Shown: positions 1-64,000 of the stretch, one piece after another
How positions within the stretch are numbered: the stretch's first letter is position 1
Layout: the number at the start of each line of letters is the position of its first letter
Assembly: GCF_900091445.1 (NCBI RefSeq)
Contig: NZ_LT607733.1
Location: 2,496,501-2,560,500 of the forward strand
DNA length: 64,000 nt
Direction: 5' to 3'
Source of the DNA: Micromonospora echinofusca
GTDB taxonomy: Bacteria; Actinomycetota; Actinomycetes; Mycobacteriales; Micromonosporaceae
Program-made: the position numbers and the translations under genes
The notes under the pieces: model-generated
What the model was told of the DNA's origin: nothing
Database searches by the model: none
Seen by the model: only the letters and a program-made list of their open reading frames with translations

Positions 1-1
1 C

Positions 2-697
2 GTACGGGGCCGGGCGCTGCTGGAGGCGGCGGACGTGGTGGTGGTCGACCGGCTCGCCCCGCGCGGGCTGCTCGCCGGGCTGCGCCCGGGTGTCGAGGTG
101 GTCGACGCGGCGAAGGTGCCCCGGGGACCGTCCATGGGGCAGGACGCGATCAACGCCACCCTCGTCGCGCACGCCCGCGCCGGTCGACGGGTGGTCCGGC
201 TCAAGGGCGGCGACCCGTACGTCTTCGGGCGCGGCCACGAGGAGGTGCAGGCCTGCGTGGCGGCCGGGGTGGACGTGACGGTGGTTCCCGGGGTGAGCAG
301 CGCGGTCGCCGCGGCGGCCCTGGCCGGGGTGCCGGTCACCCACCGGGGCGTCGCGCACGACGTCACCGTCGTCTCCGGGCACCTGCCGCCCGGGCACCCC
401 GACTCGCTGGTCGACTGGGCGGCGCTCGGGCGGGCCCGGGGCACCCTGGTCCTGCTGATGGCCGTGGACACCGTCGGCAAGATCGCCGCGGTGCTGGTCG
501 AGCACGGCCGGGCCCCGGACACCCCGGTCCTCGCGGTGCAGGACGCGGGGCATCCCGACCAGCGCGCCGTGACCGCCCGGCTGGACGAGATCGGCGCGGT
601 TGCCGTCCGGGAGCGGATCGCCCCGCCGGCCGTCTTCGTCCTCGGCCCGGTGGTCGACGTACGCCTGCCGGCCGCGCCGCCGGAACCGGACCGCTGA
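2..697 (+). CDS. cobA: Uroporphyrinogen-III C-methyltransferase, 5'-truncated
   Basis: SAM-dependent methylation of uroporphyrinogen III to precorrin-2, the entry to cobalamin and siroheme. The frame is open from base 2, so the N-terminus lies outside the window. The visible 231 residues carry the family hallmarks in order: VVVVDRLA at the start, KGGDPYVFGRG, VVPGVSSAVAAAALAGVPVTHRG and, near the end, AVQDAGHP. This matches the tetrapyrrole methylase fold of SUMT enzymes. It cannot be seen whether upstream sequence adds a siroheme-synthase (CysG-type) dehydrogenase domain, which is common in actinomycetes. The gene converges on crcB and is separated from it by a strong hairpin. Confidence 0.9.
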   Translation, partial: VRGRALLEAADVVVVDRLAPRGLLAGLRPGVEVVDAAKVPRGPSMGQDAINATLVAHARAGRRVVRLKGGDPYVFGRGHEEVQACVAAGVDVTVVPGVSSAVAAAALAGVPVTHRGVAHDVTVVSGHLPPGHPDSLVDWAALGRARGTLVLLMAVDTVGKIAAVLVEHGRAPDTPVLAVQDAGHPDQRAVTARLDEIGAVAVRERIAPPAVFVLGPVVDVRLPAAPPEPDR

Positions 698-717
698 CCC
701 CGCCCGGGTCGGCCCGT

Positions 718-753
718 CACCGGACCGGCGGTGCGGGCGCCGCCGGTCCGGTG
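718..753. terminator. Bidirectional terminator hairpin
   Basis: Perfect 14-bp stem (718-731 pairs with 740-753) with an 8-nt loop. It lies between the convergent cobA and crcB genes, so it can serve both directions. There is no T-tract, as is usual in high-GC actinomycetes. Confidence 0.7.
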
Positions 754-777
754 GCGGGTGCCGCCGTGGCTGGCGGC

Positions 778-1140
778 TCAGCCGGTGGCGGCCCGGGCCA
801 GGGCGAAGCCGACGGTGGCGGCGGTGAGGCCGGCGGCCACGCTGGCGAGCACGTTGACCAGCGCGAGGAACCGCCGGCCCCGGCGTGCCAGCCGCAGCGT
901 CTCGTACCCGAAGGTGGAGTAGGTGCTCAGCGCGCCGCAGAAGCCGGTGCCCAGCAGCGCGCCGGCGGTCGGACCGACGGGCAGCCCGGCCAGGAGGCCG
1001 AGCAGGAGCGATCCGGCCACGTTGACCGTCAGCGTGCCCCACGGGAAGGCGCCGCCGAGTCGGGCCTGCACCGCCCGGTCGGTGAGGTAGCGCAGGGGCG
1101 CGCCGACGGCCGCGCCGAGGGCGATCAGCAGGACGGTCAC
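778..1140 (-). CDS. crcB: CrcB fluoride channel subunit (second of pair)
   Basis: A 120-residue, four-helix Fluc/CrcB protein that exports fluoride from the cytoplasm. Family signatures are NVAGSLLLGLLAG and GFCGALSTYSTFGYE. The GTG start at 1140 overlaps the upstream crcB stop by 4 bases (GTGA), so the two are translationally coupled. Paired small CrcB genes commonly form hetero-dual-topology channels in actinomycetes, which fits this arrangement. Longer in-frame extensions upstream run across the other crcB gene and are not real. No fluoride riboswitch was recognised. Confidence 0.92.
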   Translation of the reverse strand: MTVLLIALGAAVGAPLRYLTDRAVQARLGGAFPWGTLTVNVAGSLLLGLLAGLPVGPTAGALLGTGFCGALSTYSTFGYETLRLARRGRRFLALVNVLASVAAGLTAATVGFALARAATG

Positions 1141-1631
1141 CGCCCGACCCCCGGCCCCGGCCGGCGGCGGGCGGCGTCGAGCAGCCGGCCGGTCACGGCG
1201 TCGCCGAGCCAGACGGCGACCAGCGCGCCGAGCAGGGTCGCCGCCAGGTAGCCGAGGGCCACCTGCGGTGCGCCGGCGTCGATGTCGAGCCGGATGTCCA
1301 CCGCGTACGTGGCGAAGGTGGTGTAGCCGCCGAGCACCCCCACCCCGAGGAACGGGCGCAGCAGCGGTCGGCCGCCACCGGAGCGCTCCAGCGCCGCCAT
1401 CAGGACGCCGATCAGCAGGCACCCGGTCAGGTTCACGGCGAAGGTCGCCCACGCGAAGCCCGCCGGGCCGTGCGGGACGGCGTGCTGGAGGCCGGCCCTG
1501 GCGAGGGCGCCGAGCGCGCCGCCGGCCGCGACGGAGCCGAGCACCGCGCCGGGGCGGGCGGCCAGCTCGCCCCGGTCGGCGGGTACGCGCAGGTCGACGT
1601 CGGGGTCGACCCGCGGATCCGGTCCGGTCAC
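1137..1631 (-). CDS. crcB: CrcB fluoride channel subunit (first of pair)
   Basis: A 164-residue CrcB/Fluc protein with a longer hydrophilic N-terminus (about 30 residues) before four membrane helices. The motifs NLTGCLLIGVLMA and GVGVLGGYTTFATYAVD are typical. The GTG start at 1631 is preceded by a good GGAGG ribosome site (GGGGAGGACGAG). The frame also continues upstream without a stop into the TnpB relic, giving a 677-codon open frame. That is an artefact of the tnpB frameshift, not a fusion protein, because the family begins where the GTG and ribosome site lie. The insertion element sits about 50 bp upstream and may have displaced or replaced the promoter. Confidence 0.9.
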   Translation of the reverse strand: MTGPDPRVDPDVDLRVPADRGELAARPGAVLGSVAAGGALGALARAGLQHAVPHGPAGFAWATFAVNLTGCLLIGVLMAALERSGGGRPLLRPFLGVGVLGGYTTFATYAVDIRLDIDAGAPQVALGYLAATLLGALVAVWLGDAVTGRLLDAARRRPGPGVGR

Positions 1632-1683
1632 CTCGTCCTCCCCACCGGTGCCTCGGGCGGGGACCCGGTGCGCGCCCGTCAGC

Positions 1684-1699
1684 CTAGTGCGGTGTCCAC
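1684..1699 (+). repeat. Left terminal inverted repeat of the TnpB element
   Basis: CTAGTGCGGTGTCCAC, an exact inverted match to 3177-3192. The stop codon of the frame-restored tnpB reading (1699-1701) directly abuts it, so the 3' end of tnpB and any guide RNA end at this repeat. Confidence 0.9.
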
Positions 1700-3170
1700 T
1701 AACGTTCACCGGGTTTCCGGTGGGGTGTTGTGGATCCTCGCCGTGCGGGCGAGCGACTCCCCACGGGGTGGTGGGGCGGGCCACCGCGGGCCATCTTGAC
1801 CTCCGCGCCGCCGGGTGGGCGGCGGGGGTCACGTCGGGACTGGCCGGCTCCGGGGAGGTGCCGGCCGGCTCGACGGTGCGTGACCACCCCGGGCAGCGTA
1901 ACCGCTGTGGGGGCGGTGGGTCCGCCGCCCGGGGTGCGGGTGGCGATGCTGGCCGCCGCGCGACATCGCGGTGGCCTGAAAACTGGCAGTGCGGGCAGGT
2001 CAGGCTCCGCCCGCGTGGCTTCGGTACGCGTTTGCGGCAGATGGGGCAGGTCGACGACGTGCCGCGTTCGTCGACGAGATGAACGGTGATGCCGGCGAGA
2101 GCGGCCTTGTCGGTGAGGATCTGCAGGAGTCGGCCGATCTGCCACTGGCGTAGCCGCAGGTGGTGCCGCTGGCCAGCCGGCAGGTTGAGGACGCCGCGGG
2201 GGTCGCCGACGTGCAACACCCCGACCCGCTGATCTACGGCCCAGTCGACGACGGTGCGGGCCGCCTCGTGTTGGGCCTGCCGAACCCGCCGCCGATGCCG
2301 ACCCTCTACCCTACGGGCCCGGGCACGATACTGGCGCCACCGCCGCGACCCCCGCTGACCCGGCTTCGGTGCCCGGCGGGCCACGGCACGATGGCGGGCT
2401 TTGGTGTCGGCCAGGTGCATGCGGTGCTCGGCGCGCATCGCCCGCCCCGACACCAACAACGCCTCCCCGCCACAGCCGGCGACGGCGTACGGGTGGATGA
2501 TCCCCACGTCCACGCCCGCCACCCGGCCGGGATCCGGACCCTCACCCGACGGGTACACCGCGATCGTAACCTCGGCGGTGACGTCGAGGAACAGACGGCC
2601 GCCCTCGCACAGCAGCGTGATCGAGCGGACCTGCTCGACCGGATACGGCACCTGACGGGCCAGGCGCACCCACAACGCCGGGGTGCACCTCGCCGTCGGG
2701 ATACGCACGCGGTGGCCGTCGAGGGTAAACGTGCCGTGATACCAGCGCACCGGCACCAATCCCCGCCTGCGCCTGGGAGAACGCGCTGACAGGTCACCGG
2801 CCTTGCGGCGTTTCGCCGCCGCGAACCACGCATCGGAAAACCGCCGCAACACCGACCGCGCGCCGGTCGAGTCCAGCTCGGCGAAGGTGCCCGACCCGGA
2901 AGACGCCAACTCGCGACACAACTCCTGGTAGCCCGTCAGCGGCGCGTCCTGGCGGCAGCGCCGCCACGCGTTGACCTCCAGCACGCACGCCCATACATCA
3001 CCGGCCGAACGCAGCAGCCCGAAACACCGCCGCCGCTGCGCGGGCGTTACCCGCAGCGCGACACGAGCGGTGCGATACACCACCGCAGGCGCAGCAGGAT
3101 CCCGACGACGAGGCACAAACCGAAGCCAACACCACCGGTACGACAATTTCCCCGCCGCCGAACCCGGCAA
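1699..3170 (-). pseudogene. tnpB: tnpB-like RNA-guided nuclease gene, frameshifted near its 3' end
   Basis: An IS605 OrfB/TnpB-family protein. Visible parts are an N-terminal helical domain, RuvC-I around GVDVGIIHP, a second RuvC segment VLHVGDPRGVL (Asp where ISDra2-type TnpB has Glu), a zinc ribbon CPIC...CPHC, and the last RuvC aspartate in SGHRDVA. Right after GHRDVA the frame changes: the expected continuation AAASIATRTPGG lies in the neighbouring frame and runs to a stop at 1699. This is consistent with a single-base deletion at about 1951-1961. All catalytic positions precede the shift, so some activity cannot be excluded. The unshifted frame runs on into crcB. The start is uncertain: TTG at 3170 or GTG at 3083. 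Confidence 0.8.
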
Positions 3171-3176
3171 AGGTTC

Positions 3177-3192
3177 GTGGACACCGCACTAG
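3177..3192 (-). repeat. Right terminal inverted repeat of the TnpB element
   Basis: GTGGACACCGCACTAG, the exact inverted copy of 1684-1699. It marks the end upstream of tnpB, next to the flanking hairpin at 3192-3218. Confidence 0.9.
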
Positions 3193-3338
3193 CGCCCGGC
3201 GCGGCCCCCGCCGGGCGCGTCCCGTGGCACCGCGAGGGCTACCAGGGTCACCTGGTTGTGGGGAGGCGGCGCAGGCTGGCGTACGGTACGGGGTCGGCGG
3301 TCGCGGGGACCGCCTGTGGACGGGGGTGCGGCGGGCCG

Positions 3339-3782
3339 ATGGGCGGATCGTCGAGCGGCGGCGGGACGGCTGAGGTGGCCGGGCGCAACGCCGCGTACGA
3401 CATGTTCGCCGCCGACGTCGCCTCCCGCGGTCTCGGCATCGAGTTGGTGGACGCCGCCGACGGCGCGGCAATGGCCCGGATGCGGGTGACCGGCGCGATG
3501 GTCAACGGCCACGCCATCGCCCACGGCGGCTTCGTGTTCCTGCTCGCCGACACCGCCTTCGCGCTCGCCTGCAACAGCCACGGCCCGGCCACCGTCGCCG
3601 CCGGTGGCGAGATCACCTTCGTGCGTCCCGCCCGCGAGGGTGACCTGCTCACGGCCCACGCCACCGAGCGCACCCGGTACGGCCGCAGCGGCATCTACGA
3701 CGTCACCGTCACCCGCGACGACGGCGAGGTGGTGGCCGAGTTCCGGGGCCGCAGCCGCACCCTGCCCCCGACCGCGCGCTGA
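3339..3782 (+). CDS. PaaI-family hotdog acyl-CoA thioesterase
   Basis: A 147-residue single hotdog domain. The helix/loop NGHAIAHGGFVFLLADTAFALACNS and the following GEITFVRPAREGDLLTAHATE match the phenylacetic-acid thioesterase PaaI family, including the conserved HGG and the acidic residue in LAD. Members hydrolyse (hydroxy)phenylacetyl-CoA and relatives in the cytosol. I chose ATG 3339. The frame is open back to 3177, but that portion starts inside the insertion-element repeat and has no family similarity. No other paa genes are nearby, so a general CoA-housekeeping role is as likely as phenylacetate catabolism. Confidence 0.85.
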   Translation: MGGSSSGGGTAEVAGRNAAYDMFAADVASRGLGIELVDAADGAAMARMRVTGAMVNGHAIAHGGFVFLLADTAFALACNSHGPATVAAGGEITFVRPAREGDLLTAHATERTRYGRSGIYDVTVTRDDGEVVAEFRGRSRTLPPTAR

Positions 3783-3851
3783 ACCCTCGCCGCCGACCGG
3801 GCCGCAGCGCGTGCCCCCACGACGGGCCGCGCCGCCGCTAGCATCGGCGCC

Positions 3852-4958
3852 GTGCGAGTACTGGTGGTGTCCGCGCCGTTGATCGGGCACGTCGCCCCGC
3901 TGCTGCCGCTGGCCGCCGCGCTGCGCGACGCCGGGCACGAGGTGCTCGTCGCCACCGCCGCCGACGGCCTGCGGGCGGTGCGGCCCGGGCTGGCGTCGCG
4001 CGACGTCGCGCCGGGGTTCGACTTCGGCCGGATCGCCCGCCGCGTGCTGCTGCGCCACCCGCTGATCGCCCGGGCCGAGCTGGCCGGCACCGCCGGCACC
4101 CGGGGCGCCGGGCTGCTCTTCGGCGCGGTCAACGACCAGCTCGCCGACGCGGTGGTCGCCCTCGCCGGGCAGTGGCGGCCCGATCTGGTGATCCACGAAC
4201 CGTTCGCGGTGGCGGGGGCCCTCGCCGCCGCGACGCTCGACGTGCCCGCCGTACGCCAGGAGAACGCCCTCTTCGACGGCCGCGAGCTGGCCCGTGCCAC
4301 CCTTGCGCGGCTGGGCCCGGCCCTGCGCCGGCACGGCCTCGCCGAACTGCCGCCCCCGGCCGCCGCGATCGCCGTCGCCCCGCCCAGCGTGCTGCGTCAG
4401 CACGGCTGGCCGATGCGCTACGCCACCGAAGCGGGCGGCGAGCTGCCCGACTGGCTGCGCGAGCCGGGCGAGCGGCCACGCGTGCTGGTCAGCCGCAGCA
4501 CCCTCGCCGGCCCCGGCAGCGCCGGGCCGCTGCCCGCCGTCGTCGCCGTCGCCGACCGGGTCGACGCCGAGTTCGTGCTGGTCCGCCCGGACGCGCGGCT
4601 GGCCCGCCGCAGACTGCCCGGCAACGTGCGTACGGTCGACTGGATCCCGATCCCCGCGGCCCTGCCGGCCAGCGCGGCGCTGGTGCACCACGGCGGCGCG
4701 GGCAGCGTCCTCAGCGCGCTGATCGCCGGGGTGCCGCAGCTGGCCACCGTCGGGGCGGGCGACCGGCGGCACAACGCCGAGCTGGTGGCCGCGCGCGGGG
4801 CCGGCATCGCGGCCCGGGCCCGCGACATCACGGCCGACACCCTGGCCCGGCTCGTCACCGACAGCGGACTGCGCGACGCGGCGCGGCAGGTCGGCGCCGA
4901 GATCGCCGCCATGCCGGGGTCCGACGAGCTGGTGCGGCGCCTGGAGTCGCTGCGCTGA
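3852..4958 (+). CDS. GT1-family glycosyltransferase (MGT/UGT fold)
   Basis: A 368-residue GT-B glycosyltransferase. The N-terminal Rossmann half begins VLVVSAPLIGHVAPLLPLAAAL, with the typical GHV acceptor-side histidine. The C-terminal nucleotide-sugar half has the signature DWIPIPAALPASAALVHHGG followed by AGSVLSALIAGVPQL. This is the macrolide/natural-product transferase type (EryCIII-like), slightly shorter than the usual 390-420 residues. GTG start at 3852. It stands alone and converges on an aldo/keto reductase. With no deoxysugar genes here, its donor and acceptor are unknown, and it is 15 kb away from the biosynthetic region. Confidence 0.85.
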   Translation: MRVLVVSAPLIGHVAPLLPLAAALRDAGHEVLVATAADGLRAVRPGLASRDVAPGFDFGRIARRVLLRHPLIARAELAGTAGTRGAGLLFGAVNDQLADAVVALAGQWRPDLVIHEPFAVAGALAAATLDVPAVRQENALFDGRELARATLARLGPALRRHGLAELPPPAAAIAVAPPSVLRQHGWPMRYATEAGGELPDWLREPGERPRVLVSRSTLAGPGSAGPLPAVVAVADRVDAEFVLVRPDARLARRRLPGNVRTVDWIPIPAALPASAALVHHGGAGSVLSALIAGVPQLATVGAGDRRHNAELVAARGAGIAARARDITADTLARLVTDSGLRDAARQVGAEIAAMPGSDELVRRLESLR

Positions 4959-5016
4959 CCCGGCGCCACCGTCACGCCGCCACCCCCGTCACCCCGCCAC
5001 CCCGGCGGGCCGGGCG

Positions 5017-5910
5017 TCAGCGGAGGCGGGCCAGGTCCTCGGGGGTGAGCCGGATCGCCCCGGCCGCCACGTTCTGCGCCAGGTGCGCGGGGTCGCCGGT
5101 GCCGGGGATGGCCAGCACGTGCGGCCCCTGGTGCAGCGTCCAGGCCAGGCGGATCTGCTGCGGGGTCGCGCCGTGTGCGCGCGCCACCGCCCGGACGGCC
5201 TCGTCGTGGTCGTCGCCGGTGCCCGCCTCCCGCCTGGCGCCCGCGATCGCGAAGAACGGCACGAAGGCGACGCCCCGCTCGCCGCAGACCCGCAGCAGCT
5301 CGTCGGCCCACCGGTTCACGTCGAGGGCGTACGCGTTCTGCACGCACACCACCGGCGCGATGTCGCGTGCCTCGTCCAGGTGGTCAACCCGCACGTTGGA
5401 CAGTCCGAGATGGCGGATCAGGCCGGCGTCGCGCAGCTCGGCGAGGGCGGCGAAGCGCGCCGCCACCGAGTCCCGCCCGGGCTTGCGGACGATCCGCAGG
5501 TTCACCACGTCCAGGTGGTCCCGGCCGAGCCGGCGCAGGTTCTCCTCCACCTCCCGGCGCAGCTCCGACGGGGTCAGTTCGCGGTGCCGGCTCGCCTCGT
5601 CGAAGGACGGCCCGACCTTGGTGGTGATGACCAGGTCGTCCGGGTACGGCGCGAGGGCCTCGCGGATCAGTTCGGTGGCGTAGCGGGGCGAGCCGGTCCC
5701 GACGCCGAGCGGTCCGCCCGGCGAGACGTAGAAGGCGGCGGTGTCGATGTGGTTGACGCCCAGCTCGACGGCCCGGCGTAGGACGCGTACGGCGCGCGCC
5801 CGGTCCGGGTGGACGGTGAGCCGCATGGAACCGAACCCCATCCGGCGCACGGGCCGGTCCCCGAGCGTCCAGGTGCCGGCGGCGGAGGCAGTTACTTCTT
5901 CGACAGGCAT
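5017..5910 (-). CDS. Aldo/keto reductase family oxidoreductase
   Basis: A 297-residue TIM-barrel NADPH-dependent reductase. It shows the opening GFGSMRLTV, the catalytic-region HIDTAAFY (Asp and Tyr of the tetrad), VITTKVG (Lys) and the cofactor segment AIPGTGDPAHLAQNV. Where many AKRs have His in the HxH/DLxxxH strand this protein reads DVVNLRIVRKPG, so the fourth tetrad residue is replaced, as in several bacterial AKR subfamilies related to YajO and PLP-synthesis reductases. ATG start at 5910. Monocistronic, with no clear pathway context. Confidence 0.88.
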   Translation of the reverse strand: MPVEEVTASAAGTWTLGDRPVRRMGFGSMRLTVHPDRARAVRVLRRAVELGVNHIDTAAFYVSPGGPLGVGTGSPRYATELIREALAPYPDDLVITTKVGPSFDEASRHRELTPSELRREVEENLRRLGRDHLDVVNLRIVRKPGRDSVAARFAALAELRDAGLIRHLGLSNVRVDHLDEARDIAPVVCVQNAYALDVNRWADELLRVCGERGVAFVPFFAIAGARREAGTGDDHDEAVRAVARAHGATPQQIRLAWTLHQGPHVLAIPGTGDPAHLAQNVAAGAIRLTPEDLARLR

Positions 5911-6029
5911 CGGGCGAACCTAGCCAGCCGGCGCACCCCGCGCACTCGGTCGCGCGCCCGATACCGCCCGGTTCCGGCACCTGTTAGCTTGGATCGTCAG
6001 GGAGCTGCGCCCGTCCGGCGCGTGCCCGC

Positions 6030-8099
6030 TCACGCCGCGATCGGCGTACCGCGCGGCAGGATCCAGCTACGCCGTCGCCAGCGACCCTGTCGCCGCGCCG
6101 AGCCGCCCGGCCGCACGGCGGCCGCGACACCCCGACCAACCGCCGCACCGCCCGGCGGGGCCGCCCGACCCGGGACGACGACCCGGTCGGGGTCGGACGA
6201 CAGGCTGCGACCCCGGATCGGGGTCCATCCGCGCAGCCGCACCACCCGCTCCGCCCCGCCGCGCTGCCCGGGGGCGGCGGCCACCACCGGCGCGGGCGCG
6301 GGACACCCCGCCGGACCGGGCGGCCGGCCGGTGGGGTCGGCGACGACTGCGGGCACCGGCGGTGCGCCCACCTCCGCCGACCGTCCGGCCCGGCGGGCGA
6401 ACGCGGCCCGCGCCGCCCTCGGCAGCCGGGCGTACGCGACCTCGCGGACCACCGCGTCGGCGACGGCGTACCGGCCGTCCGGGCGGGTGACCAGCAGACC
6501 CGCCGAGACCAGGGCGCGCAGCACCGGGGCGGCCCGCCCGGGCGCCCAGTCGAGCAGGCGCGCCACCGTCGCGGCGGTGAGCCCCGCGCCGACCGTCGCG
6601 GCGGCCATCAGCACGGCCCGGCGCGCCCCGTCGAGGCGGTCCAGCCGGGCGTCGACCTCCCGGCGTACCGCCTCCGGCACGGACTGCGCCGCGCCCAGCG
6701 ACGCGACGTACGCGGCGGCCCGCCCCGGATTGCCGCCGACCAGCGGCAGCAGCCGGGCCACCGCCGTCGTCGGCCGCCCGGCCCGCTGGAGCAGGTGGCG
6801 CAGCAGCCGTCCGGTCTCCACCGGGCGCAACGGCGGCACCGGCAAACGATGCCACCGGTCCCGGGGCCCGGGCAGGACGTCCACCCACTCCGGACGGTGC
6901 AGCGTCACCACCGCCAGCGGCAGCGACCGCGCGCTGGCCGCCGCGAAGAGCCGGCGCAGGAAGTGGCTCAGCGCCACCGCGGCCCGGTCGAGGTCGTCCA
7001 CCGCCACCAGCACCGGCTGCCGGGCGGCGAGCTCCAGGAGCACCTCCCGGGCCACCTCGGCGCCCCGGACCGCCGCGCGGGACTCGTCCGGCGCGGCCAG
7101 CAGCGCCTCCAGCGCGGACACCGCCCCGGCCAGGCCGGCGGGCGGCACCAGGTCGGTGAGGGCGGCGGTGAGCCGGCGCCGTACCGCCGCCGGCGCGTCG
7201 TCGTCGCGCAGGCCGGCGAGACCGCGCACCAGGTCCGCGACGGGCGCCAGGGGCTGCGGGTACGGGGGGCAGTGCGCGACGCACCAGCGCACCGGCGCCC
7301 CGTCCACGGTCGGTACCGCCCGGGTCAGCTCGTGCAGCAGCCGGCTGCGTCCGCTGCCCGCCGGACCGGCCAGCGACAGCCAGCGCGGGCTGCGGTCCCG
7401 CACGGCCCGCACGATCAGGTCCCGGGCGGCGGCCAGCTCGCGCCGCCGCCCGACCAGGGGGCCCTCGTGCCGGGCCGGGGCCGGCCGGATCGCGCCGGTG
7501 GCGTGCCACACGTCGACCGGCAGCGCCTTGCCGGCCAGGGCCACCGGCGGCACCCGGCGCTGCGCGACGAGGCCCACGGTGGCGCGGTGGGTGGCCGCGC
7601 AGAGCGCCACCCCGCCCGGCGGGGCGTACTCCTGCAACCGGGCGGCGGTGGTGATCACCGCGCCGCTGGCCACGCCGTGCCAGCCGTCGCGCGCGGCGGC
7701 GAGGTCCACCAGCGCCTCGCCGGTGGCCACCCCGGCCCGGACCCGCAGGCGCGGCGCCCCGGGCGGCGGCCGCCGGTCGAGGGCGCCCTGGATCTCCAGC
7801 GCCGCCCGCACCGCCCGGTACGCGTCGAAGCCGTCGGAGCGGCGGGCCCCGAACAGGGCCAGCACCGCGTCGCCGACGTACTTCTCGACCACCCCCTGCC
7901 AGCGGCGCAGCACCCCGCCGACCGTGTGGAAGTACGCCCGTTGCAGGGCCCGCACGTCCTCCGGGTCGAGCCGGTCGACGAGCGTGGTCGACCCGACGAT
8001 GTCGACGAACAGCACGGTGACCAGGCGTCTCTCCTCCGGCACCGGCCAGCCTGCCGAGGTGACCCGCTGCGGACCAGCGACGATGGTGGGAATGGGCAT
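6030..8099 (-). CDS. Class III adenylate/guanylate cyclase fused to an AAA-type ATPase
   Basis: A 689-residue signalling protein. The N-terminal class III nucleotide-cyclase domain (about residues 20-190) has the metal-binding motif VLFVDIVGSTTLVDRL and VVEKYVGDAVLALFG. A P-loop ATPase follows (SLAGPAGSGRSRLLHEL, then VLVAVDDLD as Walker B). Relatives continue with a long TPR region and exceed 1000 residues. Here the sequence becomes arginine/proline-rich and unrelated after about residue 560, so the C-terminal repeats are missing, through either truncation or a late frameshift. It is transcribed divergently from the LAL regulator at 8286. Confidence 0.82.
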   Translation of the reverse strand: MPIPTIVAGPQRVTSAGWPVPEERRLVTVLFVDIVGSTTLVDRLDPEDVRALQRAYFHTVGGVLRRWQGVVEKYVGDAVLALFGARRSDGFDAYRAVRAALEIQGALDRRPPPGAPRLRVRAGVATGEALVDLAAARDGWHGVASGAVITTAARLQEYAPPGGVALCAATHRATVGLVAQRRVPPVALAGKALPVDVWHATGAIRPAPARHEGPLVGRRRELAAARDLIVRAVRDRSPRWLSLAGPAGSGRSRLLHELTRAVPTVDGAPVRWCVAHCPPYPQPLAPVADLVRGLAGLRDDDAPAAVRRRLTAALTDLVPPAGLAGAVSALEALLAAPDESRAAVRGAEVAREVLLELAARQPVLVAVDDLDRAAVALSHFLRRLFAAASARSLPLAVVTLHRPEWVDVLPGPRDRWHRLPVPPLRPVETGRLLRHLLQRAGRPTTAVARLLPLVGGNPGRAAAYVASLGAAQSVPEAVRREVDARLDRLDGARRAVLMAAATVGAGLTAATVARLLDWAPGRAAPVLRALVSAGLLVTRPDGRYAVADAVVREVAYARLPRAARAAFARRAGRSAEVGAPPVPAVVADPTGRPPGPAGCPAPAPVVAAAPGQRGGAERVVRLRGWTPIRGRSLSSDPDRVVVPGRAAPPGGAAVGRGVAAAVRPGGSARRQGRWRRRSWILPRGTPIAA

Positions 8100-8285
8100 C
8101 GCACCCGCCTTTCCCCGCGGTGGCTGACGACGCCTCGGACACTGTCACCGATCGGCCGGCGGGGGATCTGCCGAACGACGTATGTCGACCGTGCGCAACC
8201 TTCGGTCGTAAAGTCGACGCGAGGAGTACCACAGGCGCGAAAGACCCGTAGAACAGTGCGGGGACCTGTGACTAGGCTGCGTGCC
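8100..8285. promoter_or_regulatory. Divergent intergenic region between the cyclase-ATPase and LAL regulator
   Basis: 186 bp that must hold promoters for both large regulators. It contains two copies of the palindrome GTCGAC about 30 bp apart, near 8182 and 8214, within a locally AT-richer stretch. No confident -35/-10 pair was assigned. Confidence 0.4.
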
Positions 8286-11183
8286 ATGGCCAGCGACGTG
8301 GACACGGCACCACTCGTCGGCCGGGCCGACCTCGTGACGACGGTACGGTCCGTGCTGCTCGACGACGTCACGCAGGGGCACACCGCCGCCGTGTTCCTCA
8401 CCGGTGAGAGCGGCGTCGGCAAGACCCGCCTGCTGCGCGAGGTGGCCGGCCGGTTGCGCGACGCCGGGGCCCTCGTGCTCACCGGCTCCTGTCTGGACAT
8501 CGGCGACGCGTCGCCCCTGCACCCGCTGCTCCAGGCGTTGCGCCGCCTCGACGCCGAGCTGACCGGCGCCCACGCCAAGACCTCCTCGGCGGTCCGTGGG
8601 CTCCTGCGGATGTTCACCGAGGAGACCGCCGGCCCGGACGGTGCCGGGGCGCTGCTGGAGCGGGTCTCCCAGGGGCTGCACCTGATCGCCGAGGGCCGCC
8701 CGCTGGTGCTGGTCCTGGACGACCTCCAGTGGGTCGACCGCAGCACCCGGCAACTGCTGCTCTACCTGCTGGCCGGGCTGGGCGACCTCCAGCTGTCCGT
8801 GCTCGCGGCGGTGCGGGCCGAGTCGTTGCAGGGCGCGCACCCGCTGCGCCGGGTGCTCACCGAGCTGCGCCGGCTGCGTACGGTGCGGGTGCTCGACCTG
8901 GCCCCGCTGGACCGGGCCGGCACCGACCAGCTCGCCGCCGCCGTGGTCGGCCGGCCGCTCGCCGGTGAGGCGGCGGAGCTGGTGTGGCAGCGCAGCGGCG
9001 GCAACCCGTTCGTGGTGGAGGAGCTGGCCCGCGACCTGCGCGACGGCCGGCACGGGCTCTCCGACACGCTGCGCGAGGTCTTCCTGGCCCGGGTGGACGC
9101 GCTGCCGAAGCACGCGCACGCCGTGGTGCACGCGGTGGCGGCCGGCGGCGTCGAGCCGGTGCAGCACTGGCTGCTCGCCCGGGTGGTGCGGCTGCCCGAG
9201 GACGAGGTGATCGAGGCGGTCCGCGCGGCCGTCGCGCACCGGCTGCTGGTGAGCGCGGACGACGGCTACCGGCTGCGGCACCGGCTGGTCGCCGAGGTGC
9301 TGGAGCACGAGCTGCTGCCGGCCGAGCGCGCCGCCCTGCACCGCCGCTACGCCGAGGCGCTCACCGCTGCCCCGGCCGAGCTGCACCAGGCGCGCCTGGC
9401 GCACCACTGGCGGCTGGCCGGCGAGCCGGCGCGGGCGCTGCCGGCGGCGATGGCCGCCGCCCGGGAGGCCGAGCGGCTGCACGGCTGGGCCGAGGCGCAC
9501 CGGCACTGGTCGGTCGCTTTGCAGCTGGCCGCCGCGCCGGGCGTCGCGGCGCCGGACGTGGACCGGGTCACCCTGCTGCGGCACGCCGCCGAGGCCGCCC
9601 ACCACTGCGGCGAGCACGCCCGGGCGTTGACCCTGCTGGAGGAGCTGGCCGCCGCGGAGGCCGACCAGTCGGCGTGCGCGCTGCACATCCGCCGGGCCCG
9701 CTACCTGGCCGCCGCCGGTCGGTCGGCCCCGGCGGAGGCCGAGTACCAGCGGGCCCTGGAGGCCGCCGACTGCACCTCCCGGGAACGGGCCACCGCCGCG
9801 GCACACCTGGCCGAGCTGCTGCTGCACCTCGGCCGCTACGCCGACGCGGGCCGGCGGGCGCGCGAGGCGCTGGAGCTGGCCGCCGAGGTGCCGGGCTCCA
9901 CGTCGGAGGTGGTGCTGGCCAGCGCCGCGCTCGGCTTCTCGGAGGCCTACCTGGAGGACCCGCACGCCGGGCTGGCGGTGATGCGTCGCGCGTTGGAGAC
10001 CGCCGAGCGCGCCGGCCGCCCGGAGGACGTGGCCTGCGCGTACCTGCACCTGGCGGAGCTGCTGACCGGCCCGCTGAACGTGCTGGAGGAGGGCGTCGTC
10101 GTCGCCCGCCGGGGCGCCGAGCGGGTGGCCGAGCTCGGCCTGGGCCGCACGTACGAGACCCGGCTGCTGGCCATCGCCACCAACGGGCTGTTCCGGGTCG
10201 GGCAGTGGGCCGAGGCGGAGAAGGTCGTCGCGGCGGCGTTGCGGCACCGTCCCTCCGGCGCCGACGCGGTGGAGCTGCTGCTGGCGCGCTGCCGGCTGTC
10301 GGTGGGCTACGGCGACATCGAGGCGGCCGACCGCGACCTGGACGCGGTCGCCACGGTGCTCGCCGGCGGCGGGGCGCGGCACGTGATCCCGCTGCTCACC
10401 CTGCGGGCGGGGCTGGCCATGTGGCAGGGCCGGCACGACCTGGCCCGGCAGGCGGTGCAGCGCGGCCTGACCGAGAGCCGCTCCGACGACGTGGGCATCC
10501 TCGCCGCGCTGGTGTGGCACGGGCTGCGCGCCGAGGCCGAGGCGCACGCCAGTCGCGCCGTGCCCGTCGACCCGACGGCGCTGCGTCGGCTGCGGGAGGT
10601 GGCCGACCGGGTGGCCCGCAAGAGCGAGCACGCCGCCCGGCCGGTGCGTGACGTGGTGGACGGCTTCCTGGCGCTGTGCGCCGCCGAGGTGAGCCGCCTG
10701 GACAGCAGCGACCCGGAGCTGTGGGCCCGGTCGGTGGCGCAGTGGGACCGCCGGCACCACCCCTACCCGGCGGCGTACTCGCGGCTGCGGCAGGCCGAGG
10801 CGCTGCTGGCCCGGCGCAAGCGCAGCGCCACGGCGGCGAAGCTGCTGCGGCAGGCGTACGAGGTGGCGCAGGGGCTCGGCGCGGTGCCGCTGACCTCGGA
10901 GATCCGTACGCTCGCCGGGCGGGCGCGGGTGTCGCTGGAGGACCGCCCGGCCACGGGCGGCCCGGCCGCCGGCGCGGACGGCGACGAGCTGGCGGCGCTG
11001 ACCGCCCGGGAGCGGGAGGTCCTCGCCGCCGTCGCCGAGGGGCTGACCAACCGGGAGATCGGCCAGCGGCTGTTCATCAGCGAACGCACCATCGGCGTGC
11101 ACGTCTCGCACATCTTCGACAAGCTGCACGTCCGCACCCGGGTGCAGGCCAGCGCGATCTTCCTACGCAACCGGCGCGGCTGA
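8286..11183 (+). CDS. LAL-type LuxR-family transcriptional regulator
   Basis: A 965-residue large ATP-binding LuxR regulator. The N-terminal AAA domain has FLTGESGVGKTRLLREVAG (Walker A) and LVLVLDDLQWVDRST (Walker B), followed by a winged-helix and a long TPR-like helical middle. The C-terminal LuxR helix-turn-helix reads LTAREREVLAAVAEGLTNRE then IGQRLFISERTI. Such regulators control sugar, maltose or secondary-metabolite genes. I chose ATG 8286, just before the AAA domain; the open frame extends much further upstream but antisense to the cyclase gene. It is divergent from another P-loop signalling ATPase, so the two may share a promoter region. The target is unknown. Confidence 0.9.
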   Translation: MASDVDTAPLVGRADLVTTVRSVLLDDVTQGHTAAVFLTGESGVGKTRLLREVAGRLRDAGALVLTGSCLDIGDASPLHPLLQALRRLDAELTGAHAKTSSAVRGLLRMFTEETAGPDGAGALLERVSQGLHLIAEGRPLVLVLDDLQWVDRSTRQLLLYLLAGLGDLQLSVLAAVRAESLQGAHPLRRVLTELRRLRTVRVLDLAPLDRAGTDQLAAAVVGRPLAGEAAELVWQRSGGNPFVVEELARDLRDGRHGLSDTLREVFLARVDALPKHAHAVVHAVAAGGVEPVQHWLLARVVRLPEDEVIEAVRAAVAHRLLVSADDGYRLRHRLVAEVLEHELLPAERAALHRRYAEALTAAPAELHQARLAHHWRLAGEPARALPAAMAAAREAERLHGWAEAHRHWSVALQLAAAPGVAAPDVDRVTLLRHAAEAAHHCGEHARALTLLEELAAAEADQSACALHIRRARYLAAAGRSAPAEAEYQRALEAADCTSRERATAAAHLAELLLHLGRYADAGRRAREALELAAEVPGSTSEVVLASAALGFSEAYLEDPHAGLAVMRRALETAERAGRPEDVACAYLHLAELLTGPLNVLEEGVVVARRGAERVAELGLGRTYETRLLAIATNGLFRVGQWAEAEKVVAAALRHRPSGADAVELLLARCRLSVGYGDIEAADRDLDAVATVLAGGGARHVIPLLTLRAGLAMWQGRHDLARQAVQRGLTESRSDDVGILAALVWHGLRAEAEAHASRAVPVDPTALRRLREVADRVARKSEHAARPVRDVVDGFLALCAAEVSRLDSSDPELWARSVAQWDRRHHPYPAAYSRLRQAEALLARRKRSATAAKLLRQAYEVAQGLGAVPLTSEIRTLAGRARVSLEDRPATGGPAAGADGDELAALTAREREVLAAVAEGLTNREIGQRLFISERTIGVHVSHIFDKLHVRTRVQASAIFLRNRRG

Positions 11184-11292
11184 CGCGCGGCGGGGATACG
11201 TCGTTCTACTGATCCGGCCGGCTGCCGCCGGCTGGCAGGCTGTGCTGCGTCGCCGACGGCACGGGGCTGTCGGGGACCACTGTGGAGGAGAG

Positions 11293-12063
11293 ATGACGGA
11301 ACCGGTGTGGGGGCCCGTGCATCGGGACATCGTCGACCTGCTCGCCGATCATCCCGCCGACGTGCCGGCGGTCGTCGACCATCTCACCAAGCTCCAGGAC
11401 CTGCTGGTCCGGCTGCCTCCGCTGGAGGCGAGCTGCCCGCTGGCCGACTTCAACCGGCTGTACCTGACGATCACCGAGAGCGTGCTGAACGGCCTCTACG
11501 ACGACCGCTTCGCCGACCCGGTGTTCCTGTCCCGGCTGGACGTGGAGTTCGCCGCCCGCTACTTCGACGCCATGCGGCTGTGGACCGACTCGAGCCCGGG
11601 CACGCCGAAGGCGTGGGCCTGCCTGTTCCAGCGGATGCGTGGGCCGGACGCCCGCCCGCTGCCGTCGGCGGCCGCCGGCGTGAACGCGCACATCAACTTC
11701 GATCTGCCGTTCGCGCTGGTGACCACGTTCGACAGCCTGGAGTCGGAGCCGGTGGACGGCACCGACCAGCACCGCGACTACCTGAGGATCAACGACATCT
11801 TCGCGGACAAGATCCCCGGTCTGCGGCGCGGCTACCTGGAGCGGTGGCAGCTGCTCATCGACATGCTCAACGGCGACATCGACGACTGGTACCAGGGGGA
11901 ACTGGTCGAGTACACCCGCGACGTCGCCTGGCGTAACGCGCAGAAGATCTGGCGGTGCCGGCACGATCCGGCCGCCCACGAGTGCGAGCGCGCGCGGTTG
12001 GACGAGACCGCCGCGGCGCTCGGCCGGCTGCTGCTCTCGCCCCTCGGGGCGTTCCTGCAGTAG
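11293..12063 (+). CDS. DUF5995 family protein
   Basis: A 256-residue cytosolic protein of the conserved actinobacterial DUF5995 family: FNRLYLTITESVLNGL, then GVNAHINFDLPFALV and the C-terminal RCRHDPAAHECER region. The NAHINFDL segment, with conserved His/Asp, suggests a metal or cofactor site, but the function is unknown. Its ATG start at 11293 has a strong GGAGGAGAG ribosome site. It is followed by a perfect hairpin terminator and appears monocistronic. Confidence 0.8.
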   Translation: MTEPVWGPVHRDIVDLLADHPADVPAVVDHLTKLQDLLVRLPPLEASCPLADFNRLYLTITESVLNGLYDDRFADPVFLSRLDVEFAARYFDAMRLWTDSSPGTPKAWACLFQRMRGPDARPLPSAAAGVNAHINFDLPFALVTTFDSLESEPVDGTDQHRDYLRINDIFADKIPGLRRGYLERWQLLIDMLNGDIDDWYQGELVEYTRDVAWRNAQKIWRCRHDPAAHECERARLDETAAALGRLLLSPLGAFLQ

Positions 12064-12075
12064 CCGGGACGGGGG

Positions 12076-12117
12076 GTCCCCGCGCTTCGCATCCGGCAAA
12101 CGGCGGAGCGCGGGGAC
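12076..12117 (+). terminator. Terminator hairpin after the DUF5995 gene
   Basis: Perfect 11-bp stem (GTCCCCGCGCT at 12076-12086 with 12107-12117) around a 20-nt loop, starting 12 bp after the stop codon. Confidence 0.65.
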
Positions 12118-12273
12118 GCGTCCCCCGCCTGACCAGGGCTCGCCCGTCGGGGGGCGCCGGGCCCGTGGTCAGGCGGTCCGACCGGCCGGGGGTACGCCGG
12201 GTCGGGGCGCGGGGTTCGCGGGTCGGCCGGCCCGGGGGGTGTCGGCCGGCCCGCACGGGGTACGCCCGCGCCA

Positions 12274-12386
12274 TGAGTGATCCGGCCCGGCGGCCCGCCG
12301 CCCGACCCCGCCCCCGGCCCGCCGCCCCGTCCCGCCCCGCCCGCCCGGGCGAGGCCCGCCCTGCCGGCCGGGGCGGGACGCGGTGA
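12274..12386 (+). CDS. Possible short Pro/Arg/Ala-rich leader peptide
   Basis: A 37-codon ATG frame made almost entirely of Pro, Ala and Arg. It ends in a stop that overlaps the GTG start of the next gene by 4 bases (GTGA). Nothing beyond the coupling supports it and its composition is that of non-coding high-GC DNA, so it may be chance. The rest of the 12064-12382 gap holds only the terminator. Confidence 0.2.
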
Positions 12387-12826
12387 CCGGCGGGGGACCG
12401 GGCGCCGGCGGGGGCGGTCCCGCGATGACCGGCGGCGCCCGCCGGTTCGGGTTCCGCTTCGACCCGGTGTTCCGGCCGGCGCTCGCCCTGCTCGGCGTGC
12501 GGCCGGCGACGGCCTGGGTCGACGTCGACGCGGCCGAGCTGGTGATCCGGTTCGGCCCGTGGCGGCTGCGTACCGCCCGGCGCAACGTCGTCGGGGTCGC
12601 GCCCACCGGGCCGTACCGCTGGTGGCGGGGGATCGGCACGCGCCTGTCGCTGGCCGACGCCGGCGTCACCTTCGCCAGCAGCACCGCCGCCGGGCTCTGC
12701 CTCCGCTTCGCCGAGCCGGTGCCGGCCCTGCTGCCCGGCGGGTGGCTGCGGCACCCCGGGGCGACGGTGACCGTCGCCGACCCCGACGCCCTGGCCCGTG
12801 CCCTGGCCGCGCCCGACGGCGACTGA
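12383..12826 (+). CDS. Conserved hypothetical protein, bacterial PH-like beta-rich domain
   Basis: A 147-residue protein not recognised at family level. After a Gly-rich start (an internal ATG at 12425 may be the real start) it reads [20 protein letters not shown], then alternating short strands ([20 protein letters not shown], then [16 protein letters not shown]). This beta-rich pattern resembles small PH-like proteins of actinomycetes. There is no signal peptide; one hydrophobic segment near residues 28-40 is too short to be a clear membrane helix. It lies upstream of the APC transporter with an 85-bp gap. Confidence 0.6.
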
Positions 12827-12911
12827 GTCCTCCCGGCTTCACCGTTCCGGCGGGCGGCCGGCCGGCGACCGCCTACGGTCGGGTCAGGACCGCCGAGGGT
12901 GGGGACGGGAC

Positions 12912-15005
12912 ATGCGTGACGAGCACGGGCCGAGGTCGCGGCGCACGCGTGGTCGCCGTCCGCCGCCCGCCGGCCCGCCCCGCGACCTGCGCGCGGCCCG
13001 GGACCCGACCCGTCCCGACGGCCGCGCCCGGCGCCCGGTCGCCGTCCCGGAGGCGCAGGCCAGCCCCACCCGGCCCGCCGCACCGCTGAGCCCGCTGCGC
13101 CGTTGGCTGTTCGCCCACCGGGTGCAGCCGGTCGGCCCCGAGGCGGCGGAGGGGCAGGCCCGCTCGCACCCGTGGTGGCAGGTCATGTGCCTGACCGGGG
13201 TGGACTACTTCTCCACCCTGTCGTACCTGCCCGGGATCGCGGCGGTGGCCGCCGGGGCGCTCTCCCCGCTGGCGACCCTGCTCATCGTCGCGCTGACGCT
13301 GTTCGGCATGCTGCCCATGTACCGCAGGGTGGCCCGGGAGAGCCCGCACGGGCAGGGCTCGGTGGCGATGCTGGAGCGGCTGCTGCCGTTCTGGCGCGGC
13401 AAGATCTTCGTGCTGGTCCTGCTCGGGTTCGTGGCGACCTCCTGGATCATCACGATCACCCTCTCCTCGGCCGACGCCACCGTGCACCTGCTGGAGAACC
13501 CGTACGTGCCCGAGGGCGTCGGCGGCACCGGCGTGGCCGTCGGGGTCACCGTCGTGCTGCTGCTCGTCCTCGGCGGGGTCTTCCTGCTCGGCTTCCGGGA
13601 GGCGGTCGCGGTGGCCGTCCCGCTGGTCGTGGTCTTCCTGGCCCTGAACGCGCTGATCGTGGCCGACGGGCTGGCCGGGATCGCGGCGAACCCGGTGACG
13701 CTGTCGGACTGGACCGCCGCGCTGACCGCCGGTGCCGGCCCCGGCGAGGTGGCGCTGACCGCCGTGCTGGCGTTCCCGCTGCTGGTGCTGGGGCTCTCCG
13801 GCTTCGAGACGGGGGTGAGCATGATGCCGCTGGTCGCCGGTGCGGGGGCCGACCGGGAGGCACGGCTGGCGGCGCGGATCCGCAACACCCGCCGGCTGCT
13901 CACCGCCGCCGCGCTGATCATGTCGGTGTACCTGGTCTCGACCACCCTCGTCACCACGGTGCTCATCCCCGCCCGGGAGTTCGAGCCGGGCGGGGCCGCG
14001 AACGGCCGGGCGCTGGCGTACCTCGCCCACGAGCGCCTGGGGGAGGGCTTCGGCACCGTCTACGACGTCAGCAGCGCGCTGATCCTCTGGTTCGCCGGCG
14101 CCTCCGCGATGGCCGGTCTGATCAACATCGTGCCCCGCTACCTGCCCACCTACGGCATGGCGCCGGAGTGGGCCCGGGCCGTGCGGCCGGTCGTGATCGT
14201 CTACACGCTGGTCAGCGTCGCGATCACGGTGGTGTTCCGGGCCGACGTCAACGACCAGGCGGGCGCGTACGCCACCGGCATCCTCGCCATGATGGTCTCC
14301 GCCGCGGTGGCGGTCACGATCTCGGCGGCCCGCCGCCGGGAGCGCGTCGCGGCCGGCGGCTTCGCCGTGCTCACCGTGGTCCTGCTGTACGCCCTCGTCG
14401 AGAACGTCGTCGCGAAGCCCGACGGCATCGCCATCTCCGCGCTGTTCATCCTCGGCATCGTGGTCGTCTCGCTGGTCTCGCGGGTGACCCGCACCACCGA
14501 GCTGCGTACGGACCGGATCGAGTTCGACGGGCCGGCCCGCCGGTTCATCGCCGAGTCGCTGGCGCACGACGGCCGGCTGCACCTCATCGCCCACAAGCGG
14601 GCCGGTGGCGCGGTCAAGGAGTACACGGTCAAGGAGCGGGCGCAGCGGGGGATGAACCCGGTGCCCGGCGAGGGCGACATCCTCTTCCTGGAGATCGACG
14701 TGGTCGACCCGTCGGAGTTCAGCCAGGTGCTGCGGGTGCGCGGCGTCCAGGTGGGCGGCTTCCGGGTGCTGCGGGCCGCCAGCCCGGCCGTTCCCAACGC
14801 CATCGCGGCGATCCTGCTGGCGCTGCGTGACGCCACCGGCGTACGCCCGCACGCCCACTTCGAGTGGTCGGAGGGCAACCCGCTGGCGCACCTGTTGCGC
14901 TACCTCATCCTCGGCCGGGGCGACACCCCGCCCGTGGTGCGGGAGATCATCCGCAAGTCCGAGCCGGACCCGACCCGCCGGCCCGGCATCCACGTCGGCG
15001 GCTGA
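12912..15005 (+). CDS. APC-family amino acid permease with C-terminal soluble domain
   Basis: A 697-residue membrane transporter. After a basic, disordered N-terminus (about 75 residues) come roughly 12 hydrophobic helices, beginning [21 protein letters not shown], a typical APC helix 1 with an unwound GVDYFS segment. The last 170 residues (from about [14 protein letters not shown] onward) are soluble. ATG 12912 was chosen because earlier sequence lacks hydrophobic or family similarity. It probably takes up amino acids or related amines by proton coupling; the substrate is not evident from the sequence. Confidence 0.82.
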
Positions 15006-15200
15006 CGGGCGCCCGCTGCGGCGCCTGGCAGGCCCGCGCCCATTCGTACCCGTGAAGGTGAATGGTACGTTTATTCATGTTCGGGGGACTTGCCCGTTTC
15101 TCGTCCGTATCGTGGCCTTCGGCGGCTGTCGCGACGTCAGCCGTCCCGCGTCCGGTTCGACGCGGCCGTGTCACGCACGCACGAGAGGCAGGGAAGCCTG

Positions 15201-16742
15201 ATGACGACAAATCAAGGGGGCCGACGGGCGGCACCACCCAGACGACGGTCGCGGTGGTTCTTAGCCGGCGGCCTCGTGGCGGGCAGCCTGGTGGCGGGGG
15301 CGGCCGGGCTGACGGGCGTCTCCGCCGTGGCCGCCGACCGGGACCTGCCCGCCGCCTCGGACGTGCCCGCGCTGGCGCTGCGGGCCGACGACCGCTCCGG
15401 CGAGGGCCACCGCGGCGACGCCGTCGAGGACCGCGACCACGCCCGCGAGGAGCGGCGCGGCGGCAAGCCGGACGGCCGGCCCGCCCGCCCGGGCCAGGGG
15501 CAGCGCCCGGAGGTCCCCGTGCCGTGCGACTCGGCGAAGCTGATCTCGGCGCTGGTCCGGGCCAACGCCGAGGGCGGCGCCCACCTGCGGTTGGCGTCGA
15601 AGTGCACGTACGAGCTGACCCACGCGTTCCAGCAGCCCGACGAGTACGACGGCGGGATCCGCGACGCCCGGGAGGCCGCCGACAGCGCGGAGAACCCCGG
15701 CGACGCCGAGGCGCCCCCGCGCAACCCGCAGCACGACCGGGCCGGGCTGCCCGTCATCTACCACCCGATCTCCATCCGGGGCGAGGGCGCGACCATCGTG
15801 CGTGACGTGCACGCCGAGGCGTTCCGGTTCTTCACCGTCCGCGACGGCGGGGAACTGACCCTGTCCGACGTGGTGCTGCGCAACGGCCTCTCCGCCGCCG
15901 AGGGCGGCAGCATCCACGTCGTGCACGGCGCCTCCGCCGTGGTCGAACGCACCACGATCGTCGACAGCACCTCCCTCTCGGCGGAGGGGGGCGGCGGCGG
16001 GATCTTCAACGACGGGCACCTGGTGGTCGCCGGCAGCACGTTCGTCGACAACCACGCCGCCGGCACCGCGGGCAAGGGCGGGGGCCTGCTCAACGGTGGC
16101 GTGCTGAGCCTGGAGACCTCGCAGTTCCGGGGCAACAGCGCCGTGGCGTACGGCGGCGGCCTCGCCAACTACCGGGGCGCGGCCGAGGTGCACTCGAGCA
16201 CCTTCGCGCACAACAACGCGGCGCAGGGCGGCGGCGTCGCCAGCTTCTCGGCGCGTACCCGGGTCGCGGACACGAAGGTGGTGGGCAACACCGCCCAGAC
16301 CGGCGGCGGCATCGCCAACTCGGACGCGTTGATCTTCCTGCGCGGCCTGGAGGTACGCGACAACACCGCCACGGGCAACGGCGGCGGCATCTCCACCTTC
16401 CAGGGCCTGCTCCCGCTCGACGACAGCGTCGTCTCGGGGAACACCGCGCGGGGCTCCGGCGGCGGGATCCACGCCCAGAAGTCGAACCTCCTGGTGCGCC
16501 GCAGCGAGGTCGAGCGCAACCACGCCGTCGGCGCGAAGTCCACGGGCGGCGGCATCTTCGCGACGCTCGGCCAGGTCTCCCTCTACTCCAGCCGGGTGGC
16601 CGGCAACGTCGCCACCGTGAAGCCGGGCGGCCTCTTCGCCGACAAGGCCCGGGTCAAGGTCGACGACGAGACCGACATCATCGACAACGAGCCCACCAAC
16701 TGCGAGGGCAGCAGGGTGCCGGTCGCCAACTGCTTCCGCTGA
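15201..16742 (+). CDS. Secreted right-handed beta-helix repeat protein with a TTA codon
   Basis: A 513-residue exported protein. An Arg-rich N-region is followed by a hydrophobic segment (about residues 19-45) ending in Ala-rich sequence, a likely twin-Arg or Sec signal. A charged linker follows, then repeats of the type GGGI.N..L.V..S.F..N from about residue 220 to 480, characteristic of parallel beta-helix/polymorphic-outer-membrane-like folds. Codon 21 is TTA (15261-15263), rare in this GC-rich DNA, so translation may depend on the bldA tRNA and be developmentally timed. It ends at a very strong hairpin. Likely a surface or envelope protein of sporulating hyphae; the ligand is unknown. Confidence 0.8.
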   Translation: MTTNQGGRRAAPPRRRSRWFLAGGLVAGSLVAGAAGLTGVSAVAADRDLPAASDVPALALRADDRSGEGHRGDAVEDRDHAREERRGGKPDGRPARPGQGQRPEVPVPCDSAKLISALVRANAEGGAHLRLASKCTYELTHAFQQPDEYDGGIRDAREAADSAENPGDAEAPPRNPQHDRAGLPVIYHPISIRGEGATIVRDVHAEAFRFFTVRDGGELTLSDVVLRNGLSAAEGGSIHVVHGASAVVERTTIVDSTSLSAEGGGGGIFNDGHLVVAGSTFVDNHAAGTAGKGGGLLNGGVLSLETSQFRGNSAVAYGGGLANYRGAAEVHSSTFAHNNAAQGGGVASFSARTRVADTKVVGNTAQTGGGIANSDALIFLRGLEVRDNTATGNGGGISTFQGLLPLDDSVVSGNTARGSGGGIHAQKSNLLVRRSEVERNHAVGAKSTGGGIFATLGQVSLYSSRVAGNVATVKPGGLFADKARVKVDDETDIIDNEPTNCEGSRVPVANCFR

Positions 16743-16784
16743 CCAGTCGGCGGGCCGTCCCGGCAGGGGTGGCCCGCCGACTGG
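16743..16784 (+). terminator. Strong terminator hairpin
   Basis: Perfect 14-bp stem (CCAGTCGGCGGGCC at 16743-16756 with 16771-16784), 14-nt loop, immediately after the beta-helix gene stop. It could also terminate the convergent LLM oxidoreductase gene. Confidence 0.8.
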
Positions 16785-16880
16785 GGCGCATCCGGCCCCG
16801 TCGGTCGATCATCGCGATCGCGGCGGCCGGGTGCGCCCTCTCGTGTCGTGGGGGCACCGGCCGACGGGCGCGTGGGCGGC

Positions 16881-17840
16881 TCAGCCGAGGGCGCGCAGCC
16901 GGGCGGCGAGGTCGCCGGCGAAGAAGTCGAGGAAGCCGTCCGGGTCGGGGCCGGCGTTCTGGAGCACGACGTGGTCGTAGCCCGCCTCGACGTAGGCACG
17001 CACGTGCGCCACGTGCGCCTCCGGGTCCGGCCCGACGGAGAACAGCTCCCGCACGTGCCGCTCCTCGACGTACGCGCTGGCGGCGTCGAAGTTGACCGGG
17101 TTCGGCAGCTCGCTCATCACCTTCCATCCGGTCACCATCCACCGGCTGGTCTCCAGCACCGCCTGCACGGCCTGCTGGTCGTCGGCCGCCCAGGCCATCG
17201 GCACCTCGGCGTAGCGGGGGCCGTCGCCACCGGCCTGCCGGTAGTGCTCGACGATGGACGCCTCCGGCTCGGTGACGAACAGGCCGTCGCCGAGTTCGGC
17301 GGCCATCGTCGCCGAGGAACGGCCGCTGGCGGCCACCGCGATCACGGGCGGGGTCTCCGGCAGGTCGAAGACCCGGGCGTCCTCCAGTTGCAGGTGCTTA
17401 CCCTCGTACGAGCGGTAGCCGCCCTGCCAGAGCAGCCGGATGATCTCCAGCGCCTCGCGGAGCCGCTCGTGCCGGCCCCGTACGCTGGGGAAACCCTGCC
17501 CCACCACGTGCTCGTTGAGGCGTTCCCCGGCCCCGACGCCGAGGGTGAACCGGCCCTCGGAGACCAGCGCCATGGTCGCCGCCGCCTGCGCGATGATCGC
17601 CGGGTGGTAGCGGACGGTCGGGCAGGTGACCCCGGTGGCCAGGCCGATCCGCTCGGTCTTCGCCGCGACCGCGCCGAGCACGCTCCAGGTGAACGACGAG
17701 TGCCCCTGGGTGTCGAGCCACGGATGGAAGTGGTCGCTCATCTCGACGAAGTCGAAGCCCACCTGCTCGGCCCGGACGGCCTGCCGGATGATCTCCTGCG
17801 GCCCGTACCCCTCGGCGGCGAGCTTGTAGCCGATCCTCAT
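16881..17840 (-). CDS. LLM-class F420-dependent oxidoreductase
   Basis: A 319-residue TIM-barrel oxidoreductase of the luciferase-like monooxygenase superfamily. The opening MRIGYKLAAEGYGPQEIIRQ followed by GFDFVEMSDHFHPWLD and GLATGVTCPTVRYHPAIIAQ matches the TIGR03557/F420-dependent glucose-6-phosphate-dehydrogenase-like branch (SDHFHPW is the F420-binding region). It most likely uses coenzyme F420 as hydride carrier; the actual substrate cannot be told. ATG start at 17840. Monocistronic. Confidence 0.88.
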   Translation of the reverse strand: MRIGYKLAAEGYGPQEIIRQAVRAEQVGFDFVEMSDHFHPWLDTQGHSSFTWSVLGAVAAKTERIGLATGVTCPTVRYHPAIIAQAAATMALVSEGRFTLGVGAGERLNEHVVGQGFPSVRGRHERLREALEIIRLLWQGGYRSYEGKHLQLEDARVFDLPETPPVIAVAASGRSSATMAAELGDGLFVTEPEASIVEHYRQAGGDGPRYAEVPMAWAADDQQAVQAVLETSRWMVTGWKVMSELPNPVNFDAASAYVEERHVRELFSVGPDPEAHVAHVRAYVEAGYDHVVLQNAGPDPDGFLDFFAGDLAARLRALG

Positions 17841-18262
17841 CCCGGTGCTCCCGTCCCGTGCGGCGGTGGTGGCGCAACGCCGGTTCCCGCGGCCGGGGCC
17901 GGCAAACGTCGCGGCGCCGCGCCAGCGGCCGCACCGGGCGGGCTCCCGCGCGGGTACGGTCGGCGGCGCGGCCAGGGCCGCATGTGGCCGGCGCCTCGTA
18001 CACCTCGCTGCCGCCGTCGATGGGGGACCGCCACACCGCGCCGTGCGCCGACGAGGACAACCCCAGCCTCCTAGGACGCTCTGCGGGGTGTGCGGGCGGC
18101 CGGAGGGGATCGAGGCGCGGCGCGACGCGGGGGAGAGCGCGACGACGGGGAGAGCGCGACGACGGCGACCGGCCCGGCTGTTCGGGAAGGGGAAGTGCCC
18201 GGACTGCTCCGGACATGGCGCGGCCCGCGCCCCGAGCGGGCGCGGGCCGGAGAGTGTGGGTC
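17841..18262. other. 422-bp intergenic region with a 17-bp tandem repeat
   Basis: No gene seen. It should hold the promoter of the leftward oxidoreductase gene. It includes two exact tandem copies of GGGGAGAGCGCGACGAC (18130-18146 and 18147-18163) and a terminator hairpin at 18221-18249. The repeat is not near any obvious start. Confidence 0.5.
18221..18249 (-). terminator. Terminator hairpin after the small membrane protein gene
   Basis: Perfect 12-bp stem (CGGCCCGCGCCC at 18221-18232 with 18238-18249) and a 5-nt loop, 13 bp beyond the stop of the leftward 68-aa gene. Confidence 0.75.
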
Positions 18263-18469
18263 CTACTCGGACGGCTGGGGCAGCTCGCAGTCGACCTTGG
18301 GGTTGGCGCCGATGTAGTTGAGCGGCCCGGCCACGATCGTCACCAGGATCGTGCCGGCCTCGGCACAGTTCGTGTCGTCGTTGTTGTAGTAGCCGCGTTG
18401 CCCGGCGGCGACCGCGCCGATGATCAGCCAGATCACGACCAGGACTCCGAATATCGACGTGCCGCGCAT
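18263..18469 (-). CDS. Small conserved single-pass membrane protein
   Basis: 68 residues. One hydrophobic helix (FGVLVVIWLIIGAVAAGQRG, about residues 7-26) is followed by YYNNDDTNCAEAGTILVTIV and an acidic tail with a second Cys (VDCELP). The two Cys in the presumed extracytoplasmic tail could form a disulphide. Small proteins of this pattern (RGYYNNxxxNCxxxGT) are widespread and uncharacterised in actinomycetes. ATG 18469 was chosen because the helix begins just after it. Confidence 0.75.
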   Translation of the reverse strand: MRGTSIFGVLVVIWLIIGAVAAGQRGYYNNDDTNCAEAGTILVTIVAGPLNYIGANPKVDCELPQPSE

Positions 18470-18619
18470 CGCTGCCTCCGCAAGGGTGTGGTGGATCGAG
18501 GTGCTGGGCGTTGTACCCAATCGCGATGAACGGCTAACGGCCCGCCGGCAGCCCCACCGGGGACCACGCGTGTGGACCGACGCGGCAGGCCTTCCGCTCG
18601 CGTCGCGGGCCGGAAGGAC

Positions 18620-18656
18620 GACATCGCGGCGCCCGGTGGACGGGCGCCGCGATGTC
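18620..18656 (-). terminator. Terminator hairpin after the helix-hairpin-helix protein gene
   Basis: Perfect 16-bp stem (18620-18635 with 18641-18656; GACATCGCGGCGCCCG) and a 5-nt loop. It lies downstream of the leftward gene that ends at 18721. Confidence 0.75.
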
Positions 18657-18720
18657 GGCTCGATCGTGCGGGGTACGCGCCCGGCGCCGACGACGAGCAC
18701 GGCGGCCGGGATCACGCCGG

Positions 18721-19818
18721 TCAGGCGTCGGTGCCGCCCACCGGGGTCGGCAGGGCGGTGGCCGCCTCCTGCGGGGCGCCGGCGAGCACCTTCGCCTGCT
18801 GCGGCCAGGTCGCCAGGCTCGGCGCGGCCCGCAGCCCGGCCGCCCGGATCGTCTCCCGCAGGGCGGCCTCGTCCAGCTCCGCGAGCTGCCGGTACGTGCG
18901 GATGCCGGCAGCCTGCAACGCCGCGGCCATCTTCGGGCCCACGCCCTGGATCCGACGGAAGTCGTCGGCGGCGGCGGAGTCGGAGTCGGAGTCGGCGGCG
19001 GGCGGGGCGGTCACCTCGCCGCGCGGCGCCGGCACGACGACCGCCCCGACCGGCGTCGGCTCCGACTCGACGGGTGCGGTGGCGGCCGTGGCCGTGGCCG
19101 TGGCCGGAACGTCCACCTCGGCGGCGGCCGTGGCCGGCTCGGCGGCGGCGGGCGCGGTGTCGGGCTCGACCGGGACGACGGGGGTCGACTCCGGCTCGGC
19201 GGCGGCGGGCGCAATCTCCGGCCCGGTCACGTCCGCCGGCTTCGGGGTGACGGCGACGGGGGCGGGCTCCTGCGTCGCGGCGGGGACGTCCCGCGGCTCG
19301 ACGGCCGGGGCGGGCTCCTGCGCCGGCCGGTGGTCGACGGGGCCGGTCACTTCGGCCGCCGCCGGCAGGACGATCTCATGGTCCGGCCGGGCGTCGGCGG
19401 CGGTGGCCGGTGGCGCGGGGTCGGTGACGGGCGCCGGCACCGGGTCACCGGTCAGGGCCATGTCGGCCGGGTCGACGTCGTCGGCCCGCGACGCGTCGGC
19501 CGTGACCACGGTGGCCGACGGTGCGGTCGCCGGGTCGGCGTCGGTCGGGGCGTCGGCCCCGGGCGCGGCGGGGACGCGGTCGGCGACGGCGTCCGGCCTG
19601 GGATCCACGGTCACCTCCGGCCGCGCCTCGTCGAGGGTCGCCACGGGCGGCGGGTCGACCACCACGGCGGTCATGCCGGCGACCGGGTCACCGTCCACCA
19701 TGGGCGAGCCGTGCGTGGCGGTCGCGGCGTCCTGCCGGCCGCGCCAGAACCAACCGCCCGCCGCACCCACCACCAGGGCCACGATCAGTATCAGCCAGTG
19801 CCCGAAAGACCACGCCAC
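18721..19818 (-). CDS. Membrane-anchored protein with C-terminal helix-hairpin-helix domain
   Basis: 365 residues. An N-terminal membrane anchor (WLILIVALVVGAAGGWFWRG, about residues 8-27) is followed by some 240 residues of low-complexity Pro/Ala/Val/Thr/Asp linker. The C-terminal helix-hairpin-helix domain reads DDFRRIQGVGPKMAAALQAA then GIRTYRQLAELDEAALRETI. That domain (DUF4332/RNA-polymerase-alpha-C-like) is found in proteins that bind nucleic acid or serve as protein contacts. The GTG start at 19818 is immediately before the anchor. It could tether DNA or a ribosomal factor at the membrane, but no function is established. Confidence 0.75.
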   Translation of the reverse strand: MAWSFGHWLILIVALVVGAAGGWFWRGRQDAATATHGSPMVDGDPVAGMTAVVVDPPPVATLDEARPEVTVDPRPDAVADRVPAAPGADAPTDADPATAPSATVVTADASRADDVDPADMALTGDPVPAPVTDPAPPATAADARPDHEIVLPAAAEVTGPVDHRPAQEPAPAVEPRDVPAATQEPAPVAVTPKPADVTGPEIAPAAAEPESTPVVPVEPDTAPAAAEPATAAAEVDVPATATATAATAPVESEPTPVGAVVVPAPRGEVTAPPAADSDSDSAAADDFRRIQGVGPKMAAALQAAGIRTYRQLAELDEAALRETIRAAGLRAAPSLATWPQQAKVLAGAPQEAATALPTPVGGTDA

Positions 19819-20015
19819 GGCAAACCTCCCTATCGTTCACGTCCGGAAACCCGCGAGAAAAACTCGCCGCAGCTTCGCACACGCGCGTAGGCGCCGACGG
19901 GCAGGACCGGATGTCCGCCGTCGCGCGGGACGGATCGCACCGGCGGTGTCCGGCGGGCGACGCAGGGTCGCCACCGGGGCGTACGTGTGAGGTCGTCGTC
20001 CGGGACCGGGTACGC

Positions 20016-20051
20016 GGGGACCCCGGCACCCGTGGCGGCGCCGGGGTCCCC
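20016..20051 (-). terminator. Terminator at the left edge of the biosynthetic region
   Basis: Perfect 12-bp stem (GGGGACCCCGGC at 20016-20027 with 20040-20051), 12-nt loop, 10 bp beyond the stop of the flavin hydroxylase gene. It marks the end of the leftward hydroxylase-cyclase unit. Confidence 0.75.
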
Positions 20052-20060
20052 GTCGGACGC

Positions 20061-21410
20061 TCAGTCCTCCTCGCCCCGGTAGCTGTAGAAGTCGTCGACG
20101 AAGCGGCGCGCCAGCCGGGGCACCCGACTGGTGACGCCGAAGTAGCCCCGCGCGCCGAGCAGCGCGAGCCGACCGACGACCGGCTTGTACATCCGGTCGT
20201 CGCCGTTGGTGCCGCTGCGGTTGAGCGAGTCGGCGACGCGGGCGAACCCGTACGGCACCATGGCGGCCTCGTAGTCCGCCACCGCCTGGAGCAGCGTCTT
20301 GTCGCCCGTCGCGGCCTGCCGCAGTTGCCGGCAGAGCAGGGCGGCGTCGCGCAGGGCCGTGTTGGCGCCCACCCCGCGTCCCGGCGTCATGGTGTGGATG
20401 GCGTCGCCGAGCAGGGTGACGGTGCTGCTCTTCCACGGCGGCACCGGCTCGCTGGTGGCCACCTTGATGGGCAGGGCGCTGTCCGGGTCGCCGCGGGCGA
20501 GCAGTTCGCGCAAATTGGGGTGCCAGTTGCGGGTGAGTCGCAGGGCGAGCAGGATCAGCTCCTCGCCGCGCCGCTCCATCACGTCGGCGGGGAAGCGGCG
20601 GGCCGTGCTCCACACGACCAGGTTGATGTTGTCGCGGGTGTTGTCGTGGCGCAGCCCCGGCCAGCCGCGCAGCAGCTCGGCGTCGGCGGGGTCCACACCG
20701 GGTTTGAGCGACCCGTCGCGGTCCCACTTGAACTCCATGACGTGCAGCACGCCCATCATCCCGCCGGTGCCGAAGATCAGCGAGATGCCCTGCTCGATGC
20801 GCTCCGGCAGCAGCCCCCGGGTGTGCGGGGTCAGCGGGATCCGGGTGGCGATGTTGATGGTGCCGGCGTCGCGGGTGACCGCGTGCGGCAGGTACTGGCG
20901 GCGTACCGCCGAGTGCGTGCCGTCCGCGGCGACGAGCAGGTCGCCGGTGGCGGTGCTGCCGTCGGCGAAGTGCGCGGTCACGGTGCCGTCGTCGCGTTGG
21001 TCGTACCGCGTGAAGGTCTTGTCGAAGTGGACGACGTCCTCCATGCCGGTGAGCAGGACCTGGCGCAGGGTCATCCGGGCCACGGACCGTTCGGTGTTCA
21101 CCGGGTCGGTGTCCGGCCGGAGCGTGAACGAGGCGGTGCGGCGCATCCCCTGGGTGATGACGTTGAAGTAGCGGGGGGAGCGGGCACAGGTGGCGAGGTA
21201 GACGTCGAAGAGGGCGGGCGGCAGGCACTCGCGTAGCGCGCGGCTTCCCGTCGGTCCGATGCCGACCCGGTAGCCGAGCAGCCCCTCGCCGCGCGTGCGG
21301 TAGCGCTCGTAGACGGCGACGCTGATCCCCGCCCGGCGCAGGCCGTGGGCCAGGCACAGTCCGCCGGTGCCGGCCCCGATGATGAGTACGTGGGGTGGTC
21401 TGGACGACAT
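20061..21410 (-). CDS. FAD-dependent aromatic polyketide hydroxylase (WhiE-ORFVIII-like)
   Basis: A 449-residue group A flavoprotein monooxygenase. It has an N-terminal dinucleotide fold (VLIIGAGTGGLCLAHGLRRA), DLLVAADGTHSAVRR (DG motif) and a second FAD motif (LLGDAIHTMTPGRGVGANTA). It probably hydroxylates the cyclised polyketide using NAD(P)H and O2. It is transcribed away from the PKS operon together with a TcmI-type cyclase 14 bp upstream, as whiE-ORFVIII is divergent from the rest of whiE. ATG start at 21410; the open frame reaches further but only over the cyclase gene. Confidence 0.88.
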   Translation of the reverse strand: MSSRPPHVLIIGAGTGGLCLAHGLRRAGISVAVYERYRTRGEGLLGYRVGIGPTGSRALRECLPPALFDVYLATCARSPRYFNVITQGMRRTASFTLRPDTDPVNTERSVARMTLRQVLLTGMEDVVHFDKTFTRYDQRDDGTVTAHFADGSTATGDLLVAADGTHSAVRRQYLPHAVTRDAGTINIATRIPLTPHTRGLLPERIEQGISLIFGTGGMMGVLHVMEFKWDRDGSLKPGVDPADAELLRGWPGLRHDNTRDNINLVVWSTARRFPADVMERRGEELILLALRLTRNWHPNLRELLARGDPDSALPIKVATSEPVPPWKSSTVTLLGDAIHTMTPGRGVGANTALRDAALLCRQLRQAATGDKTLLQAVADYEAAMVPYGFARVADSLNRSGTNGDDRMYKPVVGRLALLGARGYFGVTSRVPRLARRFVDDFYSYRGEED

Positions 21411-21424
21411 GGCGACCGCCCCGT

Positions 21425-21775
21425 TCAGCCGGCCGGGCGCGACGACGAGGTCGCGTCGGCGGCGTCCCACCGGTAGAAGCAGCCCGCGATCGCGTCGCGC
21501 GGCGAGCGCCAGGTCGGCAGGTACGGCGTGGTGTGCGCGGAGAGCCGCTCGTTGACCTGCCGGTAGAGCGGGTGGTTGCGGGCGTCGGCCAGGGCGTCCG
21601 GTGCCACGTCGGCGGTCTCCATCAGGTGTACGCACAGGTCGTGCAGGCAGTACAGGGACCGGTGGCGGACCCCGGTCAGGGCGGGTAGTTCGGTCGCGTC
21701 GGACTCGGCGAAGATCTGCGCCACCCGACCCTCCGCGCCCGGGATGATCCTGCTGACGATCAGAAGACGGCTCAT
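21425..21775 (-). CDS. TcmI-family polyketide cyclase (copy 1)
   Basis: 116 residues of the Cyclase_polyket (TcmI/WhiE-ORFVII) ferredoxin-like family: LLIVSRIIPGAEGRVAQIFA then ESDATELPALTGVRHRSLY. Members close a late ring of aromatic polyketides. It is closely similar along its length to the second copy at 23126 (both read AQIFAESDATELP/AEIFAESDATELP and end SPRDAIAGCFYRWDAA/EPRDAMARCFYRFDAA). The two copies flank the SARP gene and probably arose by duplication, so they may handle successive rings. ATG 21775, with a GAGAGGGG ribosome site. Confidence 0.9.
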   Translation of the reverse strand: MSRLLIVSRIIPGAEGRVAQIFAESDATELPALTGVRHRSLYCLHDLCVHLMETADVAPDALADARNHPLYRQVNERLSAHTTPYLPTWRSPRDAIAGCFYRWDAADATSSSRPAG

Positions 21776-21897
21776 GGGACCCCTCTCGCCGGTGGTGCTC
21801 CGCGACGATGGCGGAGCCCACGGACTGTTGTGCGCCCACCGTGCCCGGGGGACTGTCACCTGCCCGTCACACCGACCGTCGCGCCGGTGACGCCGCG

Positions 21898-22707
21898 TCA
21901 GCGGGCGCGGGGCGCGAGCCGGGTGGACGGCCCCCGGGGCGGCCCGGGCGGGGCCTCGCGGGTGGCCTCCCGGATGGGCGCGAGGGTGTCGTCGAGCAGG
22001 GCGGTCATCGCCGCCGAGGGCTCCAGCCGCAGTTCCCGCAGCAGCAGGTCGCGGTAGACGTAGAAGGCGTGCACGGCCTCGAAGGCGTTGCCCTCGGCGA
22101 GGTGGATGCGTACCACCAGCCGGTGCGGCGTCTCGCGCAGCGGCTCGGCGGCCATCGCCTCCAGCGCGGCCTCCAGGGCGGCGCCGTGGCGGCCCGCCGA
22201 CAGGTGCTGGCCGGCCAGCTCCTCCAGCATGTGCAGGCGCAGTTGGCGCAGCCGCTCCCGGTCGGCCAGCACCCAGTCGTCGTACCAGCCGGGGAGCAGG
22301 TCGTGCCGGCCGGCGGCGAGGGCCGCGGCGGCGCACGGGTCGTCGCCGTCGCGTACCCGTGCCGCCGTGCCGACGAGCGCGTCGACGTCGACGTGGACGA
22401 CCGGGGCGAGGCAGACCGTGTCGCCGGAGGTCACGATCGGGCAGCAGGGGTCCTGCCGCAGCCGCCACAGGGCGGTACGCAGGGACGACAGCGCCCGTTC
22501 CTCCGGCGCGTCGGGCCAGAGCAGGCCGGCCAGGTGACTGCGGGTGGCGCCGGGGCGCAGCCCGATCAACGCGATGACCCGTTGCAGGCCGCGCGGCACC
22601 ACGACCGGCGCGTCGGCGTGCAGCAGCCGGAACCCGCCGAGCAGGTGCAGTGAGATCTCGGCGTCGGACCGGCACACGGTGATCGGCGTCGACGGATCAG
22701 CGGCCAC
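21898..22707 (-). CDS. SARP-family transcriptional activator
   Basis: A 269-residue Streptomyces antibiotic regulatory protein. A winged-helix OmpR-type DNA-binding domain (about residues 18-105: ISLHLLGGFRLLHAD, then ALSSLRTALWRLRQD) is followed by a bacterial transcription-activation (BTAD) domain (about 110-255: VHVDVDALV, then EALEAMAAEPLRETPHRLVV). Such activators recruit RNA polymerase at direct heptamer repeats in front of biosynthetic operons. The GTG start at 22707 faces the PKS operon across a 418-bp region with candidate repeats, so it is the likely pathway-specific activator of region A and perhaps of the leftward hydroxylase unit. Confidence 0.92.
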   Translation of the reverse strand: MAADPSTPITVCRSDAEISLHLLGGFRLLHADAPVVVPRGLQRVIALIGLRPGATRSHLAGLLWPDAPEERALSSLRTALWRLRQDPCCPIVTSGDTVCLAPVVHVDVDALVGTAARVRDGDDPCAAAALAAGRHDLLPGWYDDWVLADRERLRQLRLHMLEELAGQHLSAGRHGAALEAALEAMAAEPLRETPHRLVVRIHLAEGNAFEAVHAFYVYRDLLLRELRLEPSAAMTALLDDTLAPIREATREAPPGPPRGPSTRLAPRAR

Positions 22708-23125
22708 GGCGGCACCCCCTGCGGAACGCTCGTCCCGACTCGTCTGCTGTCCCCGGCGCGGCTGCCCATGACCCCACTGTCGGATCGCTCCGCCGCGGCA
22801 CGGCGTCGCGCGCCGCGGCCGCCGGGCTGACCGTGACGAAGATTATCAATTGCGGTAACTCTGGGTCAATGTCCGAACAGAGGATCGCGCTTACCTGTCG
22901 GCGTCCACGAGAACCGTTCCGAACTGCCCAGAGTCCACTATGTGTAGCCCGTGTCGCACAGCTCATGCACAGCTTGCGTCAACGCAGCGTCACGAAGGCT
23001 GCGTCGCCGTGCGGCGGTCGCCGGTGACGCCGCCGTGACGCCCCTGGCCGCATCGTGGCGCCAGTCGTCCGGCTCGGCCGGTGCCGTCGTCACCGACGCC
23101 GGATGCCGTGGAGGGAGGCCGGTCC
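22708..23125. promoter_or_regulatory. SARP/PKS divergent control region with direct repeats
   Basis: 418 bp between the SARP gene and the PKS operon; no gene. Part of it (22830-22950) is markedly AT-richer than the surroundings. At 22976 and 22987 lie two GCGTCA repeats spaced exactly 11 bp apart, one helical turn as in SARP operators, with a further GCGTC at 23001. They sit about 125-150 bp before the ATG of the first operon gene. The ribosome site GGAGGGAGG precedes ATG 23126. The exact promoter was not resolved. Confidence 0.5.
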
Positions 23126-23464
23126 ATGGACCGTTCGCTGATCGTCGCGAAGGTGGTGCCGAGCGCCGAGGCGCGCGTCGCCGAGATCTTCGCGGAGTCC
23201 GACGCGACCGAGCTGCCGCGCCTGGTCGGCGTCACGCACCGCTCGCTCTACCGGCTGGGTGACCTGTACGTGCACCTGCTGGAGACGGAGGCGCCGGGCG
23301 GGGCGGCCGTCGAGGCGGCCCGTGGCCACCCCGAGTTCGCCCGGGTGAGCGCCCGGCTGCGGCCGTACGTGTCGCCGTACCTGTCGACGTGGCGGGAGCC
23401 GCGCGACGCGATGGCCCGCTGCTTCTACCGCTTCGACGCCGCGCCGGCCGGACGGCCGTCGTGA
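23126..23464 (+). CDS. TcmI-family polyketide cyclase (copy 2), first gene of the PKS operon
   Basis: 112 residues, same Cyclase_polyket family as the gene at 21425: LIVAKVVPSAEARVAEIFAE then SDATELPRLVGVTHRSLYRL. It should close one of the rings of the nascent aromatic polyketide in the cytosol. ATG 23126 has a strong upstream GGAGGGAGG. Its stop overlaps the GTG of the carboxyltransferase gene by 4 bases, showing that cyclisation and malonyl-CoA supply are in one operon. Which of the two copies matches WhiE-ORFVII cannot be told from sequence alone. Confidence 0.9.
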   Translation: MDRSLIVAKVVPSAEARVAEIFAESDATELPRLVGVTHRSLYRLGDLYVHLLETEAPGGAAVEAARGHPEFARVSARLRPYVSPYLSTWREPRDAMARCFYRFDAAPAGRPS

Positions 23465-25182
23465 CCGCCACCGCGCCCCGCGACGGGCAGCTCTGGTCCC
23501 GGTGCGGCGGCTGCGCCACCCTGCTGTACCGCAAGCGGCTGCGGCGCAACCTCGACGTCTGCCCCGAGTGCGGCGCGCACGCCCGCGTCGACGCACCCGA
23601 GCGGCTGGTGCAGCTCGTCGACCCGGGGTCGTTCACCGCCCTGCCGGAGCGGCCGGCCGAGGTCGACCCGATCGGCTTCGTCGACCTGCTGCCGTACCCG
23701 CACCGGCTCACGGCCGCCCGCGCGGGCACCGGACTGGCCGAGGCGGTGGTCTGCGGCACCGCCACCGTCGGGCGGTATCCGTGCGTGCTGGCGGTGATGG
23801 ACTTCCGCTTCCTAGGCGGCAGCCTGGGCTGCGTGGTGGGGGAGCTGATCACCCTGGCCGCCGAGCGGGCCCTCGCCGACGGGGTGCCGCTGGTCCTCGT
23901 CACCGCCTCGGGCGGGGCGCGGATGCAGGAGGGTGTCCTGTCGCTGATGCAGATGGCCACGGTCAGCCAGGCGGTCGCCGCGCTGCGGGAGGCCGGCCTG
24001 CTCACCGTCAGCGTGCTGACCGACCCGACGTACGGGGGCGTGGCTGCCTCGTTCGCCACCAACACCGACGTGGTGCTCGCCGAGAGCGGCGCGCGGATGG
24101 GCTTCGCGGGCCCCCGGGTGATCCGGCAGGTCACCGGCCGGGACCTGCCGGAGGGTTTCCAGACCGCCGACTTCCTGCTGCGGCACGGCCAGGTCGACAT
24201 GGTGGTGCCCCGGCACGCGCTGCGGGGCCGGCTGGTGGCGCTGCTCGCCGCCGCCCGCGCGGGCCGCCGCCCCGCGTCCCGTGCCGGCGTACCCCGGCAG
24301 GAGCCGTCGCCGCTGGTTGCGCGGCCGGCCGGCGGGGCCGCCGCGACGACGGTGCCGGGCCCGGCCGGCGACGCCTGGGAGACGGTACGGCTGGCCCGGC
24401 ACCCCGGTCGGCCGACCACTCTGGACTACCTGGAGACGGCGTTCGACGGTTTCGTCGAGCTGCACGGCGACCGGCTCGGCGGGGACTGCCCGGCCGTGGT
24501 GGGCGGCCTGGCGCGCCTCGACGGCAGGCCGGTGATGGTCGTGGGGCACCAGAAGGGGCACACCACCGCCGAGCTGGTCGGGCGCAACTTCGGCATGGCC
24601 AGCCCGGCGGGGCACCGCAAGGCGCTGCGGCTGATGCGCCTCGCCGCCCGGCTCGGCCTGCCGGTGGTAACCCTGGTCGACACCCCGGGGGCCGATCCCG
24701 GCGTGCGGGCCGAGGAACAGGGGCAGGCGGCGGCCATCGCCGAGAACATCCTCGCCCTGACCGTGCTGCCCACCCCCGTCGTCGCCGTGATCACCGGCGA
24801 AGGCGGCAGCGGTGGGGCGCTGGCCCTCGCGGTGGCCGACCGGGTGCTCATGCTCCAGCACGCCGTCTACTCGGTGATCAGCCCGGAGGGCTGCGCGGCC
24901 ATCCTCTGGCCCGACCGGGGCGCCACGCCGCAGGCGGCCCGCGCGTTGCGGCTGACCGCACCCGACCTGTGCCGGCTGGGGATCGTCGACGACCTCGTCC
25001 CCGAGCCGGCCCCGGCGGCGCACCACGACCCGGGGGCCGCCGCCCGGGCGCTGCGCGAGGCGGTGCTGGCGCAGCTGCTGCCGCTGCTCGACGTGCCGCC
25101 CGCCACGCTGGTCCGCCGCCGGCGGCAGCGCTTCCGGCGCTTCGGCGCGGCTCGCCTCGGCGCCCGGGCGGGTGCCCGGTGA
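23461..25182 (+). CDS. Acetyl-CoA carboxylase carboxyltransferase, fused beta-alpha (AccD-AccA)
   Basis: 573 residues combining both carboxyltransferase halves. An N-terminal zinc ribbon (Cys15, 18, 34, 37: CGGC...CPEC) leads the AccD crotonase-fold half (FRFLGGSLGCVVGELITLAA then SGGARMQEG). From about residue 300 comes the AccA half (LDYLETAFDGFVELHGDRLG, VVGHQKGHTT, TPGADPGVRAEEQGQAAAIA). It transfers the carboxyl group from biotin to acetyl-CoA to give malonyl-CoA, the PKS extender. Housekeeping actinobacterial enzymes use AccA-AccB-type proteins instead, so this bacterial-type set is pathway-dedicated. Coupled by 4-base overlaps on both sides. Confidence 0.92.
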   Translation: MTATAPRDGQLWSRCGGCATLLYRKRLRRNLDVCPECGAHARVDAPERLVQLVDPGSFTALPERPAEVDPIGFVDLLPYPHRLTAARAGTGLAEAVVCGTATVGRYPCVLAVMDFRFLGGSLGCVVGELITLAAERALADGVPLVLVTASGGARMQEGVLSLMQMATVSQAVAALREAGLLTVSVLTDPTYGGVAASFATNTDVVLAESGARMGFAGPRVIRQVTGRDLPEGFQTADFLLRHGQVDMVVPRHALRGRLVALLAAARAGRRPASRAGVPRQEPSPLVARPAGGAAATTVPGPAGDAWETVRLARHPGRPTTLDYLETAFDGFVELHGDRLGGDCPAVVGGLARLDGRPVMVVGHQKGHTTAELVGRNFGMASPAGHRKALRLMRLAARLGLPVVTLVDTPGADPGVRAEEQGQAAAIAENILALTVLPTPVVAVITGEGGSGGALALAVADRVLMLQHAVYSVISPEGCAAILWPDRGATPQAARALRLTAPDLCRLGIVDDLVPEPAPAAHHDPGAAARALREAVLAQLLPLLDVPPATLVRRRRQRFRRFGAARLGARAGAR

Positions 25183-25730
25183 GCGCCGGCGCGAGCCCCG
25201 TCGGGTCCCCGCCGTCGCCACCAGCCCCCGCCCCGGAGCAGGCGCCCGCCCCCGCCCCGGAGCAGGCGCCCGACGCGGAGGCGGGGCGCGGCACGGACGC
25301 CGTGCTGGCCGGGCTGCGGCGGCACGCCCGACACCTCGTCGCCGAGCTGCCCGGCCCGCTGCGGCGGGTGCGGCTGCGCGGCGGGGACACGGTGCTGGAG
25401 GTGGAGTGGCACGGCACGCCCGCCGAGCCCGTATCCGCCGCCGACGCGGTGCGCCCGGCGCCCCCGCCGGCCGCCGCGCCCCCGCCGGACCGGTACGCCG
25501 TGCGCTCGCCCATCGTCGGCACGTTCCACCGCGCCCCGGAGCCGGGCGCCGCGCCCTTCGTCGCCGTCGGCGACCTGGTCCGTCCCGGGCAGGTGGTCGG
25601 CATCGTCGAGGCGATGAAGCTGATGAACGAGGTGAGCGCCGAGCGGGGCGGCCGGGTCGTCGAGGTCCTCGCCACCGACGGCCAGCCGGTCGAGTACGAC
25701 CAGCCGCTGGTCGCGCTGGATCCGGACTGA
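25179..25730 (+). CDS. accB: Biotin carboxyl carrier protein of acetyl-CoA carboxylase
   Basis: 183 residues. A Pro/Ala-rich N-terminus with a small duplication (APAPEQAP repeated) and a linker lead to the C-terminal biotinyl domain. That domain begins YAVRSPIVGTFHRAPEPGA and contains the biotin-accepting EAMKLMNE (Lys147). It carries CO2 between the biotin carboxylase (next gene) and the fused carboxyltransferase (previous gene). GTG start at 25179 overlaps the preceding stop by 4 bases. The Pro/Ala-rich region looks like a flexible swinging arm. Confidence 0.92.
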   Translation: MSAGASPVGSPPSPPAPAPEQAPAPAPEQAPDAEAGRGTDAVLAGLRRHARHLVAELPGPLRRVRLRGGDTVLEVEWHGTPAEPVSAADAVRPAPPPAAAPPPDRYAVRSPIVGTFHRAPEPGAAPFVAVGDLVRPGQVVGIVEAMKLMNEVSAERGGRVVEVLATDGQPVEYDQPLVALDPD

Positions 25731-28238
<2,508 letters not shown>

Positions 28239-28242
<4 letters not shown>

Positions 28243-28356
28243 GCGCGAGGAGTGAGCCGGGGTTGCGAGCCCCGCAGTCGCGAACAGAGGTGACGTCGTG
28301 AGCGCGAGGAGTGAGCCGGGGTTGCGAGCCCCGCAGTCGCGAACAGAGGTGACGTC
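28239..28356 (+). repeat. Two tandem copies of a 59-bp element at the cupin/KS-alpha junction
   Basis: Exact copies at 28239-28297 and 28298-28356. Each begins GTGAGCGCGAGGAGTGAGCC, contains a short hairpin (CGGGG...CCCCG) and ends AACAGAGGTGACGTC. The KS-alpha start GTGAGCG at 28357 repeats the first 7 bases. Each copy therefore starts with a GTGA stop-start overlap and ends with a ribosome-site-like AGAGGTGA in front of the next GTG. Because 59 is not a multiple of 3 the frames differ. I recall similar sequences at many gene starts in Micromonospora genomes. Confidence 0.9.
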
Positions 28357-29631
28357 GTGAGCGGGCGCCGCACGGTGGTGACGGGCGTCGGGGTGGTCGC
28401 CCCCGGCGGCGCCAGCCGGGACCGGTTCTGGAAGACGATCACCGAGGGGCGTACGGCGACGCGGCGGATCACCTTCTTCGACCCGTCGCCGTTCCGGTCC
28501 CAGATCGCCGCCGAGTGCGACTTCGACCCGGTGGCCGCCGGCCTGGGCGCGACCGAGCTGCGGCGCGCCGACCGGTACGTGCAGTTCGCCCTCGCCTGCG
28601 CCGCCGAGGCCGTCGCCGACGCCGGACTGGACCTCACCGACGCCGAGCGGGACCGCGCCGGCGTGGTGCTCGGCACGGCCGTCGGCGGCACCACCGCCCT
28701 GGAGCAGGAGTACGTGACGGTCAGCGACACCGGCCGGCGCTGGCTGGTCGACGCGGCGCGCGGTGGCCCGTACCTCTATCAGGCGCTCGTGCCCAGCAGC
28801 CTCGCCGCCGACGTGGCGTGCCGGCACGGGCTGCACGGCCCCGCGCAGGTGGTCTCCACCGGCTGCACCTCCGGCATCGACGCGATCGGGTACGCCCACC
28901 AGCTCATCGCCGACGGCGAGGCCGACATCGTGCTGGCCGGCGCCGCCGACTCGCCGATCTCCCCGGTCACCGTCGCCTCCTTCGACGCGATCAAGGCGAC
29001 CAGTCCCGACAACGACGACCCGGCGCACGCCTCGCGCCCGTTCGACGCCGACCGGCACGGCTTCGTCCTCGCCGAGGGCGCGGCGGTGCTGGTGCTGGAG
29101 GAGGCCGGGCACGCCCGCCGTCGCGGGGCGCACGTCTACTGCGAGGTGGCCGGCTACGCCAGCCGCAGCAACGGCTACCACATGACGGGGCTGCGGCCCG
29201 ACGGGCTGGAGATGGGGCTGGCCATCTCGGCCGCGCTGAGGCAGGGCCGCATCGCTCCCGAGCAGGTCTCCTACATCAGCGCCCACGGCTCGGGCACCCG
29301 GCAGAACGACCGGCACGAGACGGCCGCCTTCAAGCGTGCGCTGGGTCAGGCCGCGTACGGGGTGCCGATCAGCTCGATCAAGTCGATGGTCGGGCACTCC
29401 CTCGGTGCGATCGGCTCGATCGAGATGGCCGCGTGCGCGCTGGCCGTCGAGTTCGGCGTGGTGCCGCCGACGGCCAACTGGAGCACCCGCGACCCGGAGT
29501 GCGACCTGGACTACGTGCCGAACGAGGCGCGGGAGCTGCCGGTGGACGTGGCGCTCTCGGTGGGCAGCGGCTTCGGCGGTTTCCAGTCGGCGATGGTGTT
29601 CCGCCGGGAGCCCGCCGGGGTGGTGTCGTGA
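28357..29631 (+). CDS. Type II PKS ketosynthase alpha (KS-alpha)
   Basis: 424 residues, a canonical thiolase-fold KS-alpha: catalytic Cys170 in [17 protein letters not shown], His310 in SAHGSGT and His347 in [12 protein letters not shown]. It elongates the polyketide on the ACP together with KS-beta, in the cytosol. The sequence style ([20 protein letters not shown]) is that of the WhiE/spore-pigment and pentangular-polyphenol group. GTG start at 28357, immediately after the duplicated 59-bp element. Stop overlaps the KS-beta GTG by 4 bases, the usual strict KS-alpha/KS-beta coupling. Confidence 0.96.
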
Positions 29632-30875
29632 CCGCGCGGGCCGTGGTGACCGGCATCGGCGTCGTGGCACCCAGCGGGGTCGGCGTGGACGCGCACTGGC
29701 GTACGGTGCTCGCCGGCACCCGCCGCACCGGGCCGATCACCCTGTTCGACCCCGCCGGCTACCCGACCCGCCACGGCGGGGAGGTGCCCGGCTTCGACGC
29801 CGCCGCGTACGCCGACAACCGGCGGCTGGTGCAGACCGACCGGTGGACGCACCTCGGTTTCGCCGCGACCCGGCTGGCGCTGGCCGACGCCGGCCTGCCC
29901 GAGCGGGCGCCCGACCCGTACGGCTACGCCGTAACGCTGGCCAGTTCCTCCGGCGGGAACCTGTTCGGTCAGCGGGAGCTGCAACGGCTCTGGGGCGGGC
30001 CGTCGCGCACGGTCGGGGCGTACCAGTCGATCGCCTGGTTCTACGCGGCCAGCGTCGGGCAGCTCTCCATCCACCACCAGTTCAAGGGGCCGTGCGGGGT
30101 GCTGGTCGCCGAGGCCGCCGGCGGGCTGGACAGCCTGGCGCACGCCGCGCGGGCGGTGCGCCGGGGCACGCCGGTGGTGATCGCCGGGGCGACCGAGTGC
30201 CCGCTGAGCCCGTACGCCCTGGCCTGTCAGCTGCGCTCGGGGCTGCTCAGCGACGTGTCCGACCCGGAGCGGGCGTACCGGCCGTTCGACGCCGCCGCCA
30301 GCGGTTACCTGCCGGCCGAGGGCGGCGCGGTGTTCGTGGTGGAGGAGCTGGGCCACGCACTGTCGCGGGGCGCCCGCGTCTACGGCGAGGTGACCGGCTG
30401 GGGGTCGACCCACGACGCCGCGCACACCACGGCGGACACGGCCGGCGACCCGGTCCAGTACGCCCGCGCGATGCGGCTGGCCCTGGAGCGGGCCGGCGTC
30501 GGGCCGGAGGCGGTGGACGTGGTGCTGCCCGACGCGCTCGGCGTGCCCCGCTACGACCGCAGCGAGGCCACGGCGTTGCGCGCCGTCTTCGGCGACCGCC
30601 CGCCCCCGGTGACCACCCAGAAGCCGCTGACGGGCCGCGCCCATCAGGGCGGCTCGGCGCTGGACGTGGCCACCGCGCTGCTCGCGTTCGGCCACGACAC
30701 GCTGCCGGCCTCCGCCGGGCCGCACGAGGTGGCCGAGGGCTGCGAGCTGGACTTCCTGCGGGAGCACCGGCGGCCGCGCAGCCGGCTGGCGCTGGTCTGC
30801 GCGCGCGGCTTCGACGGGTTCAACAGCGCGCTGGTCCTGCGCGGGGCCGCGCCGCAGAGGGGAGCGACACCGTGA
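29628..30875 (+). CDS. Type II PKS ketosynthase beta / chain length factor
   Basis: 415 residues homologous to KS-alpha but without the catalytic cysteine: the aligned segment is [13 protein letters not shown], placing Ala163 where KS-alpha has Cys. Most chain-length factors have Gln at this spot (AEQAGGLD), the residue linked to malonyl-ACP decarboxylation, so this one lacks both. It forms the heterodimer with KS-alpha and sets chain length. Starts at GTG 29628 and is coupled to both neighbours. No chain length is predicted, since the gating residues cannot be aligned reliably here. Confidence 0.95.
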
Positions 30876-31249
30876 GCGAGCAGGTCACCGGTACGACGCC
30901 CGTCGGGGCGCAGCGGCGTGCCGACGCGGGCGGGCAGCGGGCGCGGGTGGTGTTCCTGGTGCGGGTGCCGACCGAGCGCACGGAGGCGTTCCTGGCCGCG
31001 TACGAGCAGGTCCGGCACCTCGTGGCCGGCAGCGTGCCCGGGCACCTCGTCGACCAGGTCTGCCGCTCGTCGGCTGACCCGGAGCAGTGGCTGATCACCA
31101 GCGAGTGGGCGAGTTTGGCCGACTTCGAGGCGTGGGAACGCAGCCCGGAGCACCGGGACCTGGTCCGGCCGATGCGGGAGTGCTTCACCGACGCGCGGTC
31201 GCTGCGCTTCCTCATCCACGCCCAGACCCCGGCCGTGGCGCGGGCCTGA
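30872..31249 (+). CDS. Antibiotic biosynthesis monooxygenase (ABM) family protein
   Basis: 125 residues. After a variable 25-residue start, an ABM/dimeric alpha-beta barrel: VVFLVRVPTERTEAFLAAYE, then ADPEQWLITSEWASLADFEA and WERSPEHRDLVRPMRECF. Cofactorless quinone-forming monooxygenases of this type (ActVA-Orf6/TcmH family) oxidise anthrone-like polyketides, and whiE clusters carry a similar small gene. GTG start at 30872 overlaps KS-beta by 4 bases. It is the last gene of the coupled region A operon; about 100 bp of non-coding sequence follows. Confidence 0.87.
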   Translation: MSEQVTGTTPVGAQRRADAGGQRARVVFLVRVPTERTEAFLAAYEQVRHLVAGSVPGHLVDQVCRSSADPEQWLITSEWASLADFEAWERSPEHRDLVRPMRECFTDARSLRFLIHAQTPAVARA

Positions 31250-31353
31250 TCCGCGCACCGCGCAGGACCGGGCCCGGCGGTCAGCCGCGGCCCGGCGTCC
31301 GGGCGGCCGTGGGTGGGGCGGTCGGGCGCCGGGCGTGGTGGCAGGCTGCGGGG

Positions 31354-31656
31354 ATGAGTGAACGCGACCTGCCCGCGCTGACCCGGGCCGAGCAGGAACT
31401 CGTCGAGCGCTACCTGCGCGTCGTCGACCTGGTCGCCCGGCTGAACCCGGCCCGCGACAGCGGGCACTTCGACCCGCTGGGCTGCGTGCTCGCCGCTCAG
31501 GCCCTGGCGGCCGAGGCGCGGGCGATCGCGGCCGTGGCGGAGCTGATGCGTGAGCGCGGCGAGACGGAGCTGCACGCCGGCACCCTGGCCCGCGCGATGC
31601 GCGCGATGGACGGTGAGCGGCGTACCGCCCGCGTGGCGCTCCCACCTGCCTCCTGA
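31354..31656 (+). CDS. Hypothetical helical protein, 100 aa
   Basis: Not recognised. It is an all-helical, charged sequence (LTRAEQELVERYLRVVDLVA, then GCVLAAQALAAEARAIAAVA). No membrane segment or signal peptide is seen. ATG 31354 with GCGGGG upstream. It sits between the region A operon and the region B operon, in the same direction, with gaps of about 100 and 277 bp, so membership in either is unclear. The helical pattern is compatible with a small dimeric accessory protein. Confidence 0.55.
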   Translation: MSERDLPALTRAEQELVERYLRVVDLVARLNPARDSGHFDPLGCVLAAQALAAEARAIAAVAELMRERGETELHAGTLARAMRAMDGERRTARVALPPAS

Positions 31657-31815
31657 CCTCCCTCCACCACCCGTTCGAAGACCGCCATCGGCCGTCCGGT
31701 GGGCGTCTCGCGCCGTACGCACGATGGGTCATCCGGCGGTCACCCTGCGCCGCCGTACGCGCCCGATACTGCCCGCCGAACCGGTCGTGGGCAATCCGGC
31801 CGGCCGCTCTTTCTG

Positions 31816-31907
31816 ATCTAGCCATTCGCATCTAGCTATGCGTCCGGACGGCGTCGTAAGGTTCCCCGCAGCACCCCGACAGGCACACCTTATGGGCGGT
31901 TCCGCCC
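31816..31907 (+). promoter_or_regulatory. Candidate operator/promoter region for the region B operon
   Basis: Within the 277-bp gap before the first ligase gene, an unusually AT-rich patch holds a direct repeat ATCTAGC (31816-31822 and 31830-31836, 14 bp apart). The second copy lies inside an inverted repeat CGCAT-N6-ATGCG (31827-31842). Further on, GGGCGG-TT-CCGCCC (31894-31907) is a perfect palindrome about 26 bp before the GTG. These look like regulator sites distinct from the SARP-type repeats of region A. Confidence 0.4.
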
Positions 31908-31933
31908 TATCTGAGGCTGGGCGGTGAACGGTA

Positions 31934-33319
31934 GTGACGACGGGAAATCCTGCGGCGACAGACCCGCTCTGGGTTGACGAAATTCTGCTCCAAGGCCGTT
32001 CCACCGACATTTGTCTCCGACTACCCGAACCGGTCGACCGGGGCACCCTGCGCCGGCTGGTGACCGGGGCGCAGGCCCGTCTCGCCGCGGCCGGACTGCG
32101 TCCCGGCGGCGCCGCCGCGCTGCGGCTGCCGCCCTCGCTGGCGTACGTGGTGAACCTGCTGGCCACCTGGCGCAGCGGGGCGCAGGCGATCCTGCTCGAC
32201 CACCGGCTCACCGACCACGAGGTCGGCCGGGCGCTGGAGCGGCTCACCCCGCAGGTGGTGGTGGCCCCGGTCCGCACCGGCGGCGGCGGACTACGGATCT
32301 TCGTGGACGTCACCGAGGGCGTCACCGCGTACGCCGACCGCCCGGCGGTCAGCGGGCACGCCGTGATCCAGCTCAGCTCCGGCTCCACCGGACCGTCCAA
32401 GGTGATCGGCCGTACCGCCGAGGACCTGGTCGCCGAGGTGCACCGCTACACCCGCATCGACGGCGTGGCGCTGCCCGGCGAGCGGATCATCCTGCTGCCC
32501 TCGATGGTGCACGTGCTGGGCCTGGTCGGCGGCCTGCTCTACGGCCTGCACGCCGGCGTCGAGCTGGTGCCGCCGGAGCGCCTGGCCGGCGACGCCGTGC
32601 TGGCCGCGATCGCCGCCGACGACTCGCCGGCCACCGTGCTCGGCGTGCCGTTCCACATCGGACTGCTCGCCTCCACCCGGCCCACCGGGCCGCTGCCGCA
32701 GTTCAAGCGGATGACCACCGGCGGCGAGCTGGTCCCGGCCGCCGTCGCCGCCGCCTTCGCCGACCGCCACGGCGTGCCGCTGGGCAACATGTACGGGATG
32801 ACCGAGGTCGGCGTCATCGGCACCGACCTGCACGGCCGGCACCGCCCGTCCATCGCCCCCGCGCCCGGCATCGAGGTCCGGGAGGTCGACGGCGAGCTGC
32901 GGGTGAGCTGCCCCGCGTCGCCGTACGTCGGGCTGAGCGACCCCACCCGCTGGGCCGACGGCTGGCTGCACACCCGCGACGCCGGCACCGTCGATGCCGG
33001 CACGGGCCTGGTCACCGTCCGCGGGCGGCTCGACTCGCAGGTCTCCGTCGGCGGCCTGAAGGTCGACCTGACCGAGGTGGAGGCGACCGTCGCGGCGCTG
33101 CCCGGCGTCGCCGCCGCCGTCGTCGTCTTCGACGGCGCGATCACCGCCTACGTGCAGCCCGACGGGCCGCTGTCGCAGGAGGTCCTCGACGAGCTGCTCG
33201 CCGAGCGGCTGGCCGGCTACAAGCGACCCCGCACCCTGCGCCTGGTGGCTCAGTTGCCGCGCACCACCACCGGCAAGCTGGTCCGCTCGACCGACGCGCT
33301 GCGTACGGCGGCGACGTGA
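31934..33319 (+). CDS. AMP-forming acyl/aryl ligase (ANL superfamily)
   Basis: A 461-residue adenylate-forming enzyme. P-loop LSSGSTGPSKVIGRT, A5-like NMYGMTEVGVIGTDLHG, hinge GRLDSQVSVGGLKVD and the catalytic C-terminal lysine in TTTGKLVRS are all present. The A7 motif reads LHTRDAGTVD, i.e. Arg for the usual Gly of TGD. It is shorter than average because the N-terminal domain is compact. It likely activates a carboxylic acid for loading on one of the stand-alone carrier proteins downstream. GTG start 31934, first gene of region B. Its 3' end overlaps the antisense phosphopantetheinyl transferase gene by 70 bp. Confidence 0.85.
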   Translation: MTTGNPAATDPLWVDEILLQGRSTDICLRLPEPVDRGTLRRLVTGAQARLAAAGLRPGGAAALRLPPSLAYVVNLLATWRSGAQAILLDHRLTDHEVGRALERLTPQVVVAPVRTGGGGLRIFVDVTEGVTAYADRPAVSGHAVIQLSSGSTGPSKVIGRTAEDLVAEVHRYTRIDGVALPGERIILLPSMVHVLGLVGGLLYGLHAGVELVPPERLAGDAVLAAIAADDSPATVLGVPFHIGLLASTRPTGPLPQFKRMTTGGELVPAAVAAAFADRHGVPLGNMYGMTEVGVIGTDLHGRHRPSIAPAPGIEVREVDGELRVSCPASPYVGLSDPTRWADGWLHTRDAGTVDAGTGLVTVRGRLDSQVSVGGLKVDLTEVEATVAALPGVAAAVVVFDGAITAYVQPDGPLSQEVLDELLAERLAGYKRPRTLRLVAQLPRTTTGKLVRSTDALRTAAT

Positions 33320-33969
33320 CCACCGTGCCGCGCCGCCCCGACGTGCCCGTCCGCCTCGACCACGACCACCTCGACCGGCGCCGCGTCGACGGCGTCGACG
33401 GCGACCGCCAGGACCAGGCCCGCGCCCACGCCCGGATGCCCCACGCGCAGCCGCGCGAGACCGGGCACCGGCCGCAGCGACGCCTCCGCGTCGACGGGCA
33501 CCGGCATCCGCCGGCGCAGGCCACCGTCGCGCAGCCCCACCCCGAGCGCCTTGCCCACGGCCTCCTTCGCCGTCCACAGCCGCAGGAAGTCCGTCACCTG
33601 CCCGTCGGCGGGCCGCCCGACCAGCCAGGCCGCCTCGGCGGGGGCGTACCACCGGCGGGCCAGCGCCGCCGCCGGCAGCGGCCGGCACCGCTCCACGTCC
33701 ACGCCCACCGGGCCACCCGCCCGGGCGGCGACCACCACCACGGGCCCGGACCGGCTGACGCTGACCGGCAGCCGCGCCCCCGCGCCGCACACCGCGACCA
33801 GCGGACGCCCGTCGCGGCCGCGCTCCACCACGATCTCCGCCTCCGCGCGGCCGAGCAGCGCGGCACCCGCCCGCCGCAACAGCCGACCGGCCGGGGCCGG
33901 CCGACCGCCGACGCCCCGACCGATCCACACGTACGCGGTGTCCCGACCGGGCACCGGTAACTGGCTCAC
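33250..33969 (-). CDS. Sfp-type 4'-phosphopantetheinyl transferase
   Basis: 239 residues. Core motifs GPVGVDVERCRPLP and FLRLWTAKEAVGKALGVGLR carry the Mg-binding Asp/Glu and catalytic Lys. It converts apo carrier proteins to holo form using CoA. It is encoded antisense between two rightward genes of the region B operon, overlapping the ligase end by 70 bp and starting only 15 bp from the ACP start. If GTG 33969 is the true start, codon 4 is TTA (33958-33960), suggesting bldA-dependent translation. An in-frame GTG at 33954 would exclude it. Neither start has a clear ribosome site. Confidence 0.88.
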   Translation of the reverse strand: MSQLPVPGRDTAYVWIGRGVGGRPAPAGRLLRRAGAALLGRAEAEIVVERGRDGRPLVAVCGAGARLPVSVSRSGPVVVVAARAGGPVGVDVERCRPLPAAALARRWYAPAEAAWLVGRPADGQVTDFLRLWTAKEAVGKALGVGLRDGGLRRRMPVPVDAEASLRPVPGLARLRVGHPGVGAGLVLAVAVDAVDAAPVEVVVVEADGHVGAARHGGHVAAVRSASVERTSLPVVVRGN

Positions 33970-33984
33970 GGAAAGAGGTTAACC

Positions 33985-34251
33985 ATGCGACCCGAGATCC
34001 GCGCCTTCGTCGTCGAACAGCTCGAGGACATGAACTACGACGTCGAGGGCATCGACGACGACACCACGCTCGGCCCGTCCGGGGTGGACCTGGAGTCGCT
34101 GGCCCTCGCCGACCTCGCCGTACGCGTCGAGGACCGCTACGGCCTCAAGTTCGCCGACGACGAGTCCGAGAAGCTGGCCCTGATGACGGTCGGCGAGTTC
34201 ACCACGATGGTCGCCGACCGGGTCGCCGGGGCGCCGAGCGACAACTCCTGA
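33985..34251 (+). CDS. Stand-alone acyl carrier protein (carrier 1)
   Basis: 88 residues, all-helical ACP fold with the phosphopantetheine serine in GVDLESLALADLAVRVED (Ser38; DxES in place of the common DSL). The C-terminus ends at APSDNS. It is probably activated by the phosphopantetheinyl transferase whose gene starts 15 bp away on the other strand. ATG 33985, ribosome site GAAAGAGG. Its stop overlaps the next carrier gene by one base (TGATG). The substrate is likely an acid adenylated by a neighbouring ligase, or a 2-carbon unit from the E1 proteins. Confidence 0.88.
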   Translation: MRPEIRAFVVEQLEDMNYDVEGIDDDTTLGPSGVDLESLALADLAVRVEDRYGLKFADDESEKLALMTVGEFTTMVADRVAGAPSDNS

Positions 34252-34496
34252 TGGCCGGTCAGCCCGACCTGGGACGGGCCGACCTGGTGACCATGCTCGC
34301 CGACCTGTCCGGGAAACCGTCCGCCGAGGTCGGCGACCGGATCGGCTCCATGGAGCTGGCCTGGCTGGTGCACCTCGTCGAGCAGCGCCACGACCGGCGG
34401 CTCGACCTCACCGACGACCAGCTCGCCGCGATCCGCACCGTCGACGACGCCCTGGCGGTCTTCCGGACCGCCCTGACCGCCGCCGCCGATGGCTGA
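34251..34496 (+). CDS. Stand-alone acyl carrier protein-like protein (carrier 2)
   Basis: 81 residues, ACP-like four-helix pattern. The modification site reads RIGSMELAWLVHLVEQRHDR, with Ser33 preserved but Gly in place of the usual preceding Asp, which may change recognition by the transferase or ketosynthase. It begins on the last base of carrier 1 and overlaps the following ketosynthase-like gene by 8 bases. Two different carriers in tandem suggest that starter and extender (or aminoacyl and acyl) groups are held separately. Confidence 0.8.
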   Translation: MAGQPDLGRADLVTMLADLSGKPSAEVGDRIGSMELAWLVHLVEQRHDRRLDLTDDQLAAIRTVDDALAVFRTALTAAADG

Positions 34497-35571
34497 GCCG
34501 GCGGCCGTCCCGCTCACCGGCGTCCACGCGAGCAGCGCGTTCGGCAGGGGAACCGACGCGCAGCTCGCCAGCGTGCTCGCCGGCGACCCGGCGTTCCGGC
34601 CCGTGGACCGCTTCGACACCACGGCCCGCCGGGTCGACGCCGCCGCCACCCTGCCCGACGCCGGTGACCTCGCCGACGAACTCGCCGAGGCCGTGGACGC
34701 CGCCTGCCGGGCCGCCGGCCTCGACGCCGGCCGGCGGGGCGGCACCGCCCTGCTGCTGGCCGTACACGGCGGCGCGCACGTGCCGGCGCTCACCACCGCG
34801 CTGGCCGCCCGCAGCGGGCTCACCGGCCCGGCCCGGGCGTACACCACCGCCTGCGTCTCGGCCAGCAGCGCGGTCGCCGACGCCGCCGCCCTGATCCGGC
34901 GGGGCGACGTCGACCGCGCGGTGGTGGCCGCCGGCTACCTGGTCGAGCCCGACCAGTACGCGCTCTTCGACGCTGGTCGCGCCCTCGCCACCGACGGCGC
35001 GGTGCGCCCGTTCAGCGCCGGGCGCACCGGACTGCTGCTCGGCGACGGCGTCGCCGCGGTGGTGCTGGAGTCGCGGGCCGTCGCCCGGGACGCGGTCGCC
35101 GACCTGCTCGGCTGGGGCCGGGCCGGCGACGCGTTCCACCCCTGCCAGCCCGAGCCGGGCGGGCGCGGCCTGGCCCGCGCGGTCACCGCGGCGCTGCGCC
35201 GCGCCGGGCTGACGGCGGAGGCGATCGGGTACGTCAACGCCAACGCCACCGGCACCGGCCACAGCGACGCCGCCGAGGCCGCGGCCCTGCGCACCGCGCT
35301 CGGCGCGGCGGCCACACACGTCCCGGTCAGCTCCACCAAGGCGCTGCACGGGCACGCCCTGGAGGCCTCCGGCCTGCTGGAACTGGTGGTGACCGTGCTC
35401 GCCCTGCGGCACGGGAAACTGCCCGTCAACGCCGGCTGGCTGGGCCCCGACCCGGCCTGCCCGCTGGACGTGGTGCGCGACGCGCCCCGGCCCGCCACCA
35501 CCGGGTACGCGCTGAGCCTCAACGCCGCCTTCGGCGGCGCCAACACGGCGCTGCTGGTCGGTACGGCATGA
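34489..35571 (+). CDS. Ketosynthase-like protein with Cys-Asn-His triad
   Basis: 360 residues of thiolase fold, shorter than the usual 400-420. The nucleophile is kept (Cys122 in YTTACVSASSAVADAA) and the last histidine is kept (His289 in TKALHGHALEASG). The HGTGT-type motif is NATGT (VNANATGTGHSD), so the first catalytic histidine is Asn252. FabH-type enzymes are Cys-His-Asn; this order (Cys-Asn-His) is different. It may acyl-transfer without decarboxylative condensation, or partner a normal KS. Overlaps its neighbours by 8 and 4 bases. Confidence 0.87.
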   Translation: MAEPAAVPLTGVHASSAFGRGTDAQLASVLAGDPAFRPVDRFDTTARRVDAAATLPDAGDLADELAEAVDAACRAAGLDAGRRGGTALLLAVHGGAHVPALTTALAARSGLTGPARAYTTACVSASSAVADAAALIRRGDVDRAVVAAGYLVEPDQYALFDAGRALATDGAVRPFSAGRTGLLLGDGVAAVVLESRAVARDAVADLLGWGRAGDAFHPCQPEPGGRGLARAVTAALRRAGLTAEAIGYVNANATGTGHSDAAEAAALRTALGAAATHVPVSSTKALHGHALEASGLLELVVTVLALRHGKLPVNAGWLGPDPACPLDVVRDAPRPATTGYALSLNAAFGGANTALLVGTA

Positions 35572-36101
35572 GCGCGACCGGCAACCTCACCGTGCTGGCC
35601 GAGGCGGCCTGGCCCGAGCCGGGCGACGGGGCGCCGCCGCCGGTGCCCGGGTACGTGCACTCCCGCTTCCCGCCCCTCGTCGCGGCCGTCGCCGAGCGCT
35701 GCCTGACCCGGGCGTACGGCCAGCGGCCGGCCCCCGACGGCGAGCGGACCGCCATCGTGCTGGTCAGCGCGGCCGGCGACCGGGCCAGCGCCGCCCACGT
35801 GCGCGCCACGGTCGCCGCCGGCGGCCGACCCGGGCCGCTGTTCTTCTTCCAGTCGGTGCCCAACAGCGTGGCCGGGCACGTGGCCGCCCGCTGGGGCCTC
35901 GGCGGGCCGGTGCTCTGCCTCGCCCCGGCCGGCGACCCGCGCGCCGAGGGCACCGCCGAGGTCGAACTGCTGCTGCACGACGGCGACGCCGACCGGGCGT
36001 TGCTGGTCCTGATCGAACAGGCGCCCGACGACGGCGTCCCGGGCGGGGCACCCGCAACCGGCGCCGTCGCGGTGCTGCTGGGGGGAGGAGACGCACCATG
36101 A
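35568..36101 (+). CDS. Truncated ketosynthase-like protein (N-terminal half only)
   Basis: 177 residues resembling only the N-terminal ketoacyl-synthase region (Ketoacyl-synt_2-type): PLFFFQSVPNSVAGHVAARW then GLGGPVLCLAPAGD. At the nucleophile position is a Leu/Ala context (VLCLAPAGDP), with no recognisable catalytic Cys in a TxCxS setting. Histidine motifs and the C-terminal half are absent, yet reading is continuous and coupled to both neighbours by 4-base overlaps. That suggests a maintained gene rather than debris. It could be a non-catalytic partner or chain-length-type subunit for one of the adjacent ketosynthases. Confidence 0.75.
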   Translation: MSATGNLTVLAEAAWPEPGDGAPPPVPGYVHSRFPPLVAAVAERCLTRAYGQRPAPDGERTAIVLVSAAGDRASAAHVRATVAAGGRPGPLFFFQSVPNSVAGHVAARWGLGGPVLCLAPAGDPRAEGTAEVELLLHDGDADRALLVLIEQAPDDGVPGGAPATGAVAVLLGGGDAP

Positions 36102-37714
36102 GGAACAGGGGACTGCGCGGGGTGCTGGCCGCCGACGAGCGGATCGGCGCCGGCAACGTGCTGGCCCGGGTGCTGGCGCACGGCGCCGACCCGGCCGGGC
36201 CGGGCCTCACCTTCGACACCGACGTGGACGGCCACCCGGCCGGGCGGGCGCTCACGCTGGGCCAGCTAGACGAGCGCGTCGCCGCCCGCGCCGCCTGGCT
36301 GCACCAGCGGGGGATCAAGCCCCGCGACCCGGTGGCCGTGTGGGCCACCGCCGCCGCCGACATGGTGCTCAGCTTCCTCGCGCTGACCCGCCTCGGGGCC
36401 GTACCGGCGCTGATGAACGGCCGGCTGCGTCCCGAGATCGCCGCCGAGTACGTGCGCCGGCTGCGCGGCGTCGGGGTGCTCGCCGACGACGCGCACGGCG
36501 CCCTGCTGGCCGGCCACGACCTCGGCGTCCCGCTGCTCGGCACGCCCGCCGAGGCCGGCGACGGCGACCCCGCCGCCGCGCCCGGGCACTACCGGCACCA
36601 CGCCGACGACCCGGTCGTCATCACCCACACCTCCGGCACCACGGGGGTGCCCAAGGCGGTGCTGCACTCGCACGCCAGCCTCTTCGCCGCCACCCGGCAC
36701 CTGCTCGCCATGCCGCAGGCGCAGGGCACCCGCCGCATCCTCAACGCGCTGCCCGCCCCGCACACCGCCACGGTGCTCATGGTCAACCAGGCCCTCGGCA
36801 ACTGCGCCGAGATGCTCCTGCTCTCCGACCAGGGCGGCGAGCGGGTGCTGCAGGCGATCCAGCGCTGGCGTCCCGACGGGGTGTTCGGGTTCTCCGTGAC
36901 CTGGGCGGAGCTGGCCCGCTTCGACCTGTCCGCGTACGACCTGGACTCGGTGTCGCTGTGGTTCAACACCGGCGACTGCTCACACGAGCCGCACGTACGC
37001 CGGCTGGTGGCGGTCGGCTCCCGCGACGTGGTGACCCGCGACGGGGTCACCCGGGTGCCCGGCTCGGTCTTCATCGACGGGCTCGGCTCCAGCGAGATGG
37101 GGCACTCGATGTTCCACATCACCCACCGCGTCGACACCGACCGCTACGGTCGCTGCGTCGGCCGCCCCTACCGGTTCGCCCGGGTCGCCGTGCTCGACGC
37201 GGCAGGCGAGCCGGTGCCGGCCGGCGAGGTGGGCTGGCTCGGCATCGACTCACCGTCGCTGTTCCGGGGCTACTGGAACGACTCGGTCACCACGTACCGG
37301 TCCCGGCAACGCGGCTGGTACCTCACCGGCGACCTGGTGTACGCCGACGACGAGGGCCGCTACTACCACCTGGACCGGGCCGTCGACTCCGTCGACGCCG
37401 GGGACGGGCGGCGGTTCTACACCGCCCTGTCCGAGGAGCGCGTCCTCGCCGCCTGCCCGGACGTCACCGACTGCACGGTGGTGATCACCTCGGGGGCCGG
37501 CGGGGTGGTCACGGACGTGCTGTTGGAACTCGCCGCCGGCGCCGAGGCCGCCGAGGACCGCACCGAACGGGTCCGGGCGGCGCTCGGCCCGGACGTCGGG
37601 GCGAGCCTGCGCCGGGTGGTGCCGGTCCGCTCCGCGGACATCCCGGTCACCGTCACCGGCAAGGTGCGCAAGGTGGCGCTGCGGGAGCGCTACCTCACCG
37701 AGTCGCCGTCATGA
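36098..37714 (+). CDS. AMP-forming acyl-CoA/aryl ligase (benzoate-CoA-ligase-like)
   Basis: 538 residues with complete adenylate-forming motifs: VITHTSGTTGVPKAVLHSH, DGLGSSEMGHSMFHITH, GWYLTGDLVYADDEGRYYHL and the C-terminal lysine in VTGKVRKVAL. The GxGSSEMxH motif resembles the GIGSTEMLH motif of benzoate and 4-hydroxybenzoate CoA ligases, hinting at an aromatic acid substrate, which would suit the hydroxyphenyl precursors made by HmaS and Hmo. It probably forms acyl-AMP and transfers to CoA or a stand-alone carrier. ATGA overlaps with the KS fragment before it and the KS after it. Confidence 0.87.
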   Translation: MRNRGLRGVLAADERIGAGNVLARVLAHGADPAGPGLTFDTDVDGHPAGRALTLGQLDERVAARAAWLHQRGIKPRDPVAVWATAAADMVLSFLALTRLGAVPALMNGRLRPEIAAEYVRRLRGVGVLADDAHGALLAGHDLGVPLLGTPAEAGDGDPAAAPGHYRHHADDPVVITHTSGTTGVPKAVLHSHASLFAATRHLLAMPQAQGTRRILNALPAPHTATVLMVNQALGNCAEMLLLSDQGGERVLQAIQRWRPDGVFGFSVTWAELARFDLSAYDLDSVSLWFNTGDCSHEPHVRRLVAVGSRDVVTRDGVTRVPGSVFIDGLGSSEMGHSMFHITHRVDTDRYGRCVGRPYRFARVAVLDAAGEPVPAGEVGWLGIDSPSLFRGYWNDSVTTYRSRQRGWYLTGDLVYADDEGRYYHLDRAVDSVDAGDGRRFYTALSEERVLAACPDVTDCTVVITSGAGGVVTDVLLELAAGAEAAEDRTERVRAALGPDVGASLRRVVPVRSADIPVTVTGKVRKVALRERYLTESPS

Positions 37715-38949
37715 CCGCCGTCATCACCGGGATGGGGCTGTTCACCCCCGTCGGGCGGGGCGTCGAGGCCACCTTCGACGCGCTCTGCTCCGGGCGGTCC
37801 GGGCTGACCCGGCCGCCGGCCGGGCACCCGGCGGCCGGGTCGCTGGAGGTGGCCGGCCTGCTCCCCGACGTCGACCCGCGCACCGTCGCCTCCGGGCCGG
37901 AGACCAGGGTGCTGGACCGGGTCGTGGTGCTCGCCCTGCTCACCGCCGCCGACGCGTTCGCCGACGCCGGCATCGAGGTGGGTCAGAACGTGGACCCGGG
38001 CCGCGTCGGGGTGATCGTCGGCGGCGTCGGCGGGATGGCCACGCTGGAGTCGCAGGTGCTGGCCAGGGCCGAGCGCGGCCGGGCGGCGGTCAGCCCGTAC
38101 CTGCTCACCGGCATCCTGCCGAACATGCCGTCGGCCCGCATCGCCATCCGCCACGGCATCCGCGGCTACACCTCGTCGGTCGGCACGGCCTGCGCCTCGG
38201 GCGCGCAGTCGATCGCCGACGCGCTGCGGCTGATCCGCGCCGGGGAGGCCGACGTGGTGCTCTGCGGGGCCAGCGAGGCGCCACTGTTCCCCACCTTCGC
38301 CGACACCTTCGGCAACGCCCGGGCGCTCGCCCGGGGCTGGGCCGACCCCACCGCGGCGAGCCGGCCGTTCGACGCCCGCCGCAACGGGTTCGTCCTCGCC
38401 GAGGGCGCCGCCCTGCTGGTGCTGGAGAGCGCCGAGCACGCCGCCGCCCGGGGCGCCACCGGCTACGCCGAGGTCGCCGGGTACGGGGCGACCACCGACG
38501 CGTACCACCCGACCGCCCCACGGCCCGACGGCGCCGGCGCGGCGGAGTGCATGCGGCGCGCGCTGGCCGGCGGCGGCGTGCCCGCCGCCCGGGTCGGCTA
38601 CGTCAACGCGCACGGCACCGGCACGAAGCTCGGCGACATCGCCGAGACCACCGCGCTCGCCGACGTGTTCGGCGTCGGCGGCGTGCCGGTCAGCTCCACC
38701 AAGGCGCTCACCGGCCACCTGCTCGGCGCCTCCGGGGCACTGGAGGCGGCGGCCACCGCGCTGGCGCTCGGCCGCGGCCTGCTGCCGCCGACGCACAACC
38801 TCGACGAGCCGGACCCGGCCTGCCCGGCCGACCACATCCGCGCCGAGCCGCGCAAGACGGACACCGGATACGCGCTGACCAACTCCTTCGGCTTCGGCGG
38901 ACAGAACGTGAGCCTGCTGCTCGCCCGGGCCGCGCAGCCGAGGGACTGA
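37711..38949 (+). CDS. Beta-ketoacyl-ACP synthase with complete catalytic triad
   Basis: 412 residues, FabF/KS-alpha-like: Cys161 in VGTACASGAQSIADALR, His301 in NAHGTGTKLGDIAE and His336 in TKALTGHLLGASGALE. It catalyses decarboxylative Claisen condensation on carrier-bound acyl groups. It is the only fully equipped ketosynthase of region B, so it presumably works with the variant KS (34489) or the truncated KS (35568). No ketoreductase or dehydratase is present nearby, so products would stay beta-keto or cyclise. It is followed by a 67-bp gap with a hairpin. Confidence 0.92.
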   Translation: MTAVITGMGLFTPVGRGVEATFDALCSGRSGLTRPPAGHPAAGSLEVAGLLPDVDPRTVASGPETRVLDRVVVLALLTAADAFADAGIEVGQNVDPGRVGVIVGGVGGMATLESQVLARAERGRAAVSPYLLTGILPNMPSARIAIRHGIRGYTSSVGTACASGAQSIADALRLIRAGEADVVLCGASEAPLFPTFADTFGNARALARGWADPTAASRPFDARRNGFVLAEGAALLVLESAEHAAARGATGYAEVAGYGATTDAYHPTAPRPDGAGAAECMRRALAGGGVPAARVGYVNAHGTGTKLGDIAETTALADVFGVGGVPVSSTKALTGHLLGASGALEAAATALALGRGLLPPTHNLDEPDPACPADHIRAEPRKTDTGYALTNSFGFGGQNVSLLLARAAQPRD

Positions 38950-38960
38950 CCACGCTCCAT

Positions 38961-38981
38961 CCCGGGCGCACCGCGCCCGGG
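38961..38981 (+). terminator. Hairpin between KS and HmaS genes (terminator or attenuator)
   Basis: Perfect 9-bp stem CCCGGGCGC-ACC-GCGCCCGGG in the only non-coding gap (67 bp) of the region B operon. It may reduce readthrough into the tailoring genes. Ribosome site GAAAGG...GAGG precedes ATG 39017. Confidence 0.45.
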
Positions 38982-39016
38982 CGGCAACCACGGGGAACCG
39001 TGAAAGGGCTGAGGAC

Positions 39017-40117
39017 ATGGACATCCGTGGGATAGACCACATCGAACTCTTCGTGGGCGACGCCCGCCAGGCGGCCTTCTACTTCGACCGGGCGGTCGGC
39101 TTCCAGCTGTGCGGCCAGGGCGGCCCCGAGACCGGGCTGGCCGAGCAGCGCTCGCTGCTGCTGCGCCAGGGCGACGTCCGGATGCTGCTCACCACCGGGC
39201 TCACCGCCGAGCATCCGGCGTCGCGCTACGTGCGGCGCCACGGCGACGGCGTGGCCGTCGTCGCGCTGGAGGTCGACGACGCCGCCGGCGCGTACGCCGA
39301 GCTGGTGCGCCGGGGCGCGGCGGGGGTGACGGCGCCGACCACCCGCACCGGCGCGGACGCCGAGGTGGTGACCGCCGAGGTGGGCGGCTTCGGCGACGTG
39401 CTGCACCGCCTCGTGTCCCGGCGCGGCGACCCGGGCGAGTTCCTGCCCGGGGCGATCGAGATGACGCCCGTCGACGGCGGCGGAAAGCTGCTCGCCGAGG
39501 TCGACCACCTGGCGGTCTGCGTGCCGCCCGGCCAGCTCGACGAGACCGTCGGGTACTACCGGGACGTCTTCGGGTTCGCGGAGATCTTCGTCGAGCACGT
39601 GGAGGTCGCCGGGCAGGCGATGAACTCCACGGTGGTGCAGAGCCCGTCGGGTCGGGTGACCCTGGTGCTGCTGGAGCCCGACCGCAGCCGCGGGCCCGGG
39701 CAGCTCGACGCCTTCCTCGACCAGCACGTCGGCGCCGGGGTGCAGCACCTGGGGCTGCGCACCGACGACATCGTCACCGCCGTCGCCGCCCTCGCCGAGC
39801 GGGGCGTGCGCTTCGCCGGCACCCCGGCCAGCTACTACGACGCCTTGGAGGCGCGCGTCGGCCCGGTGGACGCGCCGCTGGACCGGCTGCGTGACCTCGG
39901 CGTCCTCGTCGACCGCGACCACGGCGGGCAGCTGCTGCAGATCTTCACCGAGTCCCTGCACGTGCGCCGCACGCTCTTCCTGGAGCTGATCGAACGGCGC
40001 GGGGCGCGGACCTTCGGCAGCGGCAACATCAAGGCGCTCTACGAGGCCAAGGAACGGGAACTGGCCGCGGCGGGAACCACCGTCGCGGCCCCGACACCGC
40101 AGGAGGTGCGGGCGTGA
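39017..40117 (+). CDS. hmaS: 4-hydroxymandelate synthase / 4-hydroxyphenylpyruvate dioxygenase family
   Basis: 366 residues, two-domain extradiol fold of the HPPD/HmaS family. Iron ligands are visible: His164 (EVDHLAVCV), His244 (GVQHLGLRT) and Glu312 (LLQIFTES). HPPD makes homogentisate; HmaS makes 4-hydroxymandelate from the same 4-hydroxyphenylpyruvate. The C-terminal helix reads FGSGNIKALYEAKERE, with Ile where HPPDs usually have the GNF phenylalanine. A hydroxymandelate oxidase and an HpgT-like aminotransferase lie at 59500-61956. Both facts favour HmaS and a 4-hydroxyphenylglycine pathway over tyrosine catabolism. Coupled to the PhyH gene by a GTGA overlap. Confidence 0.85.
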   Translation: MDIRGIDHIELFVGDARQAAFYFDRAVGFQLCGQGGPETGLAEQRSLLLRQGDVRMLLTTGLTAEHPASRYVRRHGDGVAVVALEVDDAAGAYAELVRRGAAGVTAPTTRTGADAEVVTAEVGGFGDVLHRLVSRRGDPGEFLPGAIEMTPVDGGGKLLAEVDHLAVCVPPGQLDETVGYYRDVFGFAEIFVEHVEVAGQAMNSTVVQSPSGRVTLVLLEPDRSRGPGQLDAFLDQHVGAGVQHLGLRTDDIVTAVAALAERGVRFAGTPASYYDALEARVGPVDAPLDRLRDLGVLVDRDHGGQLLQIFTESLHVRRTLFLELIERRGARTFGSGNIKALYEAKERELAAAGTTVAAPTPQEVRA

Positions 40118-41043
40118 CCGCGACCGAGTTCGAGCCGGTACTGACCGCCGAGGAGGAGGCGCTGCTGCCCTCCGACGAGGACGTGGCGTTCTACGCCGCG
40201 CACGGCTGGTACCTGTCGAAGAAGCTGCTCACCGACGACGAGGTGGACGCCCTCGCCGCGGCCGCCGACCGCTACTACGCCGGCGAGCGGCACCGGCGCC
40301 TGCCGGTACGCCCACCGAAGCTCGCCTACTGGGACCCGTCGAAGGGCCCGGTGCAGCGGCACAACGACTACGTCCACCACGAGCACGACGGGCTCGGGGC
40401 GATCCTGCGCAAGCCGCTGATCGGGGCGGTCGCCGCCCGGCTCGCCCGGGCCACCGAGATCCGCGTCTTCCAGTCCACGCTGATCTACAAGCCGCCGGTC
40501 TCGGGTGAGCCGTCCAACATCGTGCCCTGGCACTTCGACAAGCACTACTGGGCGTCCTCGTCGTCGGAGGACATGCTCACCGCGTTCATCCCGTTGCACG
40601 ACTGCGGCGAGGAGATGGGCACCATCACGATGGTCGACGGCTCGCACCGCTGGGAGGAGACCGGCGCCGACGACACGGTGGTGCGCCACTTCGCCGACCG
40701 CGACCGTGACCAGCTGGAGGAGATGCTCGCCGAGAACGCGGCCCACAACGGCGCGGCCATCCGCAAGGTGCCGATGGTGATCCCCAAGGGGCACATGAGC
40801 TTCCACCACTGCCGCACCTACCACGGCAGCGGCGCCAACGTCAGCGGTCGCCCGCGCCGGGCGATCTCGCTGCACCTTCAGGACGGCGACAACGCCTGGC
40901 GGGAGTACTCCCTCTCCGACGGCACCCTCGCCGCGTACAACCACGACGTGCTGGTCCGCCGCACCCACGACGGGCGGCCGGACTACGCGGACCCCGAGTA
41001 CTGCCCGGTCATCTGGCGCCACCGCGCCCCGCAGGGAGGCTGA
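40114..41043 (+). CDS. Phytanoyl-CoA dioxygenase (PhyH) family Fe/2-oxoglutarate oxygenase
   Basis: 309 residues of the PhyH double-stranded beta-helix family. The facial triad is visible as [17 protein letters not shown] (HxD) and the distal [20 protein letters not shown] (His, with Arg as the probable 2-oxoglutarate anchor). Related enzymes hydroxylate or halogenate carrier-bound or free amino acids and polyketides. It lies between HmaS and a DUF3050 oxidase, so it may act on an aryl or amino-acid intermediate of region B. The substrate is not deducible. Confidence 0.87.
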
Positions 41044-41044
41044 C

Positions 41045-41842
41045 ATGTCACGGTACGACTGGGGAAGGACCCACCCGGGGATCGAGCGGCTGGAGAAGGC
41101 GGTGGGTGAACGCCGCGAGGCGGTCGTGCGGCACCCCCTCTACGCCGCCCTCGACACCCACGAGGCGCTGGTCACCTTCATGGAGCACCACGTCTTCGCC
41201 GTCTGGGACTTCATGTCCCTGCTGAAGTCGTTGCAGCGGCAGCTCACCTGCGTCACGGTGCCGTGGATCCCGACCGGCCCGACGGGCAGCCGCCGGCTGA
41301 TCAACGACATCGTGATGGTGGAGGAGAGCGACGAGCTGGGCGACGGGTACATCAGCCACTTCGAGCTGTACGTGCGGGGCATGCGGGAGGCCGGCGCCGA
41401 CACCACCGCCGTCGACCGGCTGGTCGAGCTGCTGCGATCGGGCGGGCCGGTGGCCGGGTCGCTGGTCGCGGCGGGCGTACCCGCGCCGTCGGCGGCTTTC
41501 GCCGGCACCACCTGGCGGATCATCGAGACCACCCCGGTGCACTGCCAGGCCGCCGCGTTCGCCTTCGGCCGCGAGGACCTGATCCCCGACATGTTCACCC
41601 AGGTCGTGGCCGTCAACGAGCGCAGCCGGCGGCTGCACACGTTCGTCGACTACCTGGAGCGGCACATCGAGGTCGACGGCGAGCAGCACACCCCGATGGC
41701 GATGCAGATGCTCGCCGACCTGTGCGGCGACGACGACGCCAGGTGGCAGGAGTGCGCGGACACCGTCAACACCGCGCTCGCCGCCCGCGCCCGGCTCTGG
41801 GACGACATCCTCGCCGCCGTCAAGGAGGGGCGCGACCGGTGA
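41045..41842 (+). CDS. DUF3050 family protein, haem-oxygenase-like fold
   Basis: 265 residues of the DUF3050 family: [20 protein letters not shown] then [10 protein letters not shown], and [20 protein letters not shown], and [13 protein letters not shown]. The pattern of Glu/His on helices (EHH, EES...SHFE, EQH) resembles haem-oxygenase-like di-iron oxidases such as UndA, BesC and SznF, which do decarboxylative, C-C cleaving or N-oxygenating chemistry. DUF3050 itself is, to my knowledge, uncharacterised. It follows the PhyH gene by one base and overlaps the E1-alpha GTG by 4 bases, so it is a bona fide member of the pathway operon. Confidence 0.83.
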
Positions 41843-42810
41843 CGGGCGCCGACCCGGTCCGGCTCTACCGGACGGTCCGCCTGATCCGCCGGTTCGAGGA
41901 GCGGGCCATCGAGCTGGTCCGCTCCGGGCACGTCGTCGGCGGCATCCACCCGTACCTCGGGCAGGAGGGGATCGCCGCCGGGGTGTGCGCCGCCCTGGGC
42001 GTCGAGGACGTGGTCGCCGGCACCCACCGCGGGCACGGGCACGTGCTCGCCAAGGGCGCCGACCCGGCCCGGATGCTCGCCGAGCTGTGCGGCCGGGTCA
42101 CCGGCCTCAACGCCGGCCGGGGCGGCTCCATGCACGCCGCCGACTTCGGCGTCGGCGTGCTCGGCGCGAACGCCATCGTCGGCGCGTCCGGGGCGATCGT
42201 CACGGGCGCGGTGTGGGCGCGGCGCCGGCGCGGCGACGACACCGTCGGGGTGAGCTTCTTCGGCGACGGCGCGGTCAACGAGGGGATGCTGCTGGAGGCG
42301 TTCAACCTGGCGTCGCTGTGGCGGGTGCCGGTGCTGTTCGTCTGCGAGAACAACGGCTACGCCACCACCATGCCCGTCGCGGGCGCGGTCGCCGGCAGCA
42401 TCCCCGGCCGCGCCGCCGCCTTCGGCATCCCGGCCGCCGTCGTCGACGGCCAGGACCCCGAGGCGGTACGCGCCGCCGCCACCGCCGCCGTCGACCGGAT
42501 GCGCGCCGGCGGTGGCCCCGAGCTGATCGAGGCGCTGACCTACCGCTTCGACGCCCACCACACCTTCGAGCACGCGGTACGCCTCGACTACCGCCCGCCC
42601 GACGAGGTGGCCCGGGGCCGCTCCCGCGACCCGGTGGACATCCAGGGCGCCCGGCTGCCCGCCGCCGTACGCGCCGACGTCGACGCCGACGTGGAGGCGG
42701 TGTTGGCGCGGGCCGTGGAGTTCGCGCTCGCCGGCGCCGAGCCGGACCCGGCCGACGCCCTCGCGTACCTGTACGCCAGCGGCCTGACCGCGCGCACCGG
42801 AGGTGGGTAG
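41839..42810 (+). CDS. 2-oxoacid dehydrogenase-type E1 alpha subunit (ThDP)
   Basis: 323 residues, ThDP-dependent E1 alpha of the pyruvate/acetoin dehydrogenase family: [52 protein letters not shown] and the ThDP motif [20 protein letters not shown] ending in CENNGYA. It decarboxylates a 2-oxo acid to the hydroxyalkyl-ThDP intermediate with the beta subunit encoded next. No lipoyl E2 or E3 is in the window. This recalls the PglB/PglC pair of phenylglycine synthesis and the NapB/QncN-type transfer of C2 units to an ACP. GTG start at 41839; the longer open frame upstream lies over DUF3050. Confidence 0.9.
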
Positions 42811-43782
42811 ATGCCCCGACTGTCCTACCGCAGGGCGCTCACCCGGGCCCTGGCCGACGAGCTGGCCCGCGACGAGTCGGTGTTTCTGCTCGGCGAGGAC
42901 ATCCGGGTGGCCGCCTCGGCCGTCACGGCCGGGCTGTTCTCCCGGTTCGGTCCGCAGCGGGTACGCGACACCCCGCTGTCGGAGCAGGCGTTCACGAGTT
43001 TCGCCACGGGCGCGGCCCTGGCCGGGATGCGGCCCGTGGTCGAGTTCCAGATCCCGTCGCTGCTGTTCCTGGTGTTCGAGCAGATCGTCAACCACGCGCA
43101 CAAGTTCCCGCTGATGAGCGGGGGCCAGTGCGCGGTTCCCGTCACCTACCTGGTGCCCGGCTCCGGCTCCCGTACGGGCTGGGCGGGGCAGCACTCCGAC
43201 CACCCGTACAGCCTCTTCGCCCACGTCGGGGTGACCACGGTCGTGCCGGCCACGCCGGCCGACGCGTACGGCCTGCTGGTGTCGGCGGTGCGGTGCGACG
43301 ACCCGGTGGTGGTCTTCGCCCCCGCCGGGGCGATGGACGTGCGCGCCGACGTGGACCTCGCCGCGCTGGCCCCGGTGCCGCTGGGCCGGGCCCGGGTGCA
43401 CCGGCGCGGCGACGACGTGACCGTGGTCGCGGTCGGGCACCTGGTGCACGACGCCCTCGCCGTCGCCGAGGAGTTGGCCGACCAGGTGTCGGTGGAGGTG
43501 TTCGACCCGCGCACGCTGTACCCGTTCGACTGGGACGCGCTCGCCGATTCGGTGGCGCGCACCGGGCGGCTGGTGGTGGTGGACGACGCCAACCGCTCCT
43601 GCGGCATGGCCGCCGAGATCATCGCGACCGTGGTCGAACGGGTGCGGCTGGTCGCCCCGCCGCGCCGCGTCACCCGCCCCGACGGCGCGGTGCTGCCGTT
43701 CGCCCCGGCGCTGGACCGGGCCGTGCAGCCCGGCCGCGAGCAGCTGCGGGCCGCCATCGGGCACGTCATGAAGGAGGGATGA
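42811..43782 (+). CDS. 2-oxoacid dehydrogenase-type E1 beta subunit
   Basis: 323 residues, E1 beta: LSYRRALTRALADELARDES, VFLLGEDIRVAA, RVRDTPLSEQAFTSFATGAA then LAGMRPVVEFQ, and the C-terminal transketolase domain FDPRTLYPFDWDALADSVAR. It completes the alpha2beta2 enzyme with the adjacent gene, which ends exactly before this ATG. The final domain (VSVEVFDPRTLYPFD) is intact, so the pair should be active. Acceptor options from context are a stand-alone ACP or CoA; the donor could be 4-hydroxyphenylpyruvate, 4-hydroxyphenylglyoxylate or a common 2-oxo acid. These assignments are inference. Confidence 0.9.
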   Translation: MPRLSYRRALTRALADELARDESVFLLGEDIRVAASAVTAGLFSRFGPQRVRDTPLSEQAFTSFATGAALAGMRPVVEFQIPSLLFLVFEQIVNHAHKFPLMSGGQCAVPVTYLVPGSGSRTGWAGQHSDHPYSLFAHVGVTTVVPATPADAYGLLVSAVRCDDPVVVFAPAGAMDVRADVDLAALAPVPLGRARVHRRGDDVTVVAVGHLVHDALAVAEELADQVSVEVFDPRTLYPFDWDALADSVARTGRLVVVDDANRSCGMAAEIIATVVERVRLVAPPRRVTRPDGAVLPFAPALDRAVQPGREQLRAAIGHVMKEG

Positions 43783-45141
43783 ATGGAGCACGCCGACTAC
43801 CGCTGGCCCTCCGCCGCGCGCGCGTGGCTCGACCTGCCCGCGCCGGTGCGCGCCGACATGGTGGCCGCCGGGGCGGGGGCGTGGCGCGAGGTCTTCGACG
43901 GCCGGGCCACGTACAACGAGCAGTGGCGCCTGGCCCGGCCGCCGGTGATGGACGAGACGTCGCTGGGGGTGCTCAACGCCGTCTCCGACCGGCTCGCCCA
44001 GCTCATCTTCGAGGCGTGCCGGCGGCGGGCCGCCACGGCGGGGGAGCTGCGCCGGCTGCTGAGCGTGCCCGACGGCGAGACCCGGCTGCTCGACGACGAC
44101 GAGCCGCTGACCGAGGCGCTGCTGGCCGCGTTCCGCCCCGACGTGCTGCTCTGCGACGGGGTGCCGCGCTTCGTCGAGTACAACATCGACAGCAGCCTCG
44201 GCGGGGCGTTCGACGCGGACACCACGGTGCGCCGCTTCGTCGACGTCTACCGGCGGCGCGGCCTCACCGACCGGGTCCGGTTGTCGGCGGCGCCCTCGGC
44301 GGTGGACCGGCGGTTCGCCGCGATCCGCGCCGGCCTCGGCCTGCCCGAGGGCGCCCGGGTCGCCATGCTGATCGACTTCGACGCCGAGTACCCGGGGCTC
44401 GACGACCCGCAGCGCTTCATCCGGCTGCTGTCGCCGGTGGTCGAGCGGGCCGCCGGGTGCGGCATGGACCTGGTCGTCGCGCCGGTCTCCCAGGTGAGCC
44501 TCGACGACCGGAAGCGGCTGATCGCCGGCGGCGCCCCGGTCGACGGGGTGTTCCGGCTGTTCGTGCCCAACCGGGTCACCCCGAGCGCCGGAATGGACGC
44601 CCTGGCGGCGGCGCTGGCGGCGGGCACGGTGCCGATGTGGGTGTCGGCGGCGGCCTGGCTGGTCGCCAACAAGCGCGCCTTCGCCTGGCTGTGGGAGGAC
44701 GCCGACACTCTGCCGGCGGCGGACCGCGACCTGGTGCGGCGGTACGTGCCGCGTACCTGGTCGCTGACGGCGCAACTGCTCGACCGGGCGGTGGCCGGCC
44801 AGGCCGACCTGGTGGCGAAGCCCGCCGACGGCTCCGCCGGGGTGGACGTGCTGATCGGCCGGGAGACCGACGCCGACGCGTGGCGCGACGGCCTCACCCG
44901 CGCCGTCGGGCGGGGCGGCTTCATCCTCCAGGAGTACGTGAAGGCCGACGACGTCCCGCTGGACTTCGTGCACATCGGCACCGGCGAGACGGTGGCCGCG
45001 GAGGTGCCGTACAGCATCGCCCCGTACCTGTTCGGCCGCCGGGCGGCGGGCGCCTGCATCCGTACGGGCTTCCCTGGCTGCGACGGGGTGCTCAACCTGG
45101 CCCGCGGCGTCCTCCTCTCCGGCCTCCTGGTGGTCGACTGA
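43783..45141 (+). CDS. ATP-grasp-like ligase (circularly permuted type), likely amide-forming
   Basis: 452 residues. Recognisable segments are VPRFVEYNIDSSLGGAFDAD and VAMLIDFDAEYPGLDDPQRF in the middle, and, later, DLVAKPADGSAGVDVLIGRE with FILQEYVKADDVPLDF. That resembles the Lys/Glu nucleotide-binding segments of ATP-grasp enzymes, with the EYN segment seen in glutathionylspermidine-synthase-like permuted forms. No family name is certain. If correct it would couple a carboxylate to an amine (for instance 4-hydroxyphenylglycine) through an acyl-phosphate. It is the last gene of the region B operon, followed by a hairpin. Confidence 0.65.
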   Translation: MEHADYRWPSAARAWLDLPAPVRADMVAAGAGAWREVFDGRATYNEQWRLARPPVMDETSLGVLNAVSDRLAQLIFEACRRRAATAGELRRLLSVPDGETRLLDDDEPLTEALLAAFRPDVLLCDGVPRFVEYNIDSSLGGAFDADTTVRRFVDVYRRRGLTDRVRLSAAPSAVDRRFAAIRAGLGLPEGARVAMLIDFDAEYPGLDDPQRFIRLLSPVVERAAGCGMDLVVAPVSQVSLDDRKRLIAGGAPVDGVFRLFVPNRVTPSAGMDALAAALAAGTVPMWVSAAAWLVANKRAFAWLWEDADTLPAADRDLVRRYVPRTWSLTAQLLDRAVAGQADLVAKPADGSAGVDVLIGRETDADAWRDGLTRAVGRGGFILQEYVKADDVPLDFVHIGTGETVAAEVPYSIAPYLFGRRAAGACIRTGFPGCDGVLNLARGVLLSGLLVVD

Positions 45142-45151
45142 GCTGATGGGT

Positions 45152-45181
45152 GGCGGGACGGCCGGCGCCAGCCGTCCCGCC
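45152..45181 (+). terminator. Terminator of the region B operon
   Basis: Perfect 11-bp stem (GGCGGGACGGC at 45152-45162 with 45171-45181) and an 8-nt loop, 10 bp after the ATP-grasp stop. It ends the coupled operon that runs rightward from 31934. Confidence 0.8.
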
Positions 45182-45226
45182 GGAAAAGCGTTTCCCCGCA
45201 AGGCACGGCCGGGGCAGGATCGCCGG

Positions 45227-46204
45227 GTGGACGGAGCGCGGGCGGGGCTGACGGTCGACGAGTTGCGGCCGGTGGCGTGGGCGGCGTTCGGGCGCGGGCG
45301 GACGCTGCTCTCGGTCGAGCGGCTGACCGGCGGCACGAAGAAGGGCGTCTACCGGCTGACGCTCGACGACGGGTCCACCGGCATCGCCTACGTGTGGCAT
45401 CCCACGGAGGACTACTGGCCGGCGCAGGCGGCCCTGGAACCCGACGACCCGTTCGGGCATGCCACCGGGGAGGGGCTGTTCGAGGCGGCGCACCGCGAGT
45501 TCACCGCCGCCGGGGTGCGGATGCCCCGGCTGCTGCTCACCCCCACCGCGGGCCTGCTGCCCGGCGAGGTGGCGGTGGTGCAGGACGTCCGGGGCGGCAC
45601 TCTGCAAGACCTGCGCCGGCGCGACCCGCGACGGGCCGAGGTGGTGCTGGCCCGGCTCGGCGACGCCGTCCGGAGCATGCACGCCCGCCGTCGCGACCGG
45701 TACGGCCGCCCGGGCCTCGACGGGCCGACGCCCGGGCGGCCGGTGGAGCGGATCATCCTCGACCGGGCGCTGCGGGACCTGACCGAGGCCGCCGCCCGGG
45801 TGGAGCGGATCGCCGCCGTGCGGGACCGGCTCGCCGACGCCCTGGCCGAGCGGTGCGCCGCCGTGGCGCCCCGCTCCCGGTACGGCCTGATCCATGGCGA
45901 ACTCGGCCCGGACCACGTGCTCGTCGACGAGCGGGACCGCCCGGTGCTCGTGGACATCGAGGGCGCGGTGTTCCTCGACGTGGAGTGGGAGCACGCCTTC
46001 CTCGAACTGCGCTTCGGCGACGCCTATCCGGCGCTGGCCGTGGACGGTCTCGACGGGAACCGGTTGCGCCTCTACCGGCTCGCGACGTACCTGTCCCTGG
46101 TGGCGGGTCCGCTGCGCCTGCTCGACGGTGACTTCCCGGACCGGGCCGGCATGCTCGCCATCGTCGAGCACAACATCACCCGGACGTTGGACCAGCTCGC
46201 CTGA
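45227..46204 (+). CDS. APH-fold phosphotransferase-like protein
   Basis: 325 residues of aminoglycoside-phosphotransferase/choline-kinase fold: the N-lobe has LTGGTKKGVYRLTLDDGSTG and the catalytic loop is LIHGELGPDHVLVDERDRPV then LVDIEGA. The usual HGDxxxxN is HGELGPDH and the metal-binding Asp is in DIE, so the catalytic base is Glu rather than Asp. This may be a divergent kinase or an inactive fold. GTG 45227 was chosen because an earlier in-frame ATG (45146) lies inside the terminator hairpin. It may modify a product or confer self-resistance, but nothing proves a link. Confidence 0.75.
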   Translation: MDGARAGLTVDELRPVAWAAFGRGRTLLSVERLTGGTKKGVYRLTLDDGSTGIAYVWHPTEDYWPAQAALEPDDPFGHATGEGLFEAAHREFTAAGVRMPRLLLTPTAGLLPGEVAVVQDVRGGTLQDLRRRDPRRAEVVLARLGDAVRSMHARRRDRYGRPGLDGPTPGRPVERIILDRALRDLTEAAARVERIAAVRDRLADALAERCAAVAPRSRYGLIHGELGPDHVLVDERDRPVLVDIEGAVFLDVEWEHAFLELRFGDAYPALAVDGLDGNRLRLYRLATYLSLVAGPLRLLDGDFPDRAGMLAIVEHNITRTLDQLA

Positions 46205-46205
46205 G

Positions 46206-46940
46206 CCGTCGGTAGCGACCCGGCAGCTCAAGCTGCGCGAGCTGGGTCTCGTGCCGGACGGGACCTTCGAGGACATTGCGCGGAGCACGGTCAGCCTCGC
46301 GACGGACGGCTTCTTCGAGCGGGTCGCCAGCGGTCGGATCAGCGTCCACCGCGATCGTCAGATCAGCGAACTCCTGGTCGATGAGGGGCGGCCGGTCGCC
46401 CGGCTCGACGACGGTACGGTGCTCCCCGTCGACCTGGTCATCTGCGGTACCGGCTTCCGGCAGCACGTGCCCTTCTTCGACGCCGCCCTGCACGCCCGGC
46501 TCGAGGACGCCGCCGGCAACTTCATGCTCCACCGCCAGATCCTGCCGGTCGACGTCCCGCGCCTGACCTTCTCCGGCTACAACTCCTCGTTCTTCAGCCC
46601 GCTCGGTGCCGAGATGGCAGCGGTCTGGACGGCTGCGTACCTGCGTGGAGGGATCCCGCTGCCGTCCAGGGAGCGGATGCGGGAGCAACTGCGGACGCGA
46701 CTGGCCTGGATGGCGGCGCGGACCAACGGGCAGCATGCCCGTGGTACGAGCATCATCCCGTTCTCGATGCACAACATCGACGACGTGCTCGACGATCTCG
46801 GGCTCAACCTCGGCCCGTTGGCCCGCGCTCGCCAGTGGCTGCTGCCCGTCGACCCGCGCGCCTACCGCAGGGTCACCCCCCGCATGATCCGGCGCACCGC
46901 TGCGACGGCGGTCAGGGAGTCAGCCAGCGAGCCCGTCTGA
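46206..46940 (+). pseudogene. Flavin-containing monooxygenase, C-terminal fragment
   Basis: About 245 residues matching only the C-terminal half of FMO/Baeyer-Villiger-type flavoproteins: STVSLATDGFFERVASGRIS, DLVICGTGFRQHVPFFDAAL and SGYNSSFFSPLGAEMAAVWT. No N-terminal FAD GxGxxG segment exists upstream, where the kinase-like gene ends at 46204, and no good start was found. The junction directly abuts that stop codon. Codon use is less extreme in GC than the neighbours. It looks like a decayed or recombined remnant of an acquired monooxygenase gene. Confidence 0.75.
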
Positions 46941-46964
46941 CACGCCGGGCTGTGGTGGGCGGGG

Positions 46965-47654
46965 TCAGCTCGGGCGGAGGCTCGCCAGGTGGGCGCCGAG
47001 GCGGCGGACCGTCTCGGCGGCGGCGACCGCGTCGCTGCGGGCGCTGCCGTGTCGGCCGTCGCCGCTGTACATCGACGCCTCGGCGACGAGCGGGTGGTCG
47101 GTGAGTCGCACGTGTAGGGTGCCGAGCCGCTCCGCGAGGTCCCCGGTGTGCGCGGAGAGCCGCCGCATCCGCTCGCCGAGGCCGGCCCGGTGCCGCTGCG
47201 GCACGGCCGGGCTGTGCGAGACGTCGAACAGGCCGACGGTGATCACGTCCGCGCCGGCGGCCCGCAGCGCCTCGACCATCGCGGCCAGTTCCGCGTCGAC
47301 GGCGTCGGCGTCGTAGGCGCGGCTGAAGGCGTCGTTGCCGCCGCAGACCACCAGCGCCAGGTCGGGGCGGAACGCCAGCGCCGGGGCGAGCTGGATGGCG
47401 CGCACCTCGTGCGCCCGCAGCCCCCGCAGGCCCAGGTTGAGGTACGCCAGCTCCGGCCGGCCGGCCCGCAGTTCGGCGGCGATCCGGTCGGCCCACTGCA
47501 CGTCGGGATAGCCGTCGACGGGCTCGCAGAGCCCTTCGGCCACGCTGTCGCCCAGCACCGCGAAACGTCGCCACGGGTGGCCGCGCAGCAGCGCCGCGCT
47601 CTCCCCGTCGCGTAGGCACCACGGATCCGTCGCTTCGGTCAACGTCGATGGCAT
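46965..47654 (-). CDS. SGNH/GDSL-family hydrolase
   Basis: 229 residues. Block I is FAVLGDSVAEGLCEPVDGYP (the GDS nucleophile), block III is LALVVCGGNDAFSRAYDAD, and the C-terminal part carries the catalytic His region around VRLTDHPLVAEAS. No signal peptide, so cytosolic. Likely an esterase/lipase-like enzyme. It lies opposite in direction to the surrounding genes and is unlinked to the operons. The substrate is unknown. Confidence 0.85.
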   Translation of the reverse strand: MPSTLTEATDPWCLRDGESAALLRGHPWRRFAVLGDSVAEGLCEPVDGYPDVQWADRIAAELRAGRPELAYLNLGLRGLRAHEVRAIQLAPALAFRPDLALVVCGGNDAFSRAYDADAVDAELAAMVEALRAAGADVITVGLFDVSHSPAVPQRHRAGLGERMRRLSAHTGDLAERLGTLHVRLTDHPLVAEASMYSGDGRHGSARSDAVAAAETVRRLGAHLASLRPS

Positions 47655-47813
47655 GCCGGCACGCTAGCCGACGTCAGGGAACCGCAAAAGGGCCTGCCGT
47701 CCGGGCTCCTCGCGGCGGCGTCCCCGATGACGACCGCGATCGGAACGAGGCCGGCCCGGCGGAGGAATGCGTCTCCGACCAGACCGCCCCACTGCTCGGT
47801 AGTGGCGGAGGGA

Positions 47814-48536
47814 TCATCCGGTAGCGCTCGTGCCGGCTGCGGGAACGGCACCCGGACCGGCAGTTCGCCCTTTGGACGCGAGCTTTACCTGGAAGGCGTC
47901 ATCCCTGGACACCAGCTCGACGACGAACCGGGGAAGCTCCCGGGTCGCGTAGACGTCGCGGGAGTAGTCCTGCTCCGTCAGCCAGGTCGACAACGTCGAC
48001 TTCTCCCCGTCACGAAGGGCGGGCGCGAGGCAGGAGTCCACCACCGCGCGGACAAGCCGCTGGTCCCGGACGAGGCGCTGGTCTCGGGTGAGGCAGAAGA
48101 GCGTGGCGAGTTCGGTGCCGTCGCCGGCCGGACTCCTCAGGGCCACGAACCGGGTGCGGTAGCCGGTCCCCGGCAGTGCCGCCGTCGTGTCGTACCCCCT
48201 GGTGGAGGGTTGCGGCGGTGTCTTCCACAGCTTCGCCCAGTCGGCGGCGACGGCGTCGACAGTCGTGCCGGGGATGGGCGGCAGCGGCGTGCCGGACTGT
48301 TGCGTGGCTTCCTGGGGCGTGCTCGGACGCTCCACGTTCGGCGTGTCCGCAGTCCGCACGGTGCCGGCCTCCGGTCCGCGCACGGTCGGCTCCTCTCCCA
48401 CGGCGCTGAACCACCAGGCGCCGCCGAGGGCGAGCACAGCGACCGCCGCCACGATCCGCACGGCGAGCCGTCCGCGTCCGGCCCACCGCGAACGCGGCGG
48501 GCGTGGTTCGGCCTCAACGCCGACCTGGCCCTTCAT
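47814..48536 (-). CDS. Single-pass membrane-anchored protein, unknown function
   Basis: 240 residues. A basic N-terminus is followed by one membrane helix (LAVRIVAAVAVLALGGAWWF, about residues 23-42) and an extracytoplasmic region with two Cys (LATLFCLTRDQRLVRDQRLV, DSCLAPAL), including a small RLVRDQRLVR duplication. No known domain was recognised; a type II membrane topology with the C-terminus outside is likely. I placed the start at ATG 48536 because the preceding 11 codons are Arg-rich and not conserved-looking. It is divergent from the secreted DUF2690-like gene. Confidence 0.65.
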   Translation of the reverse strand: MKGQVGVEAEPRPPRSRWAGRGRLAVRIVAAVAVLALGGAWWFSAVGEEPTVRGPEAGTVRTADTPNVERPSTPQEATQQSGTPLPPIPGTTVDAVAADWAKLWKTPPQPSTRGYDTTAALPGTGYRTRFVALRSPAGDGTELATLFCLTRDQRLVRDQRLVRAVVDSCLAPALRDGEKSTLSTWLTEQDYSRDVYATRELPRFVVELVSRDDAFQVKLASKGRTAGPGAVPAAGTSATG

Positions 48537-48683
48537 ATGTGTCCCCCGTCGTCGTACGCCACGGCGCACGACGCCGCGGCGGGGCGAGGCTAACAGTGCG
48601 CAGTCGCAGAATCAACGTTGCGTCATCAATACGGACATGTAAACATACCGATGCCTTATCACTGATCATCATACGGGGGAAAC

Positions 48684-49163
48684 GTGAGGGCCAGCCGTGC
48701 CGTCCTGTCCATTTTGTCTTCTATTCTCATCGGACTGTCAATCGTCGTCCCGGCCGCACCCGCAGCCGCCGCCAGCTGTGCCGGCGCAGGTTGCAACGGC
48801 AAGATGGCCGCCGCGCAGGGTTGCACAGCCGACGCCTTCGTCATCGTGGGGTTCACCCTCAACGATCCCGATGTGTCCGCGCAGCCGCACGGCGACCTCT
48901 GGTACAGCCCGACCTGCCGGGCGATGTGGGCAGATTTCAACGTCCCTGAGGCGTCCACGCTGATCTCCGCTCAGCTCTGGACGCAGCCGGAGTACGGCGG
49001 AATGAACCAGTTGGCCGCCAGTTCCAATCTGTCTGAGGGGAACTGGACCAGCTCGATGGTCGACTGGCAGCAGTCAGTCAAGTTCTGCGGCAGCCACAAG
49101 GGAACCGATCCCGACATGGATCTGCCTTCCGGAGGCTACAACGCGTGCACCGCATGGCGCTGA
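48684..49163 (+). CDS. Secreted DUF2690-like protein
   Basis: 159 residues with a classical signal peptide (about residues 1-29, hydrophobic core VLSILSSILIGLSIVVPAAP, cleavage after AAA). The mature start CAGAGCNGKMAAAQGC is the Cys-rich segment of the DUF2690 family, which in actinomycetes is found on secreted proteins near peptidoglycan-linked genes. Four or more Cys suggest disulphides. The GTG start at 48684 follows a GGGGGA ribosome site in an AT-rich promoter region. Its 3' end slightly precedes the next, much larger secreted gene, so the two are probably co-transcribed. Confidence 0.75.
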   Translation: MRASRAVLSILSSILIGLSIVVPAAPAAAASCAGAGCNGKMAAAQGCTADAFVIVGFTLNDPDVSAQPHGDLWYSPTCRAMWADFNVPEASTLISAQLWTQPEYGGMNQLAASSNLSEGNWTSSMVDWQQSVKFCGSHKGTDPDMDLPSGGYNACTAWR

Positions 49164-49216
49164 CCCAGCGGTCGCCGTCGCCGATCAAGTTGCAGACCGA
49201 GATCAACGGGGGAAGT

Positions 49217-52204
49217 GTGAGTCCGAGCAAGAAGAAGTGGCGAAGCTGGATCGCGAGCGTCGCCGTCCTGTCGGCCGTCGGCGCACAGATGTCGGTGCCG
49301 GCTGCCAGAGCGGAGCCGGCAGTACCGGCCCGGCCGGGCACCCAGGCCGGCTTCACCACGCCGGACAAGGCGTTGGGCAAGGGTTGGCGGACGTCCACCG
49401 ACGTCCTGGTGACCGGGGCCGGTGACACCGACGGCTACCACCTCTACCTGGCCAAGGAGTCCAACGCCTTCGGTTGGTCCACCCTCGCCACCCTGACGTC
49501 CAGTTCTGTCGCCGTCGGGCCGTGGACGGGTGCGGTCTGCGTGACCGGCTCCGGCCGCTACGCGGTCGCCGTCTTCGCACCGAAGAAGGCCGCCAACAAG
49601 CCGGCGCTCGCCCGCGCGGGAGCGTTGGCAGCGGTGGTGGAGATCGCCACCGGCAAGGCCACCCACGTGGCGACCGGGGTCGAACTCGCCTACTTCAATC
49701 CCGCCTGCGGCCCGGGAGACCGAGCGCTGCTGACCCGGTCTCTGGGTGACGACTTCACCCAGTCGACGGAACTGCTCACGATCGATGCCGCCCAGGGCAG
49801 GGTGACCGCGACCCGCCAGGTCAAGGGTCAACTGACCACGCCTGCGCCCGCACCGGACGGCGACTACGGGATCCTCGGTGGTCACCTCGTCCGTATCGAC
49901 GACCGTGGCCGGGCGACCCGACTGGCCCAGCCTACGGGGCAGCCCTTCGGTCTCCAGGCCACCGCGCGCAACGGCATCGACATGGTCTCCGTGCACGGCA
50001 AGCAGGCGCTCGCCCAGCGTTTCCGTGCGGGCAAGCTGACCACCGTCGCGACCGGTCCGTGGGACAAGCTCCAGTTGTTCGGCCAGCGCGGTGGACGCAA
50101 CGTGCTGGTCGGGCAGGCGCAGATGCGCGGCTCCGTGCCGGAACTGAGCGTCCTGCCAGCTGGCCGGCAGGTGCGGGCCGTCTCGGAGGCGGGACACCTC
50201 GTCGCCGAGGAGGTCGTCAACCAGCAGAGCATGAGGTCGGTCGGCCAGCCGCTGCGACCGGCCGACCCGGCCGACGCGGGTGAGGTGCGCGTCGTCGTCA
50301 GGGCAATGGCCACCGGCACGGAGTCCACTCGTACGCTCGACACGACCACCGCGCCCAAGCTGGACGTCGCGCTGGGCTCCCGTCCGTCCACGCCGGCCGG
50401 CGCGCGGGCGGCGAACGGGACCACCGGAGGCTTCGCCCCCAACTCGCTGACCCCCACCTGCGCCGTACCGCGCAACGACCCCAGGGTGCAGCCACTCCAG
50501 GTCAGCCCGGACATGGTGGAGTGGGCGGTCGACCAGGCGGTGCACGGCAGGCTCAACGTCAGCCGTCCGGCGAACTACCTGAAGGCCGGCCTGCCGGCCT
50601 ACCAACCGCAGGTGCTCTTCCCGCGCCGCCAGATGATCGGCGGCGGAAAGGTCCCGGCCCAGGTCATGCTCGCCATCCTGGCTCAGGAGACGAACCTGTC
50701 CCAGGCGTCCTGGCACGTCGTACCCGGTGACACGGGCAACCCGCTGATCGCCAGCTACTACGGCAACGAGGGCAACCTCGACGTCATCGACTACAGCAAG
50801 ACCGACTGCGGGTACGGGATTGGTCAGGTCACCGACGGCATGCGGGTGGGCAGCACGGTGTTCACCGAGACGCAGCGCCGGGCGATCGCCGTGGACTACG
50901 CGGCCAACATTGCCGCCGGCCTGAACATCCTGATCGAAAAGTGGAACCAGATGGCCGGCGAGCTCTCGCAGTACCAGAGCTACATGAACAACAACGACCC
51001 GACCTGGGTGGAGAACTGGTTCCTCGCGGCCTGGGCCTACAACAGCGGCTACTATCCGTACGCGAACCGCGACAGAAACAACGGACGGTGGGGCGTCGGC
51101 TGGTTCAACAACCCGGCCAACCCGCGGTACCCCGCCAACCGGGCACCGTTCCTGCGGCTGACGATGGCCGACGCGGAGCGGCCCAACGAGTGGGCGTACG
51201 CGGAGCGCATCATGGGTTGGGTGGAGACGCCCCAGCTCAAGGGTTTCCCGGTCATGTCCGGCGCGTACGCGGAGCCGGAGTACGGGGCGAACTCGCCGCG
51301 CACCGGCCCGCAGGGAATCAGGCAGGTGCTCTCCATCCCCGACCGGTACGAGTTCTGCTCGGCGGTCAACAACTGCTCGGAAGCCACCAACGGCTGCCCG
51401 GCCGACTCGGAGCTGTGCTGGTGGCACGGGGCGGCGAACTCGGGCAACTGCCTGTTGGAGGAGTGCGCGAAGGAGAAGCTGACCTTCGGTTCCGGTACGG
51501 CGGAGCCCGGGGTCAAGCGTATCTACGAGCGCAGCTGCGGGACTTTCACCGGCGACAAGAACGGCAATCGCAATCCGAACAAGCGGGTCTCCGTCGTCTA
51601 CTCGTTGAACGACACCGCGCAGTACAACCTCGGATGTGCCGACGTTGGTCCCTCGGACGGCAAGTTCACGATGCGGTGGGGGTCGCCCGCCGGTGGCGGC
51701 ACGGCTCCGTACGCCGCTGTCGACACGCACCAGATCGGCGCCGGCTACAAGGGCCACATCTGGTACACGTACGTGAACGCGAGCAACCCGAAACGCCGTG
51801 TCGTGGGGTCGTGGACTCCGAATCTCGACCTGGCCCCGGGTGAGCGGGCCCGGTACGACATCGTCGCCCACGTGCCCAGCCACGGCGCGGACTTTGACGG
51901 TGCCGAGTACCTGATCACCAGGGGTGCGGTCCTCCCGCAGGCGACGTGTGCGATCAACCTCGCCCTGGAGGCGGGCTGGGCGATTGGCGGAGACGGCTTC
52001 CCAATCCCCAACCCGAACCCCTATGACCTCGGCGATGACAAGTGGGTCTACCTGGGCTCGTACGAGCTGGGCCGAGGCGCCCAGGTGCAGCTGAACAACG
52101 TCGGGACCGCGACCACGAGCGGCTTCGACGCGGTCGCGTTCGACGCCGTGGCGTTCGTCCCGATCGGCAGCAACCCGGGCCACTCGTGCGGTGACGACTA
52201 CTAG
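49217..52204 (+). CDS. Large secreted protein with a transglycosylase-like domain
   Basis: 995 residues. A signal peptide (KKKWRSWIASVAVLSAVGAQ ... ARA) starts at GTG 49217 (GGGGGAAG ribosome site; an earlier in-frame ATG at 49145 is less likely). The middle region (about residues 460-640) resembles lysozyme-like/SLT domains: VPAQVMLAILAQETNLSQAS with the putative catalytic Glu, then YGIGQVTDGM. The N-terminal 350 residues look like a beta-propeller-like or WD-type fold without clear motifs. A late region (KGHIWYTYVNA, WTPNLDLAPGERARYDIVAH) resembles golvesin-C-terminal-like beta domains. Probably cell-wall remodelling in the envelope; the substrate is unproven. Confidence 0.75.
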   Translation: MSPSKKKWRSWIASVAVLSAVGAQMSVPAARAEPAVPARPGTQAGFTTPDKALGKGWRTSTDVLVTGAGDTDGYHLYLAKESNAFGWSTLATLTSSSVAVGPWTGAVCVTGSGRYAVAVFAPKKAANKPALARAGALAAVVEIATGKATHVATGVELAYFNPACGPGDRALLTRSLGDDFTQSTELLTIDAAQGRVTATRQVKGQLTTPAPAPDGDYGILGGHLVRIDDRGRATRLAQPTGQPFGLQATARNGIDMVSVHGKQALAQRFRAGKLTTVATGPWDKLQLFGQRGGRNVLVGQAQMRGSVPELSVLPAGRQVRAVSEAGHLVAEEVVNQQSMRSVGQPLRPADPADAGEVRVVVRAMATGTESTRTLDTTTAPKLDVALGSRPSTPAGARAANGTTGGFAPNSLTPTCAVPRNDPRVQPLQVSPDMVEWAVDQAVHGRLNVSRPANYLKAGLPAYQPQVLFPRRQMIGGGKVPAQVMLAILAQETNLSQASWHVVPGDTGNPLIASYYGNEGNLDVIDYSKTDCGYGIGQVTDGMRVGSTVFTETQRRAIAVDYAANIAAGLNILIEKWNQMAGELSQYQSYMNNNDPTWVENWFLAAWAYNSGYYPYANRDRNNGRWGVGWFNNPANPRYPANRAPFLRLTMADAERPNEWAYAERIMGWVETPQLKGFPVMSGAYAEPEYGANSPRTGPQGIRQVLSIPDRYEFCSAVNNCSEATNGCPADSELCWWHGAANSGNCLLEECAKEKLTFGSGTAEPGVKRIYERSCGTFTGDKNGNRNPNKRVSVVYSLNDTAQYNLGCADVGPSDGKFTMRWGSPAGGGTAPYAAVDTHQIGAGYKGHIWYTYVNASNPKRRVVGSWTPNLDLAPGERARYDIVAHVPSHGADFDGAEYLITRGAVLPQATCAINLALEAGWAIGGDGFPIPNPNPYDLGDDKWVYLGSYELGRGAQVQLNNVGTATTSGFDAVAFDAVAFVPIGSNPGHSCGDDY

Positions 52205-52264
52205 GCCGTTCAGAAGTGGATGTCGTCTGACCCCGACGTCGGCGGGTCGGTGACGGATAGGCGG

Positions 52265-52317
52265 CGAGGTCTCCGGTAGGCGGTCCAAGATTGGAAGGGA
52301 CCCGACCGGAGACCTCG
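52265..52317. repeat. 13-bp inverted repeat downstream of the secreted protein gene
   Basis: CGAGGTCTCCGGT (52265-52277) and its exact complement at 52305-52317, 27-nt loop, 60 bp after the gene stop. It may act as a terminator or be the end of a lost insertion sequence. The adjacent 52320-52450 holds nothing recognisable. Confidence 0.5.
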
Positions 52318-52450
52318 TGGCCACCTACAACCTCGTGCATGGTTGGACGTGGCGGACAGTCGCTTCTCAGCGGTGGGGTGGGGCTGGTAGGGCCTTGAGT
52401 GGCCTGGCGTCGGCTGTGCCCCGGGCCCGGCCCGTCGCCTGTCCGCCGGG

Positions 52451-52846
52451 CTACGCCTGCCGGCCCGCCCGGTAGGCCTCCGCGAGCCGCTTCGGCGCCC
52501 GGTCCTGCCACGCCTCGACGACCAGCTCGGTCAGATCGTCGAGGTCGATGCGGTCGAGCCGGACGAGGACCGCCGGGTAGCCGTCCAGGTGCGGGACGGT
52601 GAAGTAGACGGCGGGGCCGTCGGCGAGCAGCGCCTCCTTCGCGCCCAGTTCCGGCACCCGGGCCCCGAGGACGGGGCCATCCGGCGCGGCGTCGCCGAGG
52701 GCGTCGAGGTCGGCGCGGCGCAGCGGTCGCTCCCAGACGAACGACCGGTCGCGGACCTTCCACGCCGGCGCCCCCTGGTAGGACGGGTGCTCGCTCGTCT
52801 CCGGCAGCCCTGACGCGATGCGGCGGACGTCCTCCCAGGTGGCCAT
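52451..52846 (-). CDS. MmcQ/YjbR family protein
   Basis: 131 residues of the MmcQ/YjbR (CyaY-like double-wing) fold: VRRIASGLPETSEHPSYQGA, FVWERPLRRADLDALGDAA and the C-terminal LTELVVEAWQDRAPKRLAEA. The family is common near transporters and is thought to bind DNA or act as an accessory factor, but no reaction is known. ATG start 52846, 9 bp after the MFS gene stop on the same strand, so it may be the last gene of that unit. Confidence 0.85.
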   Translation of the reverse strand: MATWEDVRRIASGLPETSEHPSYQGAPAWKVRDRSFVWERPLRRADLDALGDAAPDGPVLGARVPELGAKEALLADGPAVYFTVPHLDGYPAVLVRLDRIDLDDLTELVVEAWQDRAPKRLAEAYRAGRQA

Positions 52847-52855
52847 GGCCCGACC

Positions 52856-54091
52856 CTACGCCCGCCCTACGACATCCGGTGCCCGCGCGGCCGGCGCGGG
52901 AGCGGCCCGTGGACGTAGGCCGGGCAGCATCGGCAGCACTGTGACGACGAGGCAGAACGCCGCCATCACCAGCAGGGCGGGGACGAGGCCGAACGCGGTG
53001 ACCGACCAGCCGCCCAGCAGCGCGCCCAGCGGTAGGCCGGCGAACGCCAGCGACCCGGCCAACCCGATCACCCGCGTCTGCAACGCGGCCGGCACCCGCT
53101 CGTAGATCGCCACGCCCAGCAGCGGGTTCACCGCCGCGATGCCGATGCCGGAGGCGAACGTCACCGCCAGCACGACGGCCAGTTCCTCGCTCAGCGCCAG
53201 GACCAGCAGCCGCGGGGCGCCGCCCAGCGCCGCGCCGACCGCGAAGGTCAGGTACGCAGGCAGCCGGGGACCGTACGCCGTGAACAGCAGGTTGCCCAGC
53301 AACGCGCCCGCCGAGAACGCGGCGAGCACCAGGCCCAGCCCGGCGGGGCCGCGCAGCACGTCGGCCACCCAGAGCGGGATGTAGACCGCGACGCTCGCGT
53401 TGACCACCATGTTCAGCGCCGCGATCACCAGCAGCATGGTCAGCAGCGTCCGGTCGCGGCCCAGGTGGCGGAACCCGCCCGCGAGAGCGCGCAGGTAGCC
53501 CTCCGGTGCGGCCGGTCCCGCCGGTGCGGCCGGCGGCCGGACCAGCAGCCCGACGAGCAGGGCGCACACGGCGAAGCTGGCGGCGTCGATGAGGAGTGCC
53601 CCCGTCACCCCGAACCACCAGACGAGCAGCCCGCCCAGCCCCGCGCCGAGCAGGGTGACCAGCCGGCCCAGCCCGTCGTAGACGGAGGTCAGCCGGAGCA
53701 GTCGTACGCCGGCGGCCTCGGCGGCCGGGCGGAACATCACGTGCTTGACCCGGTCGCCGACACCCCGCAGGGCACCCACCACCGCGACCAGGACGAGCAG
53801 CGCGTCGAAGCCGAGCCACGGGGTGAGGGCCACCGCCACCATCAGAGCGGCGCTGCCGGCGTCGGCCAGGATGGACGTGCGGCGCAGCCCGACCCGGTCC
53901 GCCCACGGCGTGCCCAGCGCGCTGGAGAGCAGGTAGGGCAGCGTCTCGGCGGCGGCCACCGCGCCCATCTTCGCGGGGCTGCCGGTGGTCTCCAGCACCA
54001 GCCAGGGGATGGCCACCACCGAGATCCGGCTGCCCAGGTTGGAGATCAGGTCGGCGGCGACCAGGACGGTCAGTTCCCGCCGGGGGGTCAC
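52856..54091 (-). CDS. Major facilitator superfamily exporter
   Basis: 411 residues with about 12 membrane helices: VLVAADLISNLGSRISVVAI, a short cytosolic loop DRVGLRRTSILADAG (MFS motif A) and later GGLLVWWFGVTGALLIDAAS. It resembles drug/enterobactin-type exporters. It is coupled to the upstream ligase gene by a 4-base overlap (its GTG at 54091 overlaps the ligase stop). It is a candidate efflux pump for the product of the biosynthetic region, though no resistance link can be shown from sequence. Confidence 0.85.
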   Translation of the reverse strand: MTPRRELTVLVAADLISNLGSRISVVAIPWLVLETTGSPAKMGAVAAAETLPYLLSSALGTPWADRVGLRRTSILADAGSAALMVAVALTPWLGFDALLVLVAVVGALRGVGDRVKHVMFRPAAEAAGVRLLRLTSVYDGLGRLVTLLGAGLGGLLVWWFGVTGALLIDAASFAVCALLVGLLVRPPAAPAGPAAPEGYLRALAGGFRHLGRDRTLLTMLLVIAALNMVVNASVAVYIPLWVADVLRGPAGLGLVLAAFSAGALLGNLLFTAYGPRLPAYLTFAVGAALGGAPRLLVLALSEELAVVLAVTFASGIGIAAVNPLLGVAIYERVPAALQTRVIGLAGSLAFAGLPLGALLGGWSVTAFGLVPALLVMAAFCLVVTVLPMLPGLRPRAAPAPAARAPDVVGRA

Positions 54092-55683
54092 GCCAGGCTG
54101 CCGATCGACGCCTCAGGGTGCTCGATCGAGGACGGGTGCTCCTCGGCGTGGCGGGCCCGCAGCGCGCGCTTGTCCACCTTCGCGGAGCGGTTGAGCGGCA
54201 GCCGGTCGACGAACTGGACCCCGCCCGGCGCCCAGGTGTCGCTGAGCTCGGCGGTCACCAGGTCGATCAGCTCCCGGGCGGTCACCGTCGCGCCGGGCGC
54301 CGGCACCACGAAGGCGTACGGCAGCTCGCCGGCCGCCTCGTCCGGCACGCCGATCACCGCCGCCGCCCGCACCTGCGGGTGCCCGGCCAGGACGTCCTCG
54401 ATCGGGCGGGAGTGGATCGGCCAGCTGCGCCGCCGGGTGAGGATCCGGTCCTGCAACCGGTCGACCAGGTAGAGGTAGCCGTCGGCGTCGAGGTGCCCGA
54501 CGTCGCGGGTGCGGACCCAGCCGTCGACCAGCGTCTCGGCGGTCAGCTCGGGCTGGCCGTGGTAGCCGGCGAAGCGCAGGTCGGTGTGCACCCACACCTC
54601 GCCGTCGGCGCCGGGCGGCAGCACCGTGCCGTCGTCGGCGCGGATCTCGACGCGTACGTCACCGTAGGGCCGCCCGCAGGAGCGCAGCCGCTGCGGGTGC
54701 GCCGGGTCGTCGGTCAGCCCCGGCAGGGCGGTGACCACGACGGCCTCGCTGAGGCCGTACACGATGCGCAGCACCGGCCCGAAGCGGGCGATCGCCTGAC
54801 GCAGCCGGGCGGGCGCGGCGGGCCCGGCGCCCACGTTGAACATGAACATGGCGGAGAAGTCCGCGCCGTCCAGGGCCGGGTGGTCGAGCACCTCGTAGAG
54901 CATCGGCGGGGTGACGAAGGTGGAGTTGATCCGCTCCCGGTCGACGGTCGCGATGAACCCCGCCGCGTCCCAGCCGTCGCGCGGGAACAGCACCCCGCCG
55001 GTGAAGAGGTTGAACAGCGTGGTGATCTGGCCGCTGGCCAGCCACATCGGCGAGTGCGACAGGTGCCGCAGCGGCGGATGGCCGGCGGCGCGGAAGTCGA
55101 CGGCCAGGGCGAGGATCTGGGTGTAGAAGCTCTCCCGGTGGTGCACCAGCTTCGGGGTGCCGGTGGTGCCGCTGGTCTGGAGGAAGGACTCCGGCGCCGG
55201 CGCCTCGGCCGGCAGGTCGACCGCCGGGGCGCCGGCGGCCGCGGCGACGAGGTCCGGACCCGCGCCGCCCGGCCCGAGACAGAGCACGGGTACGCCGGGC
55301 AGCCCGGCCGCCAGCTCCGGCCCGAGGCCGGCGGCGTCCCGGGCGTCGTAGACGAACGCGTCGGGACGGGCCAGCCGGACGAACTCGTCGACCTCCCGGC
55401 GGGACGTGACCGGGGCGATCCACATCGTCCGGCAGCCCAGCAGGTGCAGGGCGAGCTGCACCAGCGGCCCCTCCACGGGGTTGCCGAGCGCGAGCAGCAC
55501 CGCCTGCCCCGGCCGTACGCCGTGCCCGAGCAACGCCGCGGCCAGCCCGCGCACCTGCGCGGCGACCTCGGCGTAGCTGAGCCGGTGTCCGTTTCCGACC
55601 AGCGCCTCCCGGTCGCCGAAGCCCGCGAACAGCTCCAGCGCCCGGTGCACGTAGCCGGCCCGTCGCTCCGGTCGGTCGGTCAT
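54088..55683 (-). CDS. AMP-forming acyl-CoA synthetase/ligase (third in region)
   Basis: 531 residues, ANL superfamily: FLQTSGTTGTPKLVHHRES (P-loop), LRIVYGLSEAVVV (A5), VRTRDVGHLDADGYLYLVDR (A7, TRD instead of TGD) and the C-terminal SAKVDKRAL lysine. Not NRPS-like: there is no carrier domain. It probably activates a carboxylic acid as adenylate and CoA thioester, as the third such enzyme in the window. ATG start at 55683. It shares a promoter region (55684-55953) with the divergent SGNH lipase gene and an operon with the MFS exporter. Confidence 0.85.
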   Translation of the reverse strand: MTDRPERRAGYVHRALELFAGFGDREALVGNGHRLSYAEVAAQVRGLAAALLGHGVRPGQAVLLALGNPVEGPLVQLALHLLGCRTMWIAPVTSRREVDEFVRLARPDAFVYDARDAAGLGPELAAGLPGVPVLCLGPGGAGPDLVAAAAGAPAVDLPAEAPAPESFLQTSGTTGTPKLVHHRESFYTQILALAVDFRAAGHPPLRHLSHSPMWLASGQITTLFNLFTGGVLFPRDGWDAAGFIATVDRERINSTFVTPPMLYEVLDHPALDGADFSAMFMFNVGAGPAAPARLRQAIARFGPVLRIVYGLSEAVVVTALPGLTDDPAHPQRLRSCGRPYGDVRVEIRADDGTVLPPGADGEVWVHTDLRFAGYHGQPELTAETLVDGWVRTRDVGHLDADGYLYLVDRLQDRILTRRRSWPIHSRPIEDVLAGHPQVRAAAVIGVPDEAAGELPYAFVVPAPGATVTARELIDLVTAELSDTWAPGGVQFVDRLPLNRSAKVDKRALRARHAEEHPSSIEHPEASIGSLA

Positions 55684-55859
55684 CCGACAGCCCCCTCGCC
55701 GCAGAAGTGTGGCCGTGCCGGGCAGCCCGGGACGGCGCGGCGGCCGGGCGACCGCACCGCCGCCGTCCGTGAGCGTAGGTACCACCGGCTGTCACCGGAC
55801 AGGGCCTGAACGGCGCTCCGGCCGGACCGGAGGACATTTGATCGCGTCGATCAGGTTGA

Positions 55860-55889
55860 TTGACGGTCGTGAAACGGGGCGGCTAGGTT
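55860..55889 (+). promoter_or_regulatory. Putative promoter of the secreted SGNH hydrolase
   Basis: TTGACG (55860-55865) and TAGGTT (55884-55889) with an 18-bp spacer, about 65 bp before the ATG at 55954. A nearby palindrome TGATCGCGTCGATCA overlaps the region on the left and could be an operator. Confidence 0.45.
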
Positions 55890-55953
55890 TCTGGACCATC
55901 GTCCAGGCGGTGCCGTCAGCGGACGGCCCTGGGCTGCCAACGATGGAGGTTCA

Positions 55954-57255
55954 ATGTCGACCCCGAAGAGATGGCATGTCATCGCGTCCGCCGCCACCCT
56001 GCTCGTCGCCGGCACCCCGGCGATGGTGGCCAGCGCCGGCCCGGCCGACACCGAGGCGTCCCGCCAGCGCACGGTCTGGGCGGGCAGTTGGGCCGCCGCG
56101 GTCACCAGGGGAAACGCGACCGGCCTGACCAACAACGGCCTCAACGACCAGAGCGTACGGATGGTCGTGCACACCACCGTCGGCGGAGAGCGGTTCCGGG
56201 TCCGGCTGAGCAACTCCTACGGCGAGCAGGCCGTCCGGGTCGGCCGCGCCACCGTCGCGAAGCCGAACACCGCGACCCCCGACGACCTGTCCGACATCGA
56301 CCCCTCGACCCTGCGGACGCTGACCTTCGGCGGCGCCACCTCGGCCACCATGAACCGGGGCGCCGAACTGGTCAGCGACCCCGTCGCGCTGCCCGTCGGC
56401 GACCAGCAGGACCTGGTCCTGACGGTGCACTTCCCGACCCCCACCGGCCCGGTGACCTTCCACGGCCAGTCCCGGCAGACCAACTTCATCGGTGCCACCG
56501 ACCTGACCTCCGCCGCTGGCGGGGCCGGGTTCACGATCCGACCGAACTGCTGCTGGTTCTTCCTGTCCGGCATCGACGTGCAGCGGCGGCACAGCCCCGG
56601 CTCGGTGGTGGTCTTCGGCGACTCCATCGCCGACGGCAACGGCAGCACAGTCAACGCCAACAAGCGCTGGCCCGACCTGCTCGCCGACCGGCTCATCGAC
56701 GCCCGCCCGGACGTCCGTACCCCGGGCGTGCTCAACCTCAGCCTCGCCGGCAACCGGCTCAACCACGAGGGCACCGAGCCCGGGGCGGGCGGCTTCCCCG
56801 GCTACCACGAGCTCGGACCGAACGCCCTGGCCCGGCTCGACGAGGACGTCTTCGCGCAGACCGACGCGCGGACCGTGATCACCCACCTAGGCATCAACGA
56901 CGTCTGGATGTCGGGCGACTCCGCCGAGCAGATCATCGCCTCGCTGCGGCAGGTCAACCAGCAGGTGAAGGCGCGCGGCCTGCGCAGCCTCGTGTCGACG
57001 CTGACCCCGTACGAGGGGCACGGCAACCCGGGGGTGTGGACGCCCGAGAAGGAGGCCACCCGGCAGGCGGTGAACGCGTACCTGCGCGGCAGCGGCGAGT
57101 TCGACGGGCTGCTCGACTTCGACCGGGTGCTGCGCGATCCGGCGCAGCCGAGCCGGCTGCTGCCCGCGTACGACTCGGGGGACCACATCCACCCGAACGA
57201 CGCCGGCAACCAGGCGCTGGCGGACGCCGTACCGCTGCGACTGCTCGGCCTGTGA
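55954..57255 (+). CDS. Secreted SGNH/GDSL-type hydrolase
   Basis: 433 residues. Signal peptide (HVIASAATLLVAGTPAMVAS, about residues 8-28) and mature N-terminal beta domain (about 35-210) are followed by an SGNH esterase domain: SVVVFGDSIADGNGSTVNAN (Ser), ITHLGINDVWMSGDSAEQ (Asn block) and DSGDHIHPNDAGNQALADA (Asp/His). Such enzymes act on extracellular esters or glycans. It is a single transcription unit with its own promoter and a strong terminator at 57260. It sits between the ligase/MFS pair and the P450 operon; no functional tie to them is evident. Confidence 0.87.
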   Translation: MSTPKRWHVIASAATLLVAGTPAMVASAGPADTEASRQRTVWAGSWAAAVTRGNATGLTNNGLNDQSVRMVVHTTVGGERFRVRLSNSYGEQAVRVGRATVAKPNTATPDDLSDIDPSTLRTLTFGGATSATMNRGAELVSDPVALPVGDQQDLVLTVHFPTPTGPVTFHGQSRQTNFIGATDLTSAAGGAGFTIRPNCCWFFLSGIDVQRRHSPGSVVVFGDSIADGNGSTVNANKRWPDLLADRLIDARPDVRTPGVLNLSLAGNRLNHEGTEPGAGGFPGYHELGPNALARLDEDVFAQTDARTVITHLGINDVWMSGDSAEQIIASLRQVNQQVKARGLRSLVSTLTPYEGHGNPGVWTPEKEATRQAVNAYLRGSGEFDGLLDFDRVLRDPAQPSRLLPAYDSGDHIHPNDAGNQALADAVPLRLLGL

Positions 57256-57259
57256 CACC

Positions 57260-57294
57260 GGCGCGGGCGGCGGGGCCACCCCGCCGCCCGCGCC
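57260..57294 (+). terminator. Terminator after the secreted hydrolase gene
   Basis: Perfect 16-bp stem (57260-57275 with 57279-57294) with only a 3-nt loop, 5 bp after the stop codon. The next gene (P450) starts 30 nt later, so the P450 operon needs readthrough or a promoter very close to its start. Confidence 0.85.
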
Positions 57295-57323
57295 ACCGTT
57301 CCCTGGGGGGAGACCGGAGGACC

Positions 57324-58544
57324 GTGGACGTCACCCAGCTGTTGACCCGCCTCTACAGCGACGAGGGCCGGCAGGACCCGTACCCCTGCTACGCCGCCCT
57401 GCACGCGCTGGGGCCGGTGAACCCGGTGCCGGCGCGCGCGGAGCACCGCACGGTCGCCGCCGTCGCCGTCGGCTACGACCTGGTCAGCCAGGTGCTGCGC
57501 GACCCGCGGTGGTACAAGCAGGCCCCGCCGGACTGGCAGGAGCAGGAGGTGCTGCGCACCCTCCAGACCTCGATGATGTTCGTCAACCCGCCGCAGCACA
57601 CGCGGATGCGGGCGGCCTTCGCGAGGAGCTTCACCCCGCGCCGGCTCGCCGCGCTGGAGCCGGTCGTGCACCGGGTCGTCGACGGGCTGCTCGACCGGAT
57701 GGCCGACGCCGGCGACGCCGACCTCGACTTCGTGGCGGAGTTCGCGTACCCGCTGCCGGCCCTGGTGATGGCGGAGTTCATCGGCATCCCCGCCGGGGAG
57801 CTGGACTTCTACCGGCAGCGGGTGGAACGGATCGACGAGTTCCTGGACGTGGCCGGCGCGACCCCGCAGCGGCTCACCGCCGCCAACACCGCCGCCGCCG
57901 AGCTGCGCGACTTCTACGCCGAGCTGATCGCCCACCGGCGCCACCGGCCCGGCGACGACCTGATCAGCGCCCTGGTCGAGGCGGTCGACGCAGGCGACGT
58001 GGAGCTGACCGTCGACGAGCTGGTGAGCAACCTGATCGTGCTGTTCAACGCCGCCTTCGTCACCACCGTCTACATGTTCTCCAACGGGCTGCCGCTGCTG
58101 CTGGCCCACCCCGACGTGGCCGCCGCGCTGCCCGGCGACGACGCGTTGACCCGGGGTGCGGTCGAGGAGATCCTGCGGCTGGAGGCGCCCGTGCACTTCC
58201 TGGCCCGGGCCGCGCCCCGCGACAGCGAGGTCGGCGGGGTGCCGGTCGGGCGGGACCGCAACGTCCTGCTGATCCTCGCCGCCGCCAACCGCGACCCGGC
58301 CCGCTTTCCCGACCCGGACCGTTTCGACCCGCGCCGGAGCGGACCGCCGTCGCTGGCCTTCGGCGCCGGCCCGCACTTCTGCCTCGGCGCGGCGGTGTCC
58401 CGGCTGGAGGGTCGCCTCGCGCTGCCCAGGCTGCTGGCCCGCTTCCCCGGGCTCACCGTCGCCGAGGCGCCGACGTACAGCGGCAGCCTCTTCCTGCGCG
58501 GCGTCGACAGGCTGGCCGTACACACCCGAGGAGGACCCGCGTGA
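57324..58544 (+). CDS. Cytochrome P450 monooxygenase
   Basis: 406 residues, bacterial class I-type P450. The heme-binding loop is FGAGPHFCLGAAVSRLE, EILR provides the ExxR motif, and the I-helix reads LIVLFNAAFVTTVYMFSNG, with Asn-Ala-Ala-Phe replacing the usual AGxxT oxygen-activation residues except the Thr. GTG start 57324 (GGAGG ribosome site). It heads a four-gene operon with an esterase, a hydroxymandelate oxidase and an aminotransferase, all linked by short overlaps. It likely hydroxylates or crosslinks an aromatic intermediate; the missing acid-alcohol Gly is a possible functional variation. Confidence 0.9.
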   Translation: MDVTQLLTRLYSDEGRQDPYPCYAALHALGPVNPVPARAEHRTVAAVAVGYDLVSQVLRDPRWYKQAPPDWQEQEVLRTLQTSMMFVNPPQHTRMRAAFARSFTPRRLAALEPVVHRVVDGLLDRMADAGDADLDFVAEFAYPLPALVMAEFIGIPAGELDFYRQRVERIDEFLDVAGATPQRLTAANTAAAELRDFYAELIAHRRHRPGDDLISALVEAVDAGDVELTVDELVSNLIVLFNAAFVTTVYMFSNGLPLLLAHPDVAAALPGDDALTRGAVEEILRLEAPVHFLARAAPRDSEVGGVPVGRDRNVLLILAAANRDPARFPDPDRFDPRRSGPPSLAFGAGPHFCLGAAVSRLEGRLALPRLLARFPGLTVAEAPTYSGSLFLRGVDRLAVHTRGGPA

Positions 58545-59500
58545 GCATCCATCCGCAGGTGGCGGCGTACCGGGCCGCCCGCGAGGCGGCCGGCACCCCG
58601 CCGCTGTACTCCCAGAGCCTGGCCGAGGCCCGCGCCGCCGACCTCGCCGCGATCCGCGCCAGCGGCGGCGCGGTCGAGCCGGTGCACGAGGTACGCGACA
58701 CGCACGTGCCCGGCCCGGCCGGCGACCTGCCGGTGCGCGTCCACCGGCCGGCGGGGGAGGGGCCGCTGCCCACCCTGGTCTACTTCTTCGGCGGCGGGTG
58801 GACCCTCGGTAGCGTGGACACCGCCGACGGCATCTGCCGACGGCTGGCCAACGCCGTGCCCTGCCAGGTGGTCACCGTCGGCTACCGACTGGCCCCGGAG
58901 CATCCCTTTCCCTCCGCCGTGCACGACTGCCACGCGGCCACCCGGTGGATCGCCGACAACCCTGCGGAGTTCGGCGTCGACCCGCTGCGCGTGGCGGTCG
59001 GCGGGGACAGCGCCGGCGGCAACCTCGCCGCCGCCGTCACCCTGCTGGCCCGCGAGCGCGGCGGGCCACGGTTCGCCGCCCAGCTGCTGGTGTACCCGAA
59101 CACCGACCAGAGCGCCGACCCCAGGGGCGACGCCGAGGACCCGCTGCTGTTCAACCGCCGCTCGGTGGCCTGGTACCGGGGTCACTACCTCGCCGACCCC
59201 GCCGACGCGCGGCACCCGCTGGCGTCACCGCTGCTCGCCGCCGACCTGGCCGGCCTGCCGCCGGCGCTGGTGATCACCGCCGAGCACGACCCGCTGCGCG
59301 ACGAGGGGGAGCGGTACGCGCACCGGCTGCGCGGGGCCGGCGTGCCGACCACCCTCACCCGGTACGCCGGCATGATCCACGGCTTCTTCGCCATGCCGGG
59401 GGCGTTCGACGACGGCCGGCACGCCCAGGACCAGGCCGCGGCGTTCCTGCGCGACCGGTTCGCCGCGGCGGGCGGTGCCGGTGGGGAGGGAGACCGGTGA
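58541..59500 (+). CDS. HSL-type alpha/beta hydrolase
   Basis: 319 residues. The oxyanion-hole motif reads YFFGGGWTLGSVDTADG (usual HGGG with His replaced by Phe), the nucleophile elbow is GGDSAGGNLAAAVTLL, and the later catalytic acid/His lie around AEHDPLRDEGERYAH and MIHGFFAMPG. A hormone-sensitive-lipase/esterase family member. GTG 58541 overlaps the P450 stop by 4 bases; the next ATG overlaps its stop by one base (TGATG). It may release a carrier- or CoA-bound intermediate (compare PglD in phenylglycine synthesis), but the family is broad. Confidence 0.85.
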   Translation: MSIHPQVAAYRAAREAAGTPPLYSQSLAEARAADLAAIRASGGAVEPVHEVRDTHVPGPAGDLPVRVHRPAGEGPLPTLVYFFGGGWTLGSVDTADGICRRLANAVPCQVVTVGYRLAPEHPFPSAVHDCHAATRWIADNPAEFGVDPLRVAVGGDSAGGNLAAAVTLLARERGGPRFAAQLLVYPNTDQSADPRGDAEDPLLFNRRSVAWYRGHYLADPADARHPLASPLLAADLAGLPPALVITAEHDPLRDEGERYAHRLRGAGVPTTLTRYAGMIHGFFAMPGAFDDGRHAQDQAAAFLRDRFAAAGGAGGEGDR

Positions 59501-60624
59501 TGGTCGAGGGCGTGTCGTCGGGGTCGGACCTGCCGGCGGCGGAGCCGTCGCCGGCCAGCCTGGCCGACTTCGCGGGAGCGGCCCGGGCGGTGCTGCCGCC
59601 CGACGTGTGGGACTACGTCGACGGCGGCAGTGGTGCCGAGACCACGCTCGCCGCCAACCGCCGCGCGCTGGACCGGGTGGCCGTGCTGCCCCGGGTGCTG
59701 CGCGGCGTGCACACACCCCGCACCGAGGCGCGGCTGCTCGGCACGTCGTACGCCCTGCCGGTGGCGGTGGCGCCGATGGCGTACCAGCGCCTGGTGCACC
59801 CAGACGGGGAGCTGGGGCTGGCCGCGGCCGCGGGCGCGGCCGGCGTGCCGTACGTGGCCAGCACCCTGAGCAGCGTGCCGATCGAGCAGATCGCCGGGAC
59901 TGGCGCGAGCGTCTGGTTCCAGCTGTACTGGCTGCGCGACCGGGCTCTGGTCGCCGACCTGCTGGACCGGGCGCACGCGGCGGGCTGCACGGCGCTGACG
60001 GTCACCGTGGACGTGCCGATCCTCGGCCCACGGCGGCGCGACGTGCGCAACGCGTTCGCCATCCCGCCGCACGTCGTGGCGGCCAACCTGCCCGCCGGCC
60101 GCGACGACCTCGCGCACACCGCCGCCCCGGGCGTCTCCGCCATCGCCGCGCACACCGGCGAGGTCTTCGCACCCGCGCTGACGTGGGCCGACCTGGACTG
60201 GCTGCGCGGCCGTACCGCCCTGCCACTGGTCGTCAAGGGCGTGCTGGACCCGCGCGACGCGGAGCTGGCGGTGGCCGCCGGCGCGGACGCCGTGGTGGTC
60301 TCCAACCACGGTGGCCGCCAGCTCGACGGCGCACCGGCCACCGCGACCGTGCTGCCGGAGGTGGTGGCGGCGGTGGCCGACCGGTGCGAGGTGCTGCTGG
60401 ACAGCGGCGTACGCGACGGCTTCGACGTGCTGCGCGCGCTGGCCCTCGGCGCGCGGGGGGTGCTGGTCGGCCGGCCCATGCTGTGGGCGCTCGCCGCCGG
60501 CGGCGAGGCCGGGGCGCGCACGGCGCTTGAGCTGCTGGCCGGCGAGTTCCGCGACGCCCTGGCGCTGGCCGGCTGCGCCGACCCCGAGGCGGCCCGCGAG
60601 CTGCGCGTGATCAGGGAGGGCTGA
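59500..60624 (+). CDS. hmo: 4-hydroxymandelate oxidase (FMN-dependent, Hmo-like)
   Basis: 374 residues, FMN alpha-hydroxy-acid oxidase family: LPPDVWDYVDGGSGAETTLA, PVAVAPMAYQRLVHPDGELG, LTVTVDVPILGPRRRDVRNA and the active-site VVVSNHGGRQLDGAPATATV (His/Arg). These oxidise 2-hydroxy acids to 2-oxo acids with O2. With HmaS 19 kb upstream and the aminotransferase next, it is best explained as the Hmo step converting 4-hydroxymandelate to 4-hydroxyphenylglyoxylate. Lactate or glycolate oxidase would be the alternatives on sequence alone. ATG 59500; the HpgT GTG at 60628 follows by 3 bases. Confidence 0.88.
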   Translation: MVEGVSSGSDLPAAEPSPASLADFAGAARAVLPPDVWDYVDGGSGAETTLAANRRALDRVAVLPRVLRGVHTPRTEARLLGTSYALPVAVAPMAYQRLVHPDGELGLAAAAGAAGVPYVASTLSSVPIEQIAGTGASVWFQLYWLRDRALVADLLDRAHAAGCTALTVTVDVPILGPRRRDVRNAFAIPPHVVAANLPAGRDDLAHTAAPGVSAIAAHTGEVFAPALTWADLDWLRGRTALPLVVKGVLDPRDAELAVAAGADAVVVSNHGGRQLDGAPATATVLPEVVAAVADRCEVLLDSGVRDGFDVLRALALGARGVLVGRPMLWALAAGGEAGARTALELLAGEFRDALALAGCADPEAARELRVIREG

Positions 60625-60627
60625 CCG

Positions 60628-61956
60628 GTGACGGAGACGGTGGACCTGCGCGTGGCCGACCTGCACCCGGCGGTCGACGACCCGGCGCTGAACTCCATGA
60701 ACTTCCTCAACGAGGTGGCCCAGCACTACCCCGACGCGGTGTCGCTGGCGGCCGGCCGGCCGTACGAGGAGTTCCTCGACGTCGCGGCGCTGCACCGGCA
60801 CCTGGACAGGTTCCGCCGGCACCTGGCCGACGACCTCGGGCAGAGCCCCGCGCAGGTGCACCGCACGCTGTTGCAGTACGGCCGCACCAAGGGCATCGTG
60901 CACCACCTCGTCGCCCGCAACCTCGCCGTCGACGAGGACGTCACGGTCGACCCGGAGGCGATCGTGGTGACCGTCGGCTGCCAGGAGGCGATGTTCCTGG
61001 TACTGCGGGCGCTGCGGGCCGACCCGCGCGACGTGCTGCTCGCCGTCGCACCGACGTACGTGGGGCTGACCGGCGCCGCCCGGCTGCTGGACCTGCCGGT
61101 GCGGCCGGTACGGGGCGGTCCCGCCGGCATCGACCTGGCCGACCTGCGCGAGCAGGTACGCGTGGCCCGGGCGGCGGGGCTGCGCCCGCGCGCCTGCTAC
61201 GTGATGCCGGACTTCGCCAACCCGTCCGGCACCAGCATCGGCCTGACCGACCGGCGGCGGCTGCTCGACCTGGCCGCCGAGGAGGACCTGCTGCTGCTGG
61301 AGGACAACCCGTACGGCCTCTTCCCCGCCCCGCACGCCGGGCGGCTGCCCACCCTCAAGGCGCTGGACTCCGCGCGACGGGTCGTCTACCTGGGCTCCTT
61401 CGCCAAGACGGTGCTGCCGGGCGCCCGCGTGGGCTACGTGGTCGCCGACCAGCGCGTCGCCGGCGCGGACGGCACGGTGAGTCTCCTCGCCGACCAGCTT
61501 GCCAAGATCAAGAGTATGGTCACGGTGAACACGTCGGCGATCGCCCAGGCGGTGGTCGGCGGGGCGCTGCTGGAGCACGGGTGCAGCCTGGTGGCGGCCA
61601 CCGTCCGGGAGCGGGCGGCGTACGGTCGAAACCTGCGCCACCTGCTCGACGGCCTGGCCCGGCGCTTCCCGGCGGGGACCTCGCCGGTGCGGTGGAACGT
61701 CCCGGCCGGCGGCTTCTTCGTCGTGCTCACCGTGCCGTTCGGCGTCGACGACGCCCTGCTGCACCGGTCCGCCCGCGAGTACGGGGTGCTCTGGACGCCG
61801 ATGGCGCACTTCTACGCCGCCGGTGCCCCCGTCGACGCGCTGCGGCTGTCGGTCAGCGCCGTCACCCCGGACGAGATCGACCTCGGGCTGGACCGGCTGG
61901 CCGCGCTGGTCGCCGACGAGACGGCCCGCCGGGCGGCGACCGCCGAGGTGGGATGA
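60628..61956 (+). CDS. hpgT: HpgT-like PLP-dependent aminotransferase
   Basis: 442 residues, fold-type I aminotransferase of the MocR/HpgT group: VSLAAGRPYEEFLDVAAL, LQYGRTKGIVHHLVA, VTVGCQEAMFLVLRAL, YVMPDFANPSGTSI and the PLP lysine in YLGSFAKTVLPGARVGYVVA. Its position after Hmo supports transamination of 4-hydroxyphenylglyoxylate to L-4-hydroxyphenylglycine. In known Hpg pathways (vancomycin, calcium-dependent antibiotic) tyrosine is the amino donor, and its product 4-hydroxyphenylpyruvate feeds HmaS, closing a cycle. GTG start. It ends the P450 operon. Confidence 0.87.
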   Translation: MTETVDLRVADLHPAVDDPALNSMNFLNEVAQHYPDAVSLAAGRPYEEFLDVAALHRHLDRFRRHLADDLGQSPAQVHRTLLQYGRTKGIVHHLVARNLAVDEDVTVDPEAIVVTVGCQEAMFLVLRALRADPRDVLLAVAPTYVGLTGAARLLDLPVRPVRGGPAGIDLADLREQVRVARAAGLRPRACYVMPDFANPSGTSIGLTDRRRLLDLAAEEDLLLLEDNPYGLFPAPHAGRLPTLKALDSARRVVYLGSFAKTVLPGARVGYVVADQRVAGADGTVSLLADQLAKIKSMVTVNTSAIAQAVVGGALLEHGCSLVAATVRERAAYGRNLRHLLDGLARRFPAGTSPVRWNVPAGGFFVVLTVPFGVDDALLHRSAREYGVLWTPMAHFYAAGAPVDALRLSVSAVTPDEIDLGLDRLAALVADETARRAATAEVG

Positions 61957-62023
61957 CACACCGCGTTCACCGCATGGCAAAGCGCGACCACCCGTGTTTC
62001 GTCGTCCTGGGTGGACACTCATA

Positions 62024-62284
62024 ATGGACGCCATGGTCGCCTGGGAGTACGCGTTGCTGGTCCGCCGTTATCAGGGGCAGGGCCGCGCCTTTCACGTCAG
62101 CTTCACCTGGTACGGCCCGGACGGGTCGCGCCGGGACATCACGGCGTACGGCGACACGGCGATCGCGCACCTCAACCGGGCCGGCCGGGAGGGCTGGGAG
62201 CTGGTCTCCGCCGCCGAGGACGTCAACAACGTCCAGGGCAGCACCGAGGTGCACCGCTACCACCTGAAGCGGCCGGTGGGCTGA
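62024..62284 (+). CDS. Small conserved protein (DUF4177-like)
   Basis: 86 residues: WEYALLVRRYQGQGRAFHVS then FTWYGPDGSRRDITAYGDTA and LNRAGREGWELVSAAED. Short beta-rich proteins with the GREGWELVSA ending resemble DUF4177. No function known. ATG 62024 was selected over earlier in-frame starts because it is followed by the conserved sequence. Separate from the biosynthetic operon (68-bp gap). Confidence 0.6.
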   Translation: MDAMVAWEYALLVRRYQGQGRAFHVSFTWYGPDGSRRDITAYGDTAIAHLNRAGREGWELVSAAEDVNNVQGSTEVHRYHLKRPVG

Positions 62285-62481
62285 CCGGGCGCTGCGAAGC
62301 CTCGGCGTGGCCTTGCCGGTAGGCGGGTGAGGTTCCTCGTTTCCGGGACCGCCGGACCTGTCGGGTAGTCGACTCGCTACCGCAATGGATTGGCAAGTGT
62401 CGCTATCTTGGGTGGTTCGCCGACCTTGACGGGGGAGACTCATGGAAGCGGTTACCTGCGTGCTGCCGAAGATGTGCTGCG

Positions 62482-62853
62482 GTGGGTGAGGGCCAGCCCG
62501 GCCATACGGTCGAGGTGCCTCTGGGGGATGGCGAAGGCGTCGTCAGGGTCCAGGTGGACGAGGTGGACGAGAGCCTGGTGCGGGTCGGCCGTGGTGGTCG
62601 TGCGATGGCACGGGCTGAGCAGTCGCTTGGGCAGATGCTTGAGGTCGTCCGCCCGGTGGCGGACGCCTTCGTCGGCCAGTGCCGTGCGATGGCTCAGCTC
62701 CCGGACGAGGCAACGCTGGAGTTCGGCCTGTCCCTGTCGTCCGATGCGAAGATCGTCATCGCGGGTGTCTCGACGGCTGCCAACTTCTCAGTGAGTCTCA
62801 CCTGGAACAGGAGAGACGAGGGCGATCCGGCTGGCGGTCCGCAAGGAATCTGA
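62482..62853 (+). CDS. CU044_2847/TCAD-type trypsin-co-occurring protein
   Basis: 123 residues: VEVPLGDGEGVVRVQVDEVD, AMARAEQSLGQMLEVVRPVA, ATLEFGLSLSSDAKIVIAG. This is the compact beta-helix-beta domain known from actinobacterial CU044_2847 proteins, which repeatedly neighbour trypsin-like proteases in prokaryotic conflict systems (trypsin-co-occurring domain). GTG 62482. It is followed after 32 bp by the trypsin-STAND gene, matching that association. Probably a sensor or adaptor for the protease; experimental function is unknown. Confidence 0.8.
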   Translation: MGEGQPGHTVEVPLGDGEGVVRVQVDEVDESLVRVGRGGRAMARAEQSLGQMLEVVRPVADAFVGQCRAMAQLPDEATLEFGLSLSSDAKIVIAGVSTAANFSVSLTWNRRDEGDPAGGPQGI

Positions 62854-62885
62854 CCACACGAGCTTCATCGCGCGGGGAGGTCGAC

Positions 62886-64000
62886 GTGCCCGGAGAGAGG
62901 CGTCGTGGAGCGCCGGAGCCGGAGCTGGCACTGGCGTCGGCGGTGGTTCGGGTCATCGGTCCGGACGGCACCGTCGGCGGTGCCGGCTTCGTTGTCGCCC
63001 CGGACCTCGTCCTCACCTGCGCTCATGTGGTGTCCGACGCGCTCGGCCTGCCTCGCGAGGCAGCGCCGGACGTCGAGGCCCAGGTGATCGTCGAGCTGCC
63101 GCTGGCCGATAGCGACCGGAACGCGTGCCGGGGGACGGCGGAGGTGTGGCGGTGGGTGCCGATCCGCGCTGACCAGAGCGGGGACGTGGCCGTGCTGCGG
63201 TTGCGCGCCGCGCTTCCCGGTGCACGCCCGCTGCCGATGGTCGACGCCGAGAGTGTGTGGGACCACGAGACGCGGGTGGTGGGATTCACCGACGACCATC
63301 CGGACGGGATCTGGCATCGAGGAAGGTTCCGTGGGCGCACCGGGCGTGGCTGGGTACAGCTGTCGCGGGCGGACGGGCAGGCCAGCCACATCAAGCGAGG
63401 CTTCAGCGGCAGCCCCGTCTGGGACGACGACCTGGGCGCGGCGGTCGGCATGGTGGTCGCGGCCCAGCCGGTGCGCGAGGCACAGCAGGCGTTCGTCATG
63501 CGTACGAAGACACTGGCGCGGGAGATACCCGAACTGGGTGACGTGCTTGTCCCGGCGACGCCCTTTCGTGGACTTGCCACCTTCCAGGAAGCCGACGCGG
63601 AAGTCTTCTTCGGCCGCGACGACGAGGCGACGCAGGTGGTCACCGCGCTGCGGGGGACGGAGCCGAGCGTCATCCTCTACGGTCCTTCAGGCTGCGGCAA
63701 GTCGTCGCTTGCGCTCGCCGGTGTGGTACCGAGGATGCGTCGGGCCGGCTACGACGTCCTGGTGGTCGACGCCGGCCGCATCACGTCCCCGAGAGCGGCG
63801 ATCGCGACGGAACTCTTCGAGACGGTGCGTGCGGGATGGCCCGACTCCGGCTGGGTGGACAGCGCCGATCAGGTGGAACGCTGGTTGTGCGAGTTGGGGA
63901 TCACGGACACCTTCCACCGGGCCACAGGGCGATCGGCGGCCCGCCTGCTGGTCGTCCTCGACCAGGCCGAAGCCCTGCTGAACCGTTCAGAGTCGGAGAT
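62886..64000 (+). CDS. Trypsin-like protease fused to a STAND-type P-loop ATPase, 3'-truncated
   Basis: At least 371 residues visible, cut by the window edge. The N-terminal trypsin-like serine protease domain shows the triad His47 (LTCAHVVS), Asp100 (SGDVAVLR) and Ser176 (GFSGSPVW). From about residue 230 an NTPase of the nSTAND type begins: FRGLATFQEADAEVFFGRDD, the P-loop ILYGPSGCGKSSLALAGV (from about residue 264) and LLVVLDQAEALL (Walker B-like). GTG 62886 with GGGGAGG upstream. Coupled to the TCAD-like gene. Such trypsin-STAND proteins are thought to be oligomerisation-activated immune or suicide proteases; the repeat-rich sensor presumably lies beyond 64000. Confidence 0.85.
   Translation, partial: MPGERRRGAPEPELALASAVVRVIGPDGTVGGAGFVVAPDLVLTCAHVVSDALGLPREAAPDVEAQVIVELPLADSDRNACRGTAEVWRWVPIRADQSGDVAVLRLRAALPGARPLPMVDAESVWDHETRVVGFTDDHPDGIWHRGRFRGRTGRGWVQLSRADGQASHIKRGFSGSPVWDDDLGAAVGMVVAAQPVREAQQAFVMRTKTLAREIPELGDVLVPATPFRGLATFQEADAEVFFGRDDEATQVVTALRGTEPSVILYGPSGCGKSSLALAGVVPRMRRAGYDVLVVDAGRITSPRAAIATELFETVRAGWPDSGWVDSADQVERWLCELGITDTFHRATGRSAARLLVVLDQAEALLNRSESE

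Follow-up and report, generated by a model that had tools for sequence, protein, structure and literature searches.

We conclude that two groups of genes, regions B and C, probably constitute one biosynthetic cluster, distinct from the WhiE-like locus of region A beside them, and that its predicted product is an aryl ketide derived from 4-hydroxyphenylglycine (Hpg) and assembled without an NRPS. All three regions lie in the window, the whole stretch of 64,000 nt analysed here (Micromonospora echinofusca, NZ_LT607733.1, GCF_900091445.1, positions 2,496,501-2,560,500). Genes were identified by Pfam, NCBIfam and PDB scans, the Pfam scan covering 40 ORFs from 20061 to 62284. For regions A, B and C the scans bear out the gene inventory of a preliminary description. 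Region B contains two adenylate-forming enzymes, a PPTase, two ACPs, three KS-like proteins, HmaS, PhyH, DUF3050 and E1 alpha/beta; region C contains a P450, a hydrolase, Hmo and an HpgT-like aminotransferase. The PPTase gene lies on the minus strand at 33250-33969, and the plus-strand ORF 33551-33982 is rejected as its shadow. The earlier statement that NRPS, KR and DH are missing holds for the 40 ORFs, in which Pfam finds none of these families. Condensation domains give no match in the same ORFs either, so that no NRPS stands beside the Hpg genes, and no E2 or E3 partner of E1 is found among them.

For comparison we used 91 Micromonospora genomes, in which B-type HmaS was called at an identity of at least 71% and C-type HpgT at 78% or above, and 80 loci of the ketosynthase KSF. 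Near-full 10-kb flanks are available for 69 of these loci (33 from Micromonosporaceae and 36 from elsewhere), here called full-flank loci. The search for an HpgT-type gene covered 49 genomes, reached via 50 of the 80 KSF loci, and gene-by-gene retention was counted in 14 B-positive relatives. The features of the window are:

20061-31249: region A, WhiE-like locus
31934..33319, plus strand: lig1, adenylate-forming enzyme (PF00501 and PF13193), proposed ACP1 loader; start codon uncertain
33250..33969, minus strand: phosphopantetheinyl transferase, 239 aa (PF01648, 56.6 bits, cut-off 25)
33985..34251, plus strand: ACP1 (PF00550); Ser38 conserved in at least 97% of 93 rows
34251..34496, plus strand: ACP2 with a GSMEL serine motif; Ser33 conserved in at least 97% of 90 rows
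34489..35571, plus strand: KSF, AmcF-like ketosynthase (PF02801/PF00109)
35568..36101, plus strand: CYF/AmcG-like truncated KS partner, 177 aa (PF13723, 25.7 bits, cut-off 25)
36098..37714, plus strand: lig2, homologue of ATP-dependent diazotases (AvaA6, Tri17/CreM family); 66/69 full-flank loci
37711..38949, plus strand: KS3, FabF-like ketosynthase (Cys161, His301, His336); 66/69 full-flank loci
39017..40117, plus strand: HmaS, 4-hydroxymandelate synthase (best PDB match 2r5v); 67/69 full-flank loci
40114..41043, plus strand: PhyH-type Fe/2-oxoglutarate dioxygenase (PF05721); 67/69 full-flank loci
41045..41842, plus strand: DUF3050 haem-oxygenase-like protein, MgoB family (PF11251, 319.6 bits; PDB 9vwb)
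41839..42810, plus strand: E1 alpha, thiamine diphosphate enzyme (PF00676); 60/69 full-flank loci
42811..43782, plus strand: E1 beta (PF02779 and PF02780); 60/69 full-flank loci
43783..45141, plus strand: ATP-grasp-type ligase, 452 aa, glutathione-synthetase fold; 42/69 full-flank loci
46965..47558, minus strand: GDSL hydrolase (PF13472); 11/14 B-positive relatives
52856..54091, minus strand: MFS exporter (PF07690); 12/14 B-positive relatives
54088..55683, minus strand: lig3, third adenylate-forming enzyme (PF00501 and PF13193); 12/14 B-positive relatives
55954..57255, plus strand: GDSL2 hydrolase (PF13472); 12/14 B-positive relatives
57324..58544, plus strand: cytochrome P450 (PF00067); 11/14 B-positive relatives
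58541..59500, plus strand: alpha/beta hydrolase of LipP1/HSL type (PF07859), proposed release enzyme; 14/14 B-positive relatives
59497..60624, plus strand: Hmo, 4-hydroxymandelate oxidase (PF01070)
60628..61956, plus strand: HpgT-like aminotransferase (PF00155)

The distribution of these genes carries the grouping of B with C. Within the genus, 50 of the 91 genomes have both B-type HmaS and C-type HpgT, 40 have neither, and a single one has HpgT only (internal stop). An HpgT-type gene is found in 47 of the 49 KSF genomes searched, and a contiguous B and C set without A exists in another family (G143). A common set of lig1, ACP1, ACP2, KSF, CYF, lig2, KS3, HmaS, PhyH, E1 alpha/beta, hydrolase, Hmo and HpgT, often but not always with the DUF3050 and ATP-grasp proteins, recurs in Micromonospora, Salinispora, Kribbella, Kitasatospora, Streptomyces and Actinokineospora, and outside Micromonosporaceae it occurs without A. 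The cluster comprises about 15 genes, and its hosts are soil and marine actinobacteria. From ACP1 to the ATP-grasp gene neighbours overlap or almost abut, as they do inside C, and the recurrence of one gene order in dozens of loci argues that the grouping is not due to chance.

Physical linkage of B and C is looser in Micromonosporaceae. Of the 69 loci, 20 have Hmo and 19 have HpgT within the 10-kb flanks, and none of these is from this family, since there C lies beyond the flank; the distance between B and C is about 41 kb in G038 and about 0.93 Mb in G068. Between B and C lie lig3, the MFS exporter and the two GDSL proteins, kept in 11-12 of the 14 B-positive relatives. Three further ORFs are not counted as members: APH (45146-46204), found in none of these 14 relatives and with a 58% match in the B-negative G053; YjbR (52451-52846), retained in 3 of the 14; and x53 (62024-62284), which also stands near A in the B-negative genomes G040, G047, G041, G061 and G066. 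Remnants of the cluster are found in six of eight B-negative genus genomes examined. In G002 the assembly genes are retained along with Hmo, hydrolase and P450, but the cluster copies of HmaS and HpgT are gone, as is most of PhyH; a second HmaS-Hmo-HpgT set lies elsewhere in its genome, and either decay or substitution could account for the loss. In G149, lig2, KS3 and E1 are absent from the stretch read.

Hpg is a building block of NRPSs, of glycopeptides and the like, and in glycopeptide and related clusters HmaS, Hmo and HpgT provide it. The same three enzyme types, the last as an HpgT-like protein, are found here, but with no NRPS among the scanned ORFs. The best PDB match of HmaS, 2r5v (named PCZA361.1), is an entry that we take to be HmaS. 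A tree of 29 rows splits the HmaS clade from eight HPPDs, including the HPPD of the same genome, with support of 100/100, and the C-terminal signature reads NI instead of NF, with Ile (Val in one row) where HPPDs carry Phe; both reject a misread HPPD. In this tree the six remaining HmaS proteins form a clade that does not include those of the cluster, in which respect the latter differ from glycopeptide-type supply. For Hmo, the best five PDB matches are all 4-hydroxymandelate oxidases (up to 380 bits), from which its activity is predicted. The HpgT-like protein has no NCBIfam model above cut-off among the matches listed (25 of 43 families), and a homologue with 68% identity has HmaS and Hmo as neighbours in another Hpg locus, separate from this cluster. 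From family knowledge, HmaS would convert 4-hydroxyphenylpyruvate to 4-hydroxymandelate, Hmo would oxidise this to 4-hydroxyphenylglyoxylate, and HpgT would aminate the latter to Hpg.

The assembly genes resemble the cispentacin/coronafacic acid system, which, in the consulted part of PMC10698177, likewise combines a KS and a truncated KS-like partner with a discrete ACP and an adenylate-forming loader. The normal KS, the Hpg genes, E1 alpha/beta and PhyH are additional in the cluster described here. The AmcF model of NCBIfam aligns over the whole of KSF, yet with 152.5 bits (cut-off 325) it scores lower than the fabF model (211.3 bits); AmcG is the sole NCBIfam match of the small partner, at 29.8 bits (cut-off 80). 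With both scores below cut-off, we file KSF and CYF as AmcF/AmcG-like only. KSF has Cys122, the KS active-site residue, in at least 97% of 95 rows, together with His289. Asn252 replaces the HGTGT His, the first catalytic one, and does so in 93 of the 95 rows; it may be a further difference from AmcF. The lack of the first catalytic His makes an elongating role of KSF doubtful, and the KS-CYF subfamily of cispentacin is defined by one C2 elongation and ring closure. Both lig1 and the CYF-like gene are present in 69/69 full-flank loci and the PPTase in 37/69; ACP2 has no Pfam match.

Tailoring functions follow. PhyH conserves H140 and D142 (HxD) and several later His residues, DUF3050 is present in 50/69 full-flank loci, and E1 alpha carries GDG...NN, presumably the thiamine diphosphate motif. 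The 452-aa protein has no Pfam match; its AlphaFold2 model (mean pLDDT 88.4) matches glutathione synthetases (best Foldseek hit 8fbz, E 2.7e-16, TMq 0.64, rmsd 6.8), and this predicted structure supports its earlier assignment as an ATP-grasp enzyme. The alpha/beta hydrolase exceeds the cut-off of NCBIfam NF058653 (378.7 against 350 bits). We propose that lig1 would load Hpg (or the keto acid) onto ACP1, and that KSF-CYF and KS3 would add probably one malonyl unit to the loaded acid, giving an aryl beta-ketoacyl-ACP whose keto group stays, as there is no KR or DH. PhyH and, where present, DUF3050 and the P450 would oxidise the intermediate, E1 alpha/beta would add or remove a carbon unit by thiamine chemistry, lig2 would activate a second acid or, like its characterised relatives, put a second nitrogen on an amine, the ATP-grasp protein would form an amide, and the hydrolase would release a small Hpg-derived aryl ketide.

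Region A contains an FAD hydroxylase, a cyclase, ACC genes, an ACP-cyclase, a cupin, KSa/CLF and an ABM protein by Pfam, NCBIfam and PDB matches. KSa, CLF, ACP, cyclases and hydroxylase thus occur together, and we take the region to resemble a WhiE-type spore pigment locus: the divergent FAD hydroxylase, cyclases, ACP, KSa, CLF, cupin and ABM are shared, while its own ACC genes and the ACP-cyclase fusion set it apart. It would belong with B and C if all three formed one pathway in which an Hpg-derived unit is attached to the pigment polyketide. In 33/33 full-flank Micromonosporaceae loci A is found no more than 10 kb from KSF, and 50/50 HmaS-positive genus genomes contain it, as such a pathway would have it, but A-type KSa is found in 87 of the 91 genus genomes, 37 of which lack B-type HmaS (37 of the 41 HmaS-negative ones), and in the 36 full-flank loci outside Micromonosporaceae A is never within 10 kb, while HmaS is present in 34. 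We therefore consider a single pathway very improbable and reject A, B and C as one unit; the adjacency of A and B is explained by vertical inheritance of one locus. The same counts speak against the earlier suggestion that an Hpg or hydroxybenzoyl unit is joined to the WhiE-like aromatic polyketide, and the suggestion of an Hpg route that does without a modular synthetase gains support. Co-conservation of the three regions, the check named at the time, fails for A, which is independent, and holds for B and C, which are not independent of each other. A is a WhiE-type locus apart from B and C, their neighbour in Micromonosporaceae, with a predicted role in pigment formation.

Within the cluster, the starter and the role of lig2 each allow another reading. 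Oxidative decarboxylation of 4-hydroxyphenylglyoxylate by E1 alpha/beta would give a 4-hydroxybenzoyl starter, with Hpg as a side branch or amine donor. The presence of E1 alpha/beta in most full-flank loci agrees with this, as do the two of the 49 genomes without HpgT, L144 and L149: they keep lig1 and the KS module beside chorismate-binding and AurF genes (PABA-type genes in L149, a PabB/TrpE-type gene and AurF in L144), which points to a C6-C1 acid there. We nevertheless hold this starter to be unlikely, given the HpgT-type gene in nearly all genomes searched, the lack of E1 in the stretch of G149 read, and seven Actinokineospora loci that keep the Hpg genes with no E1 within 10 kb. In G104, whose contig is apparently that of L088, E1 is located some 4 kb past the 10-kb flank, which softens the Actinokineospora count. 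L144 and L149 suggest that the assembly module may accept different aryl acids.

For lig2, sequence similarity is closer to diazotases than to acyl-CoA ligases. Its score is 486.9 bits with NCBIfam AvaA6, followed by 140.2 for the next family; in the PDB, Tri17 gives 323 bits, whereas FadD8, feruloyl-CoA and 4-chlorobenzoate ligases stay below 100; the exception among ordinary ligases is 9xb8, named FadD, with 271 bits. 8TF7 and 9BQ0 are Tri17 (PMC11705231, consulted part). By score, the diazotases of the avenalumic/coumaric acid and triacsin clusters (AvaA6, CmaA6, Tri17) are nearest to lig2, but no KR, DH or CreD-like gene was found beside it, and since it reaches half of the AvaA6 cut-off of 975, we do not file it as AvaA6. 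It is possible, if on balance unlikely, that lig2 is an ATP-dependent diazotase or N-nitrosating enzyme that places an N-N (diazo or pyrazole-type) group on an Hpg-derived amine. Its presence in 66/69 loci and the label '3-aminoavenalumate diazotase' on 3 of 120 listed close homologues are in line with this. Most clusters and genomes that have KinJ homologues lack CreDE genes according to the consulted part of a preprint (PMC12154649), so nitrite can come from elsewhere. Against it, Lyase_1 (CreD-like) genes are found in none of the 80 loci (tblastn, five genomic lyases as queries); the six Lyase_1 genes of the own genome have no CreE-like neighbour (by eye, 4-kb loci). A KinJ-type enzyme is not found in the window, in the 80 loci or, at E 1e-20, in the own genome. 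DUF3050 has also been considered, as a member of the MgoB family (PMC3298696, in the part consulted). It is shared with the ham/mgo/pvf diazeniumdiolate clusters, which, in the sources as consulted, have an NRPS and an AurF-type N-oxygenase in place of the discrete ACPs and Hpg found here. HamA, an HDO protein encoded in the related ham cluster, may aid N-N formation, as hypothesised in the consulted part of PMC11705231, but that of PMC11659414 describes it as dispensable for hydroxylamine intermediates. A 70%-identical DUF3050 protein sits in a lomaiviticin-like hydrazino cassette, yet the four lomaiviticin-like loci with DUF3050 were found through DUF3050, the six loci found by KinJ (one just 31-33% alike) have none in the 13.6-20 kb read, and it is absent from 19/69 clusters. 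We therefore set DUF3050 aside as a mark of diazo chemistry, for which its support is weak. The broadest reading, a widespread and hitherto undescribed class of pathways on carrier proteins that would combine Hpg outside NRPSs, extension by a KS without the usual decarboxylation His and a second nitrogen from a CreM-type enzyme to give a diazo/pyrazole-type aryl ketide, appears rather improbable.

The B and C gene set is apparently unstudied. As the preliminary description had assumed, no described cluster with this combination was found in the literature searched, supplementary files aside; PMC10698177, in the part consulted, reports amcG-containing BGCs from over 150 species and, in supplementary data, over 100 diverse BGCs, and these lists may include the family. 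That Hpg genes are combined with free-standing ACPs and a KS-CYF-like pair speaks for a family of compounds as yet unexplored, encoded in strains that can be cultured. The gene set would carry the KS-CYF idea past cispentacin and coronafacic acid to aryl acids, to Hpg and, in two loci, PABA-type acids, and it offers in lig2 a diazotase-like enzyme apparently without local nitrite genes. With carriers in Salinispora and Micromonospora, the product would be accessible to gene-deletion tests.

Gene calling by codon usage, a Pfam scan of 40 window ORFs (20061-62284) and additionally of the PPTase, and an NCBIfam scan of 20 window ORFs confirm the gene list of the preliminary description overall. 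Its statement that no NRPS, KR or DH is visible is borne out, as none of the 40 ORFs matched an NRPS condensation domain, a KR or a DH. Small corrections concern the strand of the PPTase and overlooked cluster genes: a third adenylate-forming enzyme, an MFS exporter and two GDSL proteins also accompany the cluster in 11 or 12 of 14 B-positive relatives.

20061-31249, region A: KSa, CLF, ACP-cyclase, cyclase, cupin, ABM, divergent FAD hydroxylase and acetyl-CoA carboxylase genes
31934-45141, region B: lig1 through the ATP-grasp gene
33250-33969, minus strand: PPTase (PF01648)
57324-61956, region C: P450, hydrolase, Hmo and HpgT

From ACP1 to the ATP-grasp gene, neighbours overlap or almost touch, with the exception of a 67-base gap upstream of HmaS. 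In region C, too, the four genes either overlap or leave 3 bases between them. The 452-aa protein of the ATP-grasp gene matched no Pfam family, and its AlphaFold2 model (mean pLDDT 88.4) resembles glutathione and glutathionylspermidine synthetases (best E 2.7e-16, TM ~0.64, rmsd 6.8). Between B and C (45146-52204) lie an APH-like gene, an FMO-like fragment and a 1019-aa ORF that matched no Pfam family, all probably local insertions; none of 14 B-positive relatives has APH, and none matched the FMO fragment. The variable segment is flanked by an 86-aa gene (62024-62284) that B-positive and several B-negative genomes carry close to the far end of the locus.

Comparison across genomes indicates that B and C are one unit. 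With thresholds of at least 71% for B-type HmaS and at least 78% for C-type HpgT, both occur in 50 of 91 genus genomes, HpgT alone in one (G053, where it has an internal stop) and neither in 40. HpgT is split into two pieces on two contigs in G083. G143, from another family, carries every B and C type except DUF3050 inside ~22 kb, the P450 as a 34% fragment match only, and A was absent from the 47 kb read. Shorter versions of the set occur in G149 and G104. C lies ~41 kb off in G038 and ~0.93 Mb off in G068. DUF3050 is absent from G022 and G076.

An alignment search of genome contigs with KSF gave 80 named loci, the best 80 of 124, of which 69 had near-complete 10-kb flanks; these loci and the compared genomes overlap (e.g. 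L088 and G104), so rows are not independent. HpgT falls inside only 19 of the 69 flanks because C sits further away in Micromonosporaceae, and DUF3050 is missing from 19 of the 69. Of the 80 loci, 50 were submitted to a whole-genome search and 49 were searched; 47 of these genomes have an HpgT-type gene anywhere (E ≤1e-60, 47-86% identity, one match partial), although some of the matches could stem from other Hpg loci. In G002 the cluster HmaS and HpgT are gone, as is most of PhyH, but another HmaS-Hmo-HpgT set lies 1.2 Mb distant. Near this separate trio (L198:2753-6329), a small ACP gene, FAD-enzyme genes and, upstream, a large PKS-like ORF are seen by eye. Six of eight B-negative genus genomes examined (G040, G047, G041, G053, G032, G044) still contain parts of the cluster, for instance Hmo, the hydrolase, a fragment of E1b or a short one of HpgT, which points to an old cluster that was lost repeatedly; no pieces were found in G066 and G061.

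A, which we liken to WhiE, behaves as a separate locus by the same comparisons. With identities of at least 86%, its KSa occurs in 87 of the 91 genus genomes, in 50/50 with B-type HmaS but also in 37/41 without, and A lies within the 10-kb flanks of 33/33 Micromonospora and Salinispora KSF loci and 0/36 others. The proposed unit of A, B and C, in which an Hpg or hydroxybenzoyl unit may be joined to an aromatic polyketide, is thus not upheld: B and C are conserved together and A independently, and the cluster is very probably not joined to the pigment. Elsewhere in the own genome (G000:C1:3652125-3823318), dozens of ketoacyl-synthase domains in frames of up to 9958 aa make up a ~170-kb giant type I PKS region.

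The enzymatic steps of the Hpg route are established, and HmaS, Hmo and HpgT of the cluster are predicted to form Hpg. The nearest PDB structure to HmaS is 2r5v. In a tree it groups with HmaS rows, split 100/100 from eight HPPDs including the own genome's HPPD-type copy, the placement of one long-branch row (G037) being unsure; its C-terminal signature has Ile where HPPDs have Phe. The best solved relatives of Hmo are 4-hydroxymandelate oxidases. For HpgT, no NCBIfam model among the matches listed exceeds its cut-off, but a 68% homologue is encoded next to HmaS and Hmo at another locus.

Beyond Hpg formation, the mechanism is one that we infer. The matches of lig2 suggest N-N chemistry in the pathway, a reading that we consider rather unlikely. 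The enzyme scores 486.9 bits against the AvaA6 diazotase model, below the cut-off of 975, with the next family at 140.2, and 323 bits against Tri17, with FadD8 and other ordinary ligases under 100; however, 9xb8, named a FadD, reaches 271 bits, no CreD-like lyase was found in the 80 KSF loci, and DUF3050 (MgoB family) occurs in 0/6 loci found by the hydrazine-forming KinJ. Four other genomes do have DUF3050 within a lomaiviticin-like hydrazino cassette (L075, 7275-15197; L192; L193; L194), the L075 protein being ~70% identical to that of the window.

KSF keeps Cys122 and His289, but 93 of 95 rows have Asn in place of the His of HGTGT. In trans-AT PKSs, absence of this His is a hallmark of KS domains that do not elongate; by analogy, KSF-CYF may transfer acyl groups without elongation and KS3 may do the condensation. 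KS3 has Cys161, His301 and His336 (92 aligned rows, a few being other KSs). Against KS3 as the condensing enzyme, it was not seen in the full-flank Hpg-type loci L106 and L114, nor in the stretches read of L115 and G149.

The gene set is real and widespread. Our literature searches found no product for it, and we know of none. Discrete type II PKS-like assembly is a known kind of system, within which the present cluster is a new variant. The two rows retaining the HGTGT His, L144 (Streptomyces abikoensis) and L149 (Streptomyces sp. TBY4), lack HmaS, and their genomes are the two of the 49 without an HpgT-type gene. In L149 (3583-19034), the KSF-CYF module stands with a chorismate-binding PABA-type synthase, an aminotransferase-IV gene, AurF and, by eye, an extra ACP; in L144 (3610-14129), with a chorismate-binding PabB/TrpE-type gene, AurF, a dehydratase and an SDR. 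Judged by gene content, both would represent a second aryl type, which suggests that one loader-ACP-KS-CYF module may work with more than one aryl acid.
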